Source of the DNA: Bacteroidales bacterium | Lineage (GTDB): Bacteria; Bacteroidota; Bacteroidia; Bacteroidales; UBA932 | DNA: 54,724 nucleotides | Reading direction: 5' to 3' | Assembly: GCA_017550025.1 (NCBI GenBank) | Contig: JAFYLU010000074.1 | Span: 1 to 54,724, forward strand | Shown here: one piece after another, positions 1 through 54,724 of the stretch | Numbering within the stretch: position 1 is the stretch's first letter | Layout of the letters: each line of letters opens with the position of its first letter | Position numbers and translations under genes: made by a program | The notes under the pieces: model-generated | The model's database searches: none | What the model saw: the letters and a program-made list of their open reading frames with translations, nothing else | Told to the model about the DNA's origin: nothing

Positions 1-1639
1 AGTTGCGGCACTGCTCGAAGTCCTCGAATGTGAAGTCACGGTCGCAGATGCCCATTACAAGCTCAAGCATGTATTTCTGTCTTTCGAGCGGACAGAGTGC
101 GTCGATGTCGTCGAATGCGTCCTGTTGGAGGATGACGAAGTCGAGAAGCTCTGATTTCCAGAAGATCTCGTGGTAGCTCATAGGAACTCCGTCGTCGCCG
201 AGGATGTTGATCTGGTCATTTGCCTCCTTACCCTTGCGTACGATGATCTTTGCCTTCTCTACCATTTCTACCCAACCTGGCATGATGGTCTCGTTAAGGT
301 ATTCGCGGATCTCCGGATACTCGAGATATTTAGAATATGAATCGATAGGGTTCACGGCAGGGTAGCGCTTCTGGTCGGCACGGTTCTGCTCGAGGGCGTA
401 GAAACATCTTGCAGCCTTCTTTGTAGACTCTGTCACAGGCTCCTTGAGGTTACCGCCGGCAGGGGACACTGTTCCGATGAAGGTAACGGCACCTGTCTGT
501 CCGTTGTTGAGGACAACCATACCTGCGCGTGCGTAGAAGCTTGAGATGATTGCAGAGAGGTCGACAGGGAATGCGTCTGCACCAGGGAGCTCCTCCATAC
601 GGTTCGACATCTCTCGGAGAGCCTGTGCCCAACGTGAAGTAGAGTCGGCGAGAAGGAGGACCTTGAGACCCATTGCACGGTAATACTCGCAGATGGTCAT
701 CGCTGTGTATACAGATGCCTCGCGGGCTGCAACAGGCATGTTAGATGTGTTACAGATGATTGTGGTACGCTCCATGAGGTGACGTCCTGTATGAGGGTCG
801 ATGAGCTCTGGGAACTCTGCGAAGATCTCCACAACCTCGTTCGCACGCTCACCGCAGGCCGCCATTACGATAACGTCGGCATCACCCTGCTTTGCGATTG
901 CATGCTGAAGCACTGTCTTGCCGCATCCGAAAGGACCAGGGATGAAGCCTGTACCGCCTTCTGCGATAGGGTTGAGAGTGTCGATGGCGCGGACACCTGT
1001 CTCCATGATCTTTGATGGTCTCGGCTTGTCCTTATATCCCTTGATGGCAACCTTTACAGGCCATTTCTGCCACATCTTCACTTCTACATCCTCTCCGTTG
1101 GCGTCTGTGAGGACTGCTACCACCTGGTCAATGTTGTACTGTCCTGCCTTTACTGTCGACTTCACGGTGTATTCGCCCTTGAATGCGAACGGAACCATGA
1201 TCTTGTGAGGAAGCCATCCTTCCTTCACTTCACCGAGCCAGTCTGCTGCGACTACCTTGTCGCCCGGCTTTGCTATAGGAGTGTAGTCCCAAAGCTTCTC
1301 GTGGTTGAGAGGGTCGGTGTATTCACCCTTCTTGAGGAATACTCCGGTCATGGTGGTGAGGTCGTTCTGAAGACCGTCATAGCTGCTTGAAAGGAGGCCT
1401 GGACCGAGGGTCGCCTCGAGCATCTTGTCCTCAAACTCTACGACATCACCGTTCTTGAGTCCACGGGTGCTCTCGAAAACCTGCACTGCAGCATTCTTTC
1501 CGTTCACCTTGATCACCTCGGCCATGAGCTTTGTGCCTCCTACAGTGATGTAGCAGATCTCATTCTGCGACACCGGACCATTGGCCTCTACGGTAACAAG
1601 GTTGGAAACGATACCCGTAACTATACCTTTAGTTTTCAT
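1..1639 (-). CDS. atpA: V-type ATP synthase subunit A (3' end outside window)
   Basis: This is the catalytic subunit of an archaeal/vacuolar-type ATPase, which couples ATP hydrolysis or synthesis to ion movement at the cytoplasmic face of the membrane. I translated it from the ATG at 1639-1637; 546 codons are present and the reading frame is still open at the window edge, against a usual length near 585. A Walker A loop (GPFGCGKT) lies near residue 235, followed by the GERANE motif near residue 255 and a DSTSRWAQALREM segment typical of A subunits. It follows the DUF2764 gene by 20 bases and subunit E beyond that, the order usual for Bacteroidota V-ATPase operons, so subunits B, D, I and K are expected just outside the window. 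The ion, proton or sodium, cannot be told from this subunit. Confidence 0.95.
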   Translation of the reverse strand, partial: MKTKGIVTGIVSNLVTVEANGPVSQNEICYITVGGTKLMAEVIKVNGKNAAVQVFESTRGLKNGDVVEFEDKMLEATLGPGLLSSSYDGLQNDLTTMTGVFLKKGEYTDPLNHEKLWDYTPIAKPGDKVVAADWLGEVKEGWLPHKIMVPFAFKGEYTVKSTVKAGQYNIDQVVAVLTDANGEDVEVKMWQKWPVKVAIKGYKDKPRPSKIMETGVRAIDTLNPIAEGGTGFIPGPFGCGKTVLQHAIAKQGDADVIVMAACGERANEVVEIFAEFPELIDPHTGRHLMERTTIICNTSNMPVAAREASVYTAMTICEYYRAMGLKVLLLADSTSRWAQALREMSNRMEELPGADAFPVDLSAIISSFYARAGMVVLNNGQTGAVTFIGTVSPAGGNLKEPVTESTKKAARCFYALEQNRADQKRYPAVNPIDSYSKYLEYPEIREYLNETIMPGWVEMVEKAKIIVRKGKEANDQINILGDDGVPMSYHEIFWKSELLDFVILQQDAFDDIDALCPLERQKYMLELVMGICDRDFTFEDFEQCRN

Positions 1640-1659
1640 GTTTCTTATGTTTTATTTGT

Positions 1660-2292
1660 TTATTTTTCGTCGTATTGCACACCTTTGAATGTGCCGCGGA
1701 CTTCGTCGACAAGTCTCTTGAACATCTGTCTTCCGGTCTCTTCGTCGAGGATGAGCCATCTGCGGATGATCATCATCTTGACCATGATTCCGAGGATCTT
1801 GTCGAAGTTGAGATAGTCGAAGAGAGTGATCTCGTCGATCTTTTCCCAATAGAGGTCGTCGATGCCTCTTTCTCTTGCGAGGATATCTTTACCTTCGAGG
1901 ATGCTCTGAAGTCTTGTCTCTTCCTTGAACTCGGGAGCTTCCGGTTCAAGTCCGGTCTCTTCCGCTTCAGGATCCCTGAGCGACAGGATATCCTTTTCAG
2001 GCTCTCTGCCAAGGGCATGGTTGAGATACCTGACCTTCTGATTGCGCACATTCAGGTCGAACTGGAAGAATTCCCTGATGAATCCGAGCCTGTGCGACAA
2101 TGCCTCCTTATAGAACTCAAGGCCGATCTGATCCTTGTCGAATCCCTTGACGATGAAGTCCAGGACCTTGTTGTCTTTTTCAGACAGAAGCTCCCTTGTC
2201 TGCTCAAGGTATTCGTCCAAGCTCTTCTCGCCTTGTCTCCAGTCCGGAGTAAAGTCAGGAAGACCTGCTATAATATAAATGTAATTGTTCAT
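1660..2292 (-). CDS. DUF2764 family protein of the V-ATPase operon
   Basis: A 210-residue soluble protein that I recognise as DUF2764, a family found almost only between V-ATPase subunits E and A in Bacteroidota and some spirochaetes. It starts MNNYIYIIAGLPDF, is rich in acidic residues and predicted helices, and has no signal peptide or membrane segment. Its ATG overlaps the stop of the subunit E gene by one base (TAATG), indicating translational coupling. The place in the operon suggests a structural role in the ATPase stalk, perhaps filling that of the missing subunit C, but this is inference from context. The long opposite-strand frame over it is a shadow. Confidence 0.85.
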   Translation of the reverse strand: MNNYIYIIAGLPDFTPDWRQGEKSLDEYLEQTRELLSEKDNKVLDFIVKGFDKDQIGLEFYKEALSHRLGFIREFFQFDLNVRNQKVRYLNHALGREPEKDILSLRDPEAEETGLEPEAPEFKEETRLQSILEGKDILARERGIDDLYWEKIDEITLFDYLNFDKILGIMVKMMIIRRWLILDEETGRQMFKRLVDEVRGTFKGVQYDEK

Positions 2293-2897
2293 TATCCGAA
2301 GAGAAGCTTCTTTGTTGTTGGTCTGAGATACTCTGAAATGAGCTGGCTGAATGTCTCTTCTGTGAAGCTTACGAAATAGCCTCCGTTTTTCGGACCGATC
2401 TGGAAGCCGCCTGCGATCTTCTTTGAGAATGAAGCTTCGATGCCTGCTCCGAGAAGCTTGCCAAGTTCGTTAGTCACGAATGGCTCGAGGTCCTTCTGAA
2501 GTGACTCCGGAAGGATGAGGTTGAGGTCAACCGGTCCTTCTGTAGTGAATTTCTCGGCAACGGCCTTGATGAGGTCCTTGATGAAGTCAGCTGATGTGAG
2601 GTTCTTCTTTACGGCATCGCCTGTGATCTTGCCCACGATGAGGGTCTCGATGTCCTTCTTTGTGGCTGCGATGCTCTGTGATGATGCCATCCTGATGTCT
2701 GAAGCTGTCTTTGTCTTGATCTCTTCAGCCTGCTTCTGTGCAGCTGCGATGATCTCTGCCGCTTCAGCCTGAGCCTTGGCTACCATCTCTTCAGCCTGTA
2801 CCTTTGCCTTTGCAAGAAGCTCTTCGCCTTCCTGCTTTCCTTTTGACAGACCTTCGTTGTAAAGCTTGTCTGTCAGTTCCTGCAATTTGTTCTGCAT
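2292..2897 (-). CDS. atpE: V-type ATP synthase subunit E
   Basis: Peripheral-stalk subunit of the V-type ATPase, which links the catalytic head to the membrane part. The 201-residue protein begins MQNKLQELTDKLYNEG and has a long charged N-terminal coiled coil (about residues 10-95) rich in Ala, Lys, Glu and Gln, followed by a compact alpha/beta C-terminal domain. This is the standard subunit E/Vma4 layout and usual length. It is the first gene of the operon: a consensus Bacteroidota promoter sits 45-75 bases upstream, and its stop overlaps the start of the DUF2764 gene. metF ends 150 bases upstream on the same strand, but the promoter and an intervening inverted repeat suggest a separate transcription unit. 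Confidence 0.92.
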   Translation of the reverse strand: MQNKLQELTDKLYNEGLSKGKQEGEELLAKAKVQAEEMVAKAQAEAAEIIAAAQKQAEEIKTKTASDIRMASSQSIAATKKDIETLIVGKITGDAVKKNLTSADFIKDLIKAVAEKFTTEGPVDLNLILPESLQKDLEPFVTNELGKLLGAGIEASFSKKIAGGFQIGPKNGGYFVSFTEETFSQLISEYLRPTTKKLLFG

Positions 2898-2941
2898 ATC
2901 CGGATATTTTGTGTTTGGTTATATTTTATTCCTTATCTTGG

Positions 2942-2972
2942 CAAAAGTACTAATAAATCGGCGAGGAAACAA
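2942..2972 (-). promoter_or_regulatory. Promoter of the V-ATPase operon
   Basis: On the minus strand the -7 element TACTTTTG (2949-2942) matches the Bacteroidota consensus TAnnTTTG exactly. A TTG (2972-2970) lies 20 bases further upstream as the -33 element. Transcription would begin a few bases past 2942, giving a leader of about 40 bases before atpE. Confidence 0.7.
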
Positions 2973-3012
2973 CCTATTTCCATTAAAAATGAAAAATAAT
3001 TGTTTCCCCGCC
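2960..3012 (-). repeat. 13-bp inverted repeat between metF and atpE
   Basis: Arms 2960-2972 (GGCGAGGAAACAA) and 3000-3012 (TTGTTTCCCCGCC) are complementary except for one position that can form a G-U pair; the 27-base loop is A/T rich. On the minus strand it could act as the metF terminator, although no clean U-run follows. One arm overlaps the -33 TTG of the V-ATPase promoter, so a regulatory role is also possible. Confidence 0.5.
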
Positions 3013-3047
3013 TGAAGGATGATATGTTTCGCTTGTCAAGGATGCCG

Positions 3048-4031
3048 CTAAAAACATTCCTTGAGTATGTTCACGATGTTTTCAGATTTTCCCATGGTGT
3101 AGAAATGCACGGCCGGAACCCCCTTGGCTATCAGGTCCTTGCACTGCATGGCGCACCATTCCGCTCCTATCTGATAGATGGCCTTCCTGTCATCTCCCGC
3201 CTTTTCTATCTCCCTTGTAAGCTCAACCGGAATGTCGAGTGAGAATGATTCCGGAAGCAGCTTGACCTGCTTTGCCGTCGAGAGCGGTTTCAGTCCGGGT
3301 ATGATCGGAACCGTTATTCCTGCCTCGCGGCATCTCCTGACAAAATCGTAATATACATTGTTGTCGAAGAACATCTGGGTGATCACATAATCCGCACCTG
3401 CGTCAATCTTCTTCTTCAGGTTCAGGATGTCGGTCTCGATGTTCGCTGCCTCGAAGTGCTTTTCAGGGTATCCGCCCACTCCGATGCAGAAAAACCTGTC
3501 GTTATGTTCCGACTGGCCGGGGAGATTCTGCTCCACCTTTCTCCTTCTCTGATAGTTGGCGCTTCCCTGGTATCGGCGTATGCCTTCGACCAGTTCGCTC
3601 GCGTAGCTGTAGCCTCCCGGGGTAGGGGAGAAGCGCTTCTCGCCCGACATGCTGTCGCCTCGAAGTGCCACTATATTGTTGATTCCGAGGAATTCAAGAT
3701 TGTCCAGCTTGCTTTCGATCTCTTCCTTCGTCGTGCCTGCGCAGATGATGTGGGGAACTGCCTCTACATCATATTTCGAGATTATAGCCGCACAGACAGT
3801 GGTCTCGCTGATACGGTTGCGCACGAGGTGGCGGCTGAATGTTCCGTCAGCCTCCTCCCTGAATTCAAATTCATCCCTGTGGCTTGTCACATTGATGTAT
3901 TTCGGACTGAATTCCATGAAAGGCGCTATGCTTTCGAGGAGTTCGTTCTTTGTCATTCCTCTCAATGGAGGCACAATCTCCAATGATGGATAGGCCTTTG
4001 AGCTGTTTGCCAATATTTCTGATATCTTCAT
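3048..4031 (-). CDS. metF: Methylenetetrahydrofolate reductase
   Basis: Flavin enzyme that reduces 5,10-methylenetetrahydrofolate to 5-methyltetrahydrofolate, the methyl donor for methionine synthase; cytoplasmic. The 327-residue protein has the family start (LEIVPPLRG, where LEFFPP is more common), the YINVTSHRDE segment, the ALRGD motif near residue 125 that binds FAD, and FFDNNVYYDFVRRC and PIIPGLKPL motifs of the TIM barrel. Length is slightly above the usual 290-310. It begins 24 bases after the metH stop on the same strand, so the two consecutive steps of the methyl cycle are encoded together. I see no riboswitch before the pair. Confidence 0.95.
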   Translation of the reverse strand: MKISEILANSSKAYPSLEIVPPLRGMTKNELLESIAPFMEFSPKYINVTSHRDEFEFREEADGTFSRHLVRNRISETTVCAAIISKYDVEAVPHIICAGTTKEEIESKLDNLEFLGINNIVALRGDSMSGEKRFSPTPGGYSYASELVEGIRRYQGSANYQRRRKVEQNLPGQSEHNDRFFCIGVGGYPEKHFEAANIETDILNLKKKIDAGADYVITQMFFDNNVYYDFVRRCREAGITVPIIPGLKPLSTAKQVKLLPESFSLDIPVELTREIEKAGDDRKAIYQIGAEWCAMQCKDLIAKGVPAVHFYTMGKSENIVNILKECF

Positions 4032-4055
4032 TTCTGCTTTCTGGTTGGGTGTCGG

Positions 4056-7000
4056 TTATTTCAGGAGGTGACCGAGGAAGCGGCGCGCCGTCTCGTTGTC
4101 CATTCCTCGTCTTTGTGCATAATCGTCATATTGTTTCTGCGATATGCGCCTTATGTCCGGGTAGGTGGCTTCCGGATGAGTGAATATCATTCCGCATATG
4201 CTTGATTCCGGAGTCATTGCACAGCTTTCTGTCAGGCGTATTCCAAGTCTTCCGCCTTCAGGGAGCAGACCGAGAAGATCTTTCTTGAGAGTGTGGTCTG
4301 GGCAGCTTGAATAACCTGCAGCTGGCTTGATTACCTTTGTCCCGATCTGTCTGTCGAGCCATGTTGAAGCCGCTTCCGCTACAGTCATCCTCACAGTCCT
4401 TGCCACGAGGTCTTCATATTTGTTGCTGCATGCAGGACAGCAGCAGCCTTCCTCATGAGCGTCATTTGCCTTTACGGTTATCGCGAATATTCCCACAGGC
4501 GATCTTCTGCCTTTTTCACCCGAAACCACGAAGTCGCAGAGCGAGCGCATCTCGCCGCTTTCCTGTCTCATCATCGGCAATCTGACTTCACCCTTTTCTG
4601 TAAAGAGGACAATGTCATCCTTTTCCGTGTATGCATGGTAGAACTGCGCTGAAATCAATATCTTGAAGTTCGCAAGTTCAAGTTCTGCTTCAGCGTCTCT
4701 GCGAAGCTGCATGAGCTCGGCTACCTCTGAAACAGGACTGCCGTATCTGACGCCCCATATGGCATGAAGCATCTTCCAGTCAAAGAACGGCATGACATCT
4801 TCAACAGCCAGTTCCCTGAATCCGATGCTTGCAGGAAGCTTGTCCTGATATGTATCTTCTGCAAATCCGGAAGGTCTGATGCTCCATCGGGTTGCCGCAG
4901 CTTCCTCTTCCTTCTTCTGCTTGCCTTCGTAAAGGGTTCTTACCTTTGTCTGTTCTGCATGCTGCTCGTTCTCGAATGCCTCGCGGTCCATCATGCATTT
5001 CTTTGCCATGACAGCTGCTGCTGATGCATCCGGTCCGTGGAATACATGTTCATACAGAGGAGCGAGTTTGACTGCAGTGTGGAGGGCTGAAGTTGTGGCT
5101 CCTCCGACAAACAGAGGCGTCGACAGGCCTCTTGCCTTCATTTCGCGGCAGAGTTCCTCCATCTGGAACAGCGAAGGTGTGATCAGACCGCTGACTGCGA
5201 TGATGTCTGCTCCGGCTTTCACCGCTTCTGCTATGATTGTTTCCTTATCCACCATCACTCCGAGGTCGATGATCTGGAATCCGTTGCAGCTCAAGACTAT
5301 GCCGGTGATGTTCTTGCCGATGTCGTGCACATCTCCCTTTACGGTGGCTATCACCACTTTAGGTCTGTCGCTTCTGCCTTCGTCAGAGTTCATATATGGT
5401 TCGAGAACGCTCACTGCATCTCTCATCACCTTGGCAGACTTGACCACCTGCGGGAGGAACATCTTCCCTTCTCCGAAGAGCGTTCCGACTGTCTCCATAC
5501 CTGACATGAGAGGGCCTTCGATGATGCTGATGGCGCTTCCGTAATGTTCCATCGCCTCGGTAAGGTCTTCATTGAGATTCTCTCCGTTTGCCTTGACAAG
5601 TGCGTTGCGGAGCCTTTCCTCGAGCGGGAGCTTTTCCTTGCATTCCGTCACTGGAGCAGCGTCGGCAGCATCCTTTTCTGCGAGCATCCTTGCAGCCTTG
5701 TCTATGAGTCTTTCAGTTGCTTCAGGATCCCTGTCAAAGATAACGTCTTCCACGCATTTCAGAAGCTCCGGTTCGATCTCGTCATATATCTGGAGCATAG
5801 ACGGGTTCACGATCGCCATATCCATGCCTGCCTTGACCGCATGGTACAGGAATGCAGAATGCATCGCTTCCCTGACGGCATTGTTGCCCCTGAACGCGAA
5901 AGAAAGGTTCGATACTCCTCCGGAAGTGAGTGCTCCGGGAAGATTCTCCTTTATCCATCTGACGGCTTCAATGAAATCCACCGCATATCTTGCATGCTCG
6001 CTGATACCCGTTCCGACTGAAAGTATATTTACGTCGAAAATGATGTCTTCAGGTGCGATGCCGGCCTTTTCGGTCAGAAGCCTGTATGCTCTTGCACATA
6101 TTTCCACTTTTCTGTCGTATGTGGTGGCCTGGCCTTCTTCGTCAAATGCCATCACTACCATGGCTGCTCCAAATGATCTGATAGCTTTCGCCTTCCTTAT
6201 GAACTCTTCTTCTCCCTCCTTCAGGCTTATGGAATTGACGATGCATTTTCCCTGGGCGTTTCGGAGTCCGGCCATGACGGTGTCCCAGTGAGACGAATCG
6301 ATCATAAGGGCAGCCTTCGCTACGTCCGGGTCGTTCGAAATGTATCTTACGAAGCGCTCCATCTCCCTTGTTCCGTCAAGCATGGCGTCGTCCATGTTGA
6401 TGTCGATGATTGTTGCCCCGTCCCTGATCTGCTTTGCGGCAATCTGAAGTCCGGCTTCGTAATCTCCTGATGCTATTAGCTTTGCGAACTTACGTGATCC
6501 AGCCACATTCGTCCTCTCTCCGACATTAGTGAAGTTGTTGTTTTTCAGGTCCACTGTGACGGCTTCAAGTCCGCTGACCTTAAGCTTCCTGTCCGCATTG
6601 ACATGAACTTCCCTCGGCTTTATGCCTCTTATGGCCTTTGCAATCGCTCGTATGTGTTCTGGTGTGGTTCCGCAACAGCCTCCGACGATATTCACAAGTC
6701 CTTTTTCTGCCATCTTTCTGACAGCCTCTGCCATTTCTTCCGGAGTCTGGTCATATCCTCCCATTTCGTTAGGAAGGCCGGCATTTGGGTAGCAGCTTAT
6801 TCCTGTGCTGCACCATTTTGCCATATCTTCCAGCAGAGGGGTCATTTCTGATGCTCCAAGTGAGCAGTTAAGTCCGAAGGCTAAGAGAGGGTAGTGGGCT
6901 ACTGATGTATGGAAAGCTTCCAATGTCTGTCCGGTGAGAGTTCTTCCGCTCCTGTCTCCTACAGACACAGATACCATTGCAGGGATTTCTCCCAGTTCCT

Positions 7001-7580
7001 GAAGCGCTGAAAGCGCTGCCTTTACATTGAGCGCATCGAAACATGTTTCCAAAAGGATAAAGTCGGCACCTCCCTTCAGGAGACCTTCAGCCTGTTCCTT
7101 GTAGGCCTGTTTCATCTCATCGAATGAATATGCCCTGAATCCAGGGTCTCCGGCATCCGGTGAAAGCGAGAGGGATTTAGAGGTCGGGCCCATGCTTCCT
7201 GCCACCCACACCTTTCTCTGCAGGCCTATCTCCGCAGCTTTCTCCTCCGCCTCGTCTGCAGCTTCTCTTGCAATTCTTGCTCCTTCATATGCCATTTCTG
7301 CAGCAAGCGAGGCACATCCGTATTCCTCCTGTGATATCGCATTCGCGCTGAATGTGTTGGTCTCGATGATGTCCACTCCAGCTGCGATATATTCCTTATG
7401 GATGGCCTTGATTATTTCCGGCCTTGAAAGATTCAGACATTCGCTGTTGCCTTTCAGCTCCTTTCCGTTATCGGCAGGTATATTCCCGCGATAATCCTCT
7501 TCAGTCAGTCCGTATCTCTGGATCATTGTGCCCATCGCACCGTCCAGGATCAATATCTTGTCTTTTGGTATGCTGATCAT
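4056..7580 (-). CDS. metH: Cobalamin-dependent methionine synthase
   Basis: Transfers the methyl group of 5-methyltetrahydrofolate to homocysteine through methylcobalamin. The 1174-residue protein contains all four modules in order: a homocysteine-binding barrel (about 1-320) ending in the zinc motif [10 protein letters not shown], a pterin-binding domain (about 345-600, with [11 protein letters not shown]), the B12 cap and Rossmann domains (about 640-880, with the cobalt-ligand motif DVHDIGKNI), and the AdoMet reactivation domain (about 900-1174). Length is close to the 1227 of E. coli. It is the first gene of a metH-metF operon with its own -7 element about 25 bases before the start. Cobalamin is therefore required for this route to methionine. 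Confidence 0.97.
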
Positions 7581-7605
7581 TATTTTGCTGATTCTAACAA
7601 AACTT

Positions 7606-7640
7606 CAAAGATACCGCTTTTTTACGAATTATGAAAACAA
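7606..7640 (-). promoter_or_regulatory. Promoter of metH-metF
   Basis: Minus-strand TATCTTTG (7613-7606) matches the Bacteroidota -7 consensus exactly. The nearest TTG (7640-7638) is 24 bases upstream, a little further than ideal. The leader to the metH ATG is only about 20 bases, leaving no room for a cobalamin or SAM riboswitch. Confidence 0.6.
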
Positions 7641-7685
7641 TAGCTCTGGCGGCATTTAATCTGCTGGCAGTCAGTAATATAAACA

Positions 7686-7717
7686 ATCATCGTTGCGCGA
7701 ATCTGCGCAACGATGAT
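7686..7717 (-). terminator. Terminator after mmdB
   Basis: A perfect 13-bp stem (arms 7686-7698 and 7705-7717, core TCATCGTTGCGC) with a 6-base loop lies 41 bases past the mmdB stop. On the minus strand it is followed by TTGTTTATATT, a moderately U-rich tail, consistent with intrinsic termination of the decarboxylase operon. Confidence 0.75.
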
Positions 7718-7757
7718 ATGGTAAAACGTTGATGTTCAATGGAAAGGGTGCTGACGA

Positions 7758-8900
7758 TCAGCCGAGGAAGCTCAACAGGATACCGGCTGCTACTGCAGAA
7801 CCGATCACTCCTGCAACATTCGGTGCCATGGCATGCATGAGCAGGTGATTGTTCTTGTCGAACTCTCTTCCCACGTTCTGTGAAACACGGGCTGCATCAG
7901 GGACTGCTGAAACTCCTGCGTTTCCGATAAGAGGATTGATCTTGCGTCCCTCCTTGCAGAAGAGGTTCATGAATTTCACGAACAGCACTCCGCATACGGT
8001 GGCGATGACGAAAGACAGGAGACCGAGGAGGAAAATCTTCACCGAAGTTCCTGTCAGGAACTCGTCCGCCTGTGTCGAGCATCCCACTGTGATACCGATG
8101 AGGATTGTCATCACATCGATGAGAGGACCTCTTGCAGTTTCGGCAAGTCTCTTTGTCACACCGCTTTCCTTCAGTAGGTTACCGAAGAAAAGCATTCCCA
8201 GAAGCGGCATGCCTGACGGCACTATCATGGCGGTAAGGATGAAACCTACGATAGGGAAGATGATCTTTTCCTTCTGGCTCACCTGTCTTGGCGGCGCCAT
8301 GCGTATGAGTCTCTCCTTCTTTGTCGTGAGCAGCAGCATGATCGGGCGCTGGATCACAGGCACGAGAGCCATGTATGAATATGCAGATACCGCAATCGCT
8401 CCCATAAGGTGAGGGGCGAGCCTTGAAGAAAGGAAGATTGCTGTCGGACCGTCAGCTCCTCCGATAATGCCGATCGCACCTGATTCCGCAGGGGTGAAGC
8501 CCATGTGCATGGCAATGATATATGCTCCGAATATTCCTATCTGTGCGGCAGCTCCGATGAGCATTAGCCTCGGCTGGGATATGAGTGCGGAAAAGTCGGT
8601 CATTGCTCCGATGCCGAGGAAGATCAGAGGAGGATACCAGCCCGTCTGGACACCCTGATAAAGGATGTTCATTACTGATCCTTCTTCATATATTCCGATG
8701 TTCAGGCCCGGAACGAACGGAATGTTTCCGATGATCATTCCGAAGCCGATCGGTATCAGCAGCAGCGGTTCCCAGTCCTTCTTGATGGCAAGATAGATGA
8801 ATAAGATGCCGATAAGGATCATCACTCCATGCTGCCATGTGAAGCTGGCGAAGCTGGTGTAATGGAAAAACTGCTGGAGACTTTCGAAAATAGTGTTCAT
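7758..8900 (-). CDS. mmdB: Sodium-translocating methylmalonyl-CoA decarboxylase, beta subunit
   Basis: Membrane subunit that decarboxylates carboxybiotin and uses the energy to export sodium ions. The 380-residue protein has many hydrophobic segments and the two hallmark motifs of the OadB/MmdB/GcdB family: GGADGPTAIF near residue 148, and NPLIGNAGVSAVPDAAR near residue 325, which carries residues of the sodium and proton path. It follows the biotin carrier gene by 5 bases and is the last gene of the operon. From the beta subunit alone oxaloacetate or glutaryl-CoA decarboxylase could not be excluded; the carboxyltransferase at the head of the operon favours methylmalonyl-CoA. Confidence 0.93.
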   Translation of the reverse strand: MNTIFESLQQFFHYTSFASFTWQHGVMILIGILFIYLAIKKDWEPLLLIPIGFGMIIGNIPFVPGLNIGIYEEGSVMNILYQGVQTGWYPPLIFLGIGAMTDFSALISQPRLMLIGAAAQIGIFGAYIIAMHMGFTPAESGAIGIIGGADGPTAIFLSSRLAPHLMGAIAVSAYSYMALVPVIQRPIMLLLTTKKERLIRMAPPRQVSQKEKIIFPIVGFILTAMIVPSGMPLLGMLFFGNLLKESGVTKRLAETARGPLIDVMTILIGITVGCSTQADEFLTGTSVKIFLLGLLSFVIATVCGVLFVKFMNLFCKEGRKINPLIGNAGVSAVPDAARVSQNVGREFDKNNHLLMHAMAPNVAGVIGSAVAAGILLSFLG

Positions 8901-8905
8901 GGTTA

Positions 8906-9349
8906 TTATGCTATAGTGACTACAGAAGCTCCCTCAAGTACGGAGTCTCCCTTTGCGACATGAACTGCTGTGACGGTGCCGTCGTGGGTTGCCTCGATAG
9001 AGTTTTCCATCTTCATTGCCTCGAGAACCGCAACTTCCTGTCCAGCCTTCACGCTATCTCCTACATTTACCTTGACGGAAATGATCACGCCCGGAAGAGG
9101 TGAGGTGACTGCCTTGCCTGCTCCGGAAGCTGCAGGTTTGGCTGCAGGTGCGGGAACCGGAGCTGCTGCAGGGGCTGTCTGAATCGGTGCAGCCTGTGCT
9201 GGAACTGCCTGTACAGGAGCAGCCGGAGCCTCTTCAAGCTCTACCTGGTAGGGTGTGCCGTTGACTGTCACAGATGCGGTCTTGCCTTCTGTAGAGTTGA
9301 TCACGACATTGTAATCATTGCCGTTGATCTTGAATCTATACTGTTTCAT
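8906..9349 (-). CDS. mmdC: Biotin carrier subunit of the decarboxylase
   Basis: Small biotin carrier protein (147 residues) that shuttles the carboxyl group from the carboxyltransferase to the membrane subunit. A short N-terminal beta segment is followed by a flexible Ala/Pro linker (about residues 45-75) and a biotinyl domain (about 78-147). The biotin attachment site reads EAMKMEN, with the modified Lys at residue 113. The linker is encoded by repetitive GCTGCA-like codons, which is normal for this family. It lies 6 bases after the OadG-like gene and 5 bases before mmdB. Confidence 0.94.
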   Translation of the reverse strand: MKQYRFKINGNDYNVVINSTEGKTASVTVNGTPYQVELEEAPAAPVQAVPAQAAPIQTAPAAAPVPAPAAKPAASGAGKAVTSPLPGVIISVKVNVGDSVKAGQEVAVLEAMKMENSIEATHDGTVTAVHVAKGDSVLEGASVVTIA

Positions 9350-9355
9350 AATTGG

Positions 9356-9748
9356 TTATTTTCTTCTCTTGATGGTGATTATGTAACTTTCGTTGTCGTG
9401 TACAGTGTCGTTGAGATACTGATGGAGAGCCATTCCTATGGCTGCATATACTTCTCCGTTGAGTTCCTGGTCGAGAGCCATGGCTATGGCTGCAGCCTCT
9501 TCTGCCGAAGGACCTCCGCCTTTTCCTGAACCCGACGGACTTTTCTTCAGGCGTGGCAGACTGATCTTTACCTGGCCTGAAGAAATCTTTCCGATGAGTG
9601 TATATGCAAAGTACAGGATGATGAGTGCGCAGAATACTACGGATACGGAGACTATTGTTATGATAGCTCCGTGCGGATCCTTTACCGCCATTTCCGCGCT
9701 TTTGCGCAATACGCTCTCCGATGCCTGCAATAACATGAAACCGTTCAT
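9356..9748 (-). CDS. OadG-family small membrane subunit of the decarboxylase
   Basis: A 130-residue protein with one clear membrane helix (about residues 28-50, IVSVSVVFCALIILYFAYTL), a basic Gly/Ser/Lys-rich stretch and a C-terminal region with an AAAIAMAL segment. This is the layout of OadG/MmdD-type subunits, which hold the carboxyltransferase and the membrane subunit together. The gene lies 12 bases after the carboxyltransferase gene and 6 bases before the biotin carrier gene. Sequence conservation in this family is low, so the assignment relies equally on length, topology and operon position. Confidence 0.8.
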   Translation of the reverse strand: MNGFMLLQASESVLRKSAEMAVKDPHGAIITIVSVSVVFCALIILYFAYTLIGKISSGQVKISLPRLKKSPSGSGKGGGPSAEEAAAIAMALDQELNGEVYAAIGMALHQYLNDTVHDNESYIITIKRRK

Positions 9749-9760
9749 ATGCCTATATTG

Positions 9761-11323
9761 CTAAAGTGGGAGATTGTCATGCTTCTTCCAAGGGTTCGAC
9801 TGCTTCTTTCCGGCGAGCTGCTCAAGCGCCCTGATTACGCGGAAACGTGTGTTTCTCGGCTCTATCACGTCATCGATGTAGCCGTATGAAGCCGCATTGT
9901 ACGGGTTGCAGAAAAGGTCGTTGTATTCCTTCTTCTTCTCCTCCGCAGCCTTGGCCCTTGCTTCCGGATCCTCGATGGCATTGATTTCTTTTGAATAGAG
10001 TATTTCCACAGCTCCCTCTGCACCCATCACTGCAATGTTTGCTGATGGCCATGCATAATTGATGTCGCCTCGCAACTGCTTGCAGCTCATTGTGATATGT
10101 GCTCCACCATAAGATTTTCTCAAGGTTACTGTCACTTTAGGGACTGTCGCTTCACCGTATGCATAGAGAAGTTTTGCGCCATGTGTGATGATGCCGCCGT
10201 ATTCCTGCTGTGTTCCGCAGAGGAATCCTGGCACGTCCACGAGAGTCACAAGCGGGATGTTGAATGCGTCGCAGAAGCGTACGAATCTGGCAGCCTTTCT
10301 CGATGCGTTGATGTCAAGCACTCCGGCAAGTATCTTCGGCTGGTTGGCTACGATGCCGACCGAACGACCGTTCATGTGGGCGAAACCTGTGATTATGTTC
10401 TTTGCCCAGCTCTTATGTACCTCAAGGAATCTTCCGTCATCTGCAATGCTTCCGATCACCTGATACATGTCGTATGCCTTGTTAGGGTTGTCAGGGATGA
10501 TGTCGTTGAGGGCGTCGTCGACTCTGCCTGCCGGATCTGCTGTCTCCACGAAGGGAGCCTCCTCGCGGTTGTTTGAAGGGAGGAAAACGAGCAGGTCCTT
10601 GATGGTCTGGAGACCCTGCTCCTCCGAATCAGCAGCAAAGTGGGCCACTCCGCTTTTAGCTGCATGAACGCTTGCGCCTCCGAGTTCTTCCTGTGTGACA
10701 GATTCTCCGGTAACGGTCTTGACGACTCCGGGACCGGTGAGGAACATATATGAAGTGTCCTTTACCATCACGGTGAAATCAGTAAGGGCTGGCGAGTATA
10801 CAGCACCTCCTGCACATGGACCGAATATTCCTGATATCTGCGGAACCACACCCGAAGCGAGGATGTTTCTCTCGAATATTTCTCCGAATCCGGCAAGCGA
10901 GCAGATTCCCTCCTGTATTCTTGCTCCGCCTGAATCGTTCAGACCGATTACAGGTGCTCCGTTTCTGACAGCCATGTCCATCACTTTGCTTATCTTCAAT
11001 GCCATGGTCTCTGACATCGATCCACCGGTCACAGTGAAGTCCTGGGCGTATACATATACAAGTCTGCCTTCGATTGTTCCCATTCCGGTTACGACTCCGT
11101 CTCCGTCGAATACGGTCTTGTCCATTCCGAAATTGGTGCATCGATGCTGGACGAACATGTCGAATTCTTCAAAGCTGCCTTCATCCAGAAGCATCGCGAG
11201 TCTTTCGCGTGCTGTGAACTTGCCTTTGGCATGCTGGGCATCTATGCGCTTCTGGCCTCCGCCCATCCGTGCAGAAGCACGGCGCTCGACAAGCTCCTTG
11301 ATCTTATCCTTTTGAATGCTCAT
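9761..11323 (-). CDS. mmdA: Methylmalonyl-CoA decarboxylase carboxyltransferase (alpha) subunit
   Basis: Carboxyltransferase of the crotonase superfamily that moves the carboxyl group of (S)-methylmalonyl-CoA to biotin, giving propionyl-CoA. The 520-residue length fits the MmdA/PccB family. Visible motifs include [16 protein letters not shown] near residue 36, GGARIQEG near residue 130, [12 protein letters not shown] near residue 167 and the C-terminal half with [12 protein letters not shown] and [13 protein letters not shown]. It heads a four-gene operon with biotin carrier, OadG-like and MmdB subunits. No biotin carboxylase gene is present here, which favours a decarboxylase over an ATP-dependent carboxylase. 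The context is succinate-to-propionate fermentation coupled to a sodium gradient. Confidence 0.94.
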
Positions 11324-11363
11324 AACTAATTATGAATTGGTTAGGTTTTGTTATTCAATTTGG

Positions 11364-11393
11364 CAAAGTTAGCATTTTTTTTAAGCCGTCAAA
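11364..11393 (-). promoter_or_regulatory. Promoter of the mmd operon
   Basis: Minus-strand TTTG (11393-11390) and TAACTTTG (11371-11364) are separated by 18 bases, an exact match to the Bacteroidota -33/-7 consensus. The leader before the mmdA ATG is about 35 bases. Confidence 0.8.
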
Positions 11394-11446
11394 GAAAATC
11401 CGGCCACAGATGTAATCAATATGCCACAATCATGTCTGATGTGGCT

Positions 11447-11481
11447 GAAAAAACAAATAAATGGCAAAAACTGCCATTTAT
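11447..11481 (-). terminator. Terminator after the flavodiiron protein gene
   Basis: Perfect 9-bp stem ATAAATGGC/GCCATTTAT (11457-11465 and 11473-11481), 7-base loop, followed on the minus strand by TTGTTTTTTC. This is a good intrinsic terminator for the gene ending at 11511, and it separates that gene from the mmd promoter. Confidence 0.8.
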
Positions 11482-11510
11482 CTGAAGAAATGTGGTGAAA
11501 TGAGGTGGTT

Positions 11511-12731
11511 TCAGGAGTTTTCCGAAATGTTTGCTCGTATGATTTCTGCAATTGCCTTCATGTTGCATTTCTCACGGCTGTATGCATGAGGAAAGGAGAT
11601 TCCTTCGTTGAGCAATGTGAATCCCGCCTTTGAGGCCATTTCATTCAGATGCCTCACGCTTGCAGCTGCCCAGGAATATGATCCGAATGCAAAGAAACTG
11701 CGGTGTCTGACCATTCTTGCCGAGACAGCATGCATGAAAGCTTCCACGGGCGGGAATATGCCTCCGTTATATGTCGGCGAACCGACGACAAGTGTGCTGT
11801 ATCTGTACAGGTCACGCAGGGCGCCTGAAATATTCTCGACATTAAGGTTATGGACTGCGACAGGCACACCGGCTACGGCGAGCTCATCAGCAAGTGAACG
11901 CGCTGCTTCGGCTGTGTTGCCGTACATGGAGCCGAAAACAAGACAAACTCCTGGCTCCGCTTCGTTGCGGCTCATCCTGTCGTACAGTCCGATAACCTCG
12001 TCAATCTGCTTTTCCCATACCGGACCATGCGCGCTGCATATCCGTTTTATCTCCAAAAGGGCGATTTTTTTCAGAGCAGACTGCACGGCATTTCCGTATT
12101 TACCCACGATGTTAGAATAATATCTTGTCATCTCATCCATATACATGGAAAACGCATCATCCTTTCCGTGTGGGAATCCGCATTCACATTTGAAGGCGCT
12201 GTCGCTGATGCCATGCTTAAGCGCACCGAAACTTCCGAATGCATCCCCGGAGAACAATGTCTTCTCGGCGTTCATCCATGTCACCATGGTCTCCGGCCAA
12301 TGCACCATCGGAGTCATATGGAATGTAAGGTCGCATGATCCGAGGCTGATATGGTCTCTGTCTCTGACGACCAGGACATCATCGTCAGTGAGGCCGTAAT
12401 AGCCTTTCAGCATCGGCACTGCTCTTTCGCTTGCGACAATCAGGATGCCCGGGTATATGTCCAGCATCAGGGACAGCAGCGATGTGTGGTCCGGCTCCAT
12501 GTGGTTTATGACAAGGTAGTCGATAACTCTCGATCCGATCTCTCCCTTTATCTTTTCCAGATATTCTTTTTCGAAACCTTCGTCGATCGTGTCAATCAGC
12601 GCAATCTTCTTGTCAACCACCAGGTATGAGTTGTAGCTTATTCCGAAAGGCAATGGCCACACACCTTCAAACAACGACTTTTCGTCATCATTCACTCCGA
12701 CATATCGGATTCTGTCACTTATCCTGCTCAT
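11511..12731 (-). CDS. Flavodiiron protein (FprA-type A flavoprotein)
   Basis: Cytoplasmic enzyme of the flavodiiron family, which reduces oxygen to water (and in some members nitric oxide to N2O) in anaerobes. The N-terminal half is a metallo-beta-lactamase-like diiron domain with the ligand motif NHMEPDHTSLL near residue 80. The C-terminal half (about 250-405) is a flavodoxin domain with VFGSMYGNTAEAA as the FMN phosphate loop. I chose the ATG at 12731 (MSRISDRIRYVG), where family similarity begins; a GTG at 12755 would add eight residues. No rubredoxin gene lies next to it, so the electron donor must be encoded elsewhere. A terminator follows. Confidence 0.92.
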   Translation of the reverse strand: MSRISDRIRYVGVNDDEKSLFEGVWPLPFGISYNSYLVVDKKIALIDTIDEGFEKEYLEKIKGEIGSRVIDYLVINHMEPDHTSLLSLMLDIYPGILIVASERAVPMLKGYYGLTDDDVLVVRDRDHISLGSCDLTFHMTPMVHWPETMVTWMNAEKTLFSGDAFGSFGALKHGISDSAFKCECGFPHGKDDAFSMYMDEMTRYYSNIVGKYGNAVQSALKKIALLEIKRICSAHGPVWEKQIDEVIGLYDRMSRNEAEPGVCLVFGSMYGNTAEAARSLADELAVAGVPVAVHNLNVENISGALRDLYRYSTLVVGSPTYNGGIFPPVEAFMHAVSARMVRHRSFFAFGSYSWAAASVRHLNEMASKAGFTLLNEGISFPHAYSREKCNMKAIAEIIRANISENS

Positions 12732-12787
12732 AATATGAATCATCAATATATTCACGATGAAAGCAATGGCTGTGCCAGCATATGAAA

Positions 12788-12818
12788 TTGGGATTGTAAG
12801 AGTTTATGACTACCTTTG
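12788..12818 (+). promoter_or_regulatory. Promoter of the FKBP gene
   Basis: TTG (12788-12790) and TACCTTTG (12811-12818) are 20 bases apart, a textbook Bacteroidota promoter, with the start codon 16 bases beyond the -7 element. Confidence 0.8.
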
Positions 12819-12834
12819 ACCGAATTTTGAAGAT

Positions 12835-13233
12835 ATGCCACCTGTAGACAATACATACAAGTTGAGGAACCAGGAGTTCCTCCAGGAATATGCCCAGAGA
12901 CCGGGCGTGAAGATAATGTTCAACGGTGTGATGTACCGTGAACTTGTGAAAGGCAAGGGTCAGAAGCCCTCTCCAAAGAGCTTTGTTACAGTGTATTATG
13001 TAGGAAAGCTGATCAACGGAAAGGTCTTTGACCAGACGCAGAAAGGTCGTCCTGCTACTTTCAGACTGAATGAGCTTATTACCGGATGGATCACGGCCAT
13101 GCGTGAAATGCCGGCAGGGTCTCGCTGGGAGGTCGTTATTCCGTACAATCTCGGATACGGCTCGCGTCCTGCGGGAACGATAAAGGCTTTCTCAACCCTT
13201 ATCTTCGACATCACGCTTCTCGATGTGAGATAA
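12835..13233 (+). CDS. FKBP-type peptidyl-prolyl cis-trans isomerase
   Basis: A 132-residue single-domain FKBP that speeds isomerisation of proline peptide bonds. The core shows VTVYYVGKLINGKVFDQT, the GWITAMREMPAGS loop, the PYNLGYGSR segment and a final LIFDITLLDV strand, matching the FKBP fold from about residue 45 to 131. The first 40 residues resemble the short N-terminal extension of Bacteroidota FKBPs but lack a signal peptide, so it is probably cytoplasmic. Its stop abuts the stop of the convergent PTS IIC-like gene without spacing. Confidence 0.93.
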   Translation: MPPVDNTYKLRNQEFLQEYAQRPGVKIMFNGVMYRELVKGKGQKPSPKSFVTVYYVGKLINGKVFDQTQKGRPATFRLNELITGWITAMREMPAGSRWEVVIPYNLGYGSRPAGTIKAFSTLIFDITLLDVR

Positions 13234-14238
13234 TCACTGGCTTAACTTCATGTCTCCGTCCTTCACCCATCCTGCCTTGCGCATAGCAAGGTGGATTGTC
13301 ATGCTTATGACTGCCGGAGCTATGAAATACAAGCATGCGATCTTTATTATGAGCGGCCATGTTTCTGCTCCTTCTGCGGTCATGGTGGCGTAAGCGGCGA
13401 TAGGACCGACAAGTCCGGATGTTCCCATTCCTGCTCCTATCGGGCTGTTGGTCATGTGGAGAAGTACTGTAGAGACCGGGCCGAGTATGGCGGAGGTTAT
13501 TGTAGGCGCGAGCCAGATGACGGGTTTTCTTGCAATGTTTCCTATCTGCAGCATCGATGTCCCCAGTCCCTGTGAAAGCAGGCCTCCGATCCCGTTGTCC
13601 CTGTAGCTTGTCACTGCAAATCCGATCATCTGCGCACAACATCCGGCAGTGGCGGCTCCGGCTGCGAGTCCGTCTATTCCGAACATCACGCAAAGGGCTG
13701 CCGAACTGATCGGCAGGGTAAGAGCGCATCCTGTCAGCACTGCTACTGCTGTTCCCATGAGGACTGGATTCAGTTCGGTTGCATTGTTGATCATCTGACC
13801 CAGATACAGCATGAAGCCGTTGATCGGTGAACAACAATATTTTGCGAATAATCCTCCTGCCACGATAGTCAGAAGGGGAGTGACGATTATGTCCACAGGA
13901 GTCTTCTTTGAAATCAGACTTCCTGCCTCTGCACCTATGATGACTGAAAGATAAGCTCCCACAGGTCCTCCGGAGAGGTATCCCAGGGCTCCTGTTATCG
14001 CAGACGAAATCATTACCAATGGAGCTGCAGACATACCGTATGCCATGGCAAGACCGATGCATGCACCTACCAGAGGTGAAGACGCCGAGAGGGTTTCACT
14101 GATGAAGCCGAGGAAGCCCAGACCGGGGATCTTTGCTATCTGGCCGATGATCAGTCCTAGTATCAGTGAACAAAAAAGTCCCTGTGCCATATGGCTCAAG
14201 GCCTGGACTACATATTTCTGAAAAAGTCTTTTGATCAT
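13234..14238 (-). CDS. PTS IIC-like integral membrane protein
   Basis: A 334-residue protein of about nine to ten hydrophobic segments that resembles the PTS_EIIC_2 family (membrane component of phosphotransferase systems). Motifs include GLAMAYGMSAAPLVMISSAI near residue 62, SINGFM-like and GTSGLVGPIAAYATM near residue 275. No EIIA, EIIB, HPr or EI gene is present in the window, and PTS components are uncommon in Bacteroidales, so it may act as a stand-alone transporter. Substrate unknown. It is convergent with the FKBP gene at zero spacing and divergent from the nucleoside kinase gene, with a palindromic control region between. Confidence 0.8.
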   Translation of the reverse strand: MIKRLFQKYVVQALSHMAQGLFCSLILGLIIGQIAKIPGLGFLGFISETLSASSPLVGACIGLAMAYGMSAAPLVMISSAITGALGYLSGGPVGAYLSVIIGAEAGSLISKKTPVDIIVTPLLTIVAGGLFAKYCCSPINGFMLYLGQMINNATELNPVLMGTAVAVLTGCALTLPISSAALCVMFGIDGLAAGAATAGCCAQMIGFAVTSYRDNGIGGLLSQGLGTSMLQIGNIARKPVIWLAPTITSAILGPVSTVLLHMTNSPIGAGMGTSGLVGPIAAYATMTAEGAETWPLIIKIACLYFIAPAVISMTIHLAMRKAGWVKDGDMKLSQ

Positions 14239-14283
14239 GTCGGGATGTCAGTGCTGTGATTATGGTTGCGTTCCCGCAATTTT

Positions 14284-14317
14284 CTTTGCATCATGCAAAG
14301 ATATCGAATTTAATTCG
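14284..14317 (-). promoter_or_regulatory. Palindromes and -7 element between PTS IIC-like and nucleoside kinase genes
   Basis: CTTTGCATCATGCAAAG (14284-14300) is a perfect palindrome with a one-base centre. Its outer arm overlaps a minus-strand -7 element TATCTTTG (14303-14296) for the PTS IIC-like gene. A second palindrome, CGAATTTAATTCG, occupies 14305-14317. No good -33 element is visible. The arrangement suggests an operator in the divergent control region; which regulator binds is unknown. Confidence 0.5.
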
Positions 14318-14352
14318 TATATTCGCTTAATCTAATTGTAATTGATTGACCT

Positions 14353-16020
14353 ATGGTGAATATTTTCTGTATAAATACAAATACTACCAAGTCCTTCCCT
14401 GAAGGCATGACACTGATGGAAATGCTTCCTGAATTCGGCCTCGAAGGAAAATATCCGATACTATGCGCCAAGGTCAACAATGTGAGTCAGGGGCTTAAAT
14501 ACCGGGCTTTCAACAACAGGCAGGTCGAGTTTCTGGACTATACTTCATATCTGGGCAGAAGTGTCTACTGCAATTCGCTCTGTTTCCTTTTCTGCAAGGC
14601 TGCGAAGGATGTGTTTCCCGATAGCCGTGTCGTGATACGCAGACCTATTTCAAAGGGGTATTTCTGCACTATAGTCAAGGCTGACGGACATTCTGTGACT
14701 GAAGATGATCTTGTACTCATCAGGGCCCGTATGAAAGATATGGTTGAAAAGGATATTCCGTTCCGCCGTCATGAGGTGAGGGTCCAGGAAGCCATTGACC
14801 TTTTCAAGAGTCTCGGCCACGAGGACAAGGTGAAGCTTCTTCTCACTTCCGGTGACGTATATGTGAATTATTATACTCTCGGGGATACTCCTGACCATTA
14901 TTATGAGGCCCTGCTTCCAAGCACGGGCTACATGAAGGTGTGGGATATATCGATGTACAGGGACGGTATCCTTATCCGAGTTCCGGACAGGCATGCTCCG
15001 GAGCAGCTGGCTCCCTTTGTCGAGCAGCCGAAGACATTCGATGTCTTTTCTGAAAATCTCAAATGGAACAGGATCATGGGCCTTGAAAATGCCGGAGATG
15101 TCAATCTGGCATGTCAGAGAGGCGAGGCAAGCGATCTGATAAAGATTGCGGAGGCGCTTCAGGAGAAGAAGATCGTACAGATTGCGGAGGAGATAGAAAG
15201 GAGGGTGAACGATACTGAAAATCCTGTCCGCCTTGTGCTCATAACCGGACCGAGCTCAAGCGGCAAGTCGACATTCTGCAAGAGGTTGAGCATACAGCTC
15301 AAGGCCTGCGGAATCCGTCCTATATCCTTTTCTACTGATGACTATTTCGTCAACCGTCTTGACACTCCACATCTTCCGAACGGAGAGTTCGACTTTGACA
15401 ACTTCGAGACTGTGGACCACAGATATCTGCAGAGCGATGTGGTGAAGCTTCTCAATGGCGAGACCGTTGATGTTCCTGAATATAATTTCGTTACAGGACT
15501 CCGCGAATTCAACGGAAGGAAACTGAAGCTGGAGCCGGGGTCTATCCTCATCATTGAAGGAATCCACGCCCTCAATCCACGTCTTACCGACATGGTGCCG
15601 GATTCATCGAAATACCGTATATTCATAAATACCATCACAAGCATATCGCTTGATGACCATAACTGCATACCAACAAGCGACAACAGGCTTCTGCGAAGGA
15701 TTGTGCGTGACTTCAACAAAGGTGCATTCACTGCCCGTGAGTCTATCATGCACTGGCCTAATGTGAGGCGTTCGGAGGTGCAGTGGATATATCCATATCA
15801 GGAGAATGCCGACGTGCTTTTCAATTCCGCGTATCTTGTGGAATTTGCCGTTGTCCGTGCACATGCCGAGAGAATCCTGATGACAGTTCCGAAGAATTGT
15901 CCGGAATACAGTGAGGCTCACAGGCTCAGGAAGTTCCTGAACTATTTCACTCCTGTTTCCGACAAGGATGTTCCGGCCACATCGCTCCTGCGAAGCTTCA
16001 TCGGAGGCAGCAGCCTGTAA
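14353..16020 (+). CDS. TGS-domain nucleoside kinase (uridine kinase-like)
   Basis: A 555-residue fusion. The N-terminal part (about 1-70) resembles a TGS/ubiquitin-like domain, the next (about 70-270) resembles the editing/SAD-type domain of threonyl-tRNA synthetase, and the C-terminal part (about 290-555) is a P-loop kinase of the uridine kinase/phosphoribulokinase family. The Walker A motif is GPSSSGKST near residue 300, followed by FSTDDYFV and the EGIHALNP segment near 400. Proteins of this layout are common in Bacteroidota and Firmicutes and are annotated as nucleoside kinases, but I know of no settled role for the synthetase-like half. It stands alone, 17 bases before the DUF454 gene. 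Confidence 0.85.
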   Translation: MVNIFCINTNTTKSFPEGMTLMEMLPEFGLEGKYPILCAKVNNVSQGLKYRAFNNRQVEFLDYTSYLGRSVYCNSLCFLFCKAAKDVFPDSRVVIRRPISKGYFCTIVKADGHSVTEDDLVLIRARMKDMVEKDIPFRRHEVRVQEAIDLFKSLGHEDKVKLLLTSGDVYVNYYTLGDTPDHYYEALLPSTGYMKVWDISMYRDGILIRVPDRHAPEQLAPFVEQPKTFDVFSENLKWNRIMGLENAGDVNLACQRGEASDLIKIAEALQEKKIVQIAEEIERRVNDTENPVRLVLITGPSSSGKSTFCKRLSIQLKACGIRPISFSTDDYFVNRLDTPHLPNGEFDFDNFETVDHRYLQSDVVKLLNGETVDVPEYNFVTGLREFNGRKLKLEPGSILIIEGIHALNPRLTDMVPDSSKYRIFINTITSISLDDHNCIPTSDNRLLRRIVRDFNKGAFTARESIMHWPNVRRSEVQWIYPYQENADVLFNSAYLVEFAVVRAHAERILMTVPKNCPEYSEAHRLRKFLNYFTPVSDKDVPATSLLRSFIGGSSL

Positions 16021-16036
16021 TGCATTTTGTTGATTT

Positions 16037-16396
16037 ATGAAGATATTTCTGACGATATTCGGACTTGTTTCTCTTGCCCTGGGTGTTCTCGGGGCATTTC
16101 TTCCTGTATTGCCTACCACCCCCTTTCTTCTCCTTTCGGCAGCACTCTTCCTGCGCGGTAATCCGCGCCTGCATAAGTGGCTGATGGAGCATCCGAAGTT
16201 AGGACCCTATATCCGTAACTTTACGGAGTATAAGGCCATTCCTATGAGAGTGAAGGTTGTGTCGGTGTCGCTTGTATGGATTACCCTGACCTTTTGTGCG
16301 GTGTCAGTGGCGGAACAGTGGGCTTTGCGCGCACTATTCCTTGCATTGGCTGCCGCGATTACCTTTCATATCCTGTCATACAAGACCTTGAAGTAA
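16037..16396 (+). CDS. DUF454 (YbaN-like) inner membrane protein
   Basis: A 119-residue membrane protein with an N-terminal helix (about 3-25), a short motif PTTPFLLLSAALF typical of the YbaN/DUF454 family, a soluble loop with RGNPRLHKWLMEHPKLGPYI, and two further helices (about 73-113). Function of the family is unknown. It begins 17 bases after the nucleoside kinase stop and is probably cotranscribed with it. A short hairpin straddles its stop codon. Confidence 0.88.
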   Translation: MKIFLTIFGLVSLALGVLGAFLPVLPTTPFLLLSAALFLRGNPRLHKWLMEHPKLGPYIRNFTEYKAIPMRVKVVSVSLVWITLTFCAVSVAEQWALRALFLALAAAITFHILSYKTLK

Positions 16397-16401
16397 GGTC
16401 T
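16383..16401. terminator. Short hairpin at the DUF454 stop
   Basis: AGACCTT (16383-16389) and AAGGTCT (16395-16401) form a 7-bp stem with a 5-base loop between two convergent genes. Neither strand has a real U-run after it, so it is only a weak candidate for a shared terminator. Confidence 0.35.
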
Positions 16402-16410
16402 GCCCGTACA

Positions 16411-17556
16411 TCAGATCAGCGAGTAGAGTACAAATGCCCAGTGAGCAGTGAACGCAGCGACAAGTCCTCCGATCGTATGGGCCAGGATCGCCTTTGATGT
16501 AAGTTTACGGAAGCCGAGTGTGTCAAGCATGGCTGTGTGCGTGCTGAGGTAGCCGCTCCAGCACATGCCTATTGCTGTGAATACGGTGATTGCATTTCCG
16601 TCTATCCATCCTGCTTCCATGAAGTTTGGAATGAGGCCTAAAGCAGCTCCGACTGCTCCGAGGGCGGTGATAGGGAAGGCGATCAGGTGCGGATCCTTGA
16701 ATCCGAAAAGCCAGTCAAAGACGAAACCTAATTTGCCTCCTATCCATGGTAGGAGACCTACACCTTCATAAGCTGCGCCGGTATAGGCGCCTGAATTGTC
16801 GGGGCCGAATGTCAGAAGCATCACGAGTGTAGAGATGATCAATACTCCCGGAATGATTGCCAGACCGACATCCACACCTGTTCTTCCTCCGTCAAGAAGT
16901 GAGTCCAGAATGCGCTGGAACATAGGCTTTTCCACGGCCTCCTCGTTCTCGCCTTCAACTTTGCCTTCTACAAAGACATCTTCATCCTTGTAAGCCGGAT
17001 ATTGCTTGATAATGAATCTCTGCATGAGTCTGGTGGAAACTATGCAGCCGATCACGGCACCGATAAGACCGATAAGCGGTTCTATGTAAAATCCCTGGCC
17101 GATCATGAATACTATCACCAGCAGTCCCATTCCGAATGCTGTTCCGAAGTTTGTCAGTGAAATGAACTGGTACTTCTTGAAGTATACGCTGAATTTCTTG
17201 TCCTGTGCGAGGGCAATGATGGCCGGGTTGTCTGACAGGAATGTCATTACTGCTCCGAGCGATGCCACTCCGGGAAGATTGAAGAGAGGCTTCATCAGCG
17301 GACGCAGCAGCTTTTCGAGCAGGGCAACTACCCCGAACTCTACAAATATGCGTCCGATGGCTCCTGTAATCACGCAGATCGCCATGATATAGAAGACGGT
17401 ATTGAGAAGCAGGTCATGAGCTGTATGCATCAGGGTGTTGAGCATGTTTGCCATTCCCATCTGCGATCCCAGATAACCGAAAAGTCCGAAGACGATGATC
17501 AGGCAGTATATTCCTGACGGAATGATGCTGAAGAATTTGCGGAGTCCTTTTTTCAT
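16411..17556 (-). CDS. Nucleoside recognition (gate) domain membrane protein
   Basis: A 381-residue integral membrane protein with about nine hydrophobic helices and the repeated gate-type fold seen in nucleoside-recognition/SpmA-like proteins. Landmarks are the AVMTFLSDNPAIIALAQDKKF segment near residue 105 and the GMCWSGYLSTHTAMLDTLGF segment near residue 335. It resembles the CD0519/CD1768 family of membrane proteins, for which no substrate is established to my knowledge. It starts 5 bases after the porin gene stop on the same strand, so an outer membrane pore and an inner membrane carrier are likely made together. Confidence 0.8.
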   Translation of the reverse strand: MKKGLRKFFSIIPSGIYCLIIVFGLFGYLGSQMGMANMLNTLMHTAHDLLLNTVFYIMAICVITGAIGRIFVEFGVVALLEKLLRPLMKPLFNLPGVASLGAVMTFLSDNPAIIALAQDKKFSVYFKKYQFISLTNFGTAFGMGLLVIVFMIGQGFYIEPLIGLIGAVIGCIVSTRLMQRFIIKQYPAYKDEDVFVEGKVEGENEEAVEKPMFQRILDSLLDGGRTGVDVGLAIIPGVLIISTLVMLLTFGPDNSGAYTGAAYEGVGLLPWIGGKLGFVFDWLFGFKDPHLIAFPITALGAVGAALGLIPNFMEAGWIDGNAITVFTAIGMCWSGYLSTHTAMLDTLGFRKLTSKAILAHTIGGLVAAFTAHWAFVLYSLI

Positions 17557-17561
17557 ATTGA

Positions 17562-18596
17562 TCAGCTGTTTTTTCTCTTGATCTTGAGCATGTCAACCTT
17601 CCATGTGATGCCTGCATCCACAATGGTCTGGTTGTTCTTAAGTACTCCTGCAGGAGCACTTGATCCTATAGTGTGGCATCCGTTAAGATGAAGACGGAAG
17701 TTCCTGTAGTTCTTTATCGGATAGCATTCGATGCCTCCGCCGACGCGAAGGATGTCAGTTCCGAGAGCCACGCACCAGTCTCCTTCTTCTTTGCTCTTGT
17801 TCAGGTCGTAGCTCATTCGTGCAAAGATGTTTATCCATTCTGCAGGCTGCCATGCCACTTCACTCATTATCGAGAAGTCCTTTCCAAGCAGGTCTTTGAA
17901 GCTCAAAGCTCTGTTCATCAGATCCACTGTAAGTGTCACCTGATCGAACTTGAACTGGTTGCCGAGGGCTATGTAGTTGATGAATCTGCCCGGCATGTAC
18001 TCTATCATATTTACCGAATAGAGCGATGTGAACACGCCATGCGATCCGCACCACATTGCGTTGTATGCGAACATCTCTCTGTTTTCTGTATTATGTGAGT
18101 TTCTTCTGAACGGGCTTTCGCAGAACTGGATCATGTACTTGTCAGCTTGATCTGCAGAAGTGTATGTTAGGCTTGCTCCGTACTGGTAGCATGGGATGTT
18201 GTTCCAGAATTCAGAACAGAAATAAAGGTCGATAGGAGCGCCGTCATATTCGAAGCCTCCGATGCCTACTACCTGCTTACCCGCAGAAACGCTCCAGTTG
18301 CCGGTAGTATAAGTGGCTGTGATCCAGTCGGTAGCGTCAAAGAATGTCGCGTCTGAATTAGGTTTGTTAAGTCTTTGGCGATAGGAGTATGACAGGCCGT
18401 CTGTGATGTTTCCGTCCATCCTTATGTTCAGATACTTGCCCTTGAATCCGCTGTTTCCGTTTATCTTGCCGCCTTCCTGATATTCCTGCATGTAATCGAC
18501 TCTTGCCTCGAACTGAAGCTTCAGAAGTTCCGTGTTCTGGGCGCACAGCATAGACGGAATGATAAGTGAAATCAAGGTCAGAATAGTATTTTTCAT
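17562..18596 (-). CDS. Outer membrane porin-like beta-barrel protein
   Basis: A secreted protein of 344 residues counted from the ATG at 18596 (MKNTILTLISLIIPSMLCAQ), which gives a clean signal peptide with cleavage after CAQ. The alternative start at 18623 would add nine residues and overlap the -7 element, so I reject it. The mature part alternates short amphipathic strands with turns and ends with a strand-like segment, resembling OprO/OprP-like porins of Bacteroidota. It precedes the nucleoside-recognition membrane protein by 5 bases. The substrate cannot be read from the sequence. Confidence 0.75.
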   Translation of the reverse strand: MKNTILTLISLIIPSMLCAQNTELLKLQFEARVDYMQEYQEGGKINGNSGFKGKYLNIRMDGNITDGLSYSYRQRLNKPNSDATFFDATDWITATYTTGNWSVSAGKQVVGIGGFEYDGAPIDLYFCSEFWNNIPCYQYGASLTYTSADQADKYMIQFCESPFRRNSHNTENREMFAYNAMWCGSHGVFTSLYSVNMIEYMPGRFINYIALGNQFKFDQVTLTVDLMNRALSFKDLLGKDFSIMSEVAWQPAEWINIFARMSYDLNKSKEEGDWCVALGTDILRVGGGIECYPIKNYRNFRLHLNGCHTIGSSAPAGVLKNNQTIVDAGITWKVDMLKIKRKNS

Positions 18597-18620
18597 ATCG
18601 GATGTTGTCATCAAATCGTA

Positions 18621-18628
18621 CAAATGTA
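18621..18628 (-). promoter_or_regulatory. -7 element of the porin operon
   Basis: Minus-strand TACATTTG fits TAnnTTTG and leaves a leader of about 20 bases before the ATG at 18596. No convincing TTG is found at the -33 distance. Confidence 0.5.
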
Positions 18629-18651
18629 TGAAAAAAATGGCATATCTTCAT

Positions 18652-18659
18652 TATATTTG
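18652..18659 (+). promoter_or_regulatory. -7 element of the sulfatase gene
   Basis: TATATTTG matches the -7 consensus and is followed by CAGGAA, a continuation also seen at the promoters near 27279 and 52492. The sulfatase ATG is 21 bases downstream. The -33 element is not clear. Confidence 0.5.
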
Positions 18660-18680
18660 CAGGAATAGATATATATAAAT

Positions 18681-20108
18681 ATGGATAAGAGAACCCGAAT
18701 TTCAGGATGTTTCATGGCTCTGACGGCCCTGGCAGGATGTACAAATGAACAGAAGTCACCCAATGTGGTCTTCATACTTGCAGATGACCTCGGATATGGT
18801 GACATCAGCTGTCTTGGTCAGACACATTTCCAGACCCCTCATATCGATGCCCTGGCATCGCAGGGAATCCTGTTCACACAGCATTATTCCGGAGCTCCTG
18901 TAAGCGCTCCTTCCCGTTCAGTACTTCTCACGGGACTGCATTCCGGCCATACGCCGGTCAGAGGAAACAGGGAAATGAAGGGTGAGGGCCAGCAGCCGCT
19001 CTCGGGAGATGCATATACCCTTTTTGATATGTTCAAGTCGGCAGGTTACGTGACGGGAGTATACGGAAAATGGGGACTTGGGTATCCGGGTTCTGAAGGT
19101 ACCCCTTCGAAACATGGAGTGGATCGCTTCTATGGCTATAACTGCCAGAGATATGCTCATAGCTACTATCCTGATCATCTGTGGGACAATGATACCAAGA
19201 TAGAGCTTGAAGGCAACAGGAATATGGCGTCGGTCGATTATGCTCCTGCCCTTATCCATGAAGAGGCTCTCAAGTTCATTGATGAGAATCAGGACAAGCC
19301 TTTCATGATGATATATGCTTCGGTCCTTCCTCACGCGGAGCTCATTGTTCCTGAAGAGGACCTGAAGCCATTCTCCGGAAAGTTCGGGGAGGAAGTTCCA
19401 TATCACGGACTTGATTCAGGAGAATATTTCAGGAAGGGAGGATATTGCTCCCAGCCGGAACCGCATGCCGCCTTTGCTGCAATGGTGACAATGCTGGACA
19501 GACAGGTCGGTGAGATCATGGCTAAGCTCGAGGAAAATGGCATTGCGGACAATACTATAATTGTATTCACTTCTGACAACGGACCGCATGTTGAAGGCGG
19601 TGCCGATCCGGATTATTTCGGAAGCTCTGCAGGAATGCGCGGATATAAGAGGGATCTTTATGAAGGTGGAATCAGAGTGCCTATGATAGTAAGATGGCCG
19701 GGAACAGTCACTGCCGGAGCACAGTCAGACCATGTTTCGGCCTTTTGGGATTTCATGCCGACATTCGCAGACATTCTTGGAACCAGCCTCCCGGAAGAAG
19801 CAGACGGTATCTCATTCCTTCCGCAGCTGACCGGTAATGGTGAGCAGGAGGAACATGAATACCTTTACTGGGAATTCCATGAGGACGGATGCAGGCAGGC
19901 TGTCAGGAAGGGCGACTGGAAGGGAATAGCTTACAACCTTGAGAACGGCAGGAATGTCCAGCTGTACAATGTCAAGGCAGATCCTGCCGAACAACATGAC
20001 CTTGCATCCGAATATCCTGAAATGGCTGCCGAGATGGATTCACTCATGCGCGCATCGCACCGCAGGGCAGAGAATTTCCCTTTCCCTGGGGATGAGCCGG
20101 CGGAGTGA
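18681..20108 (+). CDS. Serine-type sulfatase, lipoprotein
   Basis: A sulfatase (formylglycine-dependent sulfate ester hydrolase) of 475 residues. The N terminus is a lipoprotein signal with lipobox LAGC, so it should be lipid-anchored in the envelope. The metal site motif ADDLGYGD is near residue 35, and the catalytic motif reads SAPSR with the modified residue Ser75 in place of Cys. Ser must be oxidised to formylglycine by the radical-SAM enzyme anSME, which is not in this window. Later motifs GKWGLG and FTSDNGPH are typical of arylsulfatases. There is no SusC/SusD pair or glycosidase nearby, so the natural sulfated substrate is unknown. Its stop abuts that of the convergent oxidoreductase gene. 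Confidence 0.93.
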   Translation: MDKRTRISGCFMALTALAGCTNEQKSPNVVFILADDLGYGDISCLGQTHFQTPHIDALASQGILFTQHYSGAPVSAPSRSVLLTGLHSGHTPVRGNREMKGEGQQPLSGDAYTLFDMFKSAGYVTGVYGKWGLGYPGSEGTPSKHGVDRFYGYNCQRYAHSYYPDHLWDNDTKIELEGNRNMASVDYAPALIHEEALKFIDENQDKPFMMIYASVLPHAELIVPEEDLKPFSGKFGEEVPYHGLDSGEYFRKGGYCSQPEPHAAFAAMVTMLDRQVGEIMAKLEENGIADNTIIVFTSDNGPHVEGGADPDYFGSSAGMRGYKRDLYEGGIRVPMIVRWPGTVTAGAQSDHVSAFWDFMPTFADILGTSLPEEADGISFLPQLTGNGEQEEHEYLYWEFHEDGCRQAVRKGDWKGIAYNLENGRNVQLYNVKADPAEQHDLASEYPEMAAEMDSLMRASHRRAENFPFPGDEPAE

Positions 20109-21098
20109 TCAGACCTGCTGCAGGTCTTCGTCCATAGGATATCGGACATTCCACTCCATACGGAGTGAATCCATCTGCTTCATGATCGATATGCTCTCTT
20201 CATGAGGCATCATCGGAGATTCTATGAGCCCGTTCTCTATGCATCTTTTGGCCTCCAGGACCTGATACTCATATCCGTTGACCATGTCAGGGGATTTGGT
20301 GTATGTCTGGACAAGCTCGTAATTCCTGTAGACCCGGATGTTTTCCGGGCAGTTTATGTTGTCGACCCTTATGTAGCCCTCTGTGCCGCTGATTATGCCC
20401 TGGCGGTCGTTCAGGCATAATGCTCCGGACTGCAGGTTTGCCATCTTTCCGTCTGCATAGCTTAAGGATATGCACTCATGCATGTCCATGCCTGTCGGTC
20501 CGATGTGGCAGTTGCTGACCGTCCTTACGATGTCTGTGCCGAAGTACATTCTTGCAAAGTTCAATGTGTAGACTCCAAGGTCAAGAAGGGCGCCGCCGCA
20601 GAGTTCCGGCTTTACGATCCTTTCCTTGTTTTCCATCATGTAGCACAGTGTAGCTGTAATTATGCGGGGCTCGCCGATGATTCCGCTTTCCATGATTTCC
20701 CTGATCTTATGTGACAGAGGCATGTATCTTGTCCAGATGGCCTCGGCAATGAACAGATTCCTTTTGTGTGCTTCGGCAATCAGTCTTTCTGCCTGTGCTG
20801 CGTTGGCTGTGAAAGCCTTTTCCACAAGCACAGGCTTCCCGTTTTGCAAAGCCAGCATCGCATGTTCGTAATGGTGGGAATGCGGAGTCGCGACATATAC
20901 AAGATCCACCTTCGGGTCCTGTGTCATCTCCTCATAGCTGCCGTATGCCACAGGTATATCATGTTCCTCCGCAAATGAGCGGGCTTTTTCCAGTGATCTT
21001 GAGGAAATCGCATAAACTTCGACATCTTTAAGCGGAGCTATTCCCCTTGCCATTTTACGGGCAATCCAACCGGCTCCGATAATACCTATTCTGAACAT
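20109..21098 (-). CDS. Gfo/Idh/MocA family oxidoreductase
   Basis: A 329-residue NAD(P)-dependent dehydrogenase. The N-terminal Rossmann domain begins FRIGIIGAGWIARKMARG (GxGxxA variant), followed by DLVYVATPHSHHYEHAMLAL and the EKAFTANAAQAE motif near residue 95, where the Lys is part of the catalytic set. The C-terminal alpha/beta domain has GGALLDLGVYTLNFARM near residue 170. The pattern is closest to trans-1,2-dihydrobenzene-1,2-diol dehydrogenase-like members of the family, which act on sugars or cyclitols; the substrate is not known. Its promoter is embedded in a long perfect inverted repeat, so expression is probably controlled by a dedicated regulator. Confidence 0.92.
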   Translation of the reverse strand: MFRIGIIGAGWIARKMARGIAPLKDVEVYAISSRSLEKARSFAEEHDIPVAYGSYEEMTQDPKVDLVYVATPHSHHYEHAMLALQNGKPVLVEKAFTANAAQAERLIAEAHKRNLFIAEAIWTRYMPLSHKIREIMESGIIGEPRIITATLCYMMENKERIVKPELCGGALLDLGVYTLNFARMYFGTDIVRTVSNCHIGPTGMDMHECISLSYADGKMANLQSGALCLNDRQGIISGTEGYIRVDNINCPENIRVYRNYELVQTYTKSPDMVNGYEYQVLEAKRCIENGLIESPMMPHEESISIMKQMDSLRMEWNVRYPMDEDLQQV

Positions 21099-21110
21099 AG
21101 CTTATATGAT

Positions 21111-21152
21111 TTGGAATTCAGTCAAATATACGCACTTTTGACTGAATTCCAA
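21111..21152 (-). promoter_or_regulatory. Promoter inside a 16-bp perfect inverted repeat (probable operator)
   Basis: Arms TTGGAATTCAGTCAAA (21111-21126) and TTTGACTGAATTCCAA (21137-21152) are perfectly complementary with a 10-base spacer. On the minus strand the -33 TTG is the first three bases of one arm, and the -7 element TATATTTG (21130-21123) ends in the other arm, with 19 bases between. A dimeric regulator bound here would cover both promoter elements of the Gfo/Idh/MocA gene. Confidence 0.75.
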
Positions 21153-21193
21153 GTCATGATGTCAGACCGAATGTCATAACTCCCAAAGAATTA

Positions 21194-21285
21194 TGCAAAA
21201 TTTCAGGATTAATGCATAGATTTGCTTCAATCAAGTTGTTTTCCTCATTATTCCCTAAATACTGCGTAAAATTTCAGGAATAATG
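21194..21285 (+). repeat. Pair of direct repeats upstream of the oxidoreductase promoter
   Basis: The sequence AAAATTTCAGGAWTAATG, preceded by TGC, occurs at about 21194-21214 and again at about 21263-21285, with one substitution in the shared block and a two-base insertion before it in the second copy; the starts are 69 bases apart. The first copy lies about 40 bases upstream of the inverted-repeat promoter. They may be regulator binding sites, or decayed repeats. Confidence 0.5.
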
Positions 21286-21302
21286 TGTGGTAGTGATTGC
21301 GG

Positions 21303-21331
21303 AAAAAAAGAAGGTGACTTTGTCAGTCACC
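21303..21331 (-). terminator. Terminator after gadC
   Basis: Stem GGTGACT/AGTCACC (21313-21319 and 21325-21331) with a 5-base loop, followed on the minus strand by TTCTTTTTTT. A strong intrinsic terminator about 11 bases past the gadC stop. Confidence 0.85.
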
Positions 21332-21341
21332 CTCCTTATGA

Positions 21342-22808
21342 TTACTGTTTCTTTTCCCAGTGGAATGGGGCAAATTCCGTATCCGGGTTGCGCCATGACG
21401 GCTTTCGCTTTGCATATATTATGAAAGGCGCCGCCACCATCACCACGCATCCGCTTATCAGTACAGCGTACCAGACAGTATTGCTTCCGGTAGCAATCTG
21501 TCCCGGAGGAATGAAGCTCAAGACAAACGCGAGAAGTGATCCGCCGAATCCCATGACTCCGAGAATCCACATCAGTGCGTTGCCTTTGCCAAGACGGAAC
21601 GGACGTGGGGCGTCCTTCATCTTGTATCGGAGCGCTATGGCGGCAGCGAACATCAGCATATACATTATCAGGTAGAGCAATATCGTAAGCTGCGAGAGTA
21701 TCTGATAGAATGACTGTACTGAAGGCATCACGACGAACAGGAGCGACAGGAGTGTCACAATTCCTCCCTGCACGAGCAGGATATTGCGCTGCACGCCATG
21801 AGAATTGGTCTTTTGGAAGAACGGTGGCAGATAGCCTGCTTTTCCGACGGTGAATATGCCTTTTGACGGTCCTGCGACCCATGTCAGCACGCTTGCGAGT
21901 ACTCCGAACATAAGTGCGACGGCAATCAACGGACCTGCCCAGGAAATGTGGAAATGCCTGAAATAATTGTCGAAGCCTATCAGGAGTGACTGCGTAAGGT
22001 TTATGTCTTTGGCAGGGATTATGAATCCGAGGGCGAAAGTACCGAGTACGAATATGCATACTGTAGCCAATGAACCGATAATGATAGCCTTCGGATAGTT
22101 GCGCGACGGATTTTTCACATCCATCACATGTACGCCCATCATCTCCATTCCAGCGTAAAAGAGGAATATGCTGCTTGCCAGTACAAGATTGTCAATCTTG
22201 GTGAGGTCCGGGAAAAATCCCTGCGACATGTCCATGTTGTTATGTCCTCCTGTGGCAATGTAGATTATTCCGAGTACTATGAGCAGGCCGGCAGGGATGA
22301 TCGTACCGATGGTACCTCCCCATTTACTGATCTTTCCTACCCAGTCAAGTCCCTTCATGGCGATGAATGTGGCAATCCAGTATATCGCGAGTACTGTGAT
22401 CAGGGTGAACACCTTGTTTGACGCTAGTGCTGCATCGGATACATCGTTCATGCCTATGAAGGCAAGAGACACGGCTCCGAAAGTCAGGACTGTAGGATAC
22501 CATATGGTAGATTCGATCCATTGCAGCCATATCGCGAGGAATCCTGTCCTCGGGCCGAAGGCTTCCCCGACCCATCTGAATACTCCTCCCTGCCTGTCAG
22601 AAAACATCGCGGCAAGTTCCGCAGCTACCATTGCTGTCGGGATGAGAAACACTATGGCTGCAAAGAGGTAGTAGAATGCCGATGAAGGTCCGTAGATCGC
22701 TTCAGAAGGCAGGCCGCGCAAGCTTACCACTGCGGTAATGTTCATTATGGCAAGTGTCGTGACACTCAGCTTGAATGCCTTTCCGACTTTTCCGTTTTTT
22801 GTATCCAT
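21342..22808 (-). CDS. gadC: Glutamate/GABA antiporter, APC family
   Basis: A 488-residue amino acid antiporter of the APC superfamily with about 12 membrane helices. It exchanges external glutamate for cytoplasmic GABA, completing the acid-resistance cycle begun by glutamate decarboxylase. Landmarks are the first-helix region LPSEAIYGPSSAFYYLFAA, GGVFRWVGEAFGPRTGF near residue 75, and WVAGPSKGIFTVGKAGYLPP near residue 320, which closely follow the GadC pattern. Length is close to the 511 of E. coli, with a shorter C-terminal plug. It follows gadB by 22 bases and ends at a strong terminator. Confidence 0.93.
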   Translation of the reverse strand: MDTKNGKVGKAFKLSVTTLAIMNITAVVSLRGLPSEAIYGPSSAFYYLFAAIVFLIPTAMVAAELAAMFSDRQGGVFRWVGEAFGPRTGFLAIWLQWIESTIWYPTVLTFGAVSLAFIGMNDVSDAALASNKVFTLITVLAIYWIATFIAMKGLDWVGKISKWGGTIGTIIPAGLLIVLGIIYIATGGHNNMDMSQGFFPDLTKIDNLVLASSIFLFYAGMEMMGVHVMDVKNPSRNYPKAIIIGSLATVCIFVLGTFALGFIIPAKDINLTQSLLIGFDNYFRHFHISWAGPLIAVALMFGVLASVLTWVAGPSKGIFTVGKAGYLPPFFQKTNSHGVQRNILLVQGGIVTLLSLLFVVMPSVQSFYQILSQLTILLYLIMYMLMFAAAIALRYKMKDAPRPFRLGKGNALMWILGVMGFGGSLLAFVLSFIPPGQIATGSNTVWYAVLISGCVVMVAAPFIIYAKRKPSWRNPDTEFAPFHWEKKQ

Positions 22809-22830
22809 GGCAGACTCTCCTTATTATTGT

Positions 22831-24246
22831 TTAATGTGTGTAGACATGACCTTTCTGCTTTTCCTGTTTGCGGGCTGCAAGGCATGTCGGGGTAGGATAT
22901 TCCAGTTTTTCCAATTCTTCGACTGCGTTTCTGATGTCGGCGATGAGCATGTCGGCCATGTCCAATGACATTCCCTGGCGGACAACGATCCTCATTACCA
23001 CCATGTCTTCGATGTCTTTCGGCATTGTGTACGCAGGAACCATCCATCCTCTCTCCATCAGCTTGTCCTGCAGGTCGAAAAGTGTCCAGTTGGCCTTCTT
23101 CTCGTATTCAGGCTCCATGTACCAGATGAACAGAGGGTTCTCCAATGTCCTTGAATAGTTCCTGAAGCATTTCATCTTGCCGATGGCCTTATGGCAGTAT
23201 TCCGCTATATCCATTGAATTGGAATGAATCTCCTTGTATCCCTCGAATCCAAGGTGTATGAAGTTGTAGTACTGTGCAAGTATCTGTGCGGCTGGTCGCG
23301 AGAAGTTGAGTCCTACCTGTGTGATGTTCGCTCCAAGATAGTTCACACTGAACGACATCTCTTTCGGGAGATATGACTTGTCACGCCAGATAACCCATCC
23401 GAGGCCCGGATATACAAGGCCGTACTTGTGTCCCGAAGTTGATATGGACAGAACCCTCTTGAGCCTGAAGTCCCATTTCTTGCCGGGGTTCAGGAACGGC
23501 AGGATGAATCCTCCCGATGCAGCATCCACATGGATAGGGATGTCGATGCCTGTCTTGGCGTGGTACTCTTCCAGGGCCTTGTCGAGAGCTTCGATGTCGT
23601 CATTCATGCCGGTCCAGGTCACTCCTGCTATCGGTACGACGCAGATTGTGTTTTCGTCGCATGCGCTGATTGCGCGATCAATATCAAGGCTCGGATGTTC
23701 CTTTGTGATAGGTATGGTTCGCATCTCGATCTGCCAGAGCTGGCAGAATTTCTCCCATACGACCTGATAGGCTGTACTCATGACCAGATTCGGCTTGTCA
23801 TATGTCTTGCCTTCCGCTTTTCTGCGGTCACGCCATCGGAGCCATGCTGCAACTCCTCCCAGCATGCAGGCCTCTGACGATCCTATGCCCACGGCACCTG
23901 TCTTCCATGCGCCTTTTTCCGGACTGTTCCACATATTTGCAACCATATTGATGCATCTTCCGCACATCACTGCAACTCGCGGATATTCAGTTTCGTCGAT
24001 AAAGTTGATGCCCACAGCCTCGTTCATCAGTCTCGTTCCATATTCGTCCATATATGTTGTCACGAAGGTGGCAAGATTCAGTCTTGGCTGGGTCTGGGGG
24101 AAGGTCTCATCCTTTACCATCTCATATGCAATTTCCGCCGGTGTCTTATGTCTCGGAATGAATTCTACAGGGGCCGGTTCTCTCATCTGCGGAGAACCGA
24201 ATATGTCTGTGTCAACCTCTTCGTTAATCTTCTTATTCTTGTTCAT
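22831..24246 (-). CDS. gadB: Glutamate decarboxylase
   Basis: PLP enzyme that converts glutamate to GABA and CO2 while consuming a cytoplasmic proton. The 471-residue protein has the family N terminus (FVTTYMDEYGTRLMNEAVG-like segment near residue 65), the CVVPIAGVTWTGMNDD segment, the PLP-binding pocket HVDAASGGFI, and the Schiff-base lysine in STSGHKYGLVYPG, Lys274. The C-terminal end retains the His-containing tail region (GHVYTH) which in E. coli takes part in pH control. It is followed by gadC with 22 bases between, forming a compact two-gene acid resistance operon without the glutaminase gene that often accompanies it in gut Bacteroides. Confidence 0.96.
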   Translation of the reverse strand: MNKNKKINEEVDTDIFGSPQMREPAPVEFIPRHKTPAEIAYEMVKDETFPQTQPRLNLATFVTTYMDEYGTRLMNEAVGINFIDETEYPRVAVMCGRCINMVANMWNSPEKGAWKTGAVGIGSSEACMLGGVAAWLRWRDRRKAEGKTYDKPNLVMSTAYQVVWEKFCQLWQIEMRTIPITKEHPSLDIDRAISACDENTICVVPIAGVTWTGMNDDIEALDKALEEYHAKTGIDIPIHVDAASGGFILPFLNPGKKWDFRLKRVLSISTSGHKYGLVYPGLGWVIWRDKSYLPKEMSFSVNYLGANITQVGLNFSRPAAQILAQYYNFIHLGFEGYKEIHSNSMDIAEYCHKAIGKMKCFRNYSRTLENPLFIWYMEPEYEKKANWTLFDLQDKLMERGWMVPAYTMPKDIEDMVVMRIVVRQGMSLDMADMLIADIRNAVEELEKLEYPTPTCLAARKQEKQKGHVYTH

Positions 24247-24426
24247 AATTTTAAATAATTATAAATTATACTTATTTTACGAAGGGCCGGTAAGTCATAA
24301 ACTATGCCATGCGGACCATTCTGCAACGCCTGTGCAATCCTCACATGCGCATTTCTGTCGAATTCTCTTGTTTGTGAGAATACTAATGCCGATATTTACA
24401 GATATTTGAAAATTTGATTCATAAGC

Positions 24427-25143
24427 ATGCAGGATACGTTCAGAGACAAGGTCGTTATAGTGACCGGAGGGGCCAGCGGAATAGGGAAGTGCATAGCCGC
24501 TCTCTTTCGTGCCGAAGGAGCATATGTACATGTGATCGACATACAGGAAGGTGACTGGCATGTGGGAGACATTTCCAGGAAGGATGTCATCGAGTCTTTT
24601 GTTGAGGAGGTGACCGGTCAGCATGGCAGGGTGGATTGCATAATCAATAATGCACTTCCGCTGATGAAAGGCATAGACGAATGTACATATGAGGAATTTC
24701 AGTATGCCCTCTCGGTAGGAGTTACAGCTCCGTTCTACCTTGTGAAGCTTTTAAAGCCTTATCTGTCGGAAGGAGCATCGATAGTGAACATCTCTTCATC
24801 GCGTGACAGGATGAGTCAGCCCCAGACTGAAAGCTATTCTGCAGCTAAAGGAGGCATAGCAGCTCTGACTCATTCACTTGCAGTAAGTCTTGCAGGCAGG
24901 GCGAGGGTGAATTCCATATCTCCGGGATGGATAGAAACGGGGGATATCGTTCATGAAGGTCCTGATGCATTCCAGCAGCCCGCAGGACGCGTGGGAAATC
25001 CGATGGATATAGCGAATATGGTTCTCTATCTTTGTTCGGACAAAGCGGGATTCATCACGGGCGAGAACATCTGCATTGACGGAGGCATGACCCGTCAGAT
25101 GATATATCACGGAGACTGCGGATGGACGCTTCAGGGTGAGTGA
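24427..25143 (+). CDS. SDR family oxidoreductase
   Basis: A 238-residue short-chain dehydrogenase. The cofactor motif TGGASGIG is near residue 13, NNALP replaces the usual NNAG, the catalytic Tyr-Lys motif is YSAAKGG near residue 138, and a C-terminal FITGENICIDGGMT closes the fold. The substrate is unknown; the NNALP variant is also seen in some plain SDRs and need not mean loss of activity. It is the first of three small plus-strand genes with a NifX-like and a PAS protein, spaced 35 and 19 bases apart, so they may share one transcript. Divergent from gadB across a 180-base region in which I see no consensus promoter. Confidence 0.85.
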   Translation: MQDTFRDKVVIVTGGASGIGKCIAALFRAEGAYVHVIDIQEGDWHVGDISRKDVIESFVEEVTGQHGRVDCIINNALPLMKGIDECTYEEFQYALSVGVTAPFYLVKLLKPYLSEGASIVNISSSRDRMSQPQTESYSAAKGGIAALTHSLAVSLAGRARVNSISPGWIETGDIVHEGPDAFQQPAGRVGNPMDIANMVLYLCSDKAGFITGENICIDGGMTRQMIYHGDCGWTLQGE

Positions 25144-25178
25144 ACAGGGCAGATTTAACAAACTTATATTTATTTCTT

Positions 25179-25526
25179 ATGAAGATAGCGGTTCCGACAA
25201 GAGACGGTAGAGTGGATGACCATTTCGGTCATTGCGCGTATTATTCAATATTTGAAGTTATTGATGGTAAAGTGATCAGTGTCAGTAAGATGGCCTCTCC
25301 TCAAGGATGCGGGTGCAAGAGCGGTATAGCTCCTGTCCTGAAGCAGATGGGAGTTGCCGTGATGCTTGCCGGCAATATGGGACAGGGAGCCAGAAATGTC
25401 CTTGAAGCACAGAGGATAGAGGTTATCCGCGGCTGCAGCGGTGATGTGGAAGAACTCGTGGCTGCCTATCTTGCCGGAGAAATCAAGGATAACGGAGAAG
25501 TCTGTGACCATCACGACTGTCATTAG
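25179..25526 (+). CDS. NifB/NifX-type iron-molybdenum-cluster-binding family protein
   Basis: A small protein (115 residues from the ATG at 25179, MKIAVPTRDGRVDDHFGHC) of the dinitrogenase iron-molybdenum cofactor family. It has the conserved VDDHFGHC start, a GCGCKSG motif near residue 45, MLAGNMGQGA near residue 67 and a Cys/His-rich tail (CDHHDCH) that could bind metal. No nitrogen-fixation gene is present, and such stand-alone proteins are common in anaerobes without nitrogenase, where their role is not settled. The earlier in-frame GTG at 25140 overlaps the SDR stop and would add 13 unconserved residues, so I reject it. Confidence 0.87.
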   Translation: MKIAVPTRDGRVDDHFGHCAYYSIFEVIDGKVISVSKMASPQGCGCKSGIAPVLKQMGVAVMLAGNMGQGARNVLEAQRIEVIRGCSGDVEELVAAYLAGEIKDNGEVCDHHDCH

Positions 25527-25545
25527 ATATTTAAATTCTGACTAT

Positions 25546-25875
25546 ATGATACCTGATTGGGCAAAGGAAATGAATTGCGCGGTCACAGTCTGTGACAAGG
25601 AAGGCGTGATAATCTATATGAACGACAAGGCGAAGGAGACTTTTGCCAGACATGGTGATCTTGTCGGCAAAAGTCTGATCCCTTGCCATAATGAGAATTC
25701 GAGAGCCATCATCGCACGCCTTCTCGAGACCGGCGGCACAAATGCCTACACGATCCAGAAGAACGGCTTAAGGAAGATGATCTATCAGACAGCCTGGAAA
25801 GAAAACGGTCAGGTCGCAGGACTTGTCGAGATCTCTATGGTCATCCCTGAAGAAATGCCTCATTATGTGAGGTGA
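25546..25875 (+). CDS. Small single-domain PAS protein
   Basis: A 109-residue protein from the ATG at 25546 (MIPDWAKEMNCAVTVCDKEG). It is made of one PAS-like domain: an AVTVCDKEGVIIYMNDKAKETF strand-turn-helix region, the GKSLIPCHNENSRAII segment near residue 45, and C-terminal strands. There is no output domain, so it probably senses a ligand and passes the signal to a partner, or simply binds a cofactor. The CHNENS segment resembles heme- or ligand-binding PAS proteins found with DUF438 domains. It follows the NifX-like gene by 19 bases. The first 35 residues of the longer open frame overlap the previous gene and are not coding. Confidence 0.75.
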   Translation: MIPDWAKEMNCAVTVCDKEGVIIYMNDKAKETFARHGDLVGKSLIPCHNENSRAIIARLLETGGTNAYTIQKNGLRKMIYQTAWKENGQVAGLVEISMVIPEEMPHYVR

Positions 25876-25897
25876 GCATCATCTTCATCCCGGCCTG

Positions 25898-27253
25898 TTA
25901 CCATCTTGGGTTTGTGATTTCAGGGGCTGTAAGAACCTGGGCATTCATCCAATCAAAGAGATTGGCATGTCCCTGAGGAGCTGTTGTGCCGCCTCCGTTG
26001 TTTGTCGGCACCACATCGCCTTCTGTCTGCTCCTGCGAGAGAGTCACAGCGTCATTGAATACATAGCACCATGCAAAGTGGCCCATGATCGGCATGCCGG
26101 GATCATCCATTCCTACCACAGACTCGAACATTGACATCCATACATTTTTCGCTCCAGCCTTGACAAGACGCTGGAAAGTCGGGATGCAGTGTGTCGCAGC
26201 AGCTACGGTAGTGTCGTCGAATGACTGCACGAACCAGATGTTCTCTTCAGCAAGGGCCTGGATCTCTGTGTCGGAGATATACTTGTCCATATAAGCCTCG
26301 CAGGTAGGGTAGGCAGCTGCAAAATATCTCGGATTGCGCATCAGCATGTGCATTGTCATATAACCTCCGTTCGAGCATCCTCCAAGGTAGATCCTGTTGC
26401 GGTCTACGTCAGGATGCTGGTCAACGAATGAATCGATGCATGACTTGAGTACATCAGCATAAAGTGACGGATATTCACCATGACCGAATCCCTTCGATGT
26501 TCCCATCCACATTGTAGGGCACTGTACAGAGAGTACATATGCTCCATTCTCACCGCCTTCAGTTGTGAAATGCGACTGGATTTCAGGACGGATGAGTGAA
26601 ACTACTTCATTGCCAAGGAGAGTGATCGATACGTCGATACCGCCTTCGCCGCCACCATGAAGCCAGATTACGAGAGGGTTTGCAACACCGTCACCCTTGA
26701 GGGACCATGGCTCATATGATGCATAAGTAAGGGTCACGTCGCCTGGTTTTCCTGTCAGTCTGCCTGTGTATGTGCCCTTGTTGAAATAGTCTGCCTCTGA
26801 GATGAAATCCTTGAGAGCCCTGTTGGTCTCGCATTCTATTGCAGTGAACTTCTGCTTGCCGACCTTGAGGGTCTTGCCAGGTTTCAGTGCTACCTTGACA
26901 TTGTATTCTTCGTTCCATACTCCAGCTCTTGACTTCGAGATGCCTGTACCCCATCCTGAAATCTTGTCAAGACCGAGTGCAAGGTAACTGCCTTCAGGGT
27001 TATATGCTCCTCTGGAATCACAAGGATATACATGCAGGACATTACGTTCTCTGCCGTTGGTGGTGACAGTAAGTACTGACGGGTCAAGCTTGTCAATCCT
27101 GATTTCCGGCTTCACGACAACCATAGAAATCACTGCGGAAATTTCGGAGGTTGTGATACCTGATACCTGTGGCTCCATTTTAATGGTCTGGGCGCTGGCC
27201 GAAGCTGTTATGGCCAAAGCTGCGAGGATAGATAAGAATGTCTTCATATTCAT
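25898..27253 (-). CDS. Secreted alpha/beta hydrolase (esterase/peptidase-like)
   Basis: A 451-residue exported hydrolase. A Sec signal peptide (about residues 1-21, ending ASASAQ) is followed by an N-terminal immunoglobulin-like beta domain (about 25-190) and an alpha/beta hydrolase domain (about 200-430). The oxyanion motif WLHGGGEGG is near residue 225, the nucleophile motif GCSNGGY places Ser294, and a later Asp (FDDTT) and His (MGHFAW) complete a plausible triad. This pattern is found in PHB-depolymerase-like and carbohydrate esterase-like proteins of Bacteroidota; the substrate is unknown. ATGs at 27253 and 27247 are equally possible starts. Confidence 0.82.
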   Translation of the reverse strand: MNMKTFLSILAALAITASASAQTIKMEPQVSGITTSEISAVISMVVVKPEIRIDKLDPSVLTVTTNGRERNVLHVYPCDSRGAYNPEGSYLALGLDKISGWGTGISKSRAGVWNEEYNVKVALKPGKTLKVGKQKFTAIECETNRALKDFISEADYFNKGTYTGRLTGKPGDVTLTYASYEPWSLKGDGVANPLVIWLHGGGEGGIDVSITLLGNEVVSLIRPEIQSHFTTEGGENGAYVLSVQCPTMWMGTSKGFGHGEYPSLYADVLKSCIDSFVDQHPDVDRNRIYLGGCSNGGYMTMHMLMRNPRYFAAAYPTCEAYMDKYISDTEIQALAEENIWFVQSFDDTTVAAATHCIPTFQRLVKAGAKNVWMSMFESVVGMDDPGMPIMGHFAWCYVFNDAVTLSQEQTEGDVVPTNNGGGTTAPQGHANLFDWMNAQVLTAPEITNPRW

Positions 27254-27278
27254 GTGATCGGTTATTTCGTGATTCCTG

Positions 27279-27286
27279 CAAAATTA
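27279..27286 (-). promoter_or_regulatory. -7 element of the hydrolase gene
   Basis: Minus-strand TAATTTTG fits TAnnTTTG and continues into CAGGAA, as at two other promoters here. It gives a leader of about 20 bases before the start codon. No good -33 TTG is found. Confidence 0.5.
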
Positions 27287-27396
27287 ACAATTATTCCGAC
27301 TTATATCCATTATTCTGCATTACAATATGAACAATTTGCTCCTTGACCATCGCATTAATAATTAGAAATATCCGATTGAGGAGCCTTGCTCATACA

Positions 27397-27425
27397 TTTA
27401 AAGAAATAAATTTTGATTATCTTTG
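27397..27425 (+). promoter_or_regulatory. Candidate promoter of the polyene operon
   Basis: TATCTTTG (27418-27425) matches the -7 consensus, with TTTA (27397-27400) 17 bases upstream as a weak -33. If used, the transcript has a leader of about 130 bases before fabG at 27563. The 309-base gap between 27254 and 27562 holds this and the divergent hydrolase promoter; I see no riboswitch, and the 72-residue frame in it does not look coding. Confidence 0.5.
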
Positions 27426-27562
27426 CCGATTATTTATACAAAGTGTTTTCGTCAGGCCTTCAAACAAGTCTATGTACCTGAATGAAGGAGTGAACGAATC
27501 AGCCCTGCACTTTATTATAAAACACGATGGATTGAGGGCAGATCCATATCATAAATATTAAC

Positions 27563-28291
27563 ATGAAATACGCTCTTGTTACTGGAGGTTCCAGAGGTTT
27601 AGGACGTGCTATTTGTCATAAGCTTTCACAAATGGGTATACCTGTCCTTATCAATTATCAGTCTAATCAGCAGGCTGCTGAAGAAGTCCGTGATGCAATC
27701 TGTGCAAATGGCGGCAGTGCTTCGCTTATCAGGTTTGATGTATCAGACAAGGATCAGGTTACATCCGCTCTTGAGACATGGGAGAAGGAGCATCCGGAAG
27801 ATTATATCGCTTATCTGATAAACAATGCCGGAATCCGTAGGGATAATGTTATGTTCATGATGCCCGAGGAAGACTGGCATGCGGTTATCAACACATCTCT
27901 TAACGGATTCTTCTATGTTACCCGTCAGCTTCTTCCGAAGATGATGATGCGTAAGCATGGAGGACGCATAGTAAATATGACGTCCCTTTCTGGTCTTAAG
28001 GGTATGGCAGGACAGACCAACTACAGTGCTGCCAAGGCAGCCTTGATCGGAGCTACAAAGGCTTTGGCGCAGGAGGCTGCTGCCCGTAATGTGACAGTGA
28101 ATGCTGTGGCTCCCGGATTCATCGAGACAGATATGACCAAGGATCTTCCACAGGATGAACTGAAGCATCTCGTTCCTATGAAGCGTTTTGGAAAGCCGGA
28201 AGAAGTTGCTGCACTGGTTGGATTCCTGTGCTCTGATGACGCAAGCTATATAACAGGAGAAGTAATAAGCATTAACGGAGGTCTTTATTAA
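27563..28291 (+). CDS. fabG: 3-oxoacyl-ACP reductase of the polyene cluster
   Basis: NADPH-dependent ketoreductase that reduces the beta-keto group after each chain extension. The 242-residue protein is a classical FabG: cofactor motif TGGSRGLG near residue 7, NNAGIRRDNVM near residue 88, the catalytic Ser in MTSLSGLKG, Tyr-Lys motif YSAAKAA near residue 155 and the end motif YITGEVISINGGLY. It is the first gene of the packed plus-strand operon, with the ketosynthase gene starting 3 bases after its stop. The role in this cluster rather than in primary fatty acid synthesis is inferred from position; it corresponds to the ApeQ step of aryl polyene clusters. Confidence 0.93.
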   Translation: MKYALVTGGSRGLGRAICHKLSQMGIPVLINYQSNQQAAEEVRDAICANGGSASLIRFDVSDKDQVTSALETWEKEHPEDYIAYLINNAGIRRDNVMFMMPEEDWHAVINTSLNGFFYVTRQLLPKMMMRKHGGRIVNMTSLSGLKGMAGQTNYSAAKAALIGATKALAQEAAARNVTVNAVAPGFIETDMTKDLPQDELKHLVPMKRFGKPEEVAALVGFLCSDDASYITGEVISINGGLY

Positions 28292-28294
28292 AAT

Positions 28295-29515
28295 ATGGGA
28301 AGAGTTGTAATAACCGGAATGGGCATCTGGTCATGCCTTGGTACTTCGATAGAAGAGGTAAAGGAATCATTATATAATGGTAAGTCCGGAGTCGGCATTC
28401 AGGATGAAAGGATTGCATACGGATATCAGTCTGCACTGACAGGAATTGTACCGAAACCTGTGCTTAAAGGTTTGATTGACCGTCATCTTCGTCGCGGTTT
28501 ATCAGAAGAAGCTGAATATGCATTCATGGCCAGCATTCAGGCTATGAAAATGGCAGGTATCGATCAGGAGTATCTCGATAACAATGAGGTAGGCTGTATA
28601 TTCGGCAATGACTCTTCTGCAAAGCCTGTTATTGACGCATCAAGAATCATGGACGAGAAGCATGATACAGAACTTCTCGGCCAGTCGTTCATTTTCCAGG
28701 CCATGAACTCGACAGTTACCATGAATCTCAGCACAATATTCCGTCTGAAGGGTGCTAACTTCACCATCAGTGCGGCTTGTGCGAGCGGATCACACTCGAT
28801 CGGTCTTGCATATCTTCTGATCAAGAACGGTCTGCAGAGCATGGTGCTTTGTGGTGGTGCACAGGAAGCTAATTTTGAATCAATGGCATCATTTGATGCA
28901 CTCGGAGCTTTTTCAAAGAACATGCAGGAGCCGCATAAGGCAAGTCGTCCATTCGACAAGGACAGAGACGGACTTGTTCCAAGCGGTGGTGCTGCCGCTC
29001 TCATTATCGAAGACTATGACCATGCGGTAGCTCGTGGTGCCAATATTCTTGCGGAGGTAGTCGGATATGGATTCTCATCTAACGGTACCTCTGTAATCAG
29101 TCAGCCAAGCGACGAAGGATGTTTGAGGGCAATGTCGAGAGCCATGGAAGATGCTGGCGTAAAGCCTTCTGACATCGACTATATCAATGCTCATGCGACA
29201 AGTACCAGACAGGGAGACATGTTTGAGGCAATTGCTTTGGACAAATTGTTCAGAGGTGAGCATGCATATATCTCCAGCACCAAGAGTATGACAGGACATG
29301 AGTGCTGGATGGCAGGTGCAAGTGAAGTGGTATATTCACTTATCATGATGCATAATAACTTCGTGGCACCTAATATAAATCTGGAGAATCCGGACGAGCA
29401 CGCTGCCAATTTGAATATACCTTCAAAGGCTGTCGAGACAGAGATCAATACTGTCTTGAGCAATTCATTTGGTTTCGGTGGAACAAATAGCGCGCTTGTA
29501 ATCAAGAAAGTATAG
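28295..29515 (+). CDS. Beta-ketoacyl-ACP synthase, single-domain (KS1)
   Basis: Condensing enzyme of the FabF type, 406 residues, predicted to extend the chain with malonyl-ACP. The full Cys-His-His set is visible: Cys162 in SAACASGSHS, His300 in NAHATSTRQG and His335 in MTGHECW, with the Lys just before in STKSMT. The C-terminal GFGGTNSAL loop is also intact. It lacks the C-terminal extension carried by the two other ketosynthases of the operon. It starts 3 bases after fabG and precedes an acyl carrier protein gene by 34 bases. It could be the main elongating enzyme, equivalent to ApeO or ApeR. Confidence 0.92.
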   Translation: MGRVVITGMGIWSCLGTSIEEVKESLYNGKSGVGIQDERIAYGYQSALTGIVPKPVLKGLIDRHLRRGLSEEAEYAFMASIQAMKMAGIDQEYLDNNEVGCIFGNDSSAKPVIDASRIMDEKHDTELLGQSFIFQAMNSTVTMNLSTIFRLKGANFTISAACASGSHSIGLAYLLIKNGLQSMVLCGGAQEANFESMASFDALGAFSKNMQEPHKASRPFDKDRDGLVPSGGAAALIIEDYDHAVARGANILAEVVGYGFSSNGTSVISQPSDEGCLRAMSRAMEDAGVKPSDIDYINAHATSTRQGDMFEAIALDKLFRGEHAYISSTKSMTGHECWMAGASEVVYSLIMMHNNFVAPNINLENPDEHAANLNIPSKAVETEINTVLSNSFGFGGTNSALVIKKV

Positions 29516-29549
29516 AACAATATTAATCATATTTAAATTTTTAATCGTC

Positions 29550-29792
29550 ATGAACCGTACAGAAATTGAAGCAAAAGTAAAGGATTTCCTTATTAACGAA
29601 CTTGAGATCGAGGAGGATGTGATCTTCCCGGAGGCAAAGCTTAAGGAGGATATGGGTATCGACAGTCTTGACTTCGTTGATATCGTTGTAATCGTAGAGA
29701 AGAATTTTGGCTTTAAGATCAAGGCCGAGGAGATGGTAGGTGTTGACACCTATACAAAGTTCTGCGACTATATCGAAAGCAAAATCAGTTAA
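29550..29792 (+). CDS. Acyl carrier protein 1
   Basis: Holds the growing chain as a thioester. The 80-residue acidic protein has the phosphopantetheine site GIDSLDFVD with Ser39 and the usual four-helix pattern; it starts MNRTEIEAKVKDFLINELEI. It lies between KS1 and an acyltransferase gene. No phosphopantetheinyl transferase gene is present in the window, so activation must come from an enzyme encoded elsewhere. It is one of three carrier proteins in the operon. Confidence 0.93.
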   Translation: MNRTEIEAKVKDFLINELEIEEDVIFPEAKLKEDMGIDSLDFVDIVVIVEKNFGFKIKAEEMVGVDTYTKFCDYIESKIS

Positions 29793-29795
29793 TTT

Positions 29796-30674
29796 ATGGC
29801 TCAGGGTCAGTGGGCAGGAACAACTTACGGAAATGGTTGGATGCATAAGTGTCTGATCGGTACTCTCCGTATATTGGATGTGAGACTCCTGTATTTGTTC
29901 GCATCCATATTTGTTGTCCCTGTCTGCTTGGTGTTGAATCCGAGCAGAAAGACAGCGTACAGCTATTTCCGGAACATTCACAATTATGGCAGAATCAAGG
30001 CTGCCTGGGCGACATATATAAATCATTGCAAGTTCGCCCAGGTCGTCATTGATAAGTTTGCCATGTATGCCGGCAAGAGGTTCGATGTCACCGTCGAGGG
30101 AATGGATGACTTCAACAGACTTGCATCAGGTCAGGAAGGCTTCCTGCATATGAGTTCTCATATCGGAAATTATGAGATCGCCGGATATACCCTTGTTTCA
30201 GACAGAAAGACCATCAATGCCGTCGTATATGCTCATGAGAAGGCTTCCGTCATGGAGAATCGCAATAATATGTTCACAAAGACGAACATAAGGATGATTA
30301 CTCTCAAAGAGGATATGAGCCATCTGTTTGAAATCGATCAGGCATTGTGCAATGGCGATATTGTCAGTTTCCCTACGGACCGATTCATGGGGCAGACCAA
30401 GTGCATTGAGGTTCTCTTTATGGGGAAGATGGCAAAGTTCCCGCAGGGACCCTTCAGTGTCGCGGCTATGCGTGGCTTGGATGTACTTGCCGTAAATGTG
30501 ATGAAGACCGGATTGACAAGATATAAGATCTATGTCACTCCACTTTCTTATGACAAGGAAAAGCCAAGAAAGGAACAGCTCAGACAGCTCTCTGAAGCTT
30601 ATGTTGCAGAGTTGGAAAAACGTATAACCGAGTATCCTGCTCAATGGTATAACTTCTTTGATTTTTGGAATTGA
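29796..30674 (+). CDS. LpxL/HtrB-like lysophospholipid acyltransferase
   Basis: A 292-residue membrane-associated acyltransferase of the lipid A late acyltransferase type. The catalytic His-x4-Glu motif is visible in SSHIGNYEIAGY near residue 115, and FPTDRFMGQTK near residue 190 follows the family pattern. A hydrophobic N-terminal segment (about 27-50) anchors it to the membrane. Aryl polyene clusters carry a similar enzyme, thought to join the finished polyene to a lipid or glycolipid. It starts 4 bases after the carrier protein stop, and its own stop overlaps the next start (TGATG). Confidence 0.88.
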   Translation: MAQGQWAGTTYGNGWMHKCLIGTLRILDVRLLYLFASIFVVPVCLVLNPSRKTAYSYFRNIHNYGRIKAAWATYINHCKFAQVVIDKFAMYAGKRFDVTVEGMDDFNRLASGQEGFLHMSSHIGNYEIAGYTLVSDRKTINAVVYAHEKASVMENRNNMFTKTNIRMITLKEDMSHLFEIDQALCNGDIVSFPTDRFMGQTKCIEVLFMGKMAKFPQGPFSVAAMRGLDVLAVNVMKTGLTRYKIYVTPLSYDKEKPRKEQLRQLSEAYVAELEKRITEYPAQWYNFFDFWN

Positions 30675-31126
30675 TGGATTCAGTAACATTTTCTGAAGAA
30701 TATCTTCGCTCGATTGATGTACATACGGTTCTTCCACAGCAGGAGCCGTTTGTCATGGTAGGCAATCTGATAGCATTTACATCAGATGCGTCGACTACGG
30801 AGACAGTCATCAGCGACACAAACATATTTGTCGACAACGGGTATTTTTCCCCTTCAGGCATGATGGAAAACATTGCACAGACCTGTGCCGCCAGAGTAGG
30901 ATTCTACAATAAGTATGTCCTTCATAAGGATGTTCAGGTGGGATTTATCGGTGCTGTCCGAAATTATGTCATCAATGAACTGCCTGCAGCAGGAACGACC
31001 ATACATACGGAGGTGGATATCCTTCAGGATATATTTGGAATGACGCTGGCAAATGCCCGGGTTGTTTCCGGAGACAAGGTCTATGCTACAGCCGAGATAA
31101 AGTTGTCTGTCAGAAACGTTGAATAA
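30674..31126 (+). CDS. ApeP-like hot-dog dehydratase
   Basis: A 150-residue hot-dog fold protein similar to the ApeP-type 3-hydroxyacyl-ACP dehydratases of aryl polyene clusters. Near residue 20 it has LPQQEPFVMVGN, and near residue 60 GYFSPSGMMENIAQTCAA, where the classical FabZ HFPGHP His is absent, as in ApeP-like proteins. These work with ApeI to form the double bonds. I chose the ATG at 30674, overlapping the previous stop, over an upstream TTG. It ends just before the thioesterase gene. Confidence 0.8.
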   Translation: MDSVTFSEEYLRSIDVHTVLPQQEPFVMVGNLIAFTSDASTTETVISDTNIFVDNGYFSPSGMMENIAQTCAARVGFYNKYVLHKDVQVGFIGAVRNYVINELPAAGTTIHTEVDILQDIFGMTLANARVVSGDKVYATAEIKLSVRNVE

Positions 31127-31130
31127 GCAT

Positions 31131-31559
31131 ATGGATACAGGTATTCTGCTTACTGCCGAGAAGCAGTTTGAAGTCAGATTCAGTGAGGTTGATATGATGA
31201 ATGTCGTATGGCATGGGTCATATCCTCTTTATCTGGAAGATGCCAGGGAGACTTTCGGTATCGTCCATGGCCTGTCTTATAATATGTATATCAATGAAAA
31301 CGTATTTGTTCCTATAGTCAAGATGGACATCAATTACAAGCGTCCGCTCACCTATGGAATGAAACCGGTCATCAAGATTACATATAAGCCCACAGAGGCT
31401 GCCAAGGTTATTTTTGATTATGAAATATATGACCCGAATGATGGTACAGTATTCATCACTGCCCGAACAATTCAGGTTTTCATGGACAGAAATTATCAGC
31501 TATTGTGGGATAGCCCCGAATTTTATACAAACTGGAAAAGGTCTGTCGGACTGATATGA
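31131..31559 (+). CDS. 4HBT (YbgC/FadM-like) acyl thioesterase
   Basis: A 142-residue hot-dog protein of the 4-hydroxybenzoyl-CoA thioesterase family. The signature VRFSEVDMMNVVWHGSYPLYLEDARE, where Asp and the following His/Glu are active-site positions, lies at about residues 15-40. Such thioesterases release chains from carrier proteins and are regular members of aryl polyene clusters. The ATG at 31131 is preferred to the TTG at 31119, which lies inside the previous gene. Its stop overlaps the next start (ATGA). Confidence 0.85.
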   Translation: MDTGILLTAEKQFEVRFSEVDMMNVVWHGSYPLYLEDARETFGIVHGLSYNMYINENVFVPIVKMDINYKRPLTYGMKPVIKITYKPTEAAKVIFDYEIYDPNDGTVFITARTIQVFMDRNYQLLWDSPEFYTNWKRSVGLI

Positions 31560-33253
31560 TAAAGGTTCTCTCTACGAATATCACATCACCTTTAGGGTTC
31601 ACAACGAAGGAGAACTACCAATCTCTCAAGAATGGTAGGTCTGCTTTGAGTGTGTATCATGACTGGAAGGGAGTGCCTTCATTGTTTACCGCGTCGCTCT
31701 TTAATGAAGATCAGGAGAAACAGCTTGAGAGAGAGGGATTTACCAGATTCGAGTCCATGGCGATATACTCTATCCTGGAGGCCATCTCACACACGGACGT
31801 TGATGTCAGCTCCGAGAGGACAGGACTTGTAATCAGCACTACAAAGGCCAATGTGGAAGAACTCTCTTCTTCACCGGATACTGATGGGGATTATCGTGGA
31901 CCAGGACAATCAGCTGTAAAAATTGCAAGAGCCCTAGGCTTTACGACTGATCCGATTGTCGTATGCAATGCATGCATATCGGGTGTGACGGCACAGGTCC
32001 TGGCTGACAGGCTGATTTCAGGCGGCAGCTATGATACTATGGTTGTCTGCGGCGCTGATTGTCAGAGTGTATTTGTTGTGGCCGGATTCATGTCATTCAA
32101 ATCCTTATCGCCATACGAATGCAGGCCTTTTGACATAGAGCGTCTCGGACTCAACCTCGGAGAAGCAGCTGCAACGATTGTATTCGGGAAGGTAAGTGCA
32201 ACTGATGCAGACAAGACCTCTTGGAAGCTTGTTGCCGGCAGTCTGAATAATGATGCCTATCATGTCAGCGCCCCTTCTCCTGATGGAGACGGAACATACC
32301 GTGCTGCGAGAAGTATTCTGGAGCATGTCAGGCCCGAGTCATTGGCTACAGTCAGCGTCCATGGAACGGCTACGATGTTCAATGACCAGATGGAGTCGAA
32401 AGCCATCGAGAGAGCTCAACTGTCCGATGTGCCTGTTTCTGCTTTGAAAGGATATTACGGCCACACGCTTGGTGCTGCCGGTGTCCTTGAAACCATCATT
32501 ACGATGGAAGCCACGGATGACGGCATTGTCCTTCCGGTAAGGGGATATTCTGAAATCGGAGTCAGCGGCAGAGTGAATATCAGCGATCAATGCAGAAATA
32601 CCGGAAAGACGTCCTTTATCAAACTGATATCAGGCTTCGGAGGATGCAATGGAGCTGTTGCATTTGCCAAGACTTCAGGAGCAGTATTGCCGCAGCCGCA
32701 TAAGGATATACATACATTGAGTACTGTAAGGATTTCTCCATCCTCATTGGTGATTGACGGCGAAGTCCAGGAAGTTTCTTCAACAGGAAGGGCTCTTCTT
32801 ACGGAAATATACAAGACATATATCGGGGATTATCCAAAGTTCCATAAGATGGATGTCTTTACCAAAGTAGCATTCCTGGCAGCTGATATCCTTGCTCAAC
32901 GCACTCGGGATCATCGGGATGAAGAACGTGCTGTAATCCTTTTCAACAGTTCTTCGTCAATTGTCGCCGACAGAAAGCATATAGCGACCTTTGAGAGAGA
33001 AGGTGAGTTCTATCCGAGTCCTTCTGTGTTCCTGTACACATTACCGAATATAGTGACTGGAGAGATATCGATACGGCATGGGTACAAGGGCGAAACATCA
33101 CTATATATCATTGATGGATATAACGAGCAGATAATAAACAAAATAGTCGAAACCACCTTTTTACAGTCTCCTGTCAGGACAATGATGACCGGATGGGTTG
33201 ACTGCAGGTCGGAAGACGACTTTGAAGCAAATCTAAAGTTAGTAACAATATAA
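31556..33253 (+). CDS. Ketosynthase with C-terminal KS-like extension (KS2)
   Basis: A 565-residue protein, about 160 longer than a normal ketosynthase. Residues 1-385 form a KS domain with Cys140 (CNACISG), His269 (SVHGTATM) and His303 (GYYGHTLGAAG), so the condensing set is complete. Residues about 390-565 form a second unit whose AVILFNSSSSIVADRKH and PSPSVFLYTLPNIVTGEIS segments look like the front half of another thiolase fold, as in the ketosynthase N-terminal-like family used by chain length factors. I infer a fused partner domain that may set chain length or hold the starter. It lies 11 bases before ACP2. Confidence 0.85.
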   Translation: MIKVLSTNITSPLGFTTKENYQSLKNGRSALSVYHDWKGVPSLFTASLFNEDQEKQLEREGFTRFESMAIYSILEAISHTDVDVSSERTGLVISTTKANVEELSSSPDTDGDYRGPGQSAVKIARALGFTTDPIVVCNACISGVTAQVLADRLISGGSYDTMVVCGADCQSVFVVAGFMSFKSLSPYECRPFDIERLGLNLGEAAATIVFGKVSATDADKTSWKLVAGSLNNDAYHVSAPSPDGDGTYRAARSILEHVRPESLATVSVHGTATMFNDQMESKAIERAQLSDVPVSALKGYYGHTLGAAGVLETIITMEATDDGIVLPVRGYSEIGVSGRVNISDQCRNTGKTSFIKLISGFGGCNGAVAFAKTSGAVLPQPHKDIHTLSTVRISPSSLVIDGEVQEVSSTGRALLTEIYKTYIGDYPKFHKMDVFTKVAFLAADILAQRTRDHRDEERAVILFNSSSSIVADRKHIATFEREGEFYPSPSVFLYTLPNIVTGEISIRHGYKGETSLYIIDGYNEQIINKIVETTFLQSPVRTMMTGWVDCRSEDDFEANLKLVTI

Positions 33254-33264
33254 TTTAAGAAACT

Positions 33265-33522
33265 ATGAATGAATTGATACAGACTCTCAAAGAGCAGATC
33301 ATTGACGCTCTTAACCTTGAAGAAATCACACCGGCAGACATTGAAAATGATGCTCCTCTTTTCGGAGCCGGTCTCGGTCTTGATTCTATTGATGCATTGG
33401 AGCTTATAGTGATTCTTGACAGATATTATGGAATCAAGCTTGCGAATCCTGCAGAAGGCAAGGAAATCTTCAAGAGTGTCAGCTCTATTGCTGATTATGT
33501 AGCAAAGAACAGAACAAAATAA
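33265..33522 (+). CDS. Acyl carrier protein 2
   Basis: An 85-residue acyl carrier protein. The phosphopantetheine site is GLGLDSIDALELIV with Ser41; helix II and the ILDRYYGIKL segment are typical. The gene sits between the two extended ketosynthases, and its stop overlaps the start of KS3 by one base (TAATG), which suggests that it serves these enzymes. It differs clearly from carrier proteins 1 and 3, so the three are not recent copies. Confidence 0.93.
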   Translation: MNELIQTLKEQIIDALNLEEITPADIENDAPLFGAGLGLDSIDALELIVILDRYYGIKLANPAEGKEIFKSVSSIADYVAKNRTK

Positions 33523-35270
33523 TGAACAATACCATATCGGTAACAGGTCTGGGCATCATTTGCTCCATCGGTAACAATGCTGATTCTGTCCTTGACTCCC
33601 TTCTTAAAAGAAAGTCAGGTGTAGGACCTATGAAATACCTGCAGTCAAAGCACTCATATCTTCCTGTCGGAGAAGTACAGCTGTCTAATGACCAGATGAA
33701 GGATATCCTTGGCATCAAGGATGAGACTCCGATGAGCCGTACAACCCTTATGGGTGCGATAGCGATCAGACAGGCTCTTGAGCACGCTGGCATTACAGTA
33801 GAAGACCTTGATGGGAAAAGAGTAGCCCTTATATCCGGTACTACAGTCGGCGGCATGGACCTGACTGAAAATTACTACGAGCAGATGAAGACCGATGATT
33901 CATTGCTTTATCTGCCGAAGAGCAATGAATGCGGTAAGAGTACAGAAGAGATGGCTGAAATAATCGGCCTGAAAAATGTTCAGACATGTACTATATCTAC
34001 TGCATGCTCGTCGGCTCTCAACTCTATTATCCTTGGCTCTGAAATGCTTAAAAGAGATGAGGTCGATCTGGTGATTGCAGGTGGTTCGGAAGCATTGAGC
34101 AGATTCCATCTCAATGGATTCAATACCTTGATGATACTTGACAAGGAACAGTGCCGTCCGTTCGATGATACAAGAGCCGGCCTGAACCTTGGCGAAGGAG
34201 CTGCATTTGTCATACTCGAGAAGAATTCATCACATAGCCTTGCCTATGTTGCAGGATATGGAAACAGATGCGATGCGTTCCACCAGACTGCTTCTTCAGA
34301 AAATGGTGAGGGAGCATATCTGGCAATGAAGGATGCACTTGAAATGGCCGGACTTCAGCCTGGGGATATACAGTATGTAAATGCGCATGGAACCGGTACT
34401 CCGAATAATGATATAACCGAAAGTCAGTCTCTCAAACGTATTTTTGGCGAGAGCATGCCTGAGGTTTCGAGTACGAAGGCCTTTACAGGGCATACGACAT
34501 CTGCATCGGGATCTATCGAGACTGTTATCTGTATACTTGCTATGCAGAATAACTTTACGCCGGCCAATCTTGGATGGCAGAATAAGATCGAGGGTGGCAT
34601 AGTGCCTACATCAGGCAAAGAGAACGTCGTCCTTGAGAATGTCATATGTAATTCTTTCGGATTTGGTGGTAACGACTCCTCTATGGTAATCAGTAAGTCT
34701 GCACCAGCATCATCTGAAGAGATTGTGCCGGATCATTCTTATAAGATCGTTGCAGAAGAGACAGTTACAGATGTCGAAGTTCTGAAAGAACTGAAGGAAT
34801 TCGTATCTCCAATGGAGTCAAGGAGAATGGGCAAGTTGATGAAGGCTGCACATCTGACTTCACTCCGAGCTTTGAAGAAGGCAGGCATTGAATGTCCGGA
34901 TGCGATTATTACCGCGACTTCACGCGGTATGCTTGAGATCAGCCTCCAGTTCCTGGATGACATCACAGCATTTGGTGAGGAGCTGCTCAAGCCTACATTG
35001 TTCATGCAGAGTACGCACAATACCCTCAGCTCGGCTATCGCTATCCGTACGAAATGCCATGGATACAATACGACATACTCCCATGGTGATGAATCTTTTG
35101 AATGGGCTATGCGGGACGCCGTGAGACTGATCCAGACCGGTAAGGTGAATTCTGTTCTTGTAGGCTCATTTGATGAGTCGACCCCATCCTTTTCAATGAT
35201 TGCGGAAAGGTCAGGTGAACAGGCCCCACAGGAGATATTTGCAAAAGCAATAGTGTTAGTTAAGGAATAG
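33522..35270 (+). CDS. Ketosynthase with C-terminal KS-like extension (KS3)
   Basis: A 582-residue protein with the same two-part build as KS2. Residues 1-395 form a FabF-like ketosynthase with Cys162 (STACSSALNS), His289 (NAHGTGTPNND) and His324 (FTGHTTSASGS). Residues about 400-582 form a second thiolase-like half with DAIITATSRGMLEIS, MQSTHNTLSSAIAI and YSHGDESFEWAM, which recall the ketosynthase N-terminal-like family. All catalytic residues of the first part are intact; the extension has no Cys at the expected place. It starts within the stop of ACP2 and ends 3 bases before the EamA-like gene. Confidence 0.86.
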   Translation: MNNTISVTGLGIICSIGNNADSVLDSLLKRKSGVGPMKYLQSKHSYLPVGEVQLSNDQMKDILGIKDETPMSRTTLMGAIAIRQALEHAGITVEDLDGKRVALISGTTVGGMDLTENYYEQMKTDDSLLYLPKSNECGKSTEEMAEIIGLKNVQTCTISTACSSALNSIILGSEMLKRDEVDLVIAGGSEALSRFHLNGFNTLMILDKEQCRPFDDTRAGLNLGEGAAFVILEKNSSHSLAYVAGYGNRCDAFHQTASSENGEGAYLAMKDALEMAGLQPGDIQYVNAHGTGTPNNDITESQSLKRIFGESMPEVSSTKAFTGHTTSASGSIETVICILAMQNNFTPANLGWQNKIEGGIVPTSGKENVVLENVICNSFGFGGNDSSMVISKSAPASSEEIVPDHSYKIVAEETVTDVEVLKELKEFVSPMESRRMGKLMKAAHLTSLRALKKAGIECPDAIITATSRGMLEISLQFLDDITAFGEELLKPTLFMQSTHNTLSSAIAIRTKCHGYNTTYSHGDESFEWAMRDAVRLIQTGKVNSVLVGSFDESTPSFSMIAERSGEQAPQEIFAKAIVLVKE

Positions 35271-35273
35271 TAT

Positions 35274-35624
35274 ATGCCACTTATTATTTTAGCGATAATC
35301 CAGAGTCTTCTGCTGGCCGGCGGACAGGTCTTGCTTAAGTTTGCCCTTGCCAGGATGCTTCCGTTTTCCATGAGCTGGGACTTTTGGAAATCCGTTTTCG
35401 CCAACTGGCAGTTTGCCGCATGTGGACTATGCTACGGAGCCGGAAGCATCCTCTGGTTCTATATTGTGAAGAATTATCCTTTCAGCATGGCATATCCTCT
35501 TGTCTCCTTGAGTTACGTCTTCGGAATGATCGCTGCAATAGTGTTTTTCAATGAGACCGTCGATCTTATGAAATGGATCGGAGTATTGTTGATTATGGCG
35601 GGCTGTTATTTTATAGCAAGATGA
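35274..35624 (+). CDS. Small EamA/SMR-like membrane protein
   Basis: A 116-residue protein of four membrane helices (about 3-25, 40-62, 70-90, 95-115), the size of an SMR-type transporter or an ArnE-like flippase subunit. Motifs are GGQVLLKFALARM near residue 17 and YPFSMAYPLVSLSYVFGMIAA near residue 69. ArnE-like proteins flip lipid-linked sugars, so a role in moving a polyene lipid intermediate is possible. It works either as a homodimer or with an unknown partner. Its stop overlaps the start of the LolA-like gene. Confidence 0.75.
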   Translation: MPLIILAIIQSLLLAGGQVLLKFALARMLPFSMSWDFWKSVFANWQFAACGLCYGAGSILWFYIVKNYPFSMAYPLVSLSYVFGMIAAIVFFNETVDLMKWIGVLLIMAGCYFIAR

Positions 35625-36244
35625 TGAAGAAATACTTTATTTTATTTGTCTTGAGTCTGCTTCCGCTCCTTGGATCAGCACAGTCGCTGCAGCAGTCAGA
35701 TATGATTGAGCAGATCAACAAGGCCAGTGCCGGGATGCAGAGTCTCCAATGTGACTTCGTCCAGACAAAGTTTCTGAATATCCTTGATGACAAGATGGTG
35801 TCAAAGGGTAAGATGTATTACCAGCAGGCTGATAAGCTCAGGTGGGAATATACAAGCCCATATGCCTACACATTCATCCTGAACCAGAACCAGGTCCTGC
35901 TGAAGAATGACAGCAGGTCTGACGTAATAGACGTTAACCAGAACAGGATATTCAAGGAAATTGCCAGGATGATGATGAACAGCATTGTAGGAAACTGCCT
36001 CAGTGATGAGAAGTCTTTCAGAACTACAGTAGAAGTGTCCGGCAGTGATTGGGTCGCTACTCTGATTCCTTTGAAGAGGGATATGAAGCAGATGTGGAAC
36101 AAGCTGATCCTTCATATCAGGCCTGACATGAAGGTTGTGTACAAGGTGGAAATGCATGAGCCTTCCGGAGATTATACAATCATAGATCTGATTGATATCA
36201 GAACTGATGAGAAGATAAGTCCGGAGGTCTTTGATATCAATTGA
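35621..36244 (+). CDS. LolA-like outer membrane lipoprotein carrier
   Basis: A periplasmic LolA/LolB-fold protein of 207 residues. A signal peptide (MMKKYFILFVLSLLPLLGSA) precedes a half-barrel domain with LQCDFVQTKFLNILDDKMVSKG and LRWEYTSPYAYTFILNQNQV, the usual LolA pattern that binds acyl chains. Aryl polyene clusters carry LolA-like proteins, presumed to move the lipid-linked polyene through the periplasm. Tandem ATGs at 35621 and 35624 are both possible; the first overlaps the previous stop by four bases. Confidence 0.85.
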   Translation: MMKKYFILFVLSLLPLLGSAQSLQQSDMIEQINKASAGMQSLQCDFVQTKFLNILDDKMVSKGKMYYQQADKLRWEYTSPYAYTFILNQNQVLLKNDSRSDVIDVNQNRIFKEIARMMMNSIVGNCLSDEKSFRTTVEVSGSDWVATLIPLKRDMKQMWNKLILHIRPDMKVVYKVEMHEPSGDYTIIDLIDIRTDEKISPEVFDIN

Positions 36245-36246
36245 TT

Positions 36247-36672
36247 ATGTCATTGGATCGTATCGTAGCAGTACTTTTGTTCCTCTCTCTCGCTGTGTGG
36301 TCTCCTGCCTCCGTGCAGGCTGCAGAGGTCAGGGAGAGTGCTTCAAGGTATTCTGTCAGGATAGAGATGGGCCAGGCATATATCGGCGGACTATGCATCA
36401 TCAAGGGAGAGGAATCCTGTCTGACCGCATCTGTCGTGAACGAATTCGGCGTATCGATGGTTACATTCAGATATGATCTGAATAAAGGTAAGGTAAAGAT
36501 TGTAAATTGTATCAGACAGCTCAGGAAGCCGTTCTTGAGAAAGGTCCTGAAAAATGATTTCAAGATAATACTAGACCAATACACGGCTCTTGATGAGGGC
36601 AATGTACTTCCGATAAGACATGTAAATTCAAAGTATAATATAACCTATAATTTCATACCATTAGAAAAATGA
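36247..36672 (+). CDS. Small exported protein of unknown function
   Basis: I do not recognise this 141-residue protein with certainty. It has a clear Sec signal peptide (about residues 1-24, ending VQAAE) and a small beta-rich mature domain with RIEMGQAYIGGLCIIKGE and VNEFGVSMVTFRYDLNKGK. It has no lipobox Cys. It sits between the LolA-like and ApeI-like genes, which is where some aryl polyene clusters carry a small DUF3261-type or LolB-like protein, so a role as the acceptor or helper of the LolA step is plausible. Start: ATG at 36247 is preferred to a TTG at 36241. Its stop overlaps the next start (ATGA). Confidence 0.65.
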   Translation: MSLDRIVAVLLFLSLAVWSPASVQAAEVRESASRYSVRIEMGQAYIGGLCIIKGEESCLTASVVNEFGVSMVTFRYDLNKGKVKIVNCIRQLRKPFLRKVLKNDFKIILDQYTALDEGNVLPIRHVNSKYNITYNFIPLEK

Positions 36673-37040
36673 AACTCCTTGATAGCTTATATACTGTCAT
36701 TTCCGAATACCCTGCGGATAATGGTCACGAGTTTGACATAAGGTTGAATCCGGATCATTTCATATATCAGGCACACTTTCCGGGTGAACCTATCACTCCG
36801 GGTGTATGCATCATGCAGATAGCAGTGGAGCTCTTCGAAATTGCACTGAAGACTCCATTGGCCTTGAACTGTGTGAAGAATATCAAGTTCCTCAGGATCA
36901 TTTCGCCGGCAGAAGTGACTGAAATCAGATATTCCCTCCAGAAGATGACAAGGGAGGAAGGCCTGCTTAAGGTCCAGGTGACCGTGTCGTCAGGAAGTGA
37001 GACATACGCCAAGCTGTCTCTTGTATGTAATGAAATATAA
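36669..37040 (+). CDS. ApeI/FabZ-like hot-dog dehydratase
   Basis: A 123-residue hot-dog dehydratase that forms trans double bonds from 3-hydroxyacyl-ACP. The FabA/FabZ active-site loop is intact: AHFPGEPITPGVCIMQIAVEL at about residues 36-56, with the catalytic His. Length and pattern fit the ApeI-like family that pairs with ApeP. With the ApeP-like protein at 30674 the operon therefore has both dehydratases of an aryl polyene pathway. The ATG overlaps the previous stop; the glycosyltransferase gene follows after 9 bases. Confidence 0.87.
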   Translation: MKLLDSLYTVISEYPADNGHEFDIRLNPDHFIYQAHFPGEPITPGVCIMQIAVELFEIALKTPLALNCVKNIKFLRIISPAEVTEIRYSLQKMTREEGLLKVQVTVSSGSETYAKLSLVCNEI

Positions 37041-37049
37041 CAGGAATTC

Positions 37050-38552
37050 ATGATGACTGATCAGCAGCAATTGTTAAGAGACAGAGGCATCTGTGTTATA
37101 ATCCCTACATATAATAATGCAGGGACGATTGCTGATGTCGTGCAGAGATCCCTGCTCCAGTGCAGCGATGTGATAGTCGTTTGCGACGGATGTACAGACA
37201 ATACGCTGGAGATCCTGAATGGTCTGAAGGAAAGGCCTTGTATTGTCGAACTTAAGAAGAACAGCGGCAAGGGTGCGGCTCTGAAGGCAGGATTCAGGTA
37301 TGCACTGGAAAAGGGCTTTGCCTATGCCATAACTTTGGATGGCGACGCGCAGCATTATCCGGAAGACATCCCTGTACTTCTTGCTGCAAATCAGAAGCAT
37401 CCCGGTGCACTTATAGTAGGAGAGCGCAAGGGACTCGATGCGGCCGACCGCAGCAGCGGCAGCAAGTTCGCCAATTCGTTCAGCAATTTCTGGTTTGCCC
37501 TGCAGACCGGCAGATATCTTAAGGATACACAGACCGGATACAGATTATACCCGTTAAAAAAGCTTCGCGGGCTTGATCTGCTGACATCAAGATATGAGGC
37601 AGAGCTGGAACTGATGGTCTTCGCCTCGTGGCACGGTGTCGAACTTGTCAATGAGCAGGTCAATGTGTTTTATCCGCCTCGTGAGGAGCGTGTGTCCCAT
37701 TTCCGTCCTGGCAGAGACTTCCTGAGGATATCAGTCCTTAACTCTGTGCTTTGCGTGCTTGCACTTATATATGGACTGCCTCTGGCTATCATCAGGAATA
37801 CACTTGCATTCCTTCGTACCATATATTCGCTTCTGTTCTTTATCATTACATCAATGTTTGTAATGACGCCTATTATCTACATTTATTTGAGCATAGGCAA
37901 GATCACTGAACAGAAGAAATACAATCTTCACCGTATCATACAGTTCATGGCGAAGTTCGTCCTTATACGCCATAAGATACCGGGCATAAGATATACACAG
38001 GCGAACAATGCCGGCGAAGACTTTTCAAGACCGGCTGTGATCATCTGTAACCATCAGTCACATCTGGATCTTGTCCCGCTGCTGGCTGTTTCAGAAAAGA
38101 TCATTGTACTTACCGCCGACTGGGTATGGAACAATCCTGTTTACAAATACGCAATACGTAATGCAGAGTTCCTTCCTGCCTCGTCAGGTGTCGACAATAT
38201 TCTTCCTCAACTGAAGTCATTGGTCGAAAGAGGATACAGTATCGCAGTCTATCCTGAAGGAACAAGATCTCCAGACTGTACCATCGGCCGTTTTCATCAG
38301 GGTGCGTTCTATCTGGCGCAGACCCTCGATATCGATGTGCTGCCTTTAGTCTTGTATGGATCAGGCAGGGCATTGCCTAAAAAAGGCAGATTGCTCCGGA
38401 AGTGGCCTATACATATGGAAATCGATCCGAGACTTTCTCCTGAAGCATTAAGGCAGAAAGGTGAAACACTCCGGGAGCAGGCCTCTTATATGAGGCAATA
38501 TTATAAAGACAGATACGCCCAGTTAGCAAACAGATTTGAACAGAATGTCTAA
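37050..38552 (+). CDS. Fusion of family 2 glycosyltransferase and PlsC-like acyltransferase
   Basis: A 500-residue two-domain enzyme. Residues about 10-240 are a GT-A glycosyltransferase with VIIPTYNNAGTI, the first Asp in VVCDGCTDNT and TLDGDAQHYPED. A hydrophobic stretch (about 225-290) places it in the membrane. Residues about 320-490 are a lysophosphatidic-type acyltransferase with NHQSHLDLVP (His-x4-Asp) and YPEGTRSPD. Such fusions occur in aryl polyene clusters and suggest that the polyene is joined to a sugar-containing lipid. The sugar and acceptor are unknown. Its last 8 bases overlap the start of the first flavoprotein gene. Confidence 0.9.
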   Translation: MMTDQQQLLRDRGICVIIPTYNNAGTIADVVQRSLLQCSDVIVVCDGCTDNTLEILNGLKERPCIVELKKNSGKGAALKAGFRYALEKGFAYAITLDGDAQHYPEDIPVLLAANQKHPGALIVGERKGLDAADRSSGSKFANSFSNFWFALQTGRYLKDTQTGYRLYPLKKLRGLDLLTSRYEAELELMVFASWHGVELVNEQVNVFYPPREERVSHFRPGRDFLRISVLNSVLCVLALIYGLPLAIIRNTLAFLRTIYSLLFFIITSMFVMTPIIYIYLSIGKITEQKKYNLHRIIQFMAKFVLIRHKIPGIRYTQANNAGEDFSRPAVIICNHQSHLDLVPLLAVSEKIIVLTADWVWNNPVYKYAIRNAEFLPASSGVDNILPQLKSLVERGYSIAVYPEGTRSPDCTIGRFHQGAFYLAQTLDIDVLPLVLYGSGRALPKKGRLLRKWPIHMEIDPRLSPEALRQKGETLREQASYMRQYYKDRYAQLANRFEQNV

Positions 38553-40041
38553 AGTTGTCATCATAGGTTCCGGTTTAGGCGGACTTTCATGCGGATACAT
38601 CCTGCAGAAGAATGGTTACGATGTGACCGTTCTGGAACAGGGTGTTCAGGTAGGAGGTTGCCTTCAATGTTTTGTAAGACGGGGGGCAAAATTCGAGACG
38701 GGAATGCATTTCATCGGTTCCGCTGATAAGGGACAGACGATGGACAGGATATTTAATTTCCTTGACATCAAGGATAAGGTAGGACTCAGTCCCCTTGATA
38801 CCAGGGCCTATAATACGATATCGCTTGCCGGAGACGAGTTTGCCATTCCCAACGGAAGGGAAAGTTTCCACGATGCCCTGTCATCGTATTTTCCTCACGA
38901 ATCAGATGCATTGAAGAAGTATCTGGATATCATTGACAGGATATCCTCTGCATCTTCCCTGAATTCTCTGACATCAGCATACAGGGATGTAGCTGCAAAT
39001 ACCGAATATCAGCTCAGGACCATCAATGAAGTTCTTGACGAACTCTTTACCGATGAGCAGCTGAAGAATGTGCTGGTAGGGGACCTTTCACTTTATTGTG
39101 CCGAATATGACAAGACTCCTTTCGCCCAGCATGCATTCATCATGGACTTCTATAACCAGAGTGCGTACAGGATCGCCGGAGGAAGCGATTCCATAGCCTT
39201 GTCTCTTGTAAGAAATATAGAGGAGCTGGGAGGCTCGGTACTTTCAAGGAAGAAGGTTGTCAGGATAAAATGTGATGATACAAAGGCTGTTGGCGTCGAG
39301 ACGGAAGACGAGCAGTTTTATCCGGCCGATTATGTCATCAGTGCCATACATCCTAACCGTATGCTCGAGATGCTCGATACGAAGATGATCCGTCCCGCAT
39401 TCAGAACCCGTATCAACAGCATTCCCCAGACCCCCGGAATATTTGCTGTCTATGTGAAGTTCAAGGAGAATGCAATGCCATACATGAATACCAACTATTA
39501 CGGGTATTCAGGAAAATCTCCTTGGGGCTGTGAACATTATACCTCCCTTGACTGGCCTAAAGGCTATCTCTATATGCATATGTGTCATGAGGATAAGGCC
39601 GTCTGGGCGAAGAGCGGAGTTGTCTTTTCGTATATGAATATGGAAGATGTGATAAAATGGAAAGGCACACGGATCGGGCGAAGAGGTGAAGATTATGAGG
39701 CATTCAAAAAGCTGCATGCGGAGCTCCTGATACATGAGGTGGAGAAGCAGCATCCGGGATTCGCCTCGAGCATTGAATGTTACTATACATCGACTCCTCT
39801 TACATATTACGACTATACCGGCACCGAAGGCGGATCTATGTACGGAGTTGCAAAGGATGTCAATCTCGGACCAGCAGGAAGGGTTCCGTACAGGATAAAG
39901 GTTCCTAACATCTTATTGGCCGGACAGAATGTCAATTCTCATGGAATGCTGGGTGTTATGGTCGGAACAATCGTGACATGCAGCGAACTTGTTTCTGCTG
40001 ATAGGATTTATAAACAAATTGATGAATCAAATCATAGATAA
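38545..40041 (+). CDS. CrtI/RetSat-like FAD oxidoreductase 1
   Basis: A 498-residue flavoprotein of the phytoene desaturase/retinol saturase superfamily. FAD-binding motif IGSGLGGLSCGYILQKNGYD is at the N terminus with the ribose-binding Glu in VTVLEQG, then VGGCLQCF, FETGMHFIGSADKGQ near residue 55 (a feature of retinol saturase-like members), and the closing GQNVNSHGMLGVMVG. It could add or remove hydrogen across polyene double bonds; which is inference only. The ATG at 38545 lies inside the previous gene; an earlier TTG is rejected. It abuts the second homologue, and the two look like an old tandem duplication. Confidence 0.87.
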   Translation: MSKVVIIGSGLGGLSCGYILQKNGYDVTVLEQGVQVGGCLQCFVRRGAKFETGMHFIGSADKGQTMDRIFNFLDIKDKVGLSPLDTRAYNTISLAGDEFAIPNGRESFHDALSSYFPHESDALKKYLDIIDRISSASSLNSLTSAYRDVAANTEYQLRTINEVLDELFTDEQLKNVLVGDLSLYCAEYDKTPFAQHAFIMDFYNQSAYRIAGGSDSIALSLVRNIEELGGSVLSRKKVVRIKCDDTKAVGVETEDEQFYPADYVISAIHPNRMLEMLDTKMIRPAFRTRINSIPQTPGIFAVYVKFKENAMPYMNTNYYGYSGKSPWGCEHYTSLDWPKGYLYMHMCHEDKAVWAKSGVVFSYMNMEDVIKWKGTRIGRRGEDYEAFKKLHAELLIHEVEKQHPGFASSIECYYTSTPLTYYDYTGTEGGSMYGVAKDVNLGPAGRVPYRIKVPNILLAGQNVNSHGMLGVMVGTIVTCSELVSADRIYKQIDESNHR

Positions 40042-41550
40042 ATGGAAAAGAGTGCAGTTGTAATCGGAGGAGGACTTGGTGGACTCTTTACAGGAGCAAT
40101 CCTCTCTAAAGAAAATATAAAGGTTACTGTAATCGAGAAGAATACCACAGTCGGAGGTGGGCTGCAGAGCTTTACCCGCTTCGGTGAGGTCTTTGACACC
40201 GGAATGCATGTGATCGGAGGTATGCAGAAAGGAGGAAATATCCGTCGGATCTGTGATTACCTCGGTATCATGGACAGAGTCCATCTGTCTGATGTGGATC
40301 CTAATGAAATCGATACCCTGTATTTTGCCGAGGATAAGACTACATACAGGATAGCACAGGGCAGGGAAAATTTCGTCAACGCTCTTGCTGGATATTTCCC
40401 GGAATATAAGGAAGAACTGACAAGGTATGTGGAGGTGCTGTATGAACTTGTCAACCAGATCAACCTCTTCTATCTCCGTCCTGAAAACAGAGGCTATCTC
40501 ATTACTTATACCGAGGATTTCATGATATCGGCTAATAATCTGATCGATAAGTATATATCTGACAGAAAGCTTGCAAGTGTCCTCGCATATATGAACCCTC
40601 TGTATGGCGGAAGCAAGGATGTTACCCCTGCATATATCCATGCGCTGATTTCTGTACTTTATATCAACGGACCGAGCAGATTTGCCGGCGGAAGCCATCT
40701 TTTTGCAAACACCTTAAGGGATTTCATCATAGAGAATGGCGGTGAGGTGATCGTCGGTGACGGAGTTGAAAGAGTCTATAGCAAGGAAAAGTATATTACA
40801 GAAGTTCATACACGCAAGGGTAAGGTATATAAGGCGGATTATTATATCTGTGCCATTCATCCATGTACCTTCCTCCAGCTCCTTGACGATCCTACTCTGC
40901 TTCCGAAGTCATATCGTGACCGTCTGAATGAGATACCTAACACTTATTCAGCATTTACAGTGAATCTCAAGATGAAACCGAATACCTTCCGATATATTAA
41001 TCATACCTCATATTATATGTCCAGGTATGAGGATGTATGGGGCTTTGACAGGAAGGATGCGGAATGGCCGCTCGGTTTTCTATATATGACCCCTCCGGAG
41101 CTTGAGCAGGGGGAGTATACCAATAAGATTATCATAACTGCTCCTATGGTATGGGATTCCGTAAGACAGTGGGAAGACACCAGTGTGGGACGCAGAGGAA
41201 GCGAATACGAACAGTGGAAGAATGACTGTGCTGACAAGCTTTTGGACAGGATGGAGGAGATATATCCCGGTTTCAGAAATTGCATAGAAGCCATTAACAC
41301 CGCTTCTCCGCTGACGATTCGTGACTATTACGGTGTCAAGGAGGGAGCAATGTGCGGTTACCGCAAGGATTGCAATAATATGACCTTGTCAAGAGTTCCT
41401 GTGGTTACAAAAGCGAAGAATCTCTTCATGACCGGACAGAATTGCGGCGGACACGGCTTCTGTGGTGTACCATTGACAGCAATTTCAACTTCTGAAGCTA
41501 TCCTGGGCCAGAATTATGTATTGAATAAGATCAACGGAATTACCGAATAA
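40042..41550 (+). CDS. CrtI/RetSat-like FAD oxidoreductase 2
   Basis: A 502-residue homologue of the preceding gene, starting directly after its stop. It has VIGGGLGGLFTGAILSKENI, VIEKNTTVGGGLQSF, FDTGMHVIGGMQKGG near residue 54 and closing GQNCGGHGFCGVPL. The pattern of shared and differing blocks along the full length points to an ancient duplication, probably giving a heterodimer or two successive steps. The substrate should be the polyene chain or its head group made by the cluster. I find no carotenoid synthesis gene nearby, which argues against carotenoid desaturation. Confidence 0.87.
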   Translation: MEKSAVVIGGGLGGLFTGAILSKENIKVTVIEKNTTVGGGLQSFTRFGEVFDTGMHVIGGMQKGGNIRRICDYLGIMDRVHLSDVDPNEIDTLYFAEDKTTYRIAQGRENFVNALAGYFPEYKEELTRYVEVLYELVNQINLFYLRPENRGYLITYTEDFMISANNLIDKYISDRKLASVLAYMNPLYGGSKDVTPAYIHALISVLYINGPSRFAGGSHLFANTLRDFIIENGGEVIVGDGVERVYSKEKYITEVHTRKGKVYKADYYICAIHPCTFLQLLDDPTLLPKSYRDRLNEIPNTYSAFTVNLKMKPNTFRYINHTSYYMSRYEDVWGFDRKDAEWPLGFLYMTPPELEQGEYTNKIIITAPMVWDSVRQWEDTSVGRRGSEYEQWKNDCADKLLDRMEEIYPGFRNCIEAINTASPLTIRDYYGVKEGAMCGYRKDCNNMTLSRVPVVTKAKNLFMTGQNCGGHGFCGVPLTAISTSEAILGQNYVLNKINGITE

Positions 41551-41551
41551 T

Positions 41552-42691
41552 ATGTTTGAAGATATACGTCCATATAAGGATTCTGAAATTTCTGCTGCAA
41601 TGTCACGCATTGCTGTCAATCCCTATTTCCCGAAGCTTGCGGAATTTGTCTTTCCGCATCTGTCTGTCGAGGAAATTCGTAAAAAGCTGACAGCTATAGA
41701 TAATATTCGTGACTTTCAGCACAAAGTGATGCATCAGGCGAATCTCAGGATCATAGAAGAGTCTGTCTCCCAATTCACATACAGTGGTATGGAACGGGTG
41801 GATCCGAGCCGAAACTATCTCTATGTATCAAACCACAGAGATATCATGCTTGATGCTTCACTGTTACAATCAGTTCTCATAAGCCATAATTTCAAGACAA
41901 CAGAAATTACCTTCGGTGCGAATCTGATGAAAGGGCAGCTCGTGATTGATCTCGGCAAATCCAACAAGATGTTCAAGGTCGAGCGTCCCGGAGGCAGCAT
42001 CAGGGAATTCTACAGATCTTCGAAGCATCTTTCGGATTATATCAGAATGACTCTTCTTCAGAAGAAGGAATCCGTTTGGATCGCCCAGAGAAACGGAAGG
42101 ACAAAGGATGGAATAGACCGCACTGACCAAGGTATCATCAATATGTTCAGGATGAGCTTTGATGGTGATAAGGTACAGTCTGTTGCTGACCTGAATATTG
42201 TACCGGTTGCCGTATCATATGAATGGGAACCTTGTGACCTGCTCAAGGTGATGGAGCTTTATATCTCTACCCAGCATAAAGGTACTTATGTAAAGAAGGA
42301 AGGAGAAGATCTGAACAGTATCCTGACAGGTATAATTCAGCCTAAAGGTAAGGTGCATCTGGCTTTGTGCGAGCCTATTACCAAAGACGATCTTCTGCCT
42401 TTTGCGGATCTCCCGTCAAATGAATTCAACAGAAGGGTGGCCTCCCTGATAGACCAGCGTATCTGTACAGAATATGTACTTGCCTCCAATAATTATATCG
42501 CACATGATATCTTAAGCGGAAGTGACAGATATTCATCATATTATACAACAGAGGAAAAGGAACATTTCATCAGGCATTTTTCATCACTGGAATCATATGC
42601 CGAAGATTGCGATGTGGATGAGATGAAAAACATTCTGCTGGGCATCTATGCCAATCCTATTGAGAGTAAGAAATATTTCAGCCAGTTCTGA
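41552..42691 (+). CDS. PlsC-like acyltransferase
   Basis: A 379-residue acyltransferase of the glycerol-3-phosphate/lysophosphatidate type. The catalytic motif is SNHRDIMLDASL near residue 91 (His-x4-Asp), followed by FKVERPGGS and WIAQRNGRTKDG near residue 175, the family's later blocks. It has no signal peptide or strong membrane helix, so it is probably peripheral. It is the third acyltransferase unit in the operon, after the LpxL-like and the fused PlsC-like domains, suggesting that more than one acyl group is attached. Its stop overlaps the start of the exporter gene (TGATG). Confidence 0.85.
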   Translation: MFEDIRPYKDSEISAAMSRIAVNPYFPKLAEFVFPHLSVEEIRKKLTAIDNIRDFQHKVMHQANLRIIEESVSQFTYSGMERVDPSRNYLYVSNHRDIMLDASLLQSVLISHNFKTTEITFGANLMKGQLVIDLGKSNKMFKVERPGGSIREFYRSSKHLSDYIRMTLLQKKESVWIAQRNGRTKDGIDRTDQGIINMFRMSFDGDKVQSVADLNIVPVAVSYEWEPCDLLKVMELYISTQHKGTYVKKEGEDLNSILTGIIQPKGKVHLALCEPITKDDLLPFADLPSNEFNRRVASLIDQRICTEYVLASNNYIAHDILSGSDRYSSYYTTEEKEHFIRHFSSLESYAEDCDVDEMKNILLGIYANPIESKKYFSQF

Positions 42692-45450
42692 TGAATTTTA
42701 TAGTAAACATATATGACCGGATTGCAAGGCGTTCAAGACTCCTGTGGGCAAGTCTTGCGGGCTTTGTCATTCTGTTTGTCTGTCTTATCTTAAATCTGAA
42801 CTACAGTGAGGATATAAATGATTTCCTTCCGCTTGGTACATCCGAGCAGGAGTCCCTTGCCGTGTATCAGAAAATATCCGGTGCAGAGCGTATGTATATG
42901 CTTTTCACTAATCCTGGCGATGAAGACATGACCTTGGATGCCATCGACTGTTTCATCAGCAGCGTCCATGATATGGATTCACTGGGATGGTGCGCGGACC
43001 TTACTGCACAATACGATATGAGTATGATGCAGGAAGTGTCGGATTTTATATACGGCAACATACCTTACTTCCTGACTCATGATGACTATGAGCGCATGGA
43101 CAGCCTGCTTGCCAGACCGGGATATATAGAAGAGCAGCTCGAGAGAAACAAGCAGATGCTTATGTTCCCGTCCGGCGGTATGATGACTGCTTCTGTGACC
43201 AGGGATCCGTTAGGATTGTTCACACCGGTCATGGCTCATCTGCAGGACTCGGATCCAAAGATGAGCTTTGAAATGTACGAAGGGTATATCTTTACTCCTG
43301 ACATGAGCAGGGCAGTGGCTATGATGAGCTCCCCGTTCGGCAACAGCGAGACTGAATACAATTCGCAGATGCTTGATATCCTTCATCTTGCTGCAGAGCA
43401 GATGAGTGAAAAGTATCCCGAGGTCGGAGTAACCATTATCGGAGGCCCTGAAATAGCTGTCGGTAATGCCTCGAGAATCAAGAAGGACAGCATCATAGCG
43501 ATACTTCTGTCTGTCGTCCTTATTACATTGCTTGTGACATATTCCATAGGTTCACTACGGAATATTCTGCTTATTTTCTTGTCCATCGGATGGGGATGGC
43601 TGTTTGCGTTGGCGGGAATGTCGCTGTTCGCAAGCCAGGTTTCAATCATAGTCATAGGTATATCTAGTGTAATACTCGGTATTGCGGTCAATTATCCTTT
43701 GCATATGATTGTGCATCTTTCTCATAACCCGGATGTAAGGACGACATTGAAAGATCTGCTACTTCCCCTCGTCATCGGTAACATAACGACTGTGGGCGCG
43801 TTCATGACTTTGATTCCTCTTCAGTCTGTCGCATTGAGGGATATGGGACTCTTTGCCTCGCTGCTCCTGGTCGGTACCATTTTGTTCGTCATCTTCTACC
43901 TGCCGCATATGCTCAAGGTAAAGGCTGTTGAAAAAAGGAAGAGCAGGCTGCTTGATAAGATCTCGTCAGTTTCTCCCGAGAATAACCGCTGGGTAATAGT
44001 CGCTATGGTACTTGTGACGGTGGTTCTTTCTTTTTTCAGCTTCAGGACAGAATTTGACTCAAACATATCGAATATCAACTATATGACCGATGCCCAGCGT
44101 CGGGACATGCAGTATTTCCAGAATCTCCTTTCCAAGGAGTCGGCAGTCACTACAAGAGATGTCTATGTCCTTTCATCAGCAGAAACCTTTGATGAAGCCT
44201 TATCAATGAACACAGGGGTAGTGAAGACAATTGACAGCCTTGTCAGTACGGGTGTTGTCAAGAGGTATTCAGGAGTGTCGAGATTCCTCGTTTCAAAGGA
44301 TGAGCAGGCAGAGAGGCTTTTGATGTGGAATGATTTTGTGAACAGACATCAGGAGGCCTTGACCAAGCAATTCGCTGAAGCGGCTGGTCGCGCCGGTTTC
44401 TCTGACAGAGCTTTCAGGCAATTCTCAGAATTGATTGCCAGGGATGAAATGCCGGAACCTCAGGATATGGATTTTTTTGAGCCTCTTACAAGTCTCATAT
44501 TCAGTCAGAATATCGCCCGTCTTGAGGACAGAGGCAAGTCGTATGTCATAAATACCCTCAAGGTTGAGGCTGATGATGTTGAAACTGTCAAATCATATTT
44601 CAACGAAAGTTTTGATGTTGTCGGAATGAACAGTGCTCTGTCAGACAACCTTTCCGATAATTTCAACTATATCGGCTGGGCCTGCTCGCTGATAGTCTTT
44701 TTCTTCCTTTGGTTCTCGTTCGGACGAATCGAGCTGGCAATCATTGCATTTGTTCCTATGGCGGTCAGCTGGATCTGGATTCTTGGAATAATGGCTGTCT
44801 TCGGTATAAAGTTCAATATCGTCAATGTAATCCTTGCCACATTCATATTTGGTCAGGGAGATGATTATACGATATTCATGACGGAAGGATGTCAGCATGA
44901 ATATACATTCCGCAAACCTATCCTGACATCTTATAAGAGCAGTATCATTCAGTCTGCATTGATCATGCTGGTTGGAATAGGCACCTTGATAATATCCAGA
45001 CATCCTGCGATGCGTTCGCTGGCGGAAGTCACCATTGTAGGTATGATATCGGTTGTACTGATGTCATATACATTGCCTCCGCTTATGTTCAAATGGCTGA
45101 CCATGAAGAACGGAAGCTACAGAATGCATCCTGTCACCCTTAAGACAATCTTCTGCGGAGTACCGGAAGACCCGGCGGAGCTTGTTGCAGGACGCTATAT
45201 TTATAAGGGTATCTCTGTAAGCAGAGAAGTGAAGCGTAATCTGAAGGCAAATATTCAGCAGATCTCACAAACTGACCTTAATGGACTAAAGGAATATACA
45301 TGCACAGATAAGGGTTATGGTGAAACTTCAATACTTCTTGCACTCCTGAACCCGGATGTGAAGATCAAGGCACATATGACTGACGAGGAAAGGCGGGAAG
45401 TTGCCGTCGTGTCAGCCATGGATTTTGTAAACAATATAGAATTTAAATAA
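42691..45450 (+). CDS. MMPL/RND-family exporter with extra soluble C-terminal tail
   Basis: A 919-residue transporter of the MMPL branch of RND pumps, likely to move the lipid-linked product out of the inner membrane. One helix at about 17-37 precedes a large periplasmic loop, then a helix bundle at about 270-410 with IVIGISSVILGIAVNYPLHM; the pattern repeats after residue 430, with the second bundle at about 655-800 (ILATFIFGQGDDYTIFMTEG). The last 85-90 residues are soluble and odd: the GYGETSILLALLNPDVKIKA and DEERREVAVV stretches look like the nucleotide-binding start of a methyltransferase fold, cut short. The next gene, ACP3, starts 4 bases after. Confidence 0.88.
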   Translation: MNFIVNIYDRIARRSRLLWASLAGFVILFVCLILNLNYSEDINDFLPLGTSEQESLAVYQKISGAERMYMLFTNPGDEDMTLDAIDCFISSVHDMDSLGWCADLTAQYDMSMMQEVSDFIYGNIPYFLTHDDYERMDSLLARPGYIEEQLERNKQMLMFPSGGMMTASVTRDPLGLFTPVMAHLQDSDPKMSFEMYEGYIFTPDMSRAVAMMSSPFGNSETEYNSQMLDILHLAAEQMSEKYPEVGVTIIGGPEIAVGNASRIKKDSIIAILLSVVLITLLVTYSIGSLRNILLIFLSIGWGWLFALAGMSLFASQVSIIVIGISSVILGIAVNYPLHMIVHLSHNPDVRTTLKDLLLPLVIGNITTVGAFMTLIPLQSVALRDMGLFASLLLVGTILFVIFYLPHMLKVKAVEKRKSRLLDKISSVSPENNRWVIVAMVLVTVVLSFFSFRTEFDSNISNINYMTDAQRRDMQYFQNLLSKESAVTTRDVYVLSSAETFDEALSMNTGVVKTIDSLVSTGVVKRYSGVSRFLVSKDEQAERLLMWNDFVNRHQEALTKQFAEAAGRAGFSDRAFRQFSELIARDEMPEPQDMDFFEPLTSLIFSQNIARLEDRGKSYVINTLKVEADDVETVKSYFNESFDVVGMNSALSDNLSDNFNYIGWACSLIVFFFLWFSFGRIELAIIAFVPMAVSWIWILGIMAVFGIKFNIVNVILATFIFGQGDDYTIFMTEGCQHEYTFRKPILTSYKSSIIQSALIMLVGIGTLIISRHPAMRSLAEVTIVGMISVVLMSYTLPPLMFKWLTMKNGSYRMHPVTLKTIFCGVPEDPAELVAGRYIYKGISVSREVKRNLKANIQQISQTDLNGLKEYTCTDKGYGETSILLALLNPDVKIKAHMTDEERREVAVVSAMDFVNNIEFK

Positions 45451-45454
45451 AGCT

Positions 45455-45676
45455 ATGAAGCAGAATATCCTGTCACTTCTTTCGGAAGCATTGCCAGCTG
45501 TGGACTTCCAGTCTGATTTCCTCTTCAGCGAGCTGGATTCATTAGGCATTGTAACGATTCTCGTGATCTTATCCAAGGAGTATAACATTTCTCTTGATGC
45601 TACTGATGTGACACCAAGAAACTTTCGGTCTATTGATACGATTGTTAAAATGGTAGAATCTAAACTTGCTAAATGA
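45455..45676 (+). CDS. Acyl carrier protein 3
   Basis: A short 73-residue carrier protein. The phosphopantetheine Ser29 lies in SELDSLGIVTIL, and the rest follows a carrier-protein helix pattern ending MVESKLAK. It is shorter at the N terminus than the two others and lies 9 bases before an AMP-dependent ligase gene, so I infer that the ligase loads the starter acid on this protein. The ATG at 45455 is 4 bases after the exporter stop. Confidence 0.85.
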   Translation: MKQNILSLLSEALPAVDFQSDFLFSELDSLGIVTILVILSKEYNISLDATDVTPRNFRSIDTIVKMVESKLAK

Positions 45677-45685
45677 TACTGACTT

Positions 45686-47011
45686 ATGACACTTGAGCAA
45701 AGCATATATCATCACTCTGTCACAACCCCTGGGAAAACAGCTGCTGTCTGCGGAAATGAGAGTGTCACATACTCTCAACTGTGGGACGGCATCATAAGGA
45801 AGGCAGAAGAACTCAAGTCCGAAGGTGTCTTGCCGAACAGACCCTATGTATTCCGCGCGAGCCAGGATATAGATTTTGTCGTGACTTATTGTGCTGTTCA
45901 TCATATAGGTGCCATTGCTGTTCCTATGGAGCAGAAGGTTACTGATGAATACTTCAATGCAATAAGCGCCGAAGTGGCCGCATGTGAATTTTCAGAAGAT
46001 ATCGTTGACATTCTCTATACTACCGGAACAACCGGTAAGTCAAAGGGTGTGATGCTGTCAGAGACAGCACTTGTATCATGTGCAGACAACTTTATAACCG
46101 ACCTTCAGTTCTCGTCAGACCTGCTTTTTATCATAAGCGGTCCTTTGAGTCATATAGCATCTCTTTTCAAGATGCATCCGGTCCTGACTGTTGGTGGAAC
46201 AATCTGCATATTGGACGGTCTGAAAGACATCAATGCCTTTTTTGACGTCTTTGACCTCCCGTTCAGGAAGTTCGCTACATTCATGGTGCCGGCCAGCCTT
46301 CGTCTCATAATGCAGTTCTCCTATGACAGGTTATGCAGTCTTGCTGATAAAATCGATTTTATCGAAACGGGTGCTGCTCCTATCACCCAGCATGATATGG
46401 AAATGCTTGCCAAAGCCCTACCTGCCTCACGTCTGTATAACACATTGGGAGGTACCGAAATAGGTGCTGTCTGTACATACAACTTCAATGACGGAAGGTA
46501 TATGGAGGGCTGCATAGGCCGTCCTATGAAGAATTCAACCGTAGAGGTCACTCCGGAAGGAAACATCATAGTTTCAGGCCTTACCATCATGAGCGGATAT
46601 GTGGCTGACGAGGAAAACACAGCTCGTGTCCTTAAAGATGGAAAGATATATGGTGCCGACTTGGGATATGTTGATGATGAGGGACTTATCCATCTCAAGG
46701 GTCGTCAGGGCGATGTCATAAATGTCGGAGGATTCAAGGTGGATCCTTCCGAAGTTGAGAATGCTGCCGCTTCTCATCCGGATATAAAGGACTGCATCTG
46801 TATCGCTGCGACTCATCCTGTGATCGGCACTGTGCTCAAGCTTCTTGTCGTTCTTGCGGATAACCGTGAACTTGATAAAAGGTCAATTGCCGTTCATATA
46901 AAGTCAAAGCTGGAGCCGCATAAGGTACCGACCTATTATGAGGCTGTCGATACTATACAGCGTACATATAACGGTAAGTTAGATAGAAAGTTTTACAAGA
47001 TTCAAGGATAA
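45686..47011 (+). CDS. AMP-dependent acyl/aryl ligase
   Basis: A member of the ANL superfamily that activates a carboxylic acid as the adenylate and passes it to a thiol, probably ACP3. The 441-residue protein has the P-loop YTTGTTGKSKGVMLS near residue 112, NTLGGTEIGAV near residue 252, the GADLGYVDDEGLIHLKGR hinge region near residue 320, and the catalytic Lys in TYNGKLDRKF at the end. It is shorter than the usual 500-550 residues, with a reduced N-terminal domain, as often seen in ligases of biosynthetic clusters. It is the best candidate for selecting the starter acid, which cannot be predicted. Confidence 0.9.
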   Translation: MTLEQSIYHHSVTTPGKTAAVCGNESVTYSQLWDGIIRKAEELKSEGVLPNRPYVFRASQDIDFVVTYCAVHHIGAIAVPMEQKVTDEYFNAISAEVAACEFSEDIVDILYTTGTTGKSKGVMLSETALVSCADNFITDLQFSSDLLFIISGPLSHIASLFKMHPVLTVGGTICILDGLKDINAFFDVFDLPFRKFATFMVPASLRLIMQFSYDRLCSLADKIDFIETGAAPITQHDMEMLAKALPASRLYNTLGGTEIGAVCTYNFNDGRYMEGCIGRPMKNSTVEVTPEGNIIVSGLTIMSGYVADEENTARVLKDGKIYGADLGYVDDEGLIHLKGRQGDVINVGGFKVDPSEVENAAASHPDIKDCICIAATHPVIGTVLKLLVVLADNRELDKRSIAVHIKSKLEPHKVPTYYEAVDTIQRTYNGKLDRKFYKIQG

Positions 47012-47024
47012 GACCTGTTTTGCT

Positions 47025-47834
47025 ATGAAAAATATGTTTGTCAGACTTAAGTCTATATTCACTCCGCGATCGGAAGAATATGCGGTTTATGGACCCCAGG
47101 GCGGCATTTCTACAAAAATCACTCTGCCTGATGGATTCAATACCGAAAGAGATAAGTGCCCGATGGCAATTCTGATGCATGGATTCATGTCCAATAAGAA
47201 AATGTATCCTGTTCCAATGCTTGCCGAAGCTTTGGCCAAAGAGGGTATTGCCTCCGTCTGTTTTGATTTCAATGCACATGGCAAGAGCGAGGGTGAGTTC
47301 ATCGACATGACAATTGTCGGTGAGATCGAAGATGCAAAGGCCGTCTTCAGATATGTAAATTCACTCCCATATGTGACTGAAACAATATTCGTCGGTCACT
47401 CGCAGGGTGGCGTGATAGCCGGTATGCTGGCTGGAGAATTGCAGACAGAGGAAAAGAAGCCTGAATGTCTCGTATTGCTTGCTCCTGCGGCAGTTCTTAA
47501 GGATGATGCCATTGCCGGACAATGCATGGGTAAAAGATATGATGCGGCCAACCCGCCGGAATATGTCAACGTGATGTTTCACAAGCTTGGACGTAAGTTC
47601 ATCCTGGCAGCACAAAAACTTCCTGTTTACGAGGTGTCTTGTGAATATACCGGCAAGGTCTGCCTGATTCATGGAAAGCGTGATAAGATTGTTCCGTTTT
47701 CATACAGTGAAAAATATCATGAACTGTATTCTGACAGTGAACTTCACCTGCTTGAAGACGAGGGTCACTTCATGAATGCGGATAAAGATAAGGTCATGTC
47801 TATTGTGACGGACTTTATTAAAAGTAATCTATAG
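47025..47834 (+). CDS. Alpha/beta hydrolase (thioesterase/esterase-like)
   Basis: A 269-residue soluble alpha/beta hydrolase. The oxyanion segment is ILMHGFMSNKK near residue 50, the nucleophile elbow is VGHSQGGVIAG with Ser126, and later DKIVPFSYSEKYHE (Asp) and DEGHFMNADKD (His) complete a classical triad. It resembles acyl esterases and S-formylglutathione hydrolase-like proteins. In this operon it may release or proofread chains on carrier proteins. It begins 13 bases after the ligase stop. The 91 bases that follow separate it from fabD and contain no clear terminator. Confidence 0.83.
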   Translation: MKNMFVRLKSIFTPRSEEYAVYGPQGGISTKITLPDGFNTERDKCPMAILMHGFMSNKKMYPVPMLAEALAKEGIASVCFDFNAHGKSEGEFIDMTIVGEIEDAKAVFRYVNSLPYVTETIFVGHSQGGVIAGMLAGELQTEEKKPECLVLLAPAAVLKDDAIAGQCMGKRYDAANPPEYVNVMFHKLGRKFILAAQKLPVYEVSCEYTGKVCLIHGKRDKIVPFSYSEKYHELYSDSELHLLEDEGHFMNADKDKVMSIVTDFIKSNL

Positions 47835-47925
47835 ACAGCTCTGCATGGATCTGTCAAGTATATGAGATCTGTGCATTTGCTGAATTTGTTTAATAAAAGA
47901 TAAGTCGAATAAAATCGTAAACAAC

Positions 47926-48801
47926 GTGAAAAAAGCATACATCTTCCCTGGACAGGGATCCCAGTTTACAGGAATGGGAAAAGAACTATATGATAACAAT
48001 CCCGTAGCTCGTGAAATGTTTGAAAAGGCAGATGAGATCCTTGGATTTCGCATATCAGATATAATGTTCAATGGCACAGCAGAGGATCTGAAGCAGACAA
48101 AGGTTACGCAGCCTGCGGTATTCCTTCATTCTGTGATCATGGCAAAGTGTCTGGAGGATTTCACGCCTGATATGGTTGCAGGTCATTCTCTGGGAGAGTT
48201 TTCCGCACTCGTGGCATGTGGCGCACTGGATTTCGAGTCAGCACTCAAGCTGGTTTCGGTCAGGGCAAAGGCAATGCAGCGTGCTTGTGAATTGAATCCC
48301 GGTACGATGGCGGCTGTCATAACACTTCCGGAGGAAACAATATCCGAGATATGTGCTTCCTGCGATGGCATTGTGGTTCCGGCAAACTACAACAGCAAGA
48401 GACAGATCGTAATTTCCGGAGAAGTCTCGGCTGTGGAGCAGGCATGCGTGAAAATGAAGGAGGCCGGTGCCAGAAGGGCGTTGGTCCTTCCTGTCGGAGG
48501 TGCATTCCATTCTCCATTGATGGAGCCTGCACGTCAGGAACTTGCTGAATGTATCAGAAACACTGAATTCAAGACTCCTTCATGTCCTGTTTATCAGAAT
48601 GCCACAGCTATGCCTGTGACAGATCCGGAAGTGATCAAGGATAATCTCCTCAAGCAGCTTACAGCACCTGTAAGATGGACACATACCGTTGAGAATATGA
48701 TTCAGGACGGGGCTGTGGAATTCATCGAAGTCGGTCCCGGTGCAGTTCTCCAGGGACTCGTAGGGCAGATTTCATCCGAAGTCAGCGCACATGGCGCCTG
48801 A
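47926..48801 (+). CDS. fabD: Malonyl-CoA:ACP transacylase
   Basis: Loads malonyl groups on acyl carrier proteins, giving the extender unit. The 291-residue protein has IFPGQGSQFTGMG at the N terminus, the active-site motif AGHSLGEFSAL with Ser88, and GAFHSPLM with His195. It begins with a GTG codon (residues MKKAYIFPGQG), the only start that leaves the GQGSQ motif intact. Position after the cluster suggests that it serves it; it could equally be the housekeeping fabD, since no other copy is visible here and the gap before it is 91 bases. Confidence 0.93.
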   Translation: MKKAYIFPGQGSQFTGMGKELYDNNPVAREMFEKADEILGFRISDIMFNGTAEDLKQTKVTQPAVFLHSVIMAKCLEDFTPDMVAGHSLGEFSALVACGALDFESALKLVSVRAKAMQRACELNPGTMAAVITLPEETISEICASCDGIVVPANYNSKRQIVISGEVSAVEQACVKMKEAGARRALVLPVGGAFHSPLMEPARQELAECIRNTEFKTPSCPVYQNATAMPVTDPEVIKDNLLKQLTAPVRWTHTVENMIQDGAVEFIEVGPGAVLQGLVGQISSEVSAHGA

Positions 48802-48818
48802 TTTATAAATGTCCGGAT

Positions 48819-49217
48819 ATGAATAGACGAGGCTGGATTATACCGATATTGATCGTGGCCATAACCGTACTGGCCGTTGTATTGCGATGGCGCTGTTTGC
48901 CGGATCCCCTTCCTGCTCACTTTGACTTGCAGGGAAATCCCGGTGGTTCGATGCCGCGCAGTATACTGCTCATGTATCCGGTGACAGGAGCTGTGATATG
49001 TTTGATTTCTTATGTGATTTCACATCTGAAGCATAAATTCCACAAACCCCTGATCATTCTGGCAACAGGAATATCCCTTATCCTGCTTTCATCAGCTATG
49101 GTAACCATTACTTCAGGAAAATACCCGTTTTTCATGCTTGCAGAACCGGTAATCCTGATGGCTGTCATAGTTGCTGTTGTTGTCAGCCTAGTGAAATCCC
49201 GTAGAAACTCATGTTGA
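48819..49217 (+). CDS. DUF1648 domain membrane protein
   Basis: A 132-residue membrane protein with four hydrophobic segments (about 8-25, 50-70, 79-97, 105-125). Between the first two lies LPDPLPAHFDLQGNPGGSMPRS, which is the DUF1648 signature also found in SdpI-type immunity proteins. Function is unknown. It starts 17 bases after fabD and could be the last gene of the operon. The 86 bases after it contain only a weak -7 element (TATATTTA at about 49294) for the next gene. Confidence 0.82.
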   Translation: MNRRGWIIPILIVAITVLAVVLRWRCLPDPLPAHFDLQGNPGGSMPRSILLMYPVTGAVICLISYVISHLKHKFHKPLIILATGISLILLSSAMVTITSGKYPFFMLAEPVILMAVIVAVVVSLVKSRRNSC

Positions 49218-49303
49218 AAAGTCTTGTGCAGATGCATCCCGCTTTTTTCAACTGTATTAGCAAATGACGAATCATCTGTGCTGACAAATCAGTATATTTA
49301 AAT

Positions 49304-49771
49304 ATGGAATATCTGTCAAAACAAAGATACGACGAGATCGCGGCCGAGTTGGACCACCTTATAAGCGTGGTCTATCCCGAGGTGCGTGATAATGTCGCGG
49401 AGACAAGTGCACAGGGAGACAGGAGTGAGAATGCAGGATATCGTGAAGCAAGACGCAGGCAGGCGAAGACCATAAGCCGTATCCGTTTCCTGCAGAAGAT
49501 CCTTGAACATTCACGCGTGATCGATCCCGATGCTCTCCCAAAAGACAGGGTCTGTCTTTTGAGCAAGGTCGAATTCACCAACCTCTCGACAAATACGCGC
49601 ATGAGGTTCGAGATTGTCAGTCCCCACGAGATGAACCTTGAGGCCGGCAAGATTTCGCTCAAATCCCCGATAGGAGCTGCTCTGATGGGCCGGAAGGTCG
49701 GCGAAATAGCAGAGGCCCTGACTCCATCCGGAACCCTACGCCTTAAAATAGAAAGCATCACTTTCGACTGA
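49304..49771 (+). CDS. GreA/GreB family transcription elongation factor
   Basis: A 155-residue transcript cleavage factor that binds the secondary channel of RNA polymerase and rescues stalled complexes. The N-terminal coiled coil (about 1-75) carries the acidic tip in SAQGDRSENAGYREARRRQ, and the C-terminal FKBP-like domain (about 80-155) ends with SPIGAALMGRKVGEIAEA and a final strand. It is nearer to GreB in the RENA-like tip segment, but the two are hard to separate on sequence. A terminator hairpin begins inside the last codons. Confidence 0.9.
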   Translation: MEYLSKQRYDEIAAELDHLISVVYPEVRDNVAETSAQGDRSENAGYREARRRQAKTISRIRFLQKILEHSRVIDPDALPKDRVCLLSKVEFTNLSTNTRMRFEIVSPHEMNLEAGKISLKSPIGAALMGRKVGEIAEALTPSGTLRLKIESITFD

Positions 49772-49790
49772 AGGTGATGCTTTCTGTTTC
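49751..49790 (+). terminator. Terminator overlapping the greA-like stop codon
   Basis: A 15-bp stem (49751-49765 with 49770-49784) with one G-U pair and a 4-base loop, followed by TGTTTC. The stop codon lies at the loop, so the left arm is coding sequence. The U-run is short. Confidence 0.7.
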
Positions 49791-49961
49791 AATTCCAAAC
49801 CATGAGCTCCGAGAGAACCATGACGCAATTCTTCTATTGTACACTATCTGTTGGCCCTCGTCATGCAACTATCGGCAGTTGATGTAGATGACATGCCACC
49901 CCCGGCCAGGGGGTGCTCGACCGAAGGGAGAGCGGGGATCATCGGAATCAACTGCCGATAG
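49785..49961 (+). repeat. Structured repeat, copy 1, with inverted-repeat-bounded core
   Basis: A left flank of about 84 bases (49785-49868) and a 93-base unit. The unit is bounded by CTATCGGCAGTTGAT (49869-49883) and its complement ATCAACTGCCGATAG (49947-49961), with a 63-base core (49884-49946) that itself can fold around CACCCCC/GGGGGTG. Copy 2 at 53077 has the same flank but the core in the opposite orientation, 59 of 63 bases identical. It fills the intergenic space between the greA-like terminator and the AraC gene stop at 49980. Confidence 0.9.
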
Positions 49962-49979
49962 CTGTCAGATAATCTTGAA

Positions 49980-50801
49980 TTACCGTGCAATATTGCCATG
50001 ATTAAGTCTTGCACGATAGGAACTGGGGCTCATGCCTATGTGCTTGTTGCAGTATCGGCTGAAATAGCTGAGCGATGTGAAGTTCATGAGATCTGCAATC
50101 TGTGTCAGAGTCAGGTCTGGATTGTTCAGATGCTGTTTGAGAATGGGGATAGTATGCCTGTCTATATATGACATGACACTGCCGCCGGTAATACGCTTTA
50201 CAGTGGCGGATAGATACTTCTCACTCACATGAAGCTGCTTGGCGTACCAGCTTACTTCGCGATGAGTGGATGATGTGCCTTCTGAAAGCAGACGCATCAG
50301 TTCACCCACAATGAATCCGGCACGTTCTGAAATTTTTTCTTCACCTATATTTTCAGAATGAAATTCGAATATATCATATATTAACGTGAGGCATAAACTT
50401 CCCATAATTTCCCTGTAGAAACGCTTATCGGACTCATCCATGCGATTGCGTATACGGTGCAGATCGTCAAGTAGAATCTGTCGCTGTGATTCTGTAAGGC
50501 TGATTATAGGATTGGCACGCAGACTGATACTGCCACCGATGCTGTAATTCTTGGGAGGAAGCAGATTCTGCAGATAACGGTAATTGGCAGCGAAGTATTC
50601 GCCCTTGCACTCTGAAGAGATACTGATATCAGAGATTGCATCAGAGTGTGAGAGTACCAGCAGATCTCCTTTTCTGAAATGAAAATGATTGTCAAAATAG
50701 ACGATGCTGCCTTCCCCTTCAGTGCATATCATGTGAATGCAAAAAGCAGACAGCCCCGGTTGCGTGATTTCGCTGATTATTTCCGAATAGATATATTCCA
50801 T
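49980..50801 (-). CDS. AraC family transcriptional regulator
   Basis: A 273-residue regulator with an N-terminal cupin-like sensing domain (about 1-150, with FHFRKGDLLVLSHSD) and a C-terminal double helix-turn-helix (about 175-270). The second helix-turn-helix reads LTLTQIADLMNFTSLSYFSR followed by IGMSPSSYRARL, the family signature. It is divergent from the flavodoxin/ferredoxin gene with about 130 bases between, so it probably controls that pair. The ATG at 50801 is preferred to a TTG at 50807. A TACATTTG at 50812-50805 directly precedes the start, which would give a nearly leaderless message if used. Confidence 0.9.
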   Translation of the reverse strand: MEYIYSEIISEITQPGLSAFCIHMICTEGEGSIVYFDNHFHFRKGDLLVLSHSDAISDISISSECKGEYFAANYRYLQNLLPPKNYSIGGSISLRANPIISLTESQRQILLDDLHRIRNRMDESDKRFYREIMGSLCLTLIYDIFEFHSENIGEEKISERAGFIVGELMRLLSEGTSSTHREVSWYAKQLHVSEKYLSATVKRITGGSVMSYIDRHTIPILKQHLNNPDLTLTQIADLMNFTSLSYFSRYCNKHIGMSPSSYRARLNHGNIAR

Positions 50802-50931
50802 AGCCAAATGTAAATATTATTGTGCAAAATGTGAAATAAATAGGGCAATTTGTTAAAGTGATTATCTAAATAATATATCGAACTTTGAAATTCAGGATTA
50901 AAAACATTTGACTGATAAACAAGATTATATT

Positions 50932-51828
50932 ATGGATAGAAGAGATGCATTGAAGATTATGGGAGTAAGTCTTGCCGCCACAGTAATGGCTGGGATCGCC
51001 CCTCGTACTCACGCAGCTATTCTGAAGGATCGTGAGAGTAATAAGAAGCGCCTGGTATTCTATTTTACTGCCACTGGTAATTCGCTGTTTGTAGCCAGGC
51101 AGTTCAGCGACACTCCATTAAGTATCCCGCAGGAACTGAAGAAGTCGGAGATGATATATGAGGCTGATGAAATAGGTTTCGTATGTCCGGATTACGCCGG
51201 AGCAATTCCTAAGATTGTTCAGGAGTTCGTAGCCAAGGCGACTTTCAAGGCTCCTTATATCTTCACTGTCATTACATATGGTAACTTATGTGTGAATGTG
51301 GCAGAGTGGTGGGATGAATATGCCAAGAGCAAGGGCGTGGTGAACAACTATGTGGAGCCTGTCCTGATGGTGGACAACTATCTGCCGGTCTTTGACATGA
51401 ACCAGCAGATGGCCATTGATAAGAATACTGACGAGAACTTGGCCAGGATTCTTGAGGATGTCGGTGCTCACAAGAATCACATCGGCCAGCCTGAAATGGG
51501 TATGTTCAACAAGGATATTCTGAAGCAGATGCAGGATCAGCATTTCTCAATGACAGCAGAACGACTTTTGGAACTCAAGCCTGACCGCTGTGTGACTTGC
51601 ATGACTTGCGAGAAAGTATGTCCTCACAAGAATTTCAGCTTAGGAAGTGAGGGTTTGGAATTCAGCGGTAACTGCGAATACTGTCTTGCTTGCGTGCACA
51701 ATTGTCCTCAGAAAGCCCTCACACTTAAATCCAACTGGCCTGGAATGCCGGGAGAACGTAATCCGGAGGCACGCTACCGTCACCCGGATGTTTCTCTGAA
51801 CGACATTATCCGTTCCAACAGACAGTAG
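50932..51828 (+). CDS. EFR1-type flavodoxin/ferredoxin fusion with Tat-like signal
   Basis: A 298-residue redox protein from the ATG at 50932. The N terminus reads DRRDALKIMG followed by a hydrophobic run and THAA, a plausible twin-arginine signal, so it should be exported folded with cofactors. A flavodoxin-like domain (about 38-205) begins VFYFTATGNSLFVARQF. It is followed by two 4Fe-4S motifs, CVTCMTCEKVCPH and CEYCLACVHNCPQ, at about residues 222-265. EFR1-family proteins are normally cytoplasmic, so the signal is unusual. It is paired with an NTF2-like exported protein 6 bases downstream and faces an AraC regulator. The electron partners are unknown. Confidence 0.88.
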   Translation: MDRRDALKIMGVSLAATVMAGIAPRTHAAILKDRESNKKRLVFYFTATGNSLFVARQFSDTPLSIPQELKKSEMIYEADEIGFVCPDYAGAIPKIVQEFVAKATFKAPYIFTVITYGNLCVNVAEWWDEYAKSKGVVNNYVEPVLMVDNYLPVFDMNQQMAIDKNTDENLARILEDVGAHKNHIGQPEMGMFNKDILKQMQDQHFSMTAERLLELKPDRCVTCMTCEKVCPHKNFSLGSEGLEFSGNCEYCLACVHNCPQKALTLKSNWPGMPGERNPEARYRHPDVSLNDIIRSNRQ

Positions 51829-51834
51829 CCAATC

Positions 51835-52344
51835 ATGAAGAACATGTCACGTAAATTAGTCCTTGTTTTGACAGCGCTGATACTAGGCGTCTTTGCATCA
51901 GCTCAAGAAGCCTACCCTCCTGCTTTCAGCAATCAGACACACACAGCAGAGGCTCAGCCATTTGCAGATTTGTCTCAGAGAATATGGGATCTGATGGCAG
52001 AAAAGGATGCTGAGGCGCTGAAGGATATATTTCATCCCAATGCAACATTCGTTCATATGGGAGGATATTGGGACTGTACACAGGAACTGATGGTTATCGG
52101 ACAGGGATGGATTCATTACAAGCATGCTGAGGTGTATGGAGTAGATGTCAAGAAAATCAATGACCATAATTGGGCTGTTTACAGTACAATTAAACTGGAT
52201 TCAGTGCTCGGAGGTGGCGACAATATAATTACTACACCATTCTTCGTGTCACAGACATTTACATTTGAAAATGGTAAATGGTTGCTGTCTGCAATGATTT
52301 TCAGCACACGTACTTCTGGACCAGGAATTACCGGAGCCCACTGA
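51835..52344 (+). CDS. Exported NTF2-like (SnoaL/DUF4440-type) protein
   Basis: A 169-residue protein with a Sec signal peptide (about 1-23, ending VFASAQ) and one NTF2-fold domain (about 45-160) with LMAEKDAEALKDIFHPNATFVHMGG and FENGKWLLSAMIFS. Members of this fold include isomerases, small enzymes and ligand-binding proteins, so no activity can be assigned. It begins 6 bases after the flavodoxin/ferredoxin gene, and the pair probably forms one exported system controlled by the AraC regulator. A hairpin follows immediately. Confidence 0.85.
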   Translation: MKNMSRKLVLVLTALILGVFASAQEAYPPAFSNQTHTAEAQPFADLSQRIWDLMAEKDAEALKDIFHPNATFVHMGGYWDCTQELMVIGQGWIHYKHAEVYGVDVKKINDHNWAVYSTIKLDSVLGGGDNIITTPFFVSQTFTFENGKWLLSAMIFSTRTSGPGITGAH

Positions 52345-52345
52345 T

Positions 52346-52411
52346 GGAGTGAATAAAATACCGTTCCTACATGAAAACAACGAATCTATGTAGAACGGTA
52401 TACTTTACTCC
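52346..52411 (+). terminator. Long hairpin after the NTF2-like gene
   Basis: Inner arms ATACCGTTCCTACAT (52358-52372) and ATGTAGAACGGTAT (52388-52401) pair with one bulge, and outer bases extend the stem with mismatches to GGAGT (52346-52350) and ACTCC (52407-52411). It starts 2 bases after the stop codon. The U-run after it is weak. Confidence 0.6.
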
Positions 52412-52491
52412 CTTTGTACATTTCCGCACCTTCAAAATCCGGCAAATGTGAAATCCCGACACAATGCAGAGGATATTATTAGAAAACTTTC

Positions 52492-52499
52492 TATATTTG
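52492..52499 (+). promoter_or_regulatory. -7 element of the small lipoprotein gene
   Basis: TATATTTG fits the consensus and is followed by CAGGAA, as at 18652 and 27279. The gene starts 92 bases downstream. No clear -33 element. The gap from 52412 to 52590 has nothing else I can name. Confidence 0.45.
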
Positions 52500-52590
52500 C
52501 AGGAAACCAGATAAAATTTGCAGGCATGATTCCTGCTGGCCTGCAAGTTCAATCATCGTATATGGCCAGGAAACAGATTTAAAATACGTA

Positions 52591-52995
52591 ATGAAAAGAT
52601 TACTCTTACTTCTGACAGCACTAGTAATGCTGGTCTCATGTGAAAAGCAAACAATATCTGAAAAATATATCGGATTTTGGGAAGGAGTACTATATGCTAT
52701 TATCGATTCAGGTGATGGAGAGAAGATAGCCATTGTGCAGAATGTAATCGAACTTACGATTGATGAATCAGCCTCATATACATGTGTCATATATAAAATG
52801 CAATGTCCCGGAGGTGTTCCCATCAAGATCGGGGAAGGGGAAACATACAAGGGAGATGTTATTGAAATGGGGGAATCAATATCATTCGCCAAGATTTTTA
52901 ATGACAACATATTCAAACAAAAATATTGTTCACAGCACATAAGCTGCATGTTTCTAGTCTCTTCTGAATATATGTTAGACCTTTGCAAAAAGTAG
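52591..52995 (+). CDS. Hypothetical lipoprotein
   Basis: I do not recognise this 134-residue protein beyond its N terminus. MKRLLLLLTALVMLVSC is a lipoprotein signal with lipobox LVSC, so the mature protein starts at Cys17 and is lipid-anchored. The remainder is small and beta-rich (WEGVLYAIIDSGDGEKIAIV, LTIDESASYTCVIYK) with four further Cys residues, perhaps forming disulfides, and resembles the lipocalin-like META-type lipoproteins of Bacteroidota only in outline. It lies between the NTF2-like gene and the second copy of the intergenic repeat. Confidence 0.6.
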   Translation: MKRLLLLLTALVMLVSCEKQTISEKYIGFWEGVLYAIIDSGDGEKIAIVQNVIELTIDESASYTCVIYKMQCPGGVPIKIGEGETYKGDVIEMGESISFAKIFNDNIFKQKYCSQHISCMFLVSSEYMLDLCKK

Positions 52996-53076
52996 ATCGT
53001 TCGGCGCATTGAACGGGTACTTCAAAGGACAAAGATTCTTTTCCGCATGCGAAGCTTAAAAGAGACTTGTATCGTT

Positions 53077-53254
53077 CTGTTTGAATTCCAAGCCATGAAC
53101 TCCGAGAGAACCATGACGCAATTCTTCTATTGTTCAGTACCTGTTTGCGCTCGTCATACAGCTATCGGCAGTTGATTCCGACGACCCCTGCTCTCCCTTC
53201 GGTCGAGCACCCCCTGGCCGGGGGGGGCATGTCATCTACATCAACTGCCGATAG
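53077..53254 (+). repeat. Structured repeat, copy 2, core inverted relative to copy 1
   Basis: The left flank (about 53077-53161) aligns in the same orientation with 49785-49868. Bounding arms are CTATCGGCAGTTGAT (53162-53176) and ATCAACTGCCGATAG (53240-53254), extended to a perfect 19 bp here. The 63-base core (53177-53239) matches the reverse complement of the copy 1 core at 59 of 63 positions; in the same orientation they do not align. It occupies part of the 484-base gene-free region from 52996 to 53479. Confidence 0.9.
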
Positions 53255-53479
53255 CTGTCAAGTATACCGTTCAGGCATGAATTGCCTTATTTTTCGTCAA
53301 ACACTATCGAAATAGAGGATATAAGCCGAAAAATATGTACCGATTCTACCAATATTCGCTGTTTTTTGGTGGAACGGTCTTCAAGATCACCTCCCTGCTT
53401 TTTGCCAAGATCCGTTTCTCTTGCAAGTACCATCCATTGTTTTGACGGTAACTTGCGTAGTCTGGTGATGGTGTGAAGA
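53255..53479. other. Gene-free stretch, nothing recognised
   Basis: No gene, hairpin or promoter that I can support. A 67-codon minus-strand frame (53287-53490) overlaps the end of the DUF1349 gene, has no recognisable family and a rather even composition; I do not call it. Confidence 0.5.
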
Positions 53480-54211
53480 CTATTCGGCATCTGGCTGCTG
53501 GCCGTTGTGAGCCTTCCACATGCACTCTGTGATCTTCATGTCTGTGAAGACTGCTGTGAATGAGGATTCTTCCGGAGAGCAGGCATAGATTCCGAAGCGG
53601 ATCTCTTCAGCACCCTTGTACATATGGCAGATACGCATCTGGCTGAAGTTTATTCCGTCTGCAGAGCACTCTATGCAGTAGTCATCCGCTCTGCGGGAGA
53701 AGCGGTACCACATTGTCTTGACATCTGCAGGTATTGCAGTTGTCGCCCAGTCAGAATAGCCGTTGTTGGTGACAACACTTCCAAGATGCTGGAACTGATC
53801 GTTTTCATATTCTACGGATCCTTTCAGCCAGTTGTCGCTGTCCAGGTACATGACGATGCCGCACTGGTCGAAGCGGTGATGACTCTGTGTGAAGTCTGTC
53901 TTTACTGTAAAACTGAAGTACTTCTCCCTTGTTCCCATCTGGAATACAGGAGCATTGTCATTTCGGAAATGATAGTATGTACGCTGCCAGAGATCTGTAT
54001 GCGGGGCAGTCGTAATGGATATGGTATCGCCTTTGACTGTATAAGATGCGGGTTCGCGAGTCCATGTCAGGTTCTCGAAATTGATCTGTCCATTGTTGGA
54101 CATGGCTTCTGTCACACTGTCTGCGAATACTGCGTCTGAAACTTTCTGATTCGGATTACTGCAAGCTGCAGTACATAAGCCTATTAATAGGAGTCTTCCT
54201 ATCTTTCTCAT
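53480..54211 (-). CDS. DUF1349 (concanavalin-like) lipoprotein
   Basis: A 243-residue protein from the ATG at 54211 (MRKIGRLLLIGLCTAACSN), with lipobox TAAC at the expected place; the frame is open upstream but adds only a non-conserved stretch. The mature part (about 45-235) is a beta-sandwich of the DUF1349 family, related to concanavalin-like lectins, with FENLTWTREP, FDQCGIVMYLDSDNWLKGSVEYEN and FGIYACSPEESSFTAVFTDMKI. Related proteins bind or process carbohydrates, but the ligand is unknown here. It stands alone on the minus strand, with a weak TATATTTA element at 54249-54242 as a possible -7. Confidence 0.87.
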   Translation of the reverse strand: MRKIGRLLLIGLCTAACSNPNQKVSDAVFADSVTEAMSNNGQINFENLTWTREPASYTVKGDTISITTAPHTDLWQRTYYHFRNDNAPVFQMGTREKYFSFTVKTDFTQSHHRFDQCGIVMYLDSDNWLKGSVEYENDQFQHLGSVVTNNGYSDWATTAIPADVKTMWYRFSRRADDYCIECSADGINFSQMRICHMYKGAEEIRFGIYACSPEESSFTAVFTDMKITECMWKAHNGQQPDAE

Positions 54212-54355
54212 GGAAATTATTTGAATTGATGGTTTGTGACTGTAAATATAGGATATTTTCATTAATATATAAACCTCTGCGGAAGGGGGCTTGCCGATTA
54301 CTGTATTGGCTGTTGCAGGCATTTCTGCTTATTTTTGCCATATATGAGCCTCTAA

Positions 54356-54392
54356 TAGAAAAAGCCTCAGAGTCTCAAAATCTCCGAGGCTT
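54356..54392 (-). terminator. Terminator after the tRNA cluster
   Basis: Arms AAGCCTCAGAG (54362-54372) and CTCCGAGGCTT (54382-54392) pair with one G-U on the minus strand. The stem is followed there by TTTTTCTATT. It lies 9 bases after tRNA-Gly and ends the transcript. Confidence 0.8.
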
Positions 54393-54401
54393 CCTGATGG
54401 G

Positions 54402-54474
54402 AGCGGAAGACGAGGCTCGAACTCGCGACCCCAACCTTGGCAAGGTTGTGCTCTACCAACTGAGCTACTTCCGC
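54402..54474 (-). tRNA. tRNA-Gly (GCC)
   Basis: A 73-base cloverleaf: acceptor GCGGAAG/CTTCCGC, D arm GCTC/GAGC, anticodon stem CAACC/GGTTG around loop TTGCCAA (anticodon GCC), T arm with TTCGAGC, discriminator T. No CCA is encoded. The last tRNA of the cluster. Confidence 0.95.
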
Positions 54475-54487
54475 ATAAAAATTGATG

Positions 54488-54570
54488 TGGGAGAAGATGG
54501 ATTCGAACCACCGAAGGTAAAAACCAGCAGATTTACAGTCTGCCCCATTTGGCCACTCTGGTATTCTCCC
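54488..54570 (-). tRNA. tRNA-Tyr (GTA)
   Basis: An 83-base class II tRNA with a long variable arm. Acceptor GGGAGAA, anticodon loop with GTA, T arm with TTCGAAT, discriminator A. It lies 13 bases upstream of tRNA-Gly on the same strand. CCA is not fully encoded. Confidence 0.95.
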
Positions 54571-54590
54571 GAAATTCTTGTAGAACTTAG

Positions 54591-54664
54591 TAGTCCCGAG
54601 CAGACTTGAACTGCTGACCCCTACATTATCAGTGTAGTGCTCTAACCAACTGAGCTACGGGACT
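54591..54664 (-). tRNA. tRNA-Ile (GAT)
   Basis: A 74-base tRNA with acceptor AGTCCCG/CGGGACT, anticodon loop CTGATAA (anticodon GAT), T arm with TTCAAGT and discriminator A. Confidence 0.94.
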
Positions 54665-54672
54665 GTTTTTTG

Positions 54673-54724
54673 TGGAGATAGTCGGAGTCGAACCGACGAC
54701 CCCCTGCTTGCAAAGCAGGTGCTC
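54673..54724 (-). tRNA. tRNA-Ala (TGC), 5' part outside window
   Basis: The 3' 52 bases are visible: anticodon stem CCTGC/GCAGG around loop TTTGCAA (anticodon TGC), T arm with GGTTCGACTCC, and the acceptor strand TATCTCC with U at position 70 as expected for alanine, discriminator A. Confidence 0.9.

What the first reader, a model, noticed from the sequence alone, without database searches (positions are those of the whole stretch)
27563..48801. Aryl-polyene-like type II synthase operon without an aromatic ammonia lyase or DarA/DarB
The operon has the core of aryl polyene clusters (ketosynthases, FabG, ApeP- and ApeI-like dehydratases, thioesterase, LpxL-like acyltransferase, GT2-acyltransferase fusion, LolA-like carrier, MMPL exporter, AMP ligase, carrier proteins). 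I find no HAL/PAL/TAL-type ammonia lyase to make the cinnamate starter and no resorcinol-forming DarA/DarB pair in the operon or flanking genes. The starter may be a different acid chosen by the ligase at 45686, so the product is likely a polyene lipid of a new or uncharacterised class. Known: the role of each family in aryl polyene and flexirubin synthesis. Inference: the product type.
Basis: partly seen in the sequence, partly recalled or inferred. Interest (0 to 1): 0.78.

Follow-up and report, generated by a model that had tools for sequence, protein, structure and literature searches.

The report
Plant-phenolic starter swap in pigment operon
A gut bacterium carries a pigment-making operon of the flexirubin type whose usual tyrosine-derived first building block appears to have been replaced by genes that would free a plant phenolic acid from its ester and load it onto the assembly line, so the pigment's head group may come from the host's food.

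Summary
The core is a flexirubin-type polyene synthase (FlxB and LolA2 models pass). Relatives keep FlxA (tyrosine ammonia-lyase) and FlxY (coumarate ligase); the window's lineage lacks both and has an ACP plus an unrelated AMP ligase instead. Ligase and FlxA-type lyase never co-occurred: 0 of 8 ligase genomes against 51 of 59 others, essentially one old switch. The esterase lies within 1 kb of the ligase in 24 of 39 close relatives, keeping its triad and the Asp that binds the 4-hydroxyl. In 4 of 41 more distant loci an unrelated CE1 ferulic acid esterase sits beside the ligase instead. Best reading: the polyene is primed with a hydroxycinnamate, probably p-coumarate or ferulate, freed from plant esters. 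The gene swap is well supported; substrate and product are inferred and unassayed. New variant of a known kind.

The parts
27563..28291 (+). FabG-type ketoreductase, FlxB family
   Evidence: NF053542 FlxB 398.8 bits, cut-off 340
28295..29515 (+). ketosynthase KS1
   Evidence: PF00109/PF02801; 35% to E. coli ApeR
29550..29792 (+). acyl carrier protein ACP1
   Evidence: PF00550 36.7 bits
29796..30674 (+). LpxL-like acyltransferase
   Evidence: PF03279
30665..31126 (+). ApeP/FabZ-like dehydratase (weak assignment)
   Evidence: no Pfam hit; FabZ model 19.4 bits, far below cut-off; no BLAST hit to E. coli ApeP; homologues at the same place in relatives
31119..31559 (+). hot-dog thioesterase
   Evidence: PF13279; 30% to ApeK
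31556..33253 (+). ketosynthase KS2 with C-terminal extension
   Evidence: PF00109/PF02801; matched in two separate pieces in several relatives
33265..33522 (+). acyl carrier protein ACP2
   Evidence: PF00550 33.1 bits; 49% to ApeE
33522..35270 (+). ketosynthase KS3 fused to a chain-length-factor-like half
   Evidence: PF00109/PF02801 plus PF13723; C-terminal half 28% to ApeC
35274..35624 (+). EamA/SMR-like membrane protein
   Evidence: PF00892
35573..36244 (+). LolA-like carrier, flexirubin type LolA2
   Evidence: NF053544 202.7 bits, cut-off 125
36241..36672 (+). LolB2-like protein
   Evidence: NF053540 27.2 bits, below cut-off 60
36669..37040 (+). ApeI-like dehydratase
   Evidence: PF07977 27.1 bits (cut-off 23), PF22818 26.1 bits (below cut-off 28.5)
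37050..38552 (+). GT2 glycosyltransferase-acyltransferase fusion
   Evidence: PF00535 + PF01553; 34% to ApeJ over the GT part
38536..40041 (+). CrtI/CrtD-like FAD oxidoreductase Crt1
   Evidence: PF01593; TIGR02733 120.9 bits, below cut-off
40042..41550 (+). CrtI/CrtD-like FAD oxidoreductase Crt2
   Evidence: PF01593; TIGR02733 92.9 bits, below cut-off
41552..42691 (+). PlsC-like acyltransferase
   Evidence: PF01553
42691..45450 (+). MMPL exporter
   Evidence: PF03176
45455..45676 (+). third acyl carrier protein, next to the ligase (ACP3, 73 aa)
   Evidence: PF00550 24.6 bits, cut-off 20.8; an ACP-like ORF with a DSL motif directly upstream of the ligase in 77 of 79 named loci (78 picked by the script, one of them, L169, not an ACP by my reading)
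45686..47011 (+). AMP ligase, inferred phenolic-acid:ACP ligase (AMPL)
   Evidence: PF00501 + PF13193; best PDB match feruloyl-CoA synthetase 8wev, E 4e-32, with little lead
47025..47834 (+). cinnamoyl/chlorogenate esterase homologue (ABH)
   Evidence: PDB 10bv, 7xrh, 8skm, 3pf8 at E 3e-54 to 2e-53; 99 of 220 aligned positions identical to LJ0536, triad and Asp138 kept
47926..48801 (+). FabD-like malonyl transacylase, probably part of the operon
   Evidence: PF00698 168.5 bits; homologue inside the operon of G291 and G301

Best explanation
A flexirubin-type polyene synthase operon whose starter module has been exchanged. Ancestral form (kept by many genomes of the family): FlxA makes p-coumarate from tyrosine, FlxY activates it, and in most FlxJ methylates the ring. 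Window form: the esterase at 47025 frees a hydroxycinnamate (probably p-coumarate or ferulate) from a plant ester; the AMP ligase at 45686 activates it with ATP and loads it on its own carrier protein at 45455; ketosynthases, FlxB-type reductase and dehydratases extend it with malonyl units to an aryl polyene; acyltransferases, LolA/LolB-like proteins and the MMPL pump attach it to a lipid and move it to the outer membrane. Shown by comparison: the gene replacement, the tight linkage, the conserved catalytic and 4-hydroxyl-binding residues, and a second, unrelated ferulic-acid-esterase family beside the same ligase in a few distant operons. Inferred: substrate, direct loading on the ACP, product and location. 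The two CrtI-like flavoenzymes have no assigned step.
For: (1) In 11 relatives a PF00221-type lyase homologue lies just upstream of FabG; representatives score as FlxA (838.5 bits, cut-off 700), FlxY (704.9, cut-off 520) and FlxJ (612.1, cut-off 560). FlxA and FlxY of Chitinophaga pinensis were assayed as tyrosine ammonia-lyase and 4-coumarate-CoA ligase (PMC3992019). (2) FlxA-type lyase in 0 of 8 ligase-carrying and 51 of 59 other genomes among the 67 Crt1-positive genomes; FlxY over cut-off in 13 of 13 FlxA genomes and 0 of 22 ligase genomes. (3) Esterase orthologues (63% identity or more) in 13 of 36 ligase genomes and 0 of 362 others; in 11 of the 13 the esterase is within 1 kb of the ligase. 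In 80 named loci (the best 80 of 147 matches): 24 of 39 with ligase identity 62% or more have it 11-932 bp away, in three arrangements; 0 of 41 others. (4) An unrelated esterase family does the same elsewhere: an intact CE1-type esterase (PF00756; the L206 copy matches ferulic acid esterase 8bbp at E 8e-74) lies within 310 bp of the ligase in 4 of the 41 distant-ligase named loci (L169, L170, L182, L206) and in unnamed G218, in none of the 39 close-ligase loci and in no FlxA-type locus searched. (5) Triad and Asp138 equivalent kept in 25 of 25 linked copies and 2 unlinked orthologues; Tyr169 is Phe in those 27 and Tyr in 18 of 18 paralogues compared, out of 43. In LJ0536 Asp138 binds the 4-hydroxyl and Tyr169 the 3-hydroxyl (PMC3158066). 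(6) An ACP-like ORF directly precedes the ligase in 77 of 79 loci. (7) The ring methylase FlxJ is in 26 of 28 ligase genomes with ligase identity of about 52% or less, so the starter there is probably still a phenol, and in 1 of 34 with 62% or more. (8) UbiC in 0 of 17 genomes, E. coli control rings. (9) 14 of the 24 esterase-linked record titles name a source, all ruminant or horse gut; no control was made.
Against: Nothing was assayed and no product is known. The ligase has no curated specificity model; its PDB ranking favours feruloyl-CoA synthetase only slightly. Most distant-ligase loci have neither esterase beside the ligase, and of 20 neighbouring ORFs tested from loci without either, none was a cinnamoyl or CE1 esterase, so the ligase cannot depend on a linked esterase everywhere. 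Gln145, important in LJ0536, is Met here, though it is also Met in the 8 paralogues that keep Asp138. No hydroxycinnamate transporter was seen. The lyase-ligase exclusion reflects about two changes on the tree, so the Fisher p-values overstate it; one long-branched FlxA row lies among ligase rows. FlxJ is also missing in 4 of 13 FlxA genomes. Weaker PaaK-type ligases, below the FlxY cut-off, exist in 7 of the 22 ligase genomes.
Confidence: 0.63

Rival explanations
1. The ligase activates another free aromatic acid of the gut, such as 4-hydroxybenzoate, phenylpropionate or 4-hydroxyphenylacetate; the esterases are accessory genes or neighbours kept for other reasons.
For: E. coli aryl polyene is predicted to use 4-hydroxybenzoate with ApeH (PMC8253772). 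Most distant-ligase loci have neither esterase beside the ligase nor, where tested, FlxA, yet mostly keep FlxJ, so some phenolic acid reaches the ligase without a linked esterase.
Against: No UbiC in 17 genomes. The ligase is not an ApeH orthologue (24% over 112 residues). Two unrelated hydroxycinnamoyl-esterase families lie next to the ligase in different lineages.
Confidence: 0.2
2. The starter is not aromatic: the ligase loads a fatty or short-chain acid and the product is a non-aryl polyene lipid, with the CrtI-like proteins acting on the chain.
For: The best general ligase models are long-chain fatty acyl-CoA ligases; CrtI-like proteins with fatty-acid genes occur in the anammox clusters proposed for polyunsaturated lipids (PMC2649909, passages).
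Against: FlxJ, the homologue of the E. coli methylase ApeB (47%), is kept in 26 of 28 ligase genomes outside the esterase clade. Crt1 and Crt2 also occur in FlxA operons, so they do not mark a non-aryl product.
Confidence: 0.08
3. The esterase works at the other end: it hydrolyses or remodels the finished aryl-polyene ester rather than supplying the starter.
For: Its family cleaves arylacryloyl esters, and the product is expected to be one. Operons of both types hold another esterase-like gene, estX.
Against: It is tied to the ligase and its orthologues were found only in ligase genomes. The CE1 esterases beside the ligase in other lineages resemble arabinoxylan-type ferulic acid esterases.
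Confidence: 0.07
4. Incomplete-genome artefact: a FlxA/FlxY module lies in the missing part of this genome.
For: Genome 83.5% complete in 121 contigs.
Against: More complete relatives with the same ligase, for example G183 at 98%, lack FlxA-type lyase and FlxY too.
Confidence: 0.02

Closest known systems
Flexirubin polyene cluster of Chitinophaga pinensis, flxA-flxY (PMC3992019)
   Same: FlxB-type reductase and LolA2 pass the curated models; ketosynthases, dehydratases, thioesterase, acyltransferases, glycosyltransferase and exporter as the paper lists them; relatives of the window also keep FlxA, FlxY and mostly FlxJ.
   Different: Window lacks FlxA, FlxY and FlxJ and shows no DarB; has ACP3, an unrelated ligase, a cinnamoyl-esterase homologue and a CrtI-like pair. 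Whether C. pinensis has CrtI-like genes was not checked; the word phytoene does not occur in the paper's main text.
Aryl polyene cluster of E. coli CFT073, ape genes (PMC8253772; locus L209)
   Same: 12 of 18 ape proteins (ApeC, D, E, F, I, J, K, L, M, O, Q, R) are hit by window proteins at E 0.01 or better, some weakly; ApeH is a 13th, weak.
   Different: ApeA, B, G, N and P are not hit by any window protein; the ligase is not an ApeH orthologue; no UbiC found; starter supply differs.
Cinnamoyl esterase LJ0536 of Lactobacillus johnsonii (PMC3158066)
   Same: 99 of 220 aligned positions identical; Ser-Asp-His triad and Asp138 kept.
   Different: Gln145 to Met, Thr144 to Cys, Tyr169 to Phe; sits beside a biosynthetic ligase.
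FASII clusters of anammox bacteria proposed for ladderanes (PMC2649909, PMC4790861, passages)
   Same: CrtI-like proteins beside ketosynthases, ACP, dehydratase; FlxA-type relatives of the window also have a B12 radical SAM protein and a PaaK-type ligase.
   Different: Homology to the anammox proteins was not tested; the window lacks the radical SAM and PaaK genes.

Membership tests
flexirubin-type polyene cluster | FlxB reductase | tested here: met
   398.8 bits, cut-off 340
flexirubin-type polyene cluster | LolA2 transport protein | tested here: met
   202.7 bits, cut-off 125
flexirubin-type polyene cluster | LolB2 protein | tested here: inconclusive
   27.2 bits, below cut-off 60
flexirubin-type polyene cluster | FlxA tyrosine ammonia-lyase | tested here: not met
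   only a hutH-like gene in the genome; FlxA-type 0 of 28 and 0 of 50 ligase genomes
flexirubin-type polyene cluster | FlxY ligase | tested here: not met
   none in G000; over cut-off in 0 of 22 ligase genomes, 13 of 13 FlxA genomes
flexirubin-type polyene cluster | FlxJ methyltransferase | tested here: not met
   none in G000
flexirubin (whole molecule) | DarA/DarB dialkylresorcinol pair | tested here: inconclusive
   only KASIII found is fabH-like; genome incomplete; DarA not searched
E. coli-type aryl polyene | KS, CLF, KR, DH, ACP, TE, GT-acyltransferase, LolA, MMPL set | tested here: met
   BLAST hits to 12 of 18 ape proteins; the ApeP dehydratase is not hit
E. coli-type aryl polyene | ApeH ligase and UbiC supply of 4-hydroxybenzoate | tested here: not met
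   24% over 112 aa to ApeH; UbiC 0 of 17
cinnamoyl esterase family | Ser-Asp-His triad and Asp138 of the inserted subdomain | tested here: met
   S126, D220, H248, D161
cinnamoyl esterase family | Gln145 and Tyr169 of LJ0536 | tested here: not met
   Met168 and Phe192
cinnamoyl esterase family | activity on hydroxycinnamoyl esters | not testable with these tools
   needs enzyme assay

The most novel reading that the evidence does not exclude
A lineage of herbivore-gut Bacteroidales makes an outer-membrane aryl-polyene lipid whose aromatic head is a plant hydroxycinnamate, freed from cell-wall or dietary esters by operon-linked esterases that were recruited at least twice from unrelated families, and loaded directly on a dedicated carrier protein, so a bacterial pigment is primed by the host's food instead of by tyrosine.
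Probability: 0.53. Interest if true: 0.77.

Novelty: new variant of a known kind. Interest (0 to 1): 0.67.

Why it matters
Aryl polyenes and flexirubins are widespread bacterial pigments credited with antioxidant protection. A starter module that scavenges plant phenolics would link fibre digestion directly to membrane protection, would mean that gut clusters annotated as flexirubin need not make flexirubin, and gives a precise, testable case of a biosynthetic line swapping a self-made starter for a dietary one.

Tried and rejected
Chance neighbourhood of the esterase: rejected on 24 of 39 against 0 of 41 loci and the 398-genome count. A missed lyase elsewhere in the genome: the one PF00221 gene is hutH-like. 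4-Hydroxybenzoate from UbiC: 0 of 17. XanB2-like chorismatase (PF21168): 0 of 17, but no control genome rang, so this shows nothing. estX as feruloyl esterase: its best NCBI models are pectin-acetylesterase and acetylxylan-esterase (below cut-off), a copy passes Pfam's BD-FAE, and it occurs in FlxA operons too, so it is not used as evidence. Bacteroidetes promoter pattern (recalled): 2 matches in the window against 0.93 expected, neither upstream of the operon or ligase. Neighbours of the ligase in loci without either esterase: 20 ORFs scanned, with no cinnamoyl or CE1 esterase; one glucuronoyl esterase (L190) and one BD-FAE (L176, estX); the rest unrelated. Limits: one search scored only 4 candidates per genome, lists of misses are cut, and I take the 149 genomes to be among its 398 because the handles run on. 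Literature: searches listed (10 to 20 papers each) no title or abstract start on a hydroxycinnamate-scavenging aryl polyene cluster; this covers those terms and the open library only. Papers: passages seen of PMC3992019 (plus the first part of section 4), PMC8253772, PMC3158066, PMC12940132, PMC2649909, PMC4790861; others only as listings.

Full report
What is there. The window is contig C81 of a 2.6-Mb draft genome, 83.5% complete. Record titles of the nearest named relatives read Bacteroidales, Paludibacteraceae, Rikenellaceae or Alistipes; more distant ones read Bacteroidaceae, Prevotella or Bacteroides. From 27563 to 48801 one strand carries 22 closely packed genes.

Which family. NCBI's curated models place FabG as FlxB (398.8 bits, cut-off 340) and LolA as LolA2_flexi (202.7, cut-off 125); LolB2 stays below cut-off (27.2 against 60). 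Twelve of 18 proteins of the E. coli CFT073 ape cluster are hit by window proteins, some weakly; ApeP is not. The core is a flexirubin/aryl-polyene type II synthase.

The starter module was exchanged. A search of 149 family genomes with Crt1 found it in 67, the window's own included. In eleven of those whose regions I read, a PF00221-type gene lies just upstream of FabG; a full-length copy scores 838.5 as FlxA, the PaaK-type ligase 704.9 as FlxY and the methyltransferase 612.1 as FlxJ, all above cut-off. FlxA and FlxY of Chitinophaga pinensis are an assayed tyrosine ammonia-lyase and 4-coumarate-CoA ligase (PMC3992019). The window genome shows none of the three. Its ligase was found in 36 of 398 family genomes at E 1e-60 or better. 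Over the 67 Crt1-positive genomes, ligase and FlxA-type lyase exclude each other: 0 of 8 against 51 of 59, one of the 51 being a short fragment; eight genomes have neither. FlxY over cut-off: 13 of 13 FlxA genomes, 0 of 22 ligase genomes, of which 7 have weaker PaaK-type matches (the 13 were known to be FlxA-positive by then). In 50 named ligase genomes (of 80 loci) no FlxA-type lyase was found, only matches of 33-37% identity, as hutH gives, in 12. An MMPL tree of 77 rows, from 98 loci tried, needs two changes between the two states; one long-branched FlxA row (G098) lies among ligase rows. So this is essentially one old exchange, and the Fisher p of 2e-6 ignores kinship.

The new module. The hydrolase's best PDB matches are chlorogenate and cinnamoyl esterases (10bv, 7xrh, 8skm, 3pf8; E 3e-54 to 2e-53), with 99 of 220 aligned positions identical to LJ0536. 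Orthologues of 63% identity or more are in 13 of 36 ligase genomes and 0 of 362 others; the 43 other matches in 398 genomes are 55% or lower, save one short 56% fragment (counts). In 11 of 13 genomes it lies within 1 kb of the ligase (coordinates); G226 and G231 have it on another contig. In 80 named loci, 24 of the 39 with ligase identity 62% or more have it 11-932 bp from the ligase: downstream on the same strand, convergent, or beyond estX; 0 of 41 others (L159, among the 41, has it in two pieces too short for the count). All 25 linked copies keep the triad and the Asp138 equivalent; Thr144 is Cys, Gln145 Met and Tyr169 Phe in all 25. Two unlinked orthologues agree. Of 18 paralogues compared (of 43), all have Tyr at 169, and 8 keep Asp138, those 8 with Met at 145. 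In LJ0536 Asp138 binds the 4-hydroxyl and Tyr169 the 3-hydroxyl (PMC3158066, passages). I infer a taste for 4-hydroxycinnamoyl esters without a 3-hydroxyl, that is p-coumaroyl or feruloyl. The ligase's best PDB match is a feruloyl-CoA synthetase by a small margin. A DSL-motif ORF precedes the ligase in 78 of 79 loci; the one listed for L169 is not an ACP by my reading, leaving 77. I infer direct loading on the ACP, as reported for ApeH in PMC8253772.

A second esterase family. Three copies match PF00756 (75-107 bits, cut-off 22); the L206 copy matches ferulic acid esterases 8bbp and 6rzn at E 8e-74 to 3e-73. An intact copy lies 9-302 bp from the ligase in L169, L170, L182 and L206, 4 of the 41 distant-ligase named loci, and 276 bp away in unnamed G218; L199 has only weak pieces about 1 kb away. 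None was found in the 39 close-ligase loci nor in the FlxA-type loci, all searched in the same call. In L169 and L170 it takes the place next to the ligase where other loci have the ACP. Two unrelated families of hydroxycinnamoyl esterase next to one ligase are hard to put down to chance, though 20 further neighbour ORFs from loci without either gave no third case except one glucuronoyl esterase.

Ring chemistry. FlxJ is 47% identical to the E. coli methylase ApeB. Full-length FlxJ (528 bits or more, eight of them below the 560 cut-off) is in 9 of 13 FlxA genomes, 26 of 28 ligase genomes with ligase identity of about 52% or less, 0 of 4 with 54-60%, and 1 of 34 with 62% or more (groups assigned by me). 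Retention outside the esterase clade argues that the ligase still feeds a phenolic starter; loss inside it fits a ready-made plant phenol, though four FlxA genomes lack it too.

What stays open. The substrate is inferred. Most distant-ligase operons, such as those of Prevotella and Bacteroides, have neither esterase beside the ligase, so they must find their acid otherwise. Eight close-ligase loci lack the first esterase without a technical reason. The CrtI-like pair is found in operons of both types and has no assigned step.

Noticed in passing
window 38536-41550; FlxA-type relatives L024, L029, L034: CrtI-like flavoenzymes, and in FlxA-type relatives a B12 radical SAM protein and PaaK-type ligase, recall the anammox clusters proposed for ladderanes (PMC2649909); the L024 radical SAM protein weakly matches TIGR04072 rSAM_ladder_B12 (43.5 bits, cut-off 360). 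Homology to the anammox proteins was not tested.
   Followed up: partly
window 31556-33253 and 33522-35270: Two ketosynthases carry C-terminal extensions that match as separate pieces in several relatives, so these look like gene fusions.
   Followed up: partly
L157, L161, L162, L163: Some genomes have a second KS1/ACP/LpxL/ApeP/LolA/GT set, mostly in opposite orientation, next to the ligase operon: two polyene operons side by side.
   Followed up: no
L040 8715-15123, L059 1787-10122: A smaller operon type: KS1, ACP, thioesterase, MMPL, one Crt1-like protein, FabG. Function unknown.
   Followed up: no
G000 contigs C89:18178-18942 and C72:2855-3622: Two further cinnamoyl-esterase paralogues of the window genome, one keeping Asp138 and Tyr169, the other with Ala at 138.
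   Followed up: partly
window 47926-48801; L091, L093: A malonyl transacylase of the FabD type follows the esterase; in G291 and G301 its homologue is inside the operon.
   Followed up: partly
L190 11364-12602: A glucuronoyl-esterase-like gene (PF22244 228.7 bits) lies 68 bp from the ligase on the other strand; another plant cell-wall esterase family near this ligase, in one locus only.
   Followed up: no
PMC12940132, pBGC-12 of Bacteroides xylanisolvens: A gut cluster called flexirubin-like by synteny; whether it has FlxA or the other ligase was not checked and bears on what it makes.
   Followed up: no
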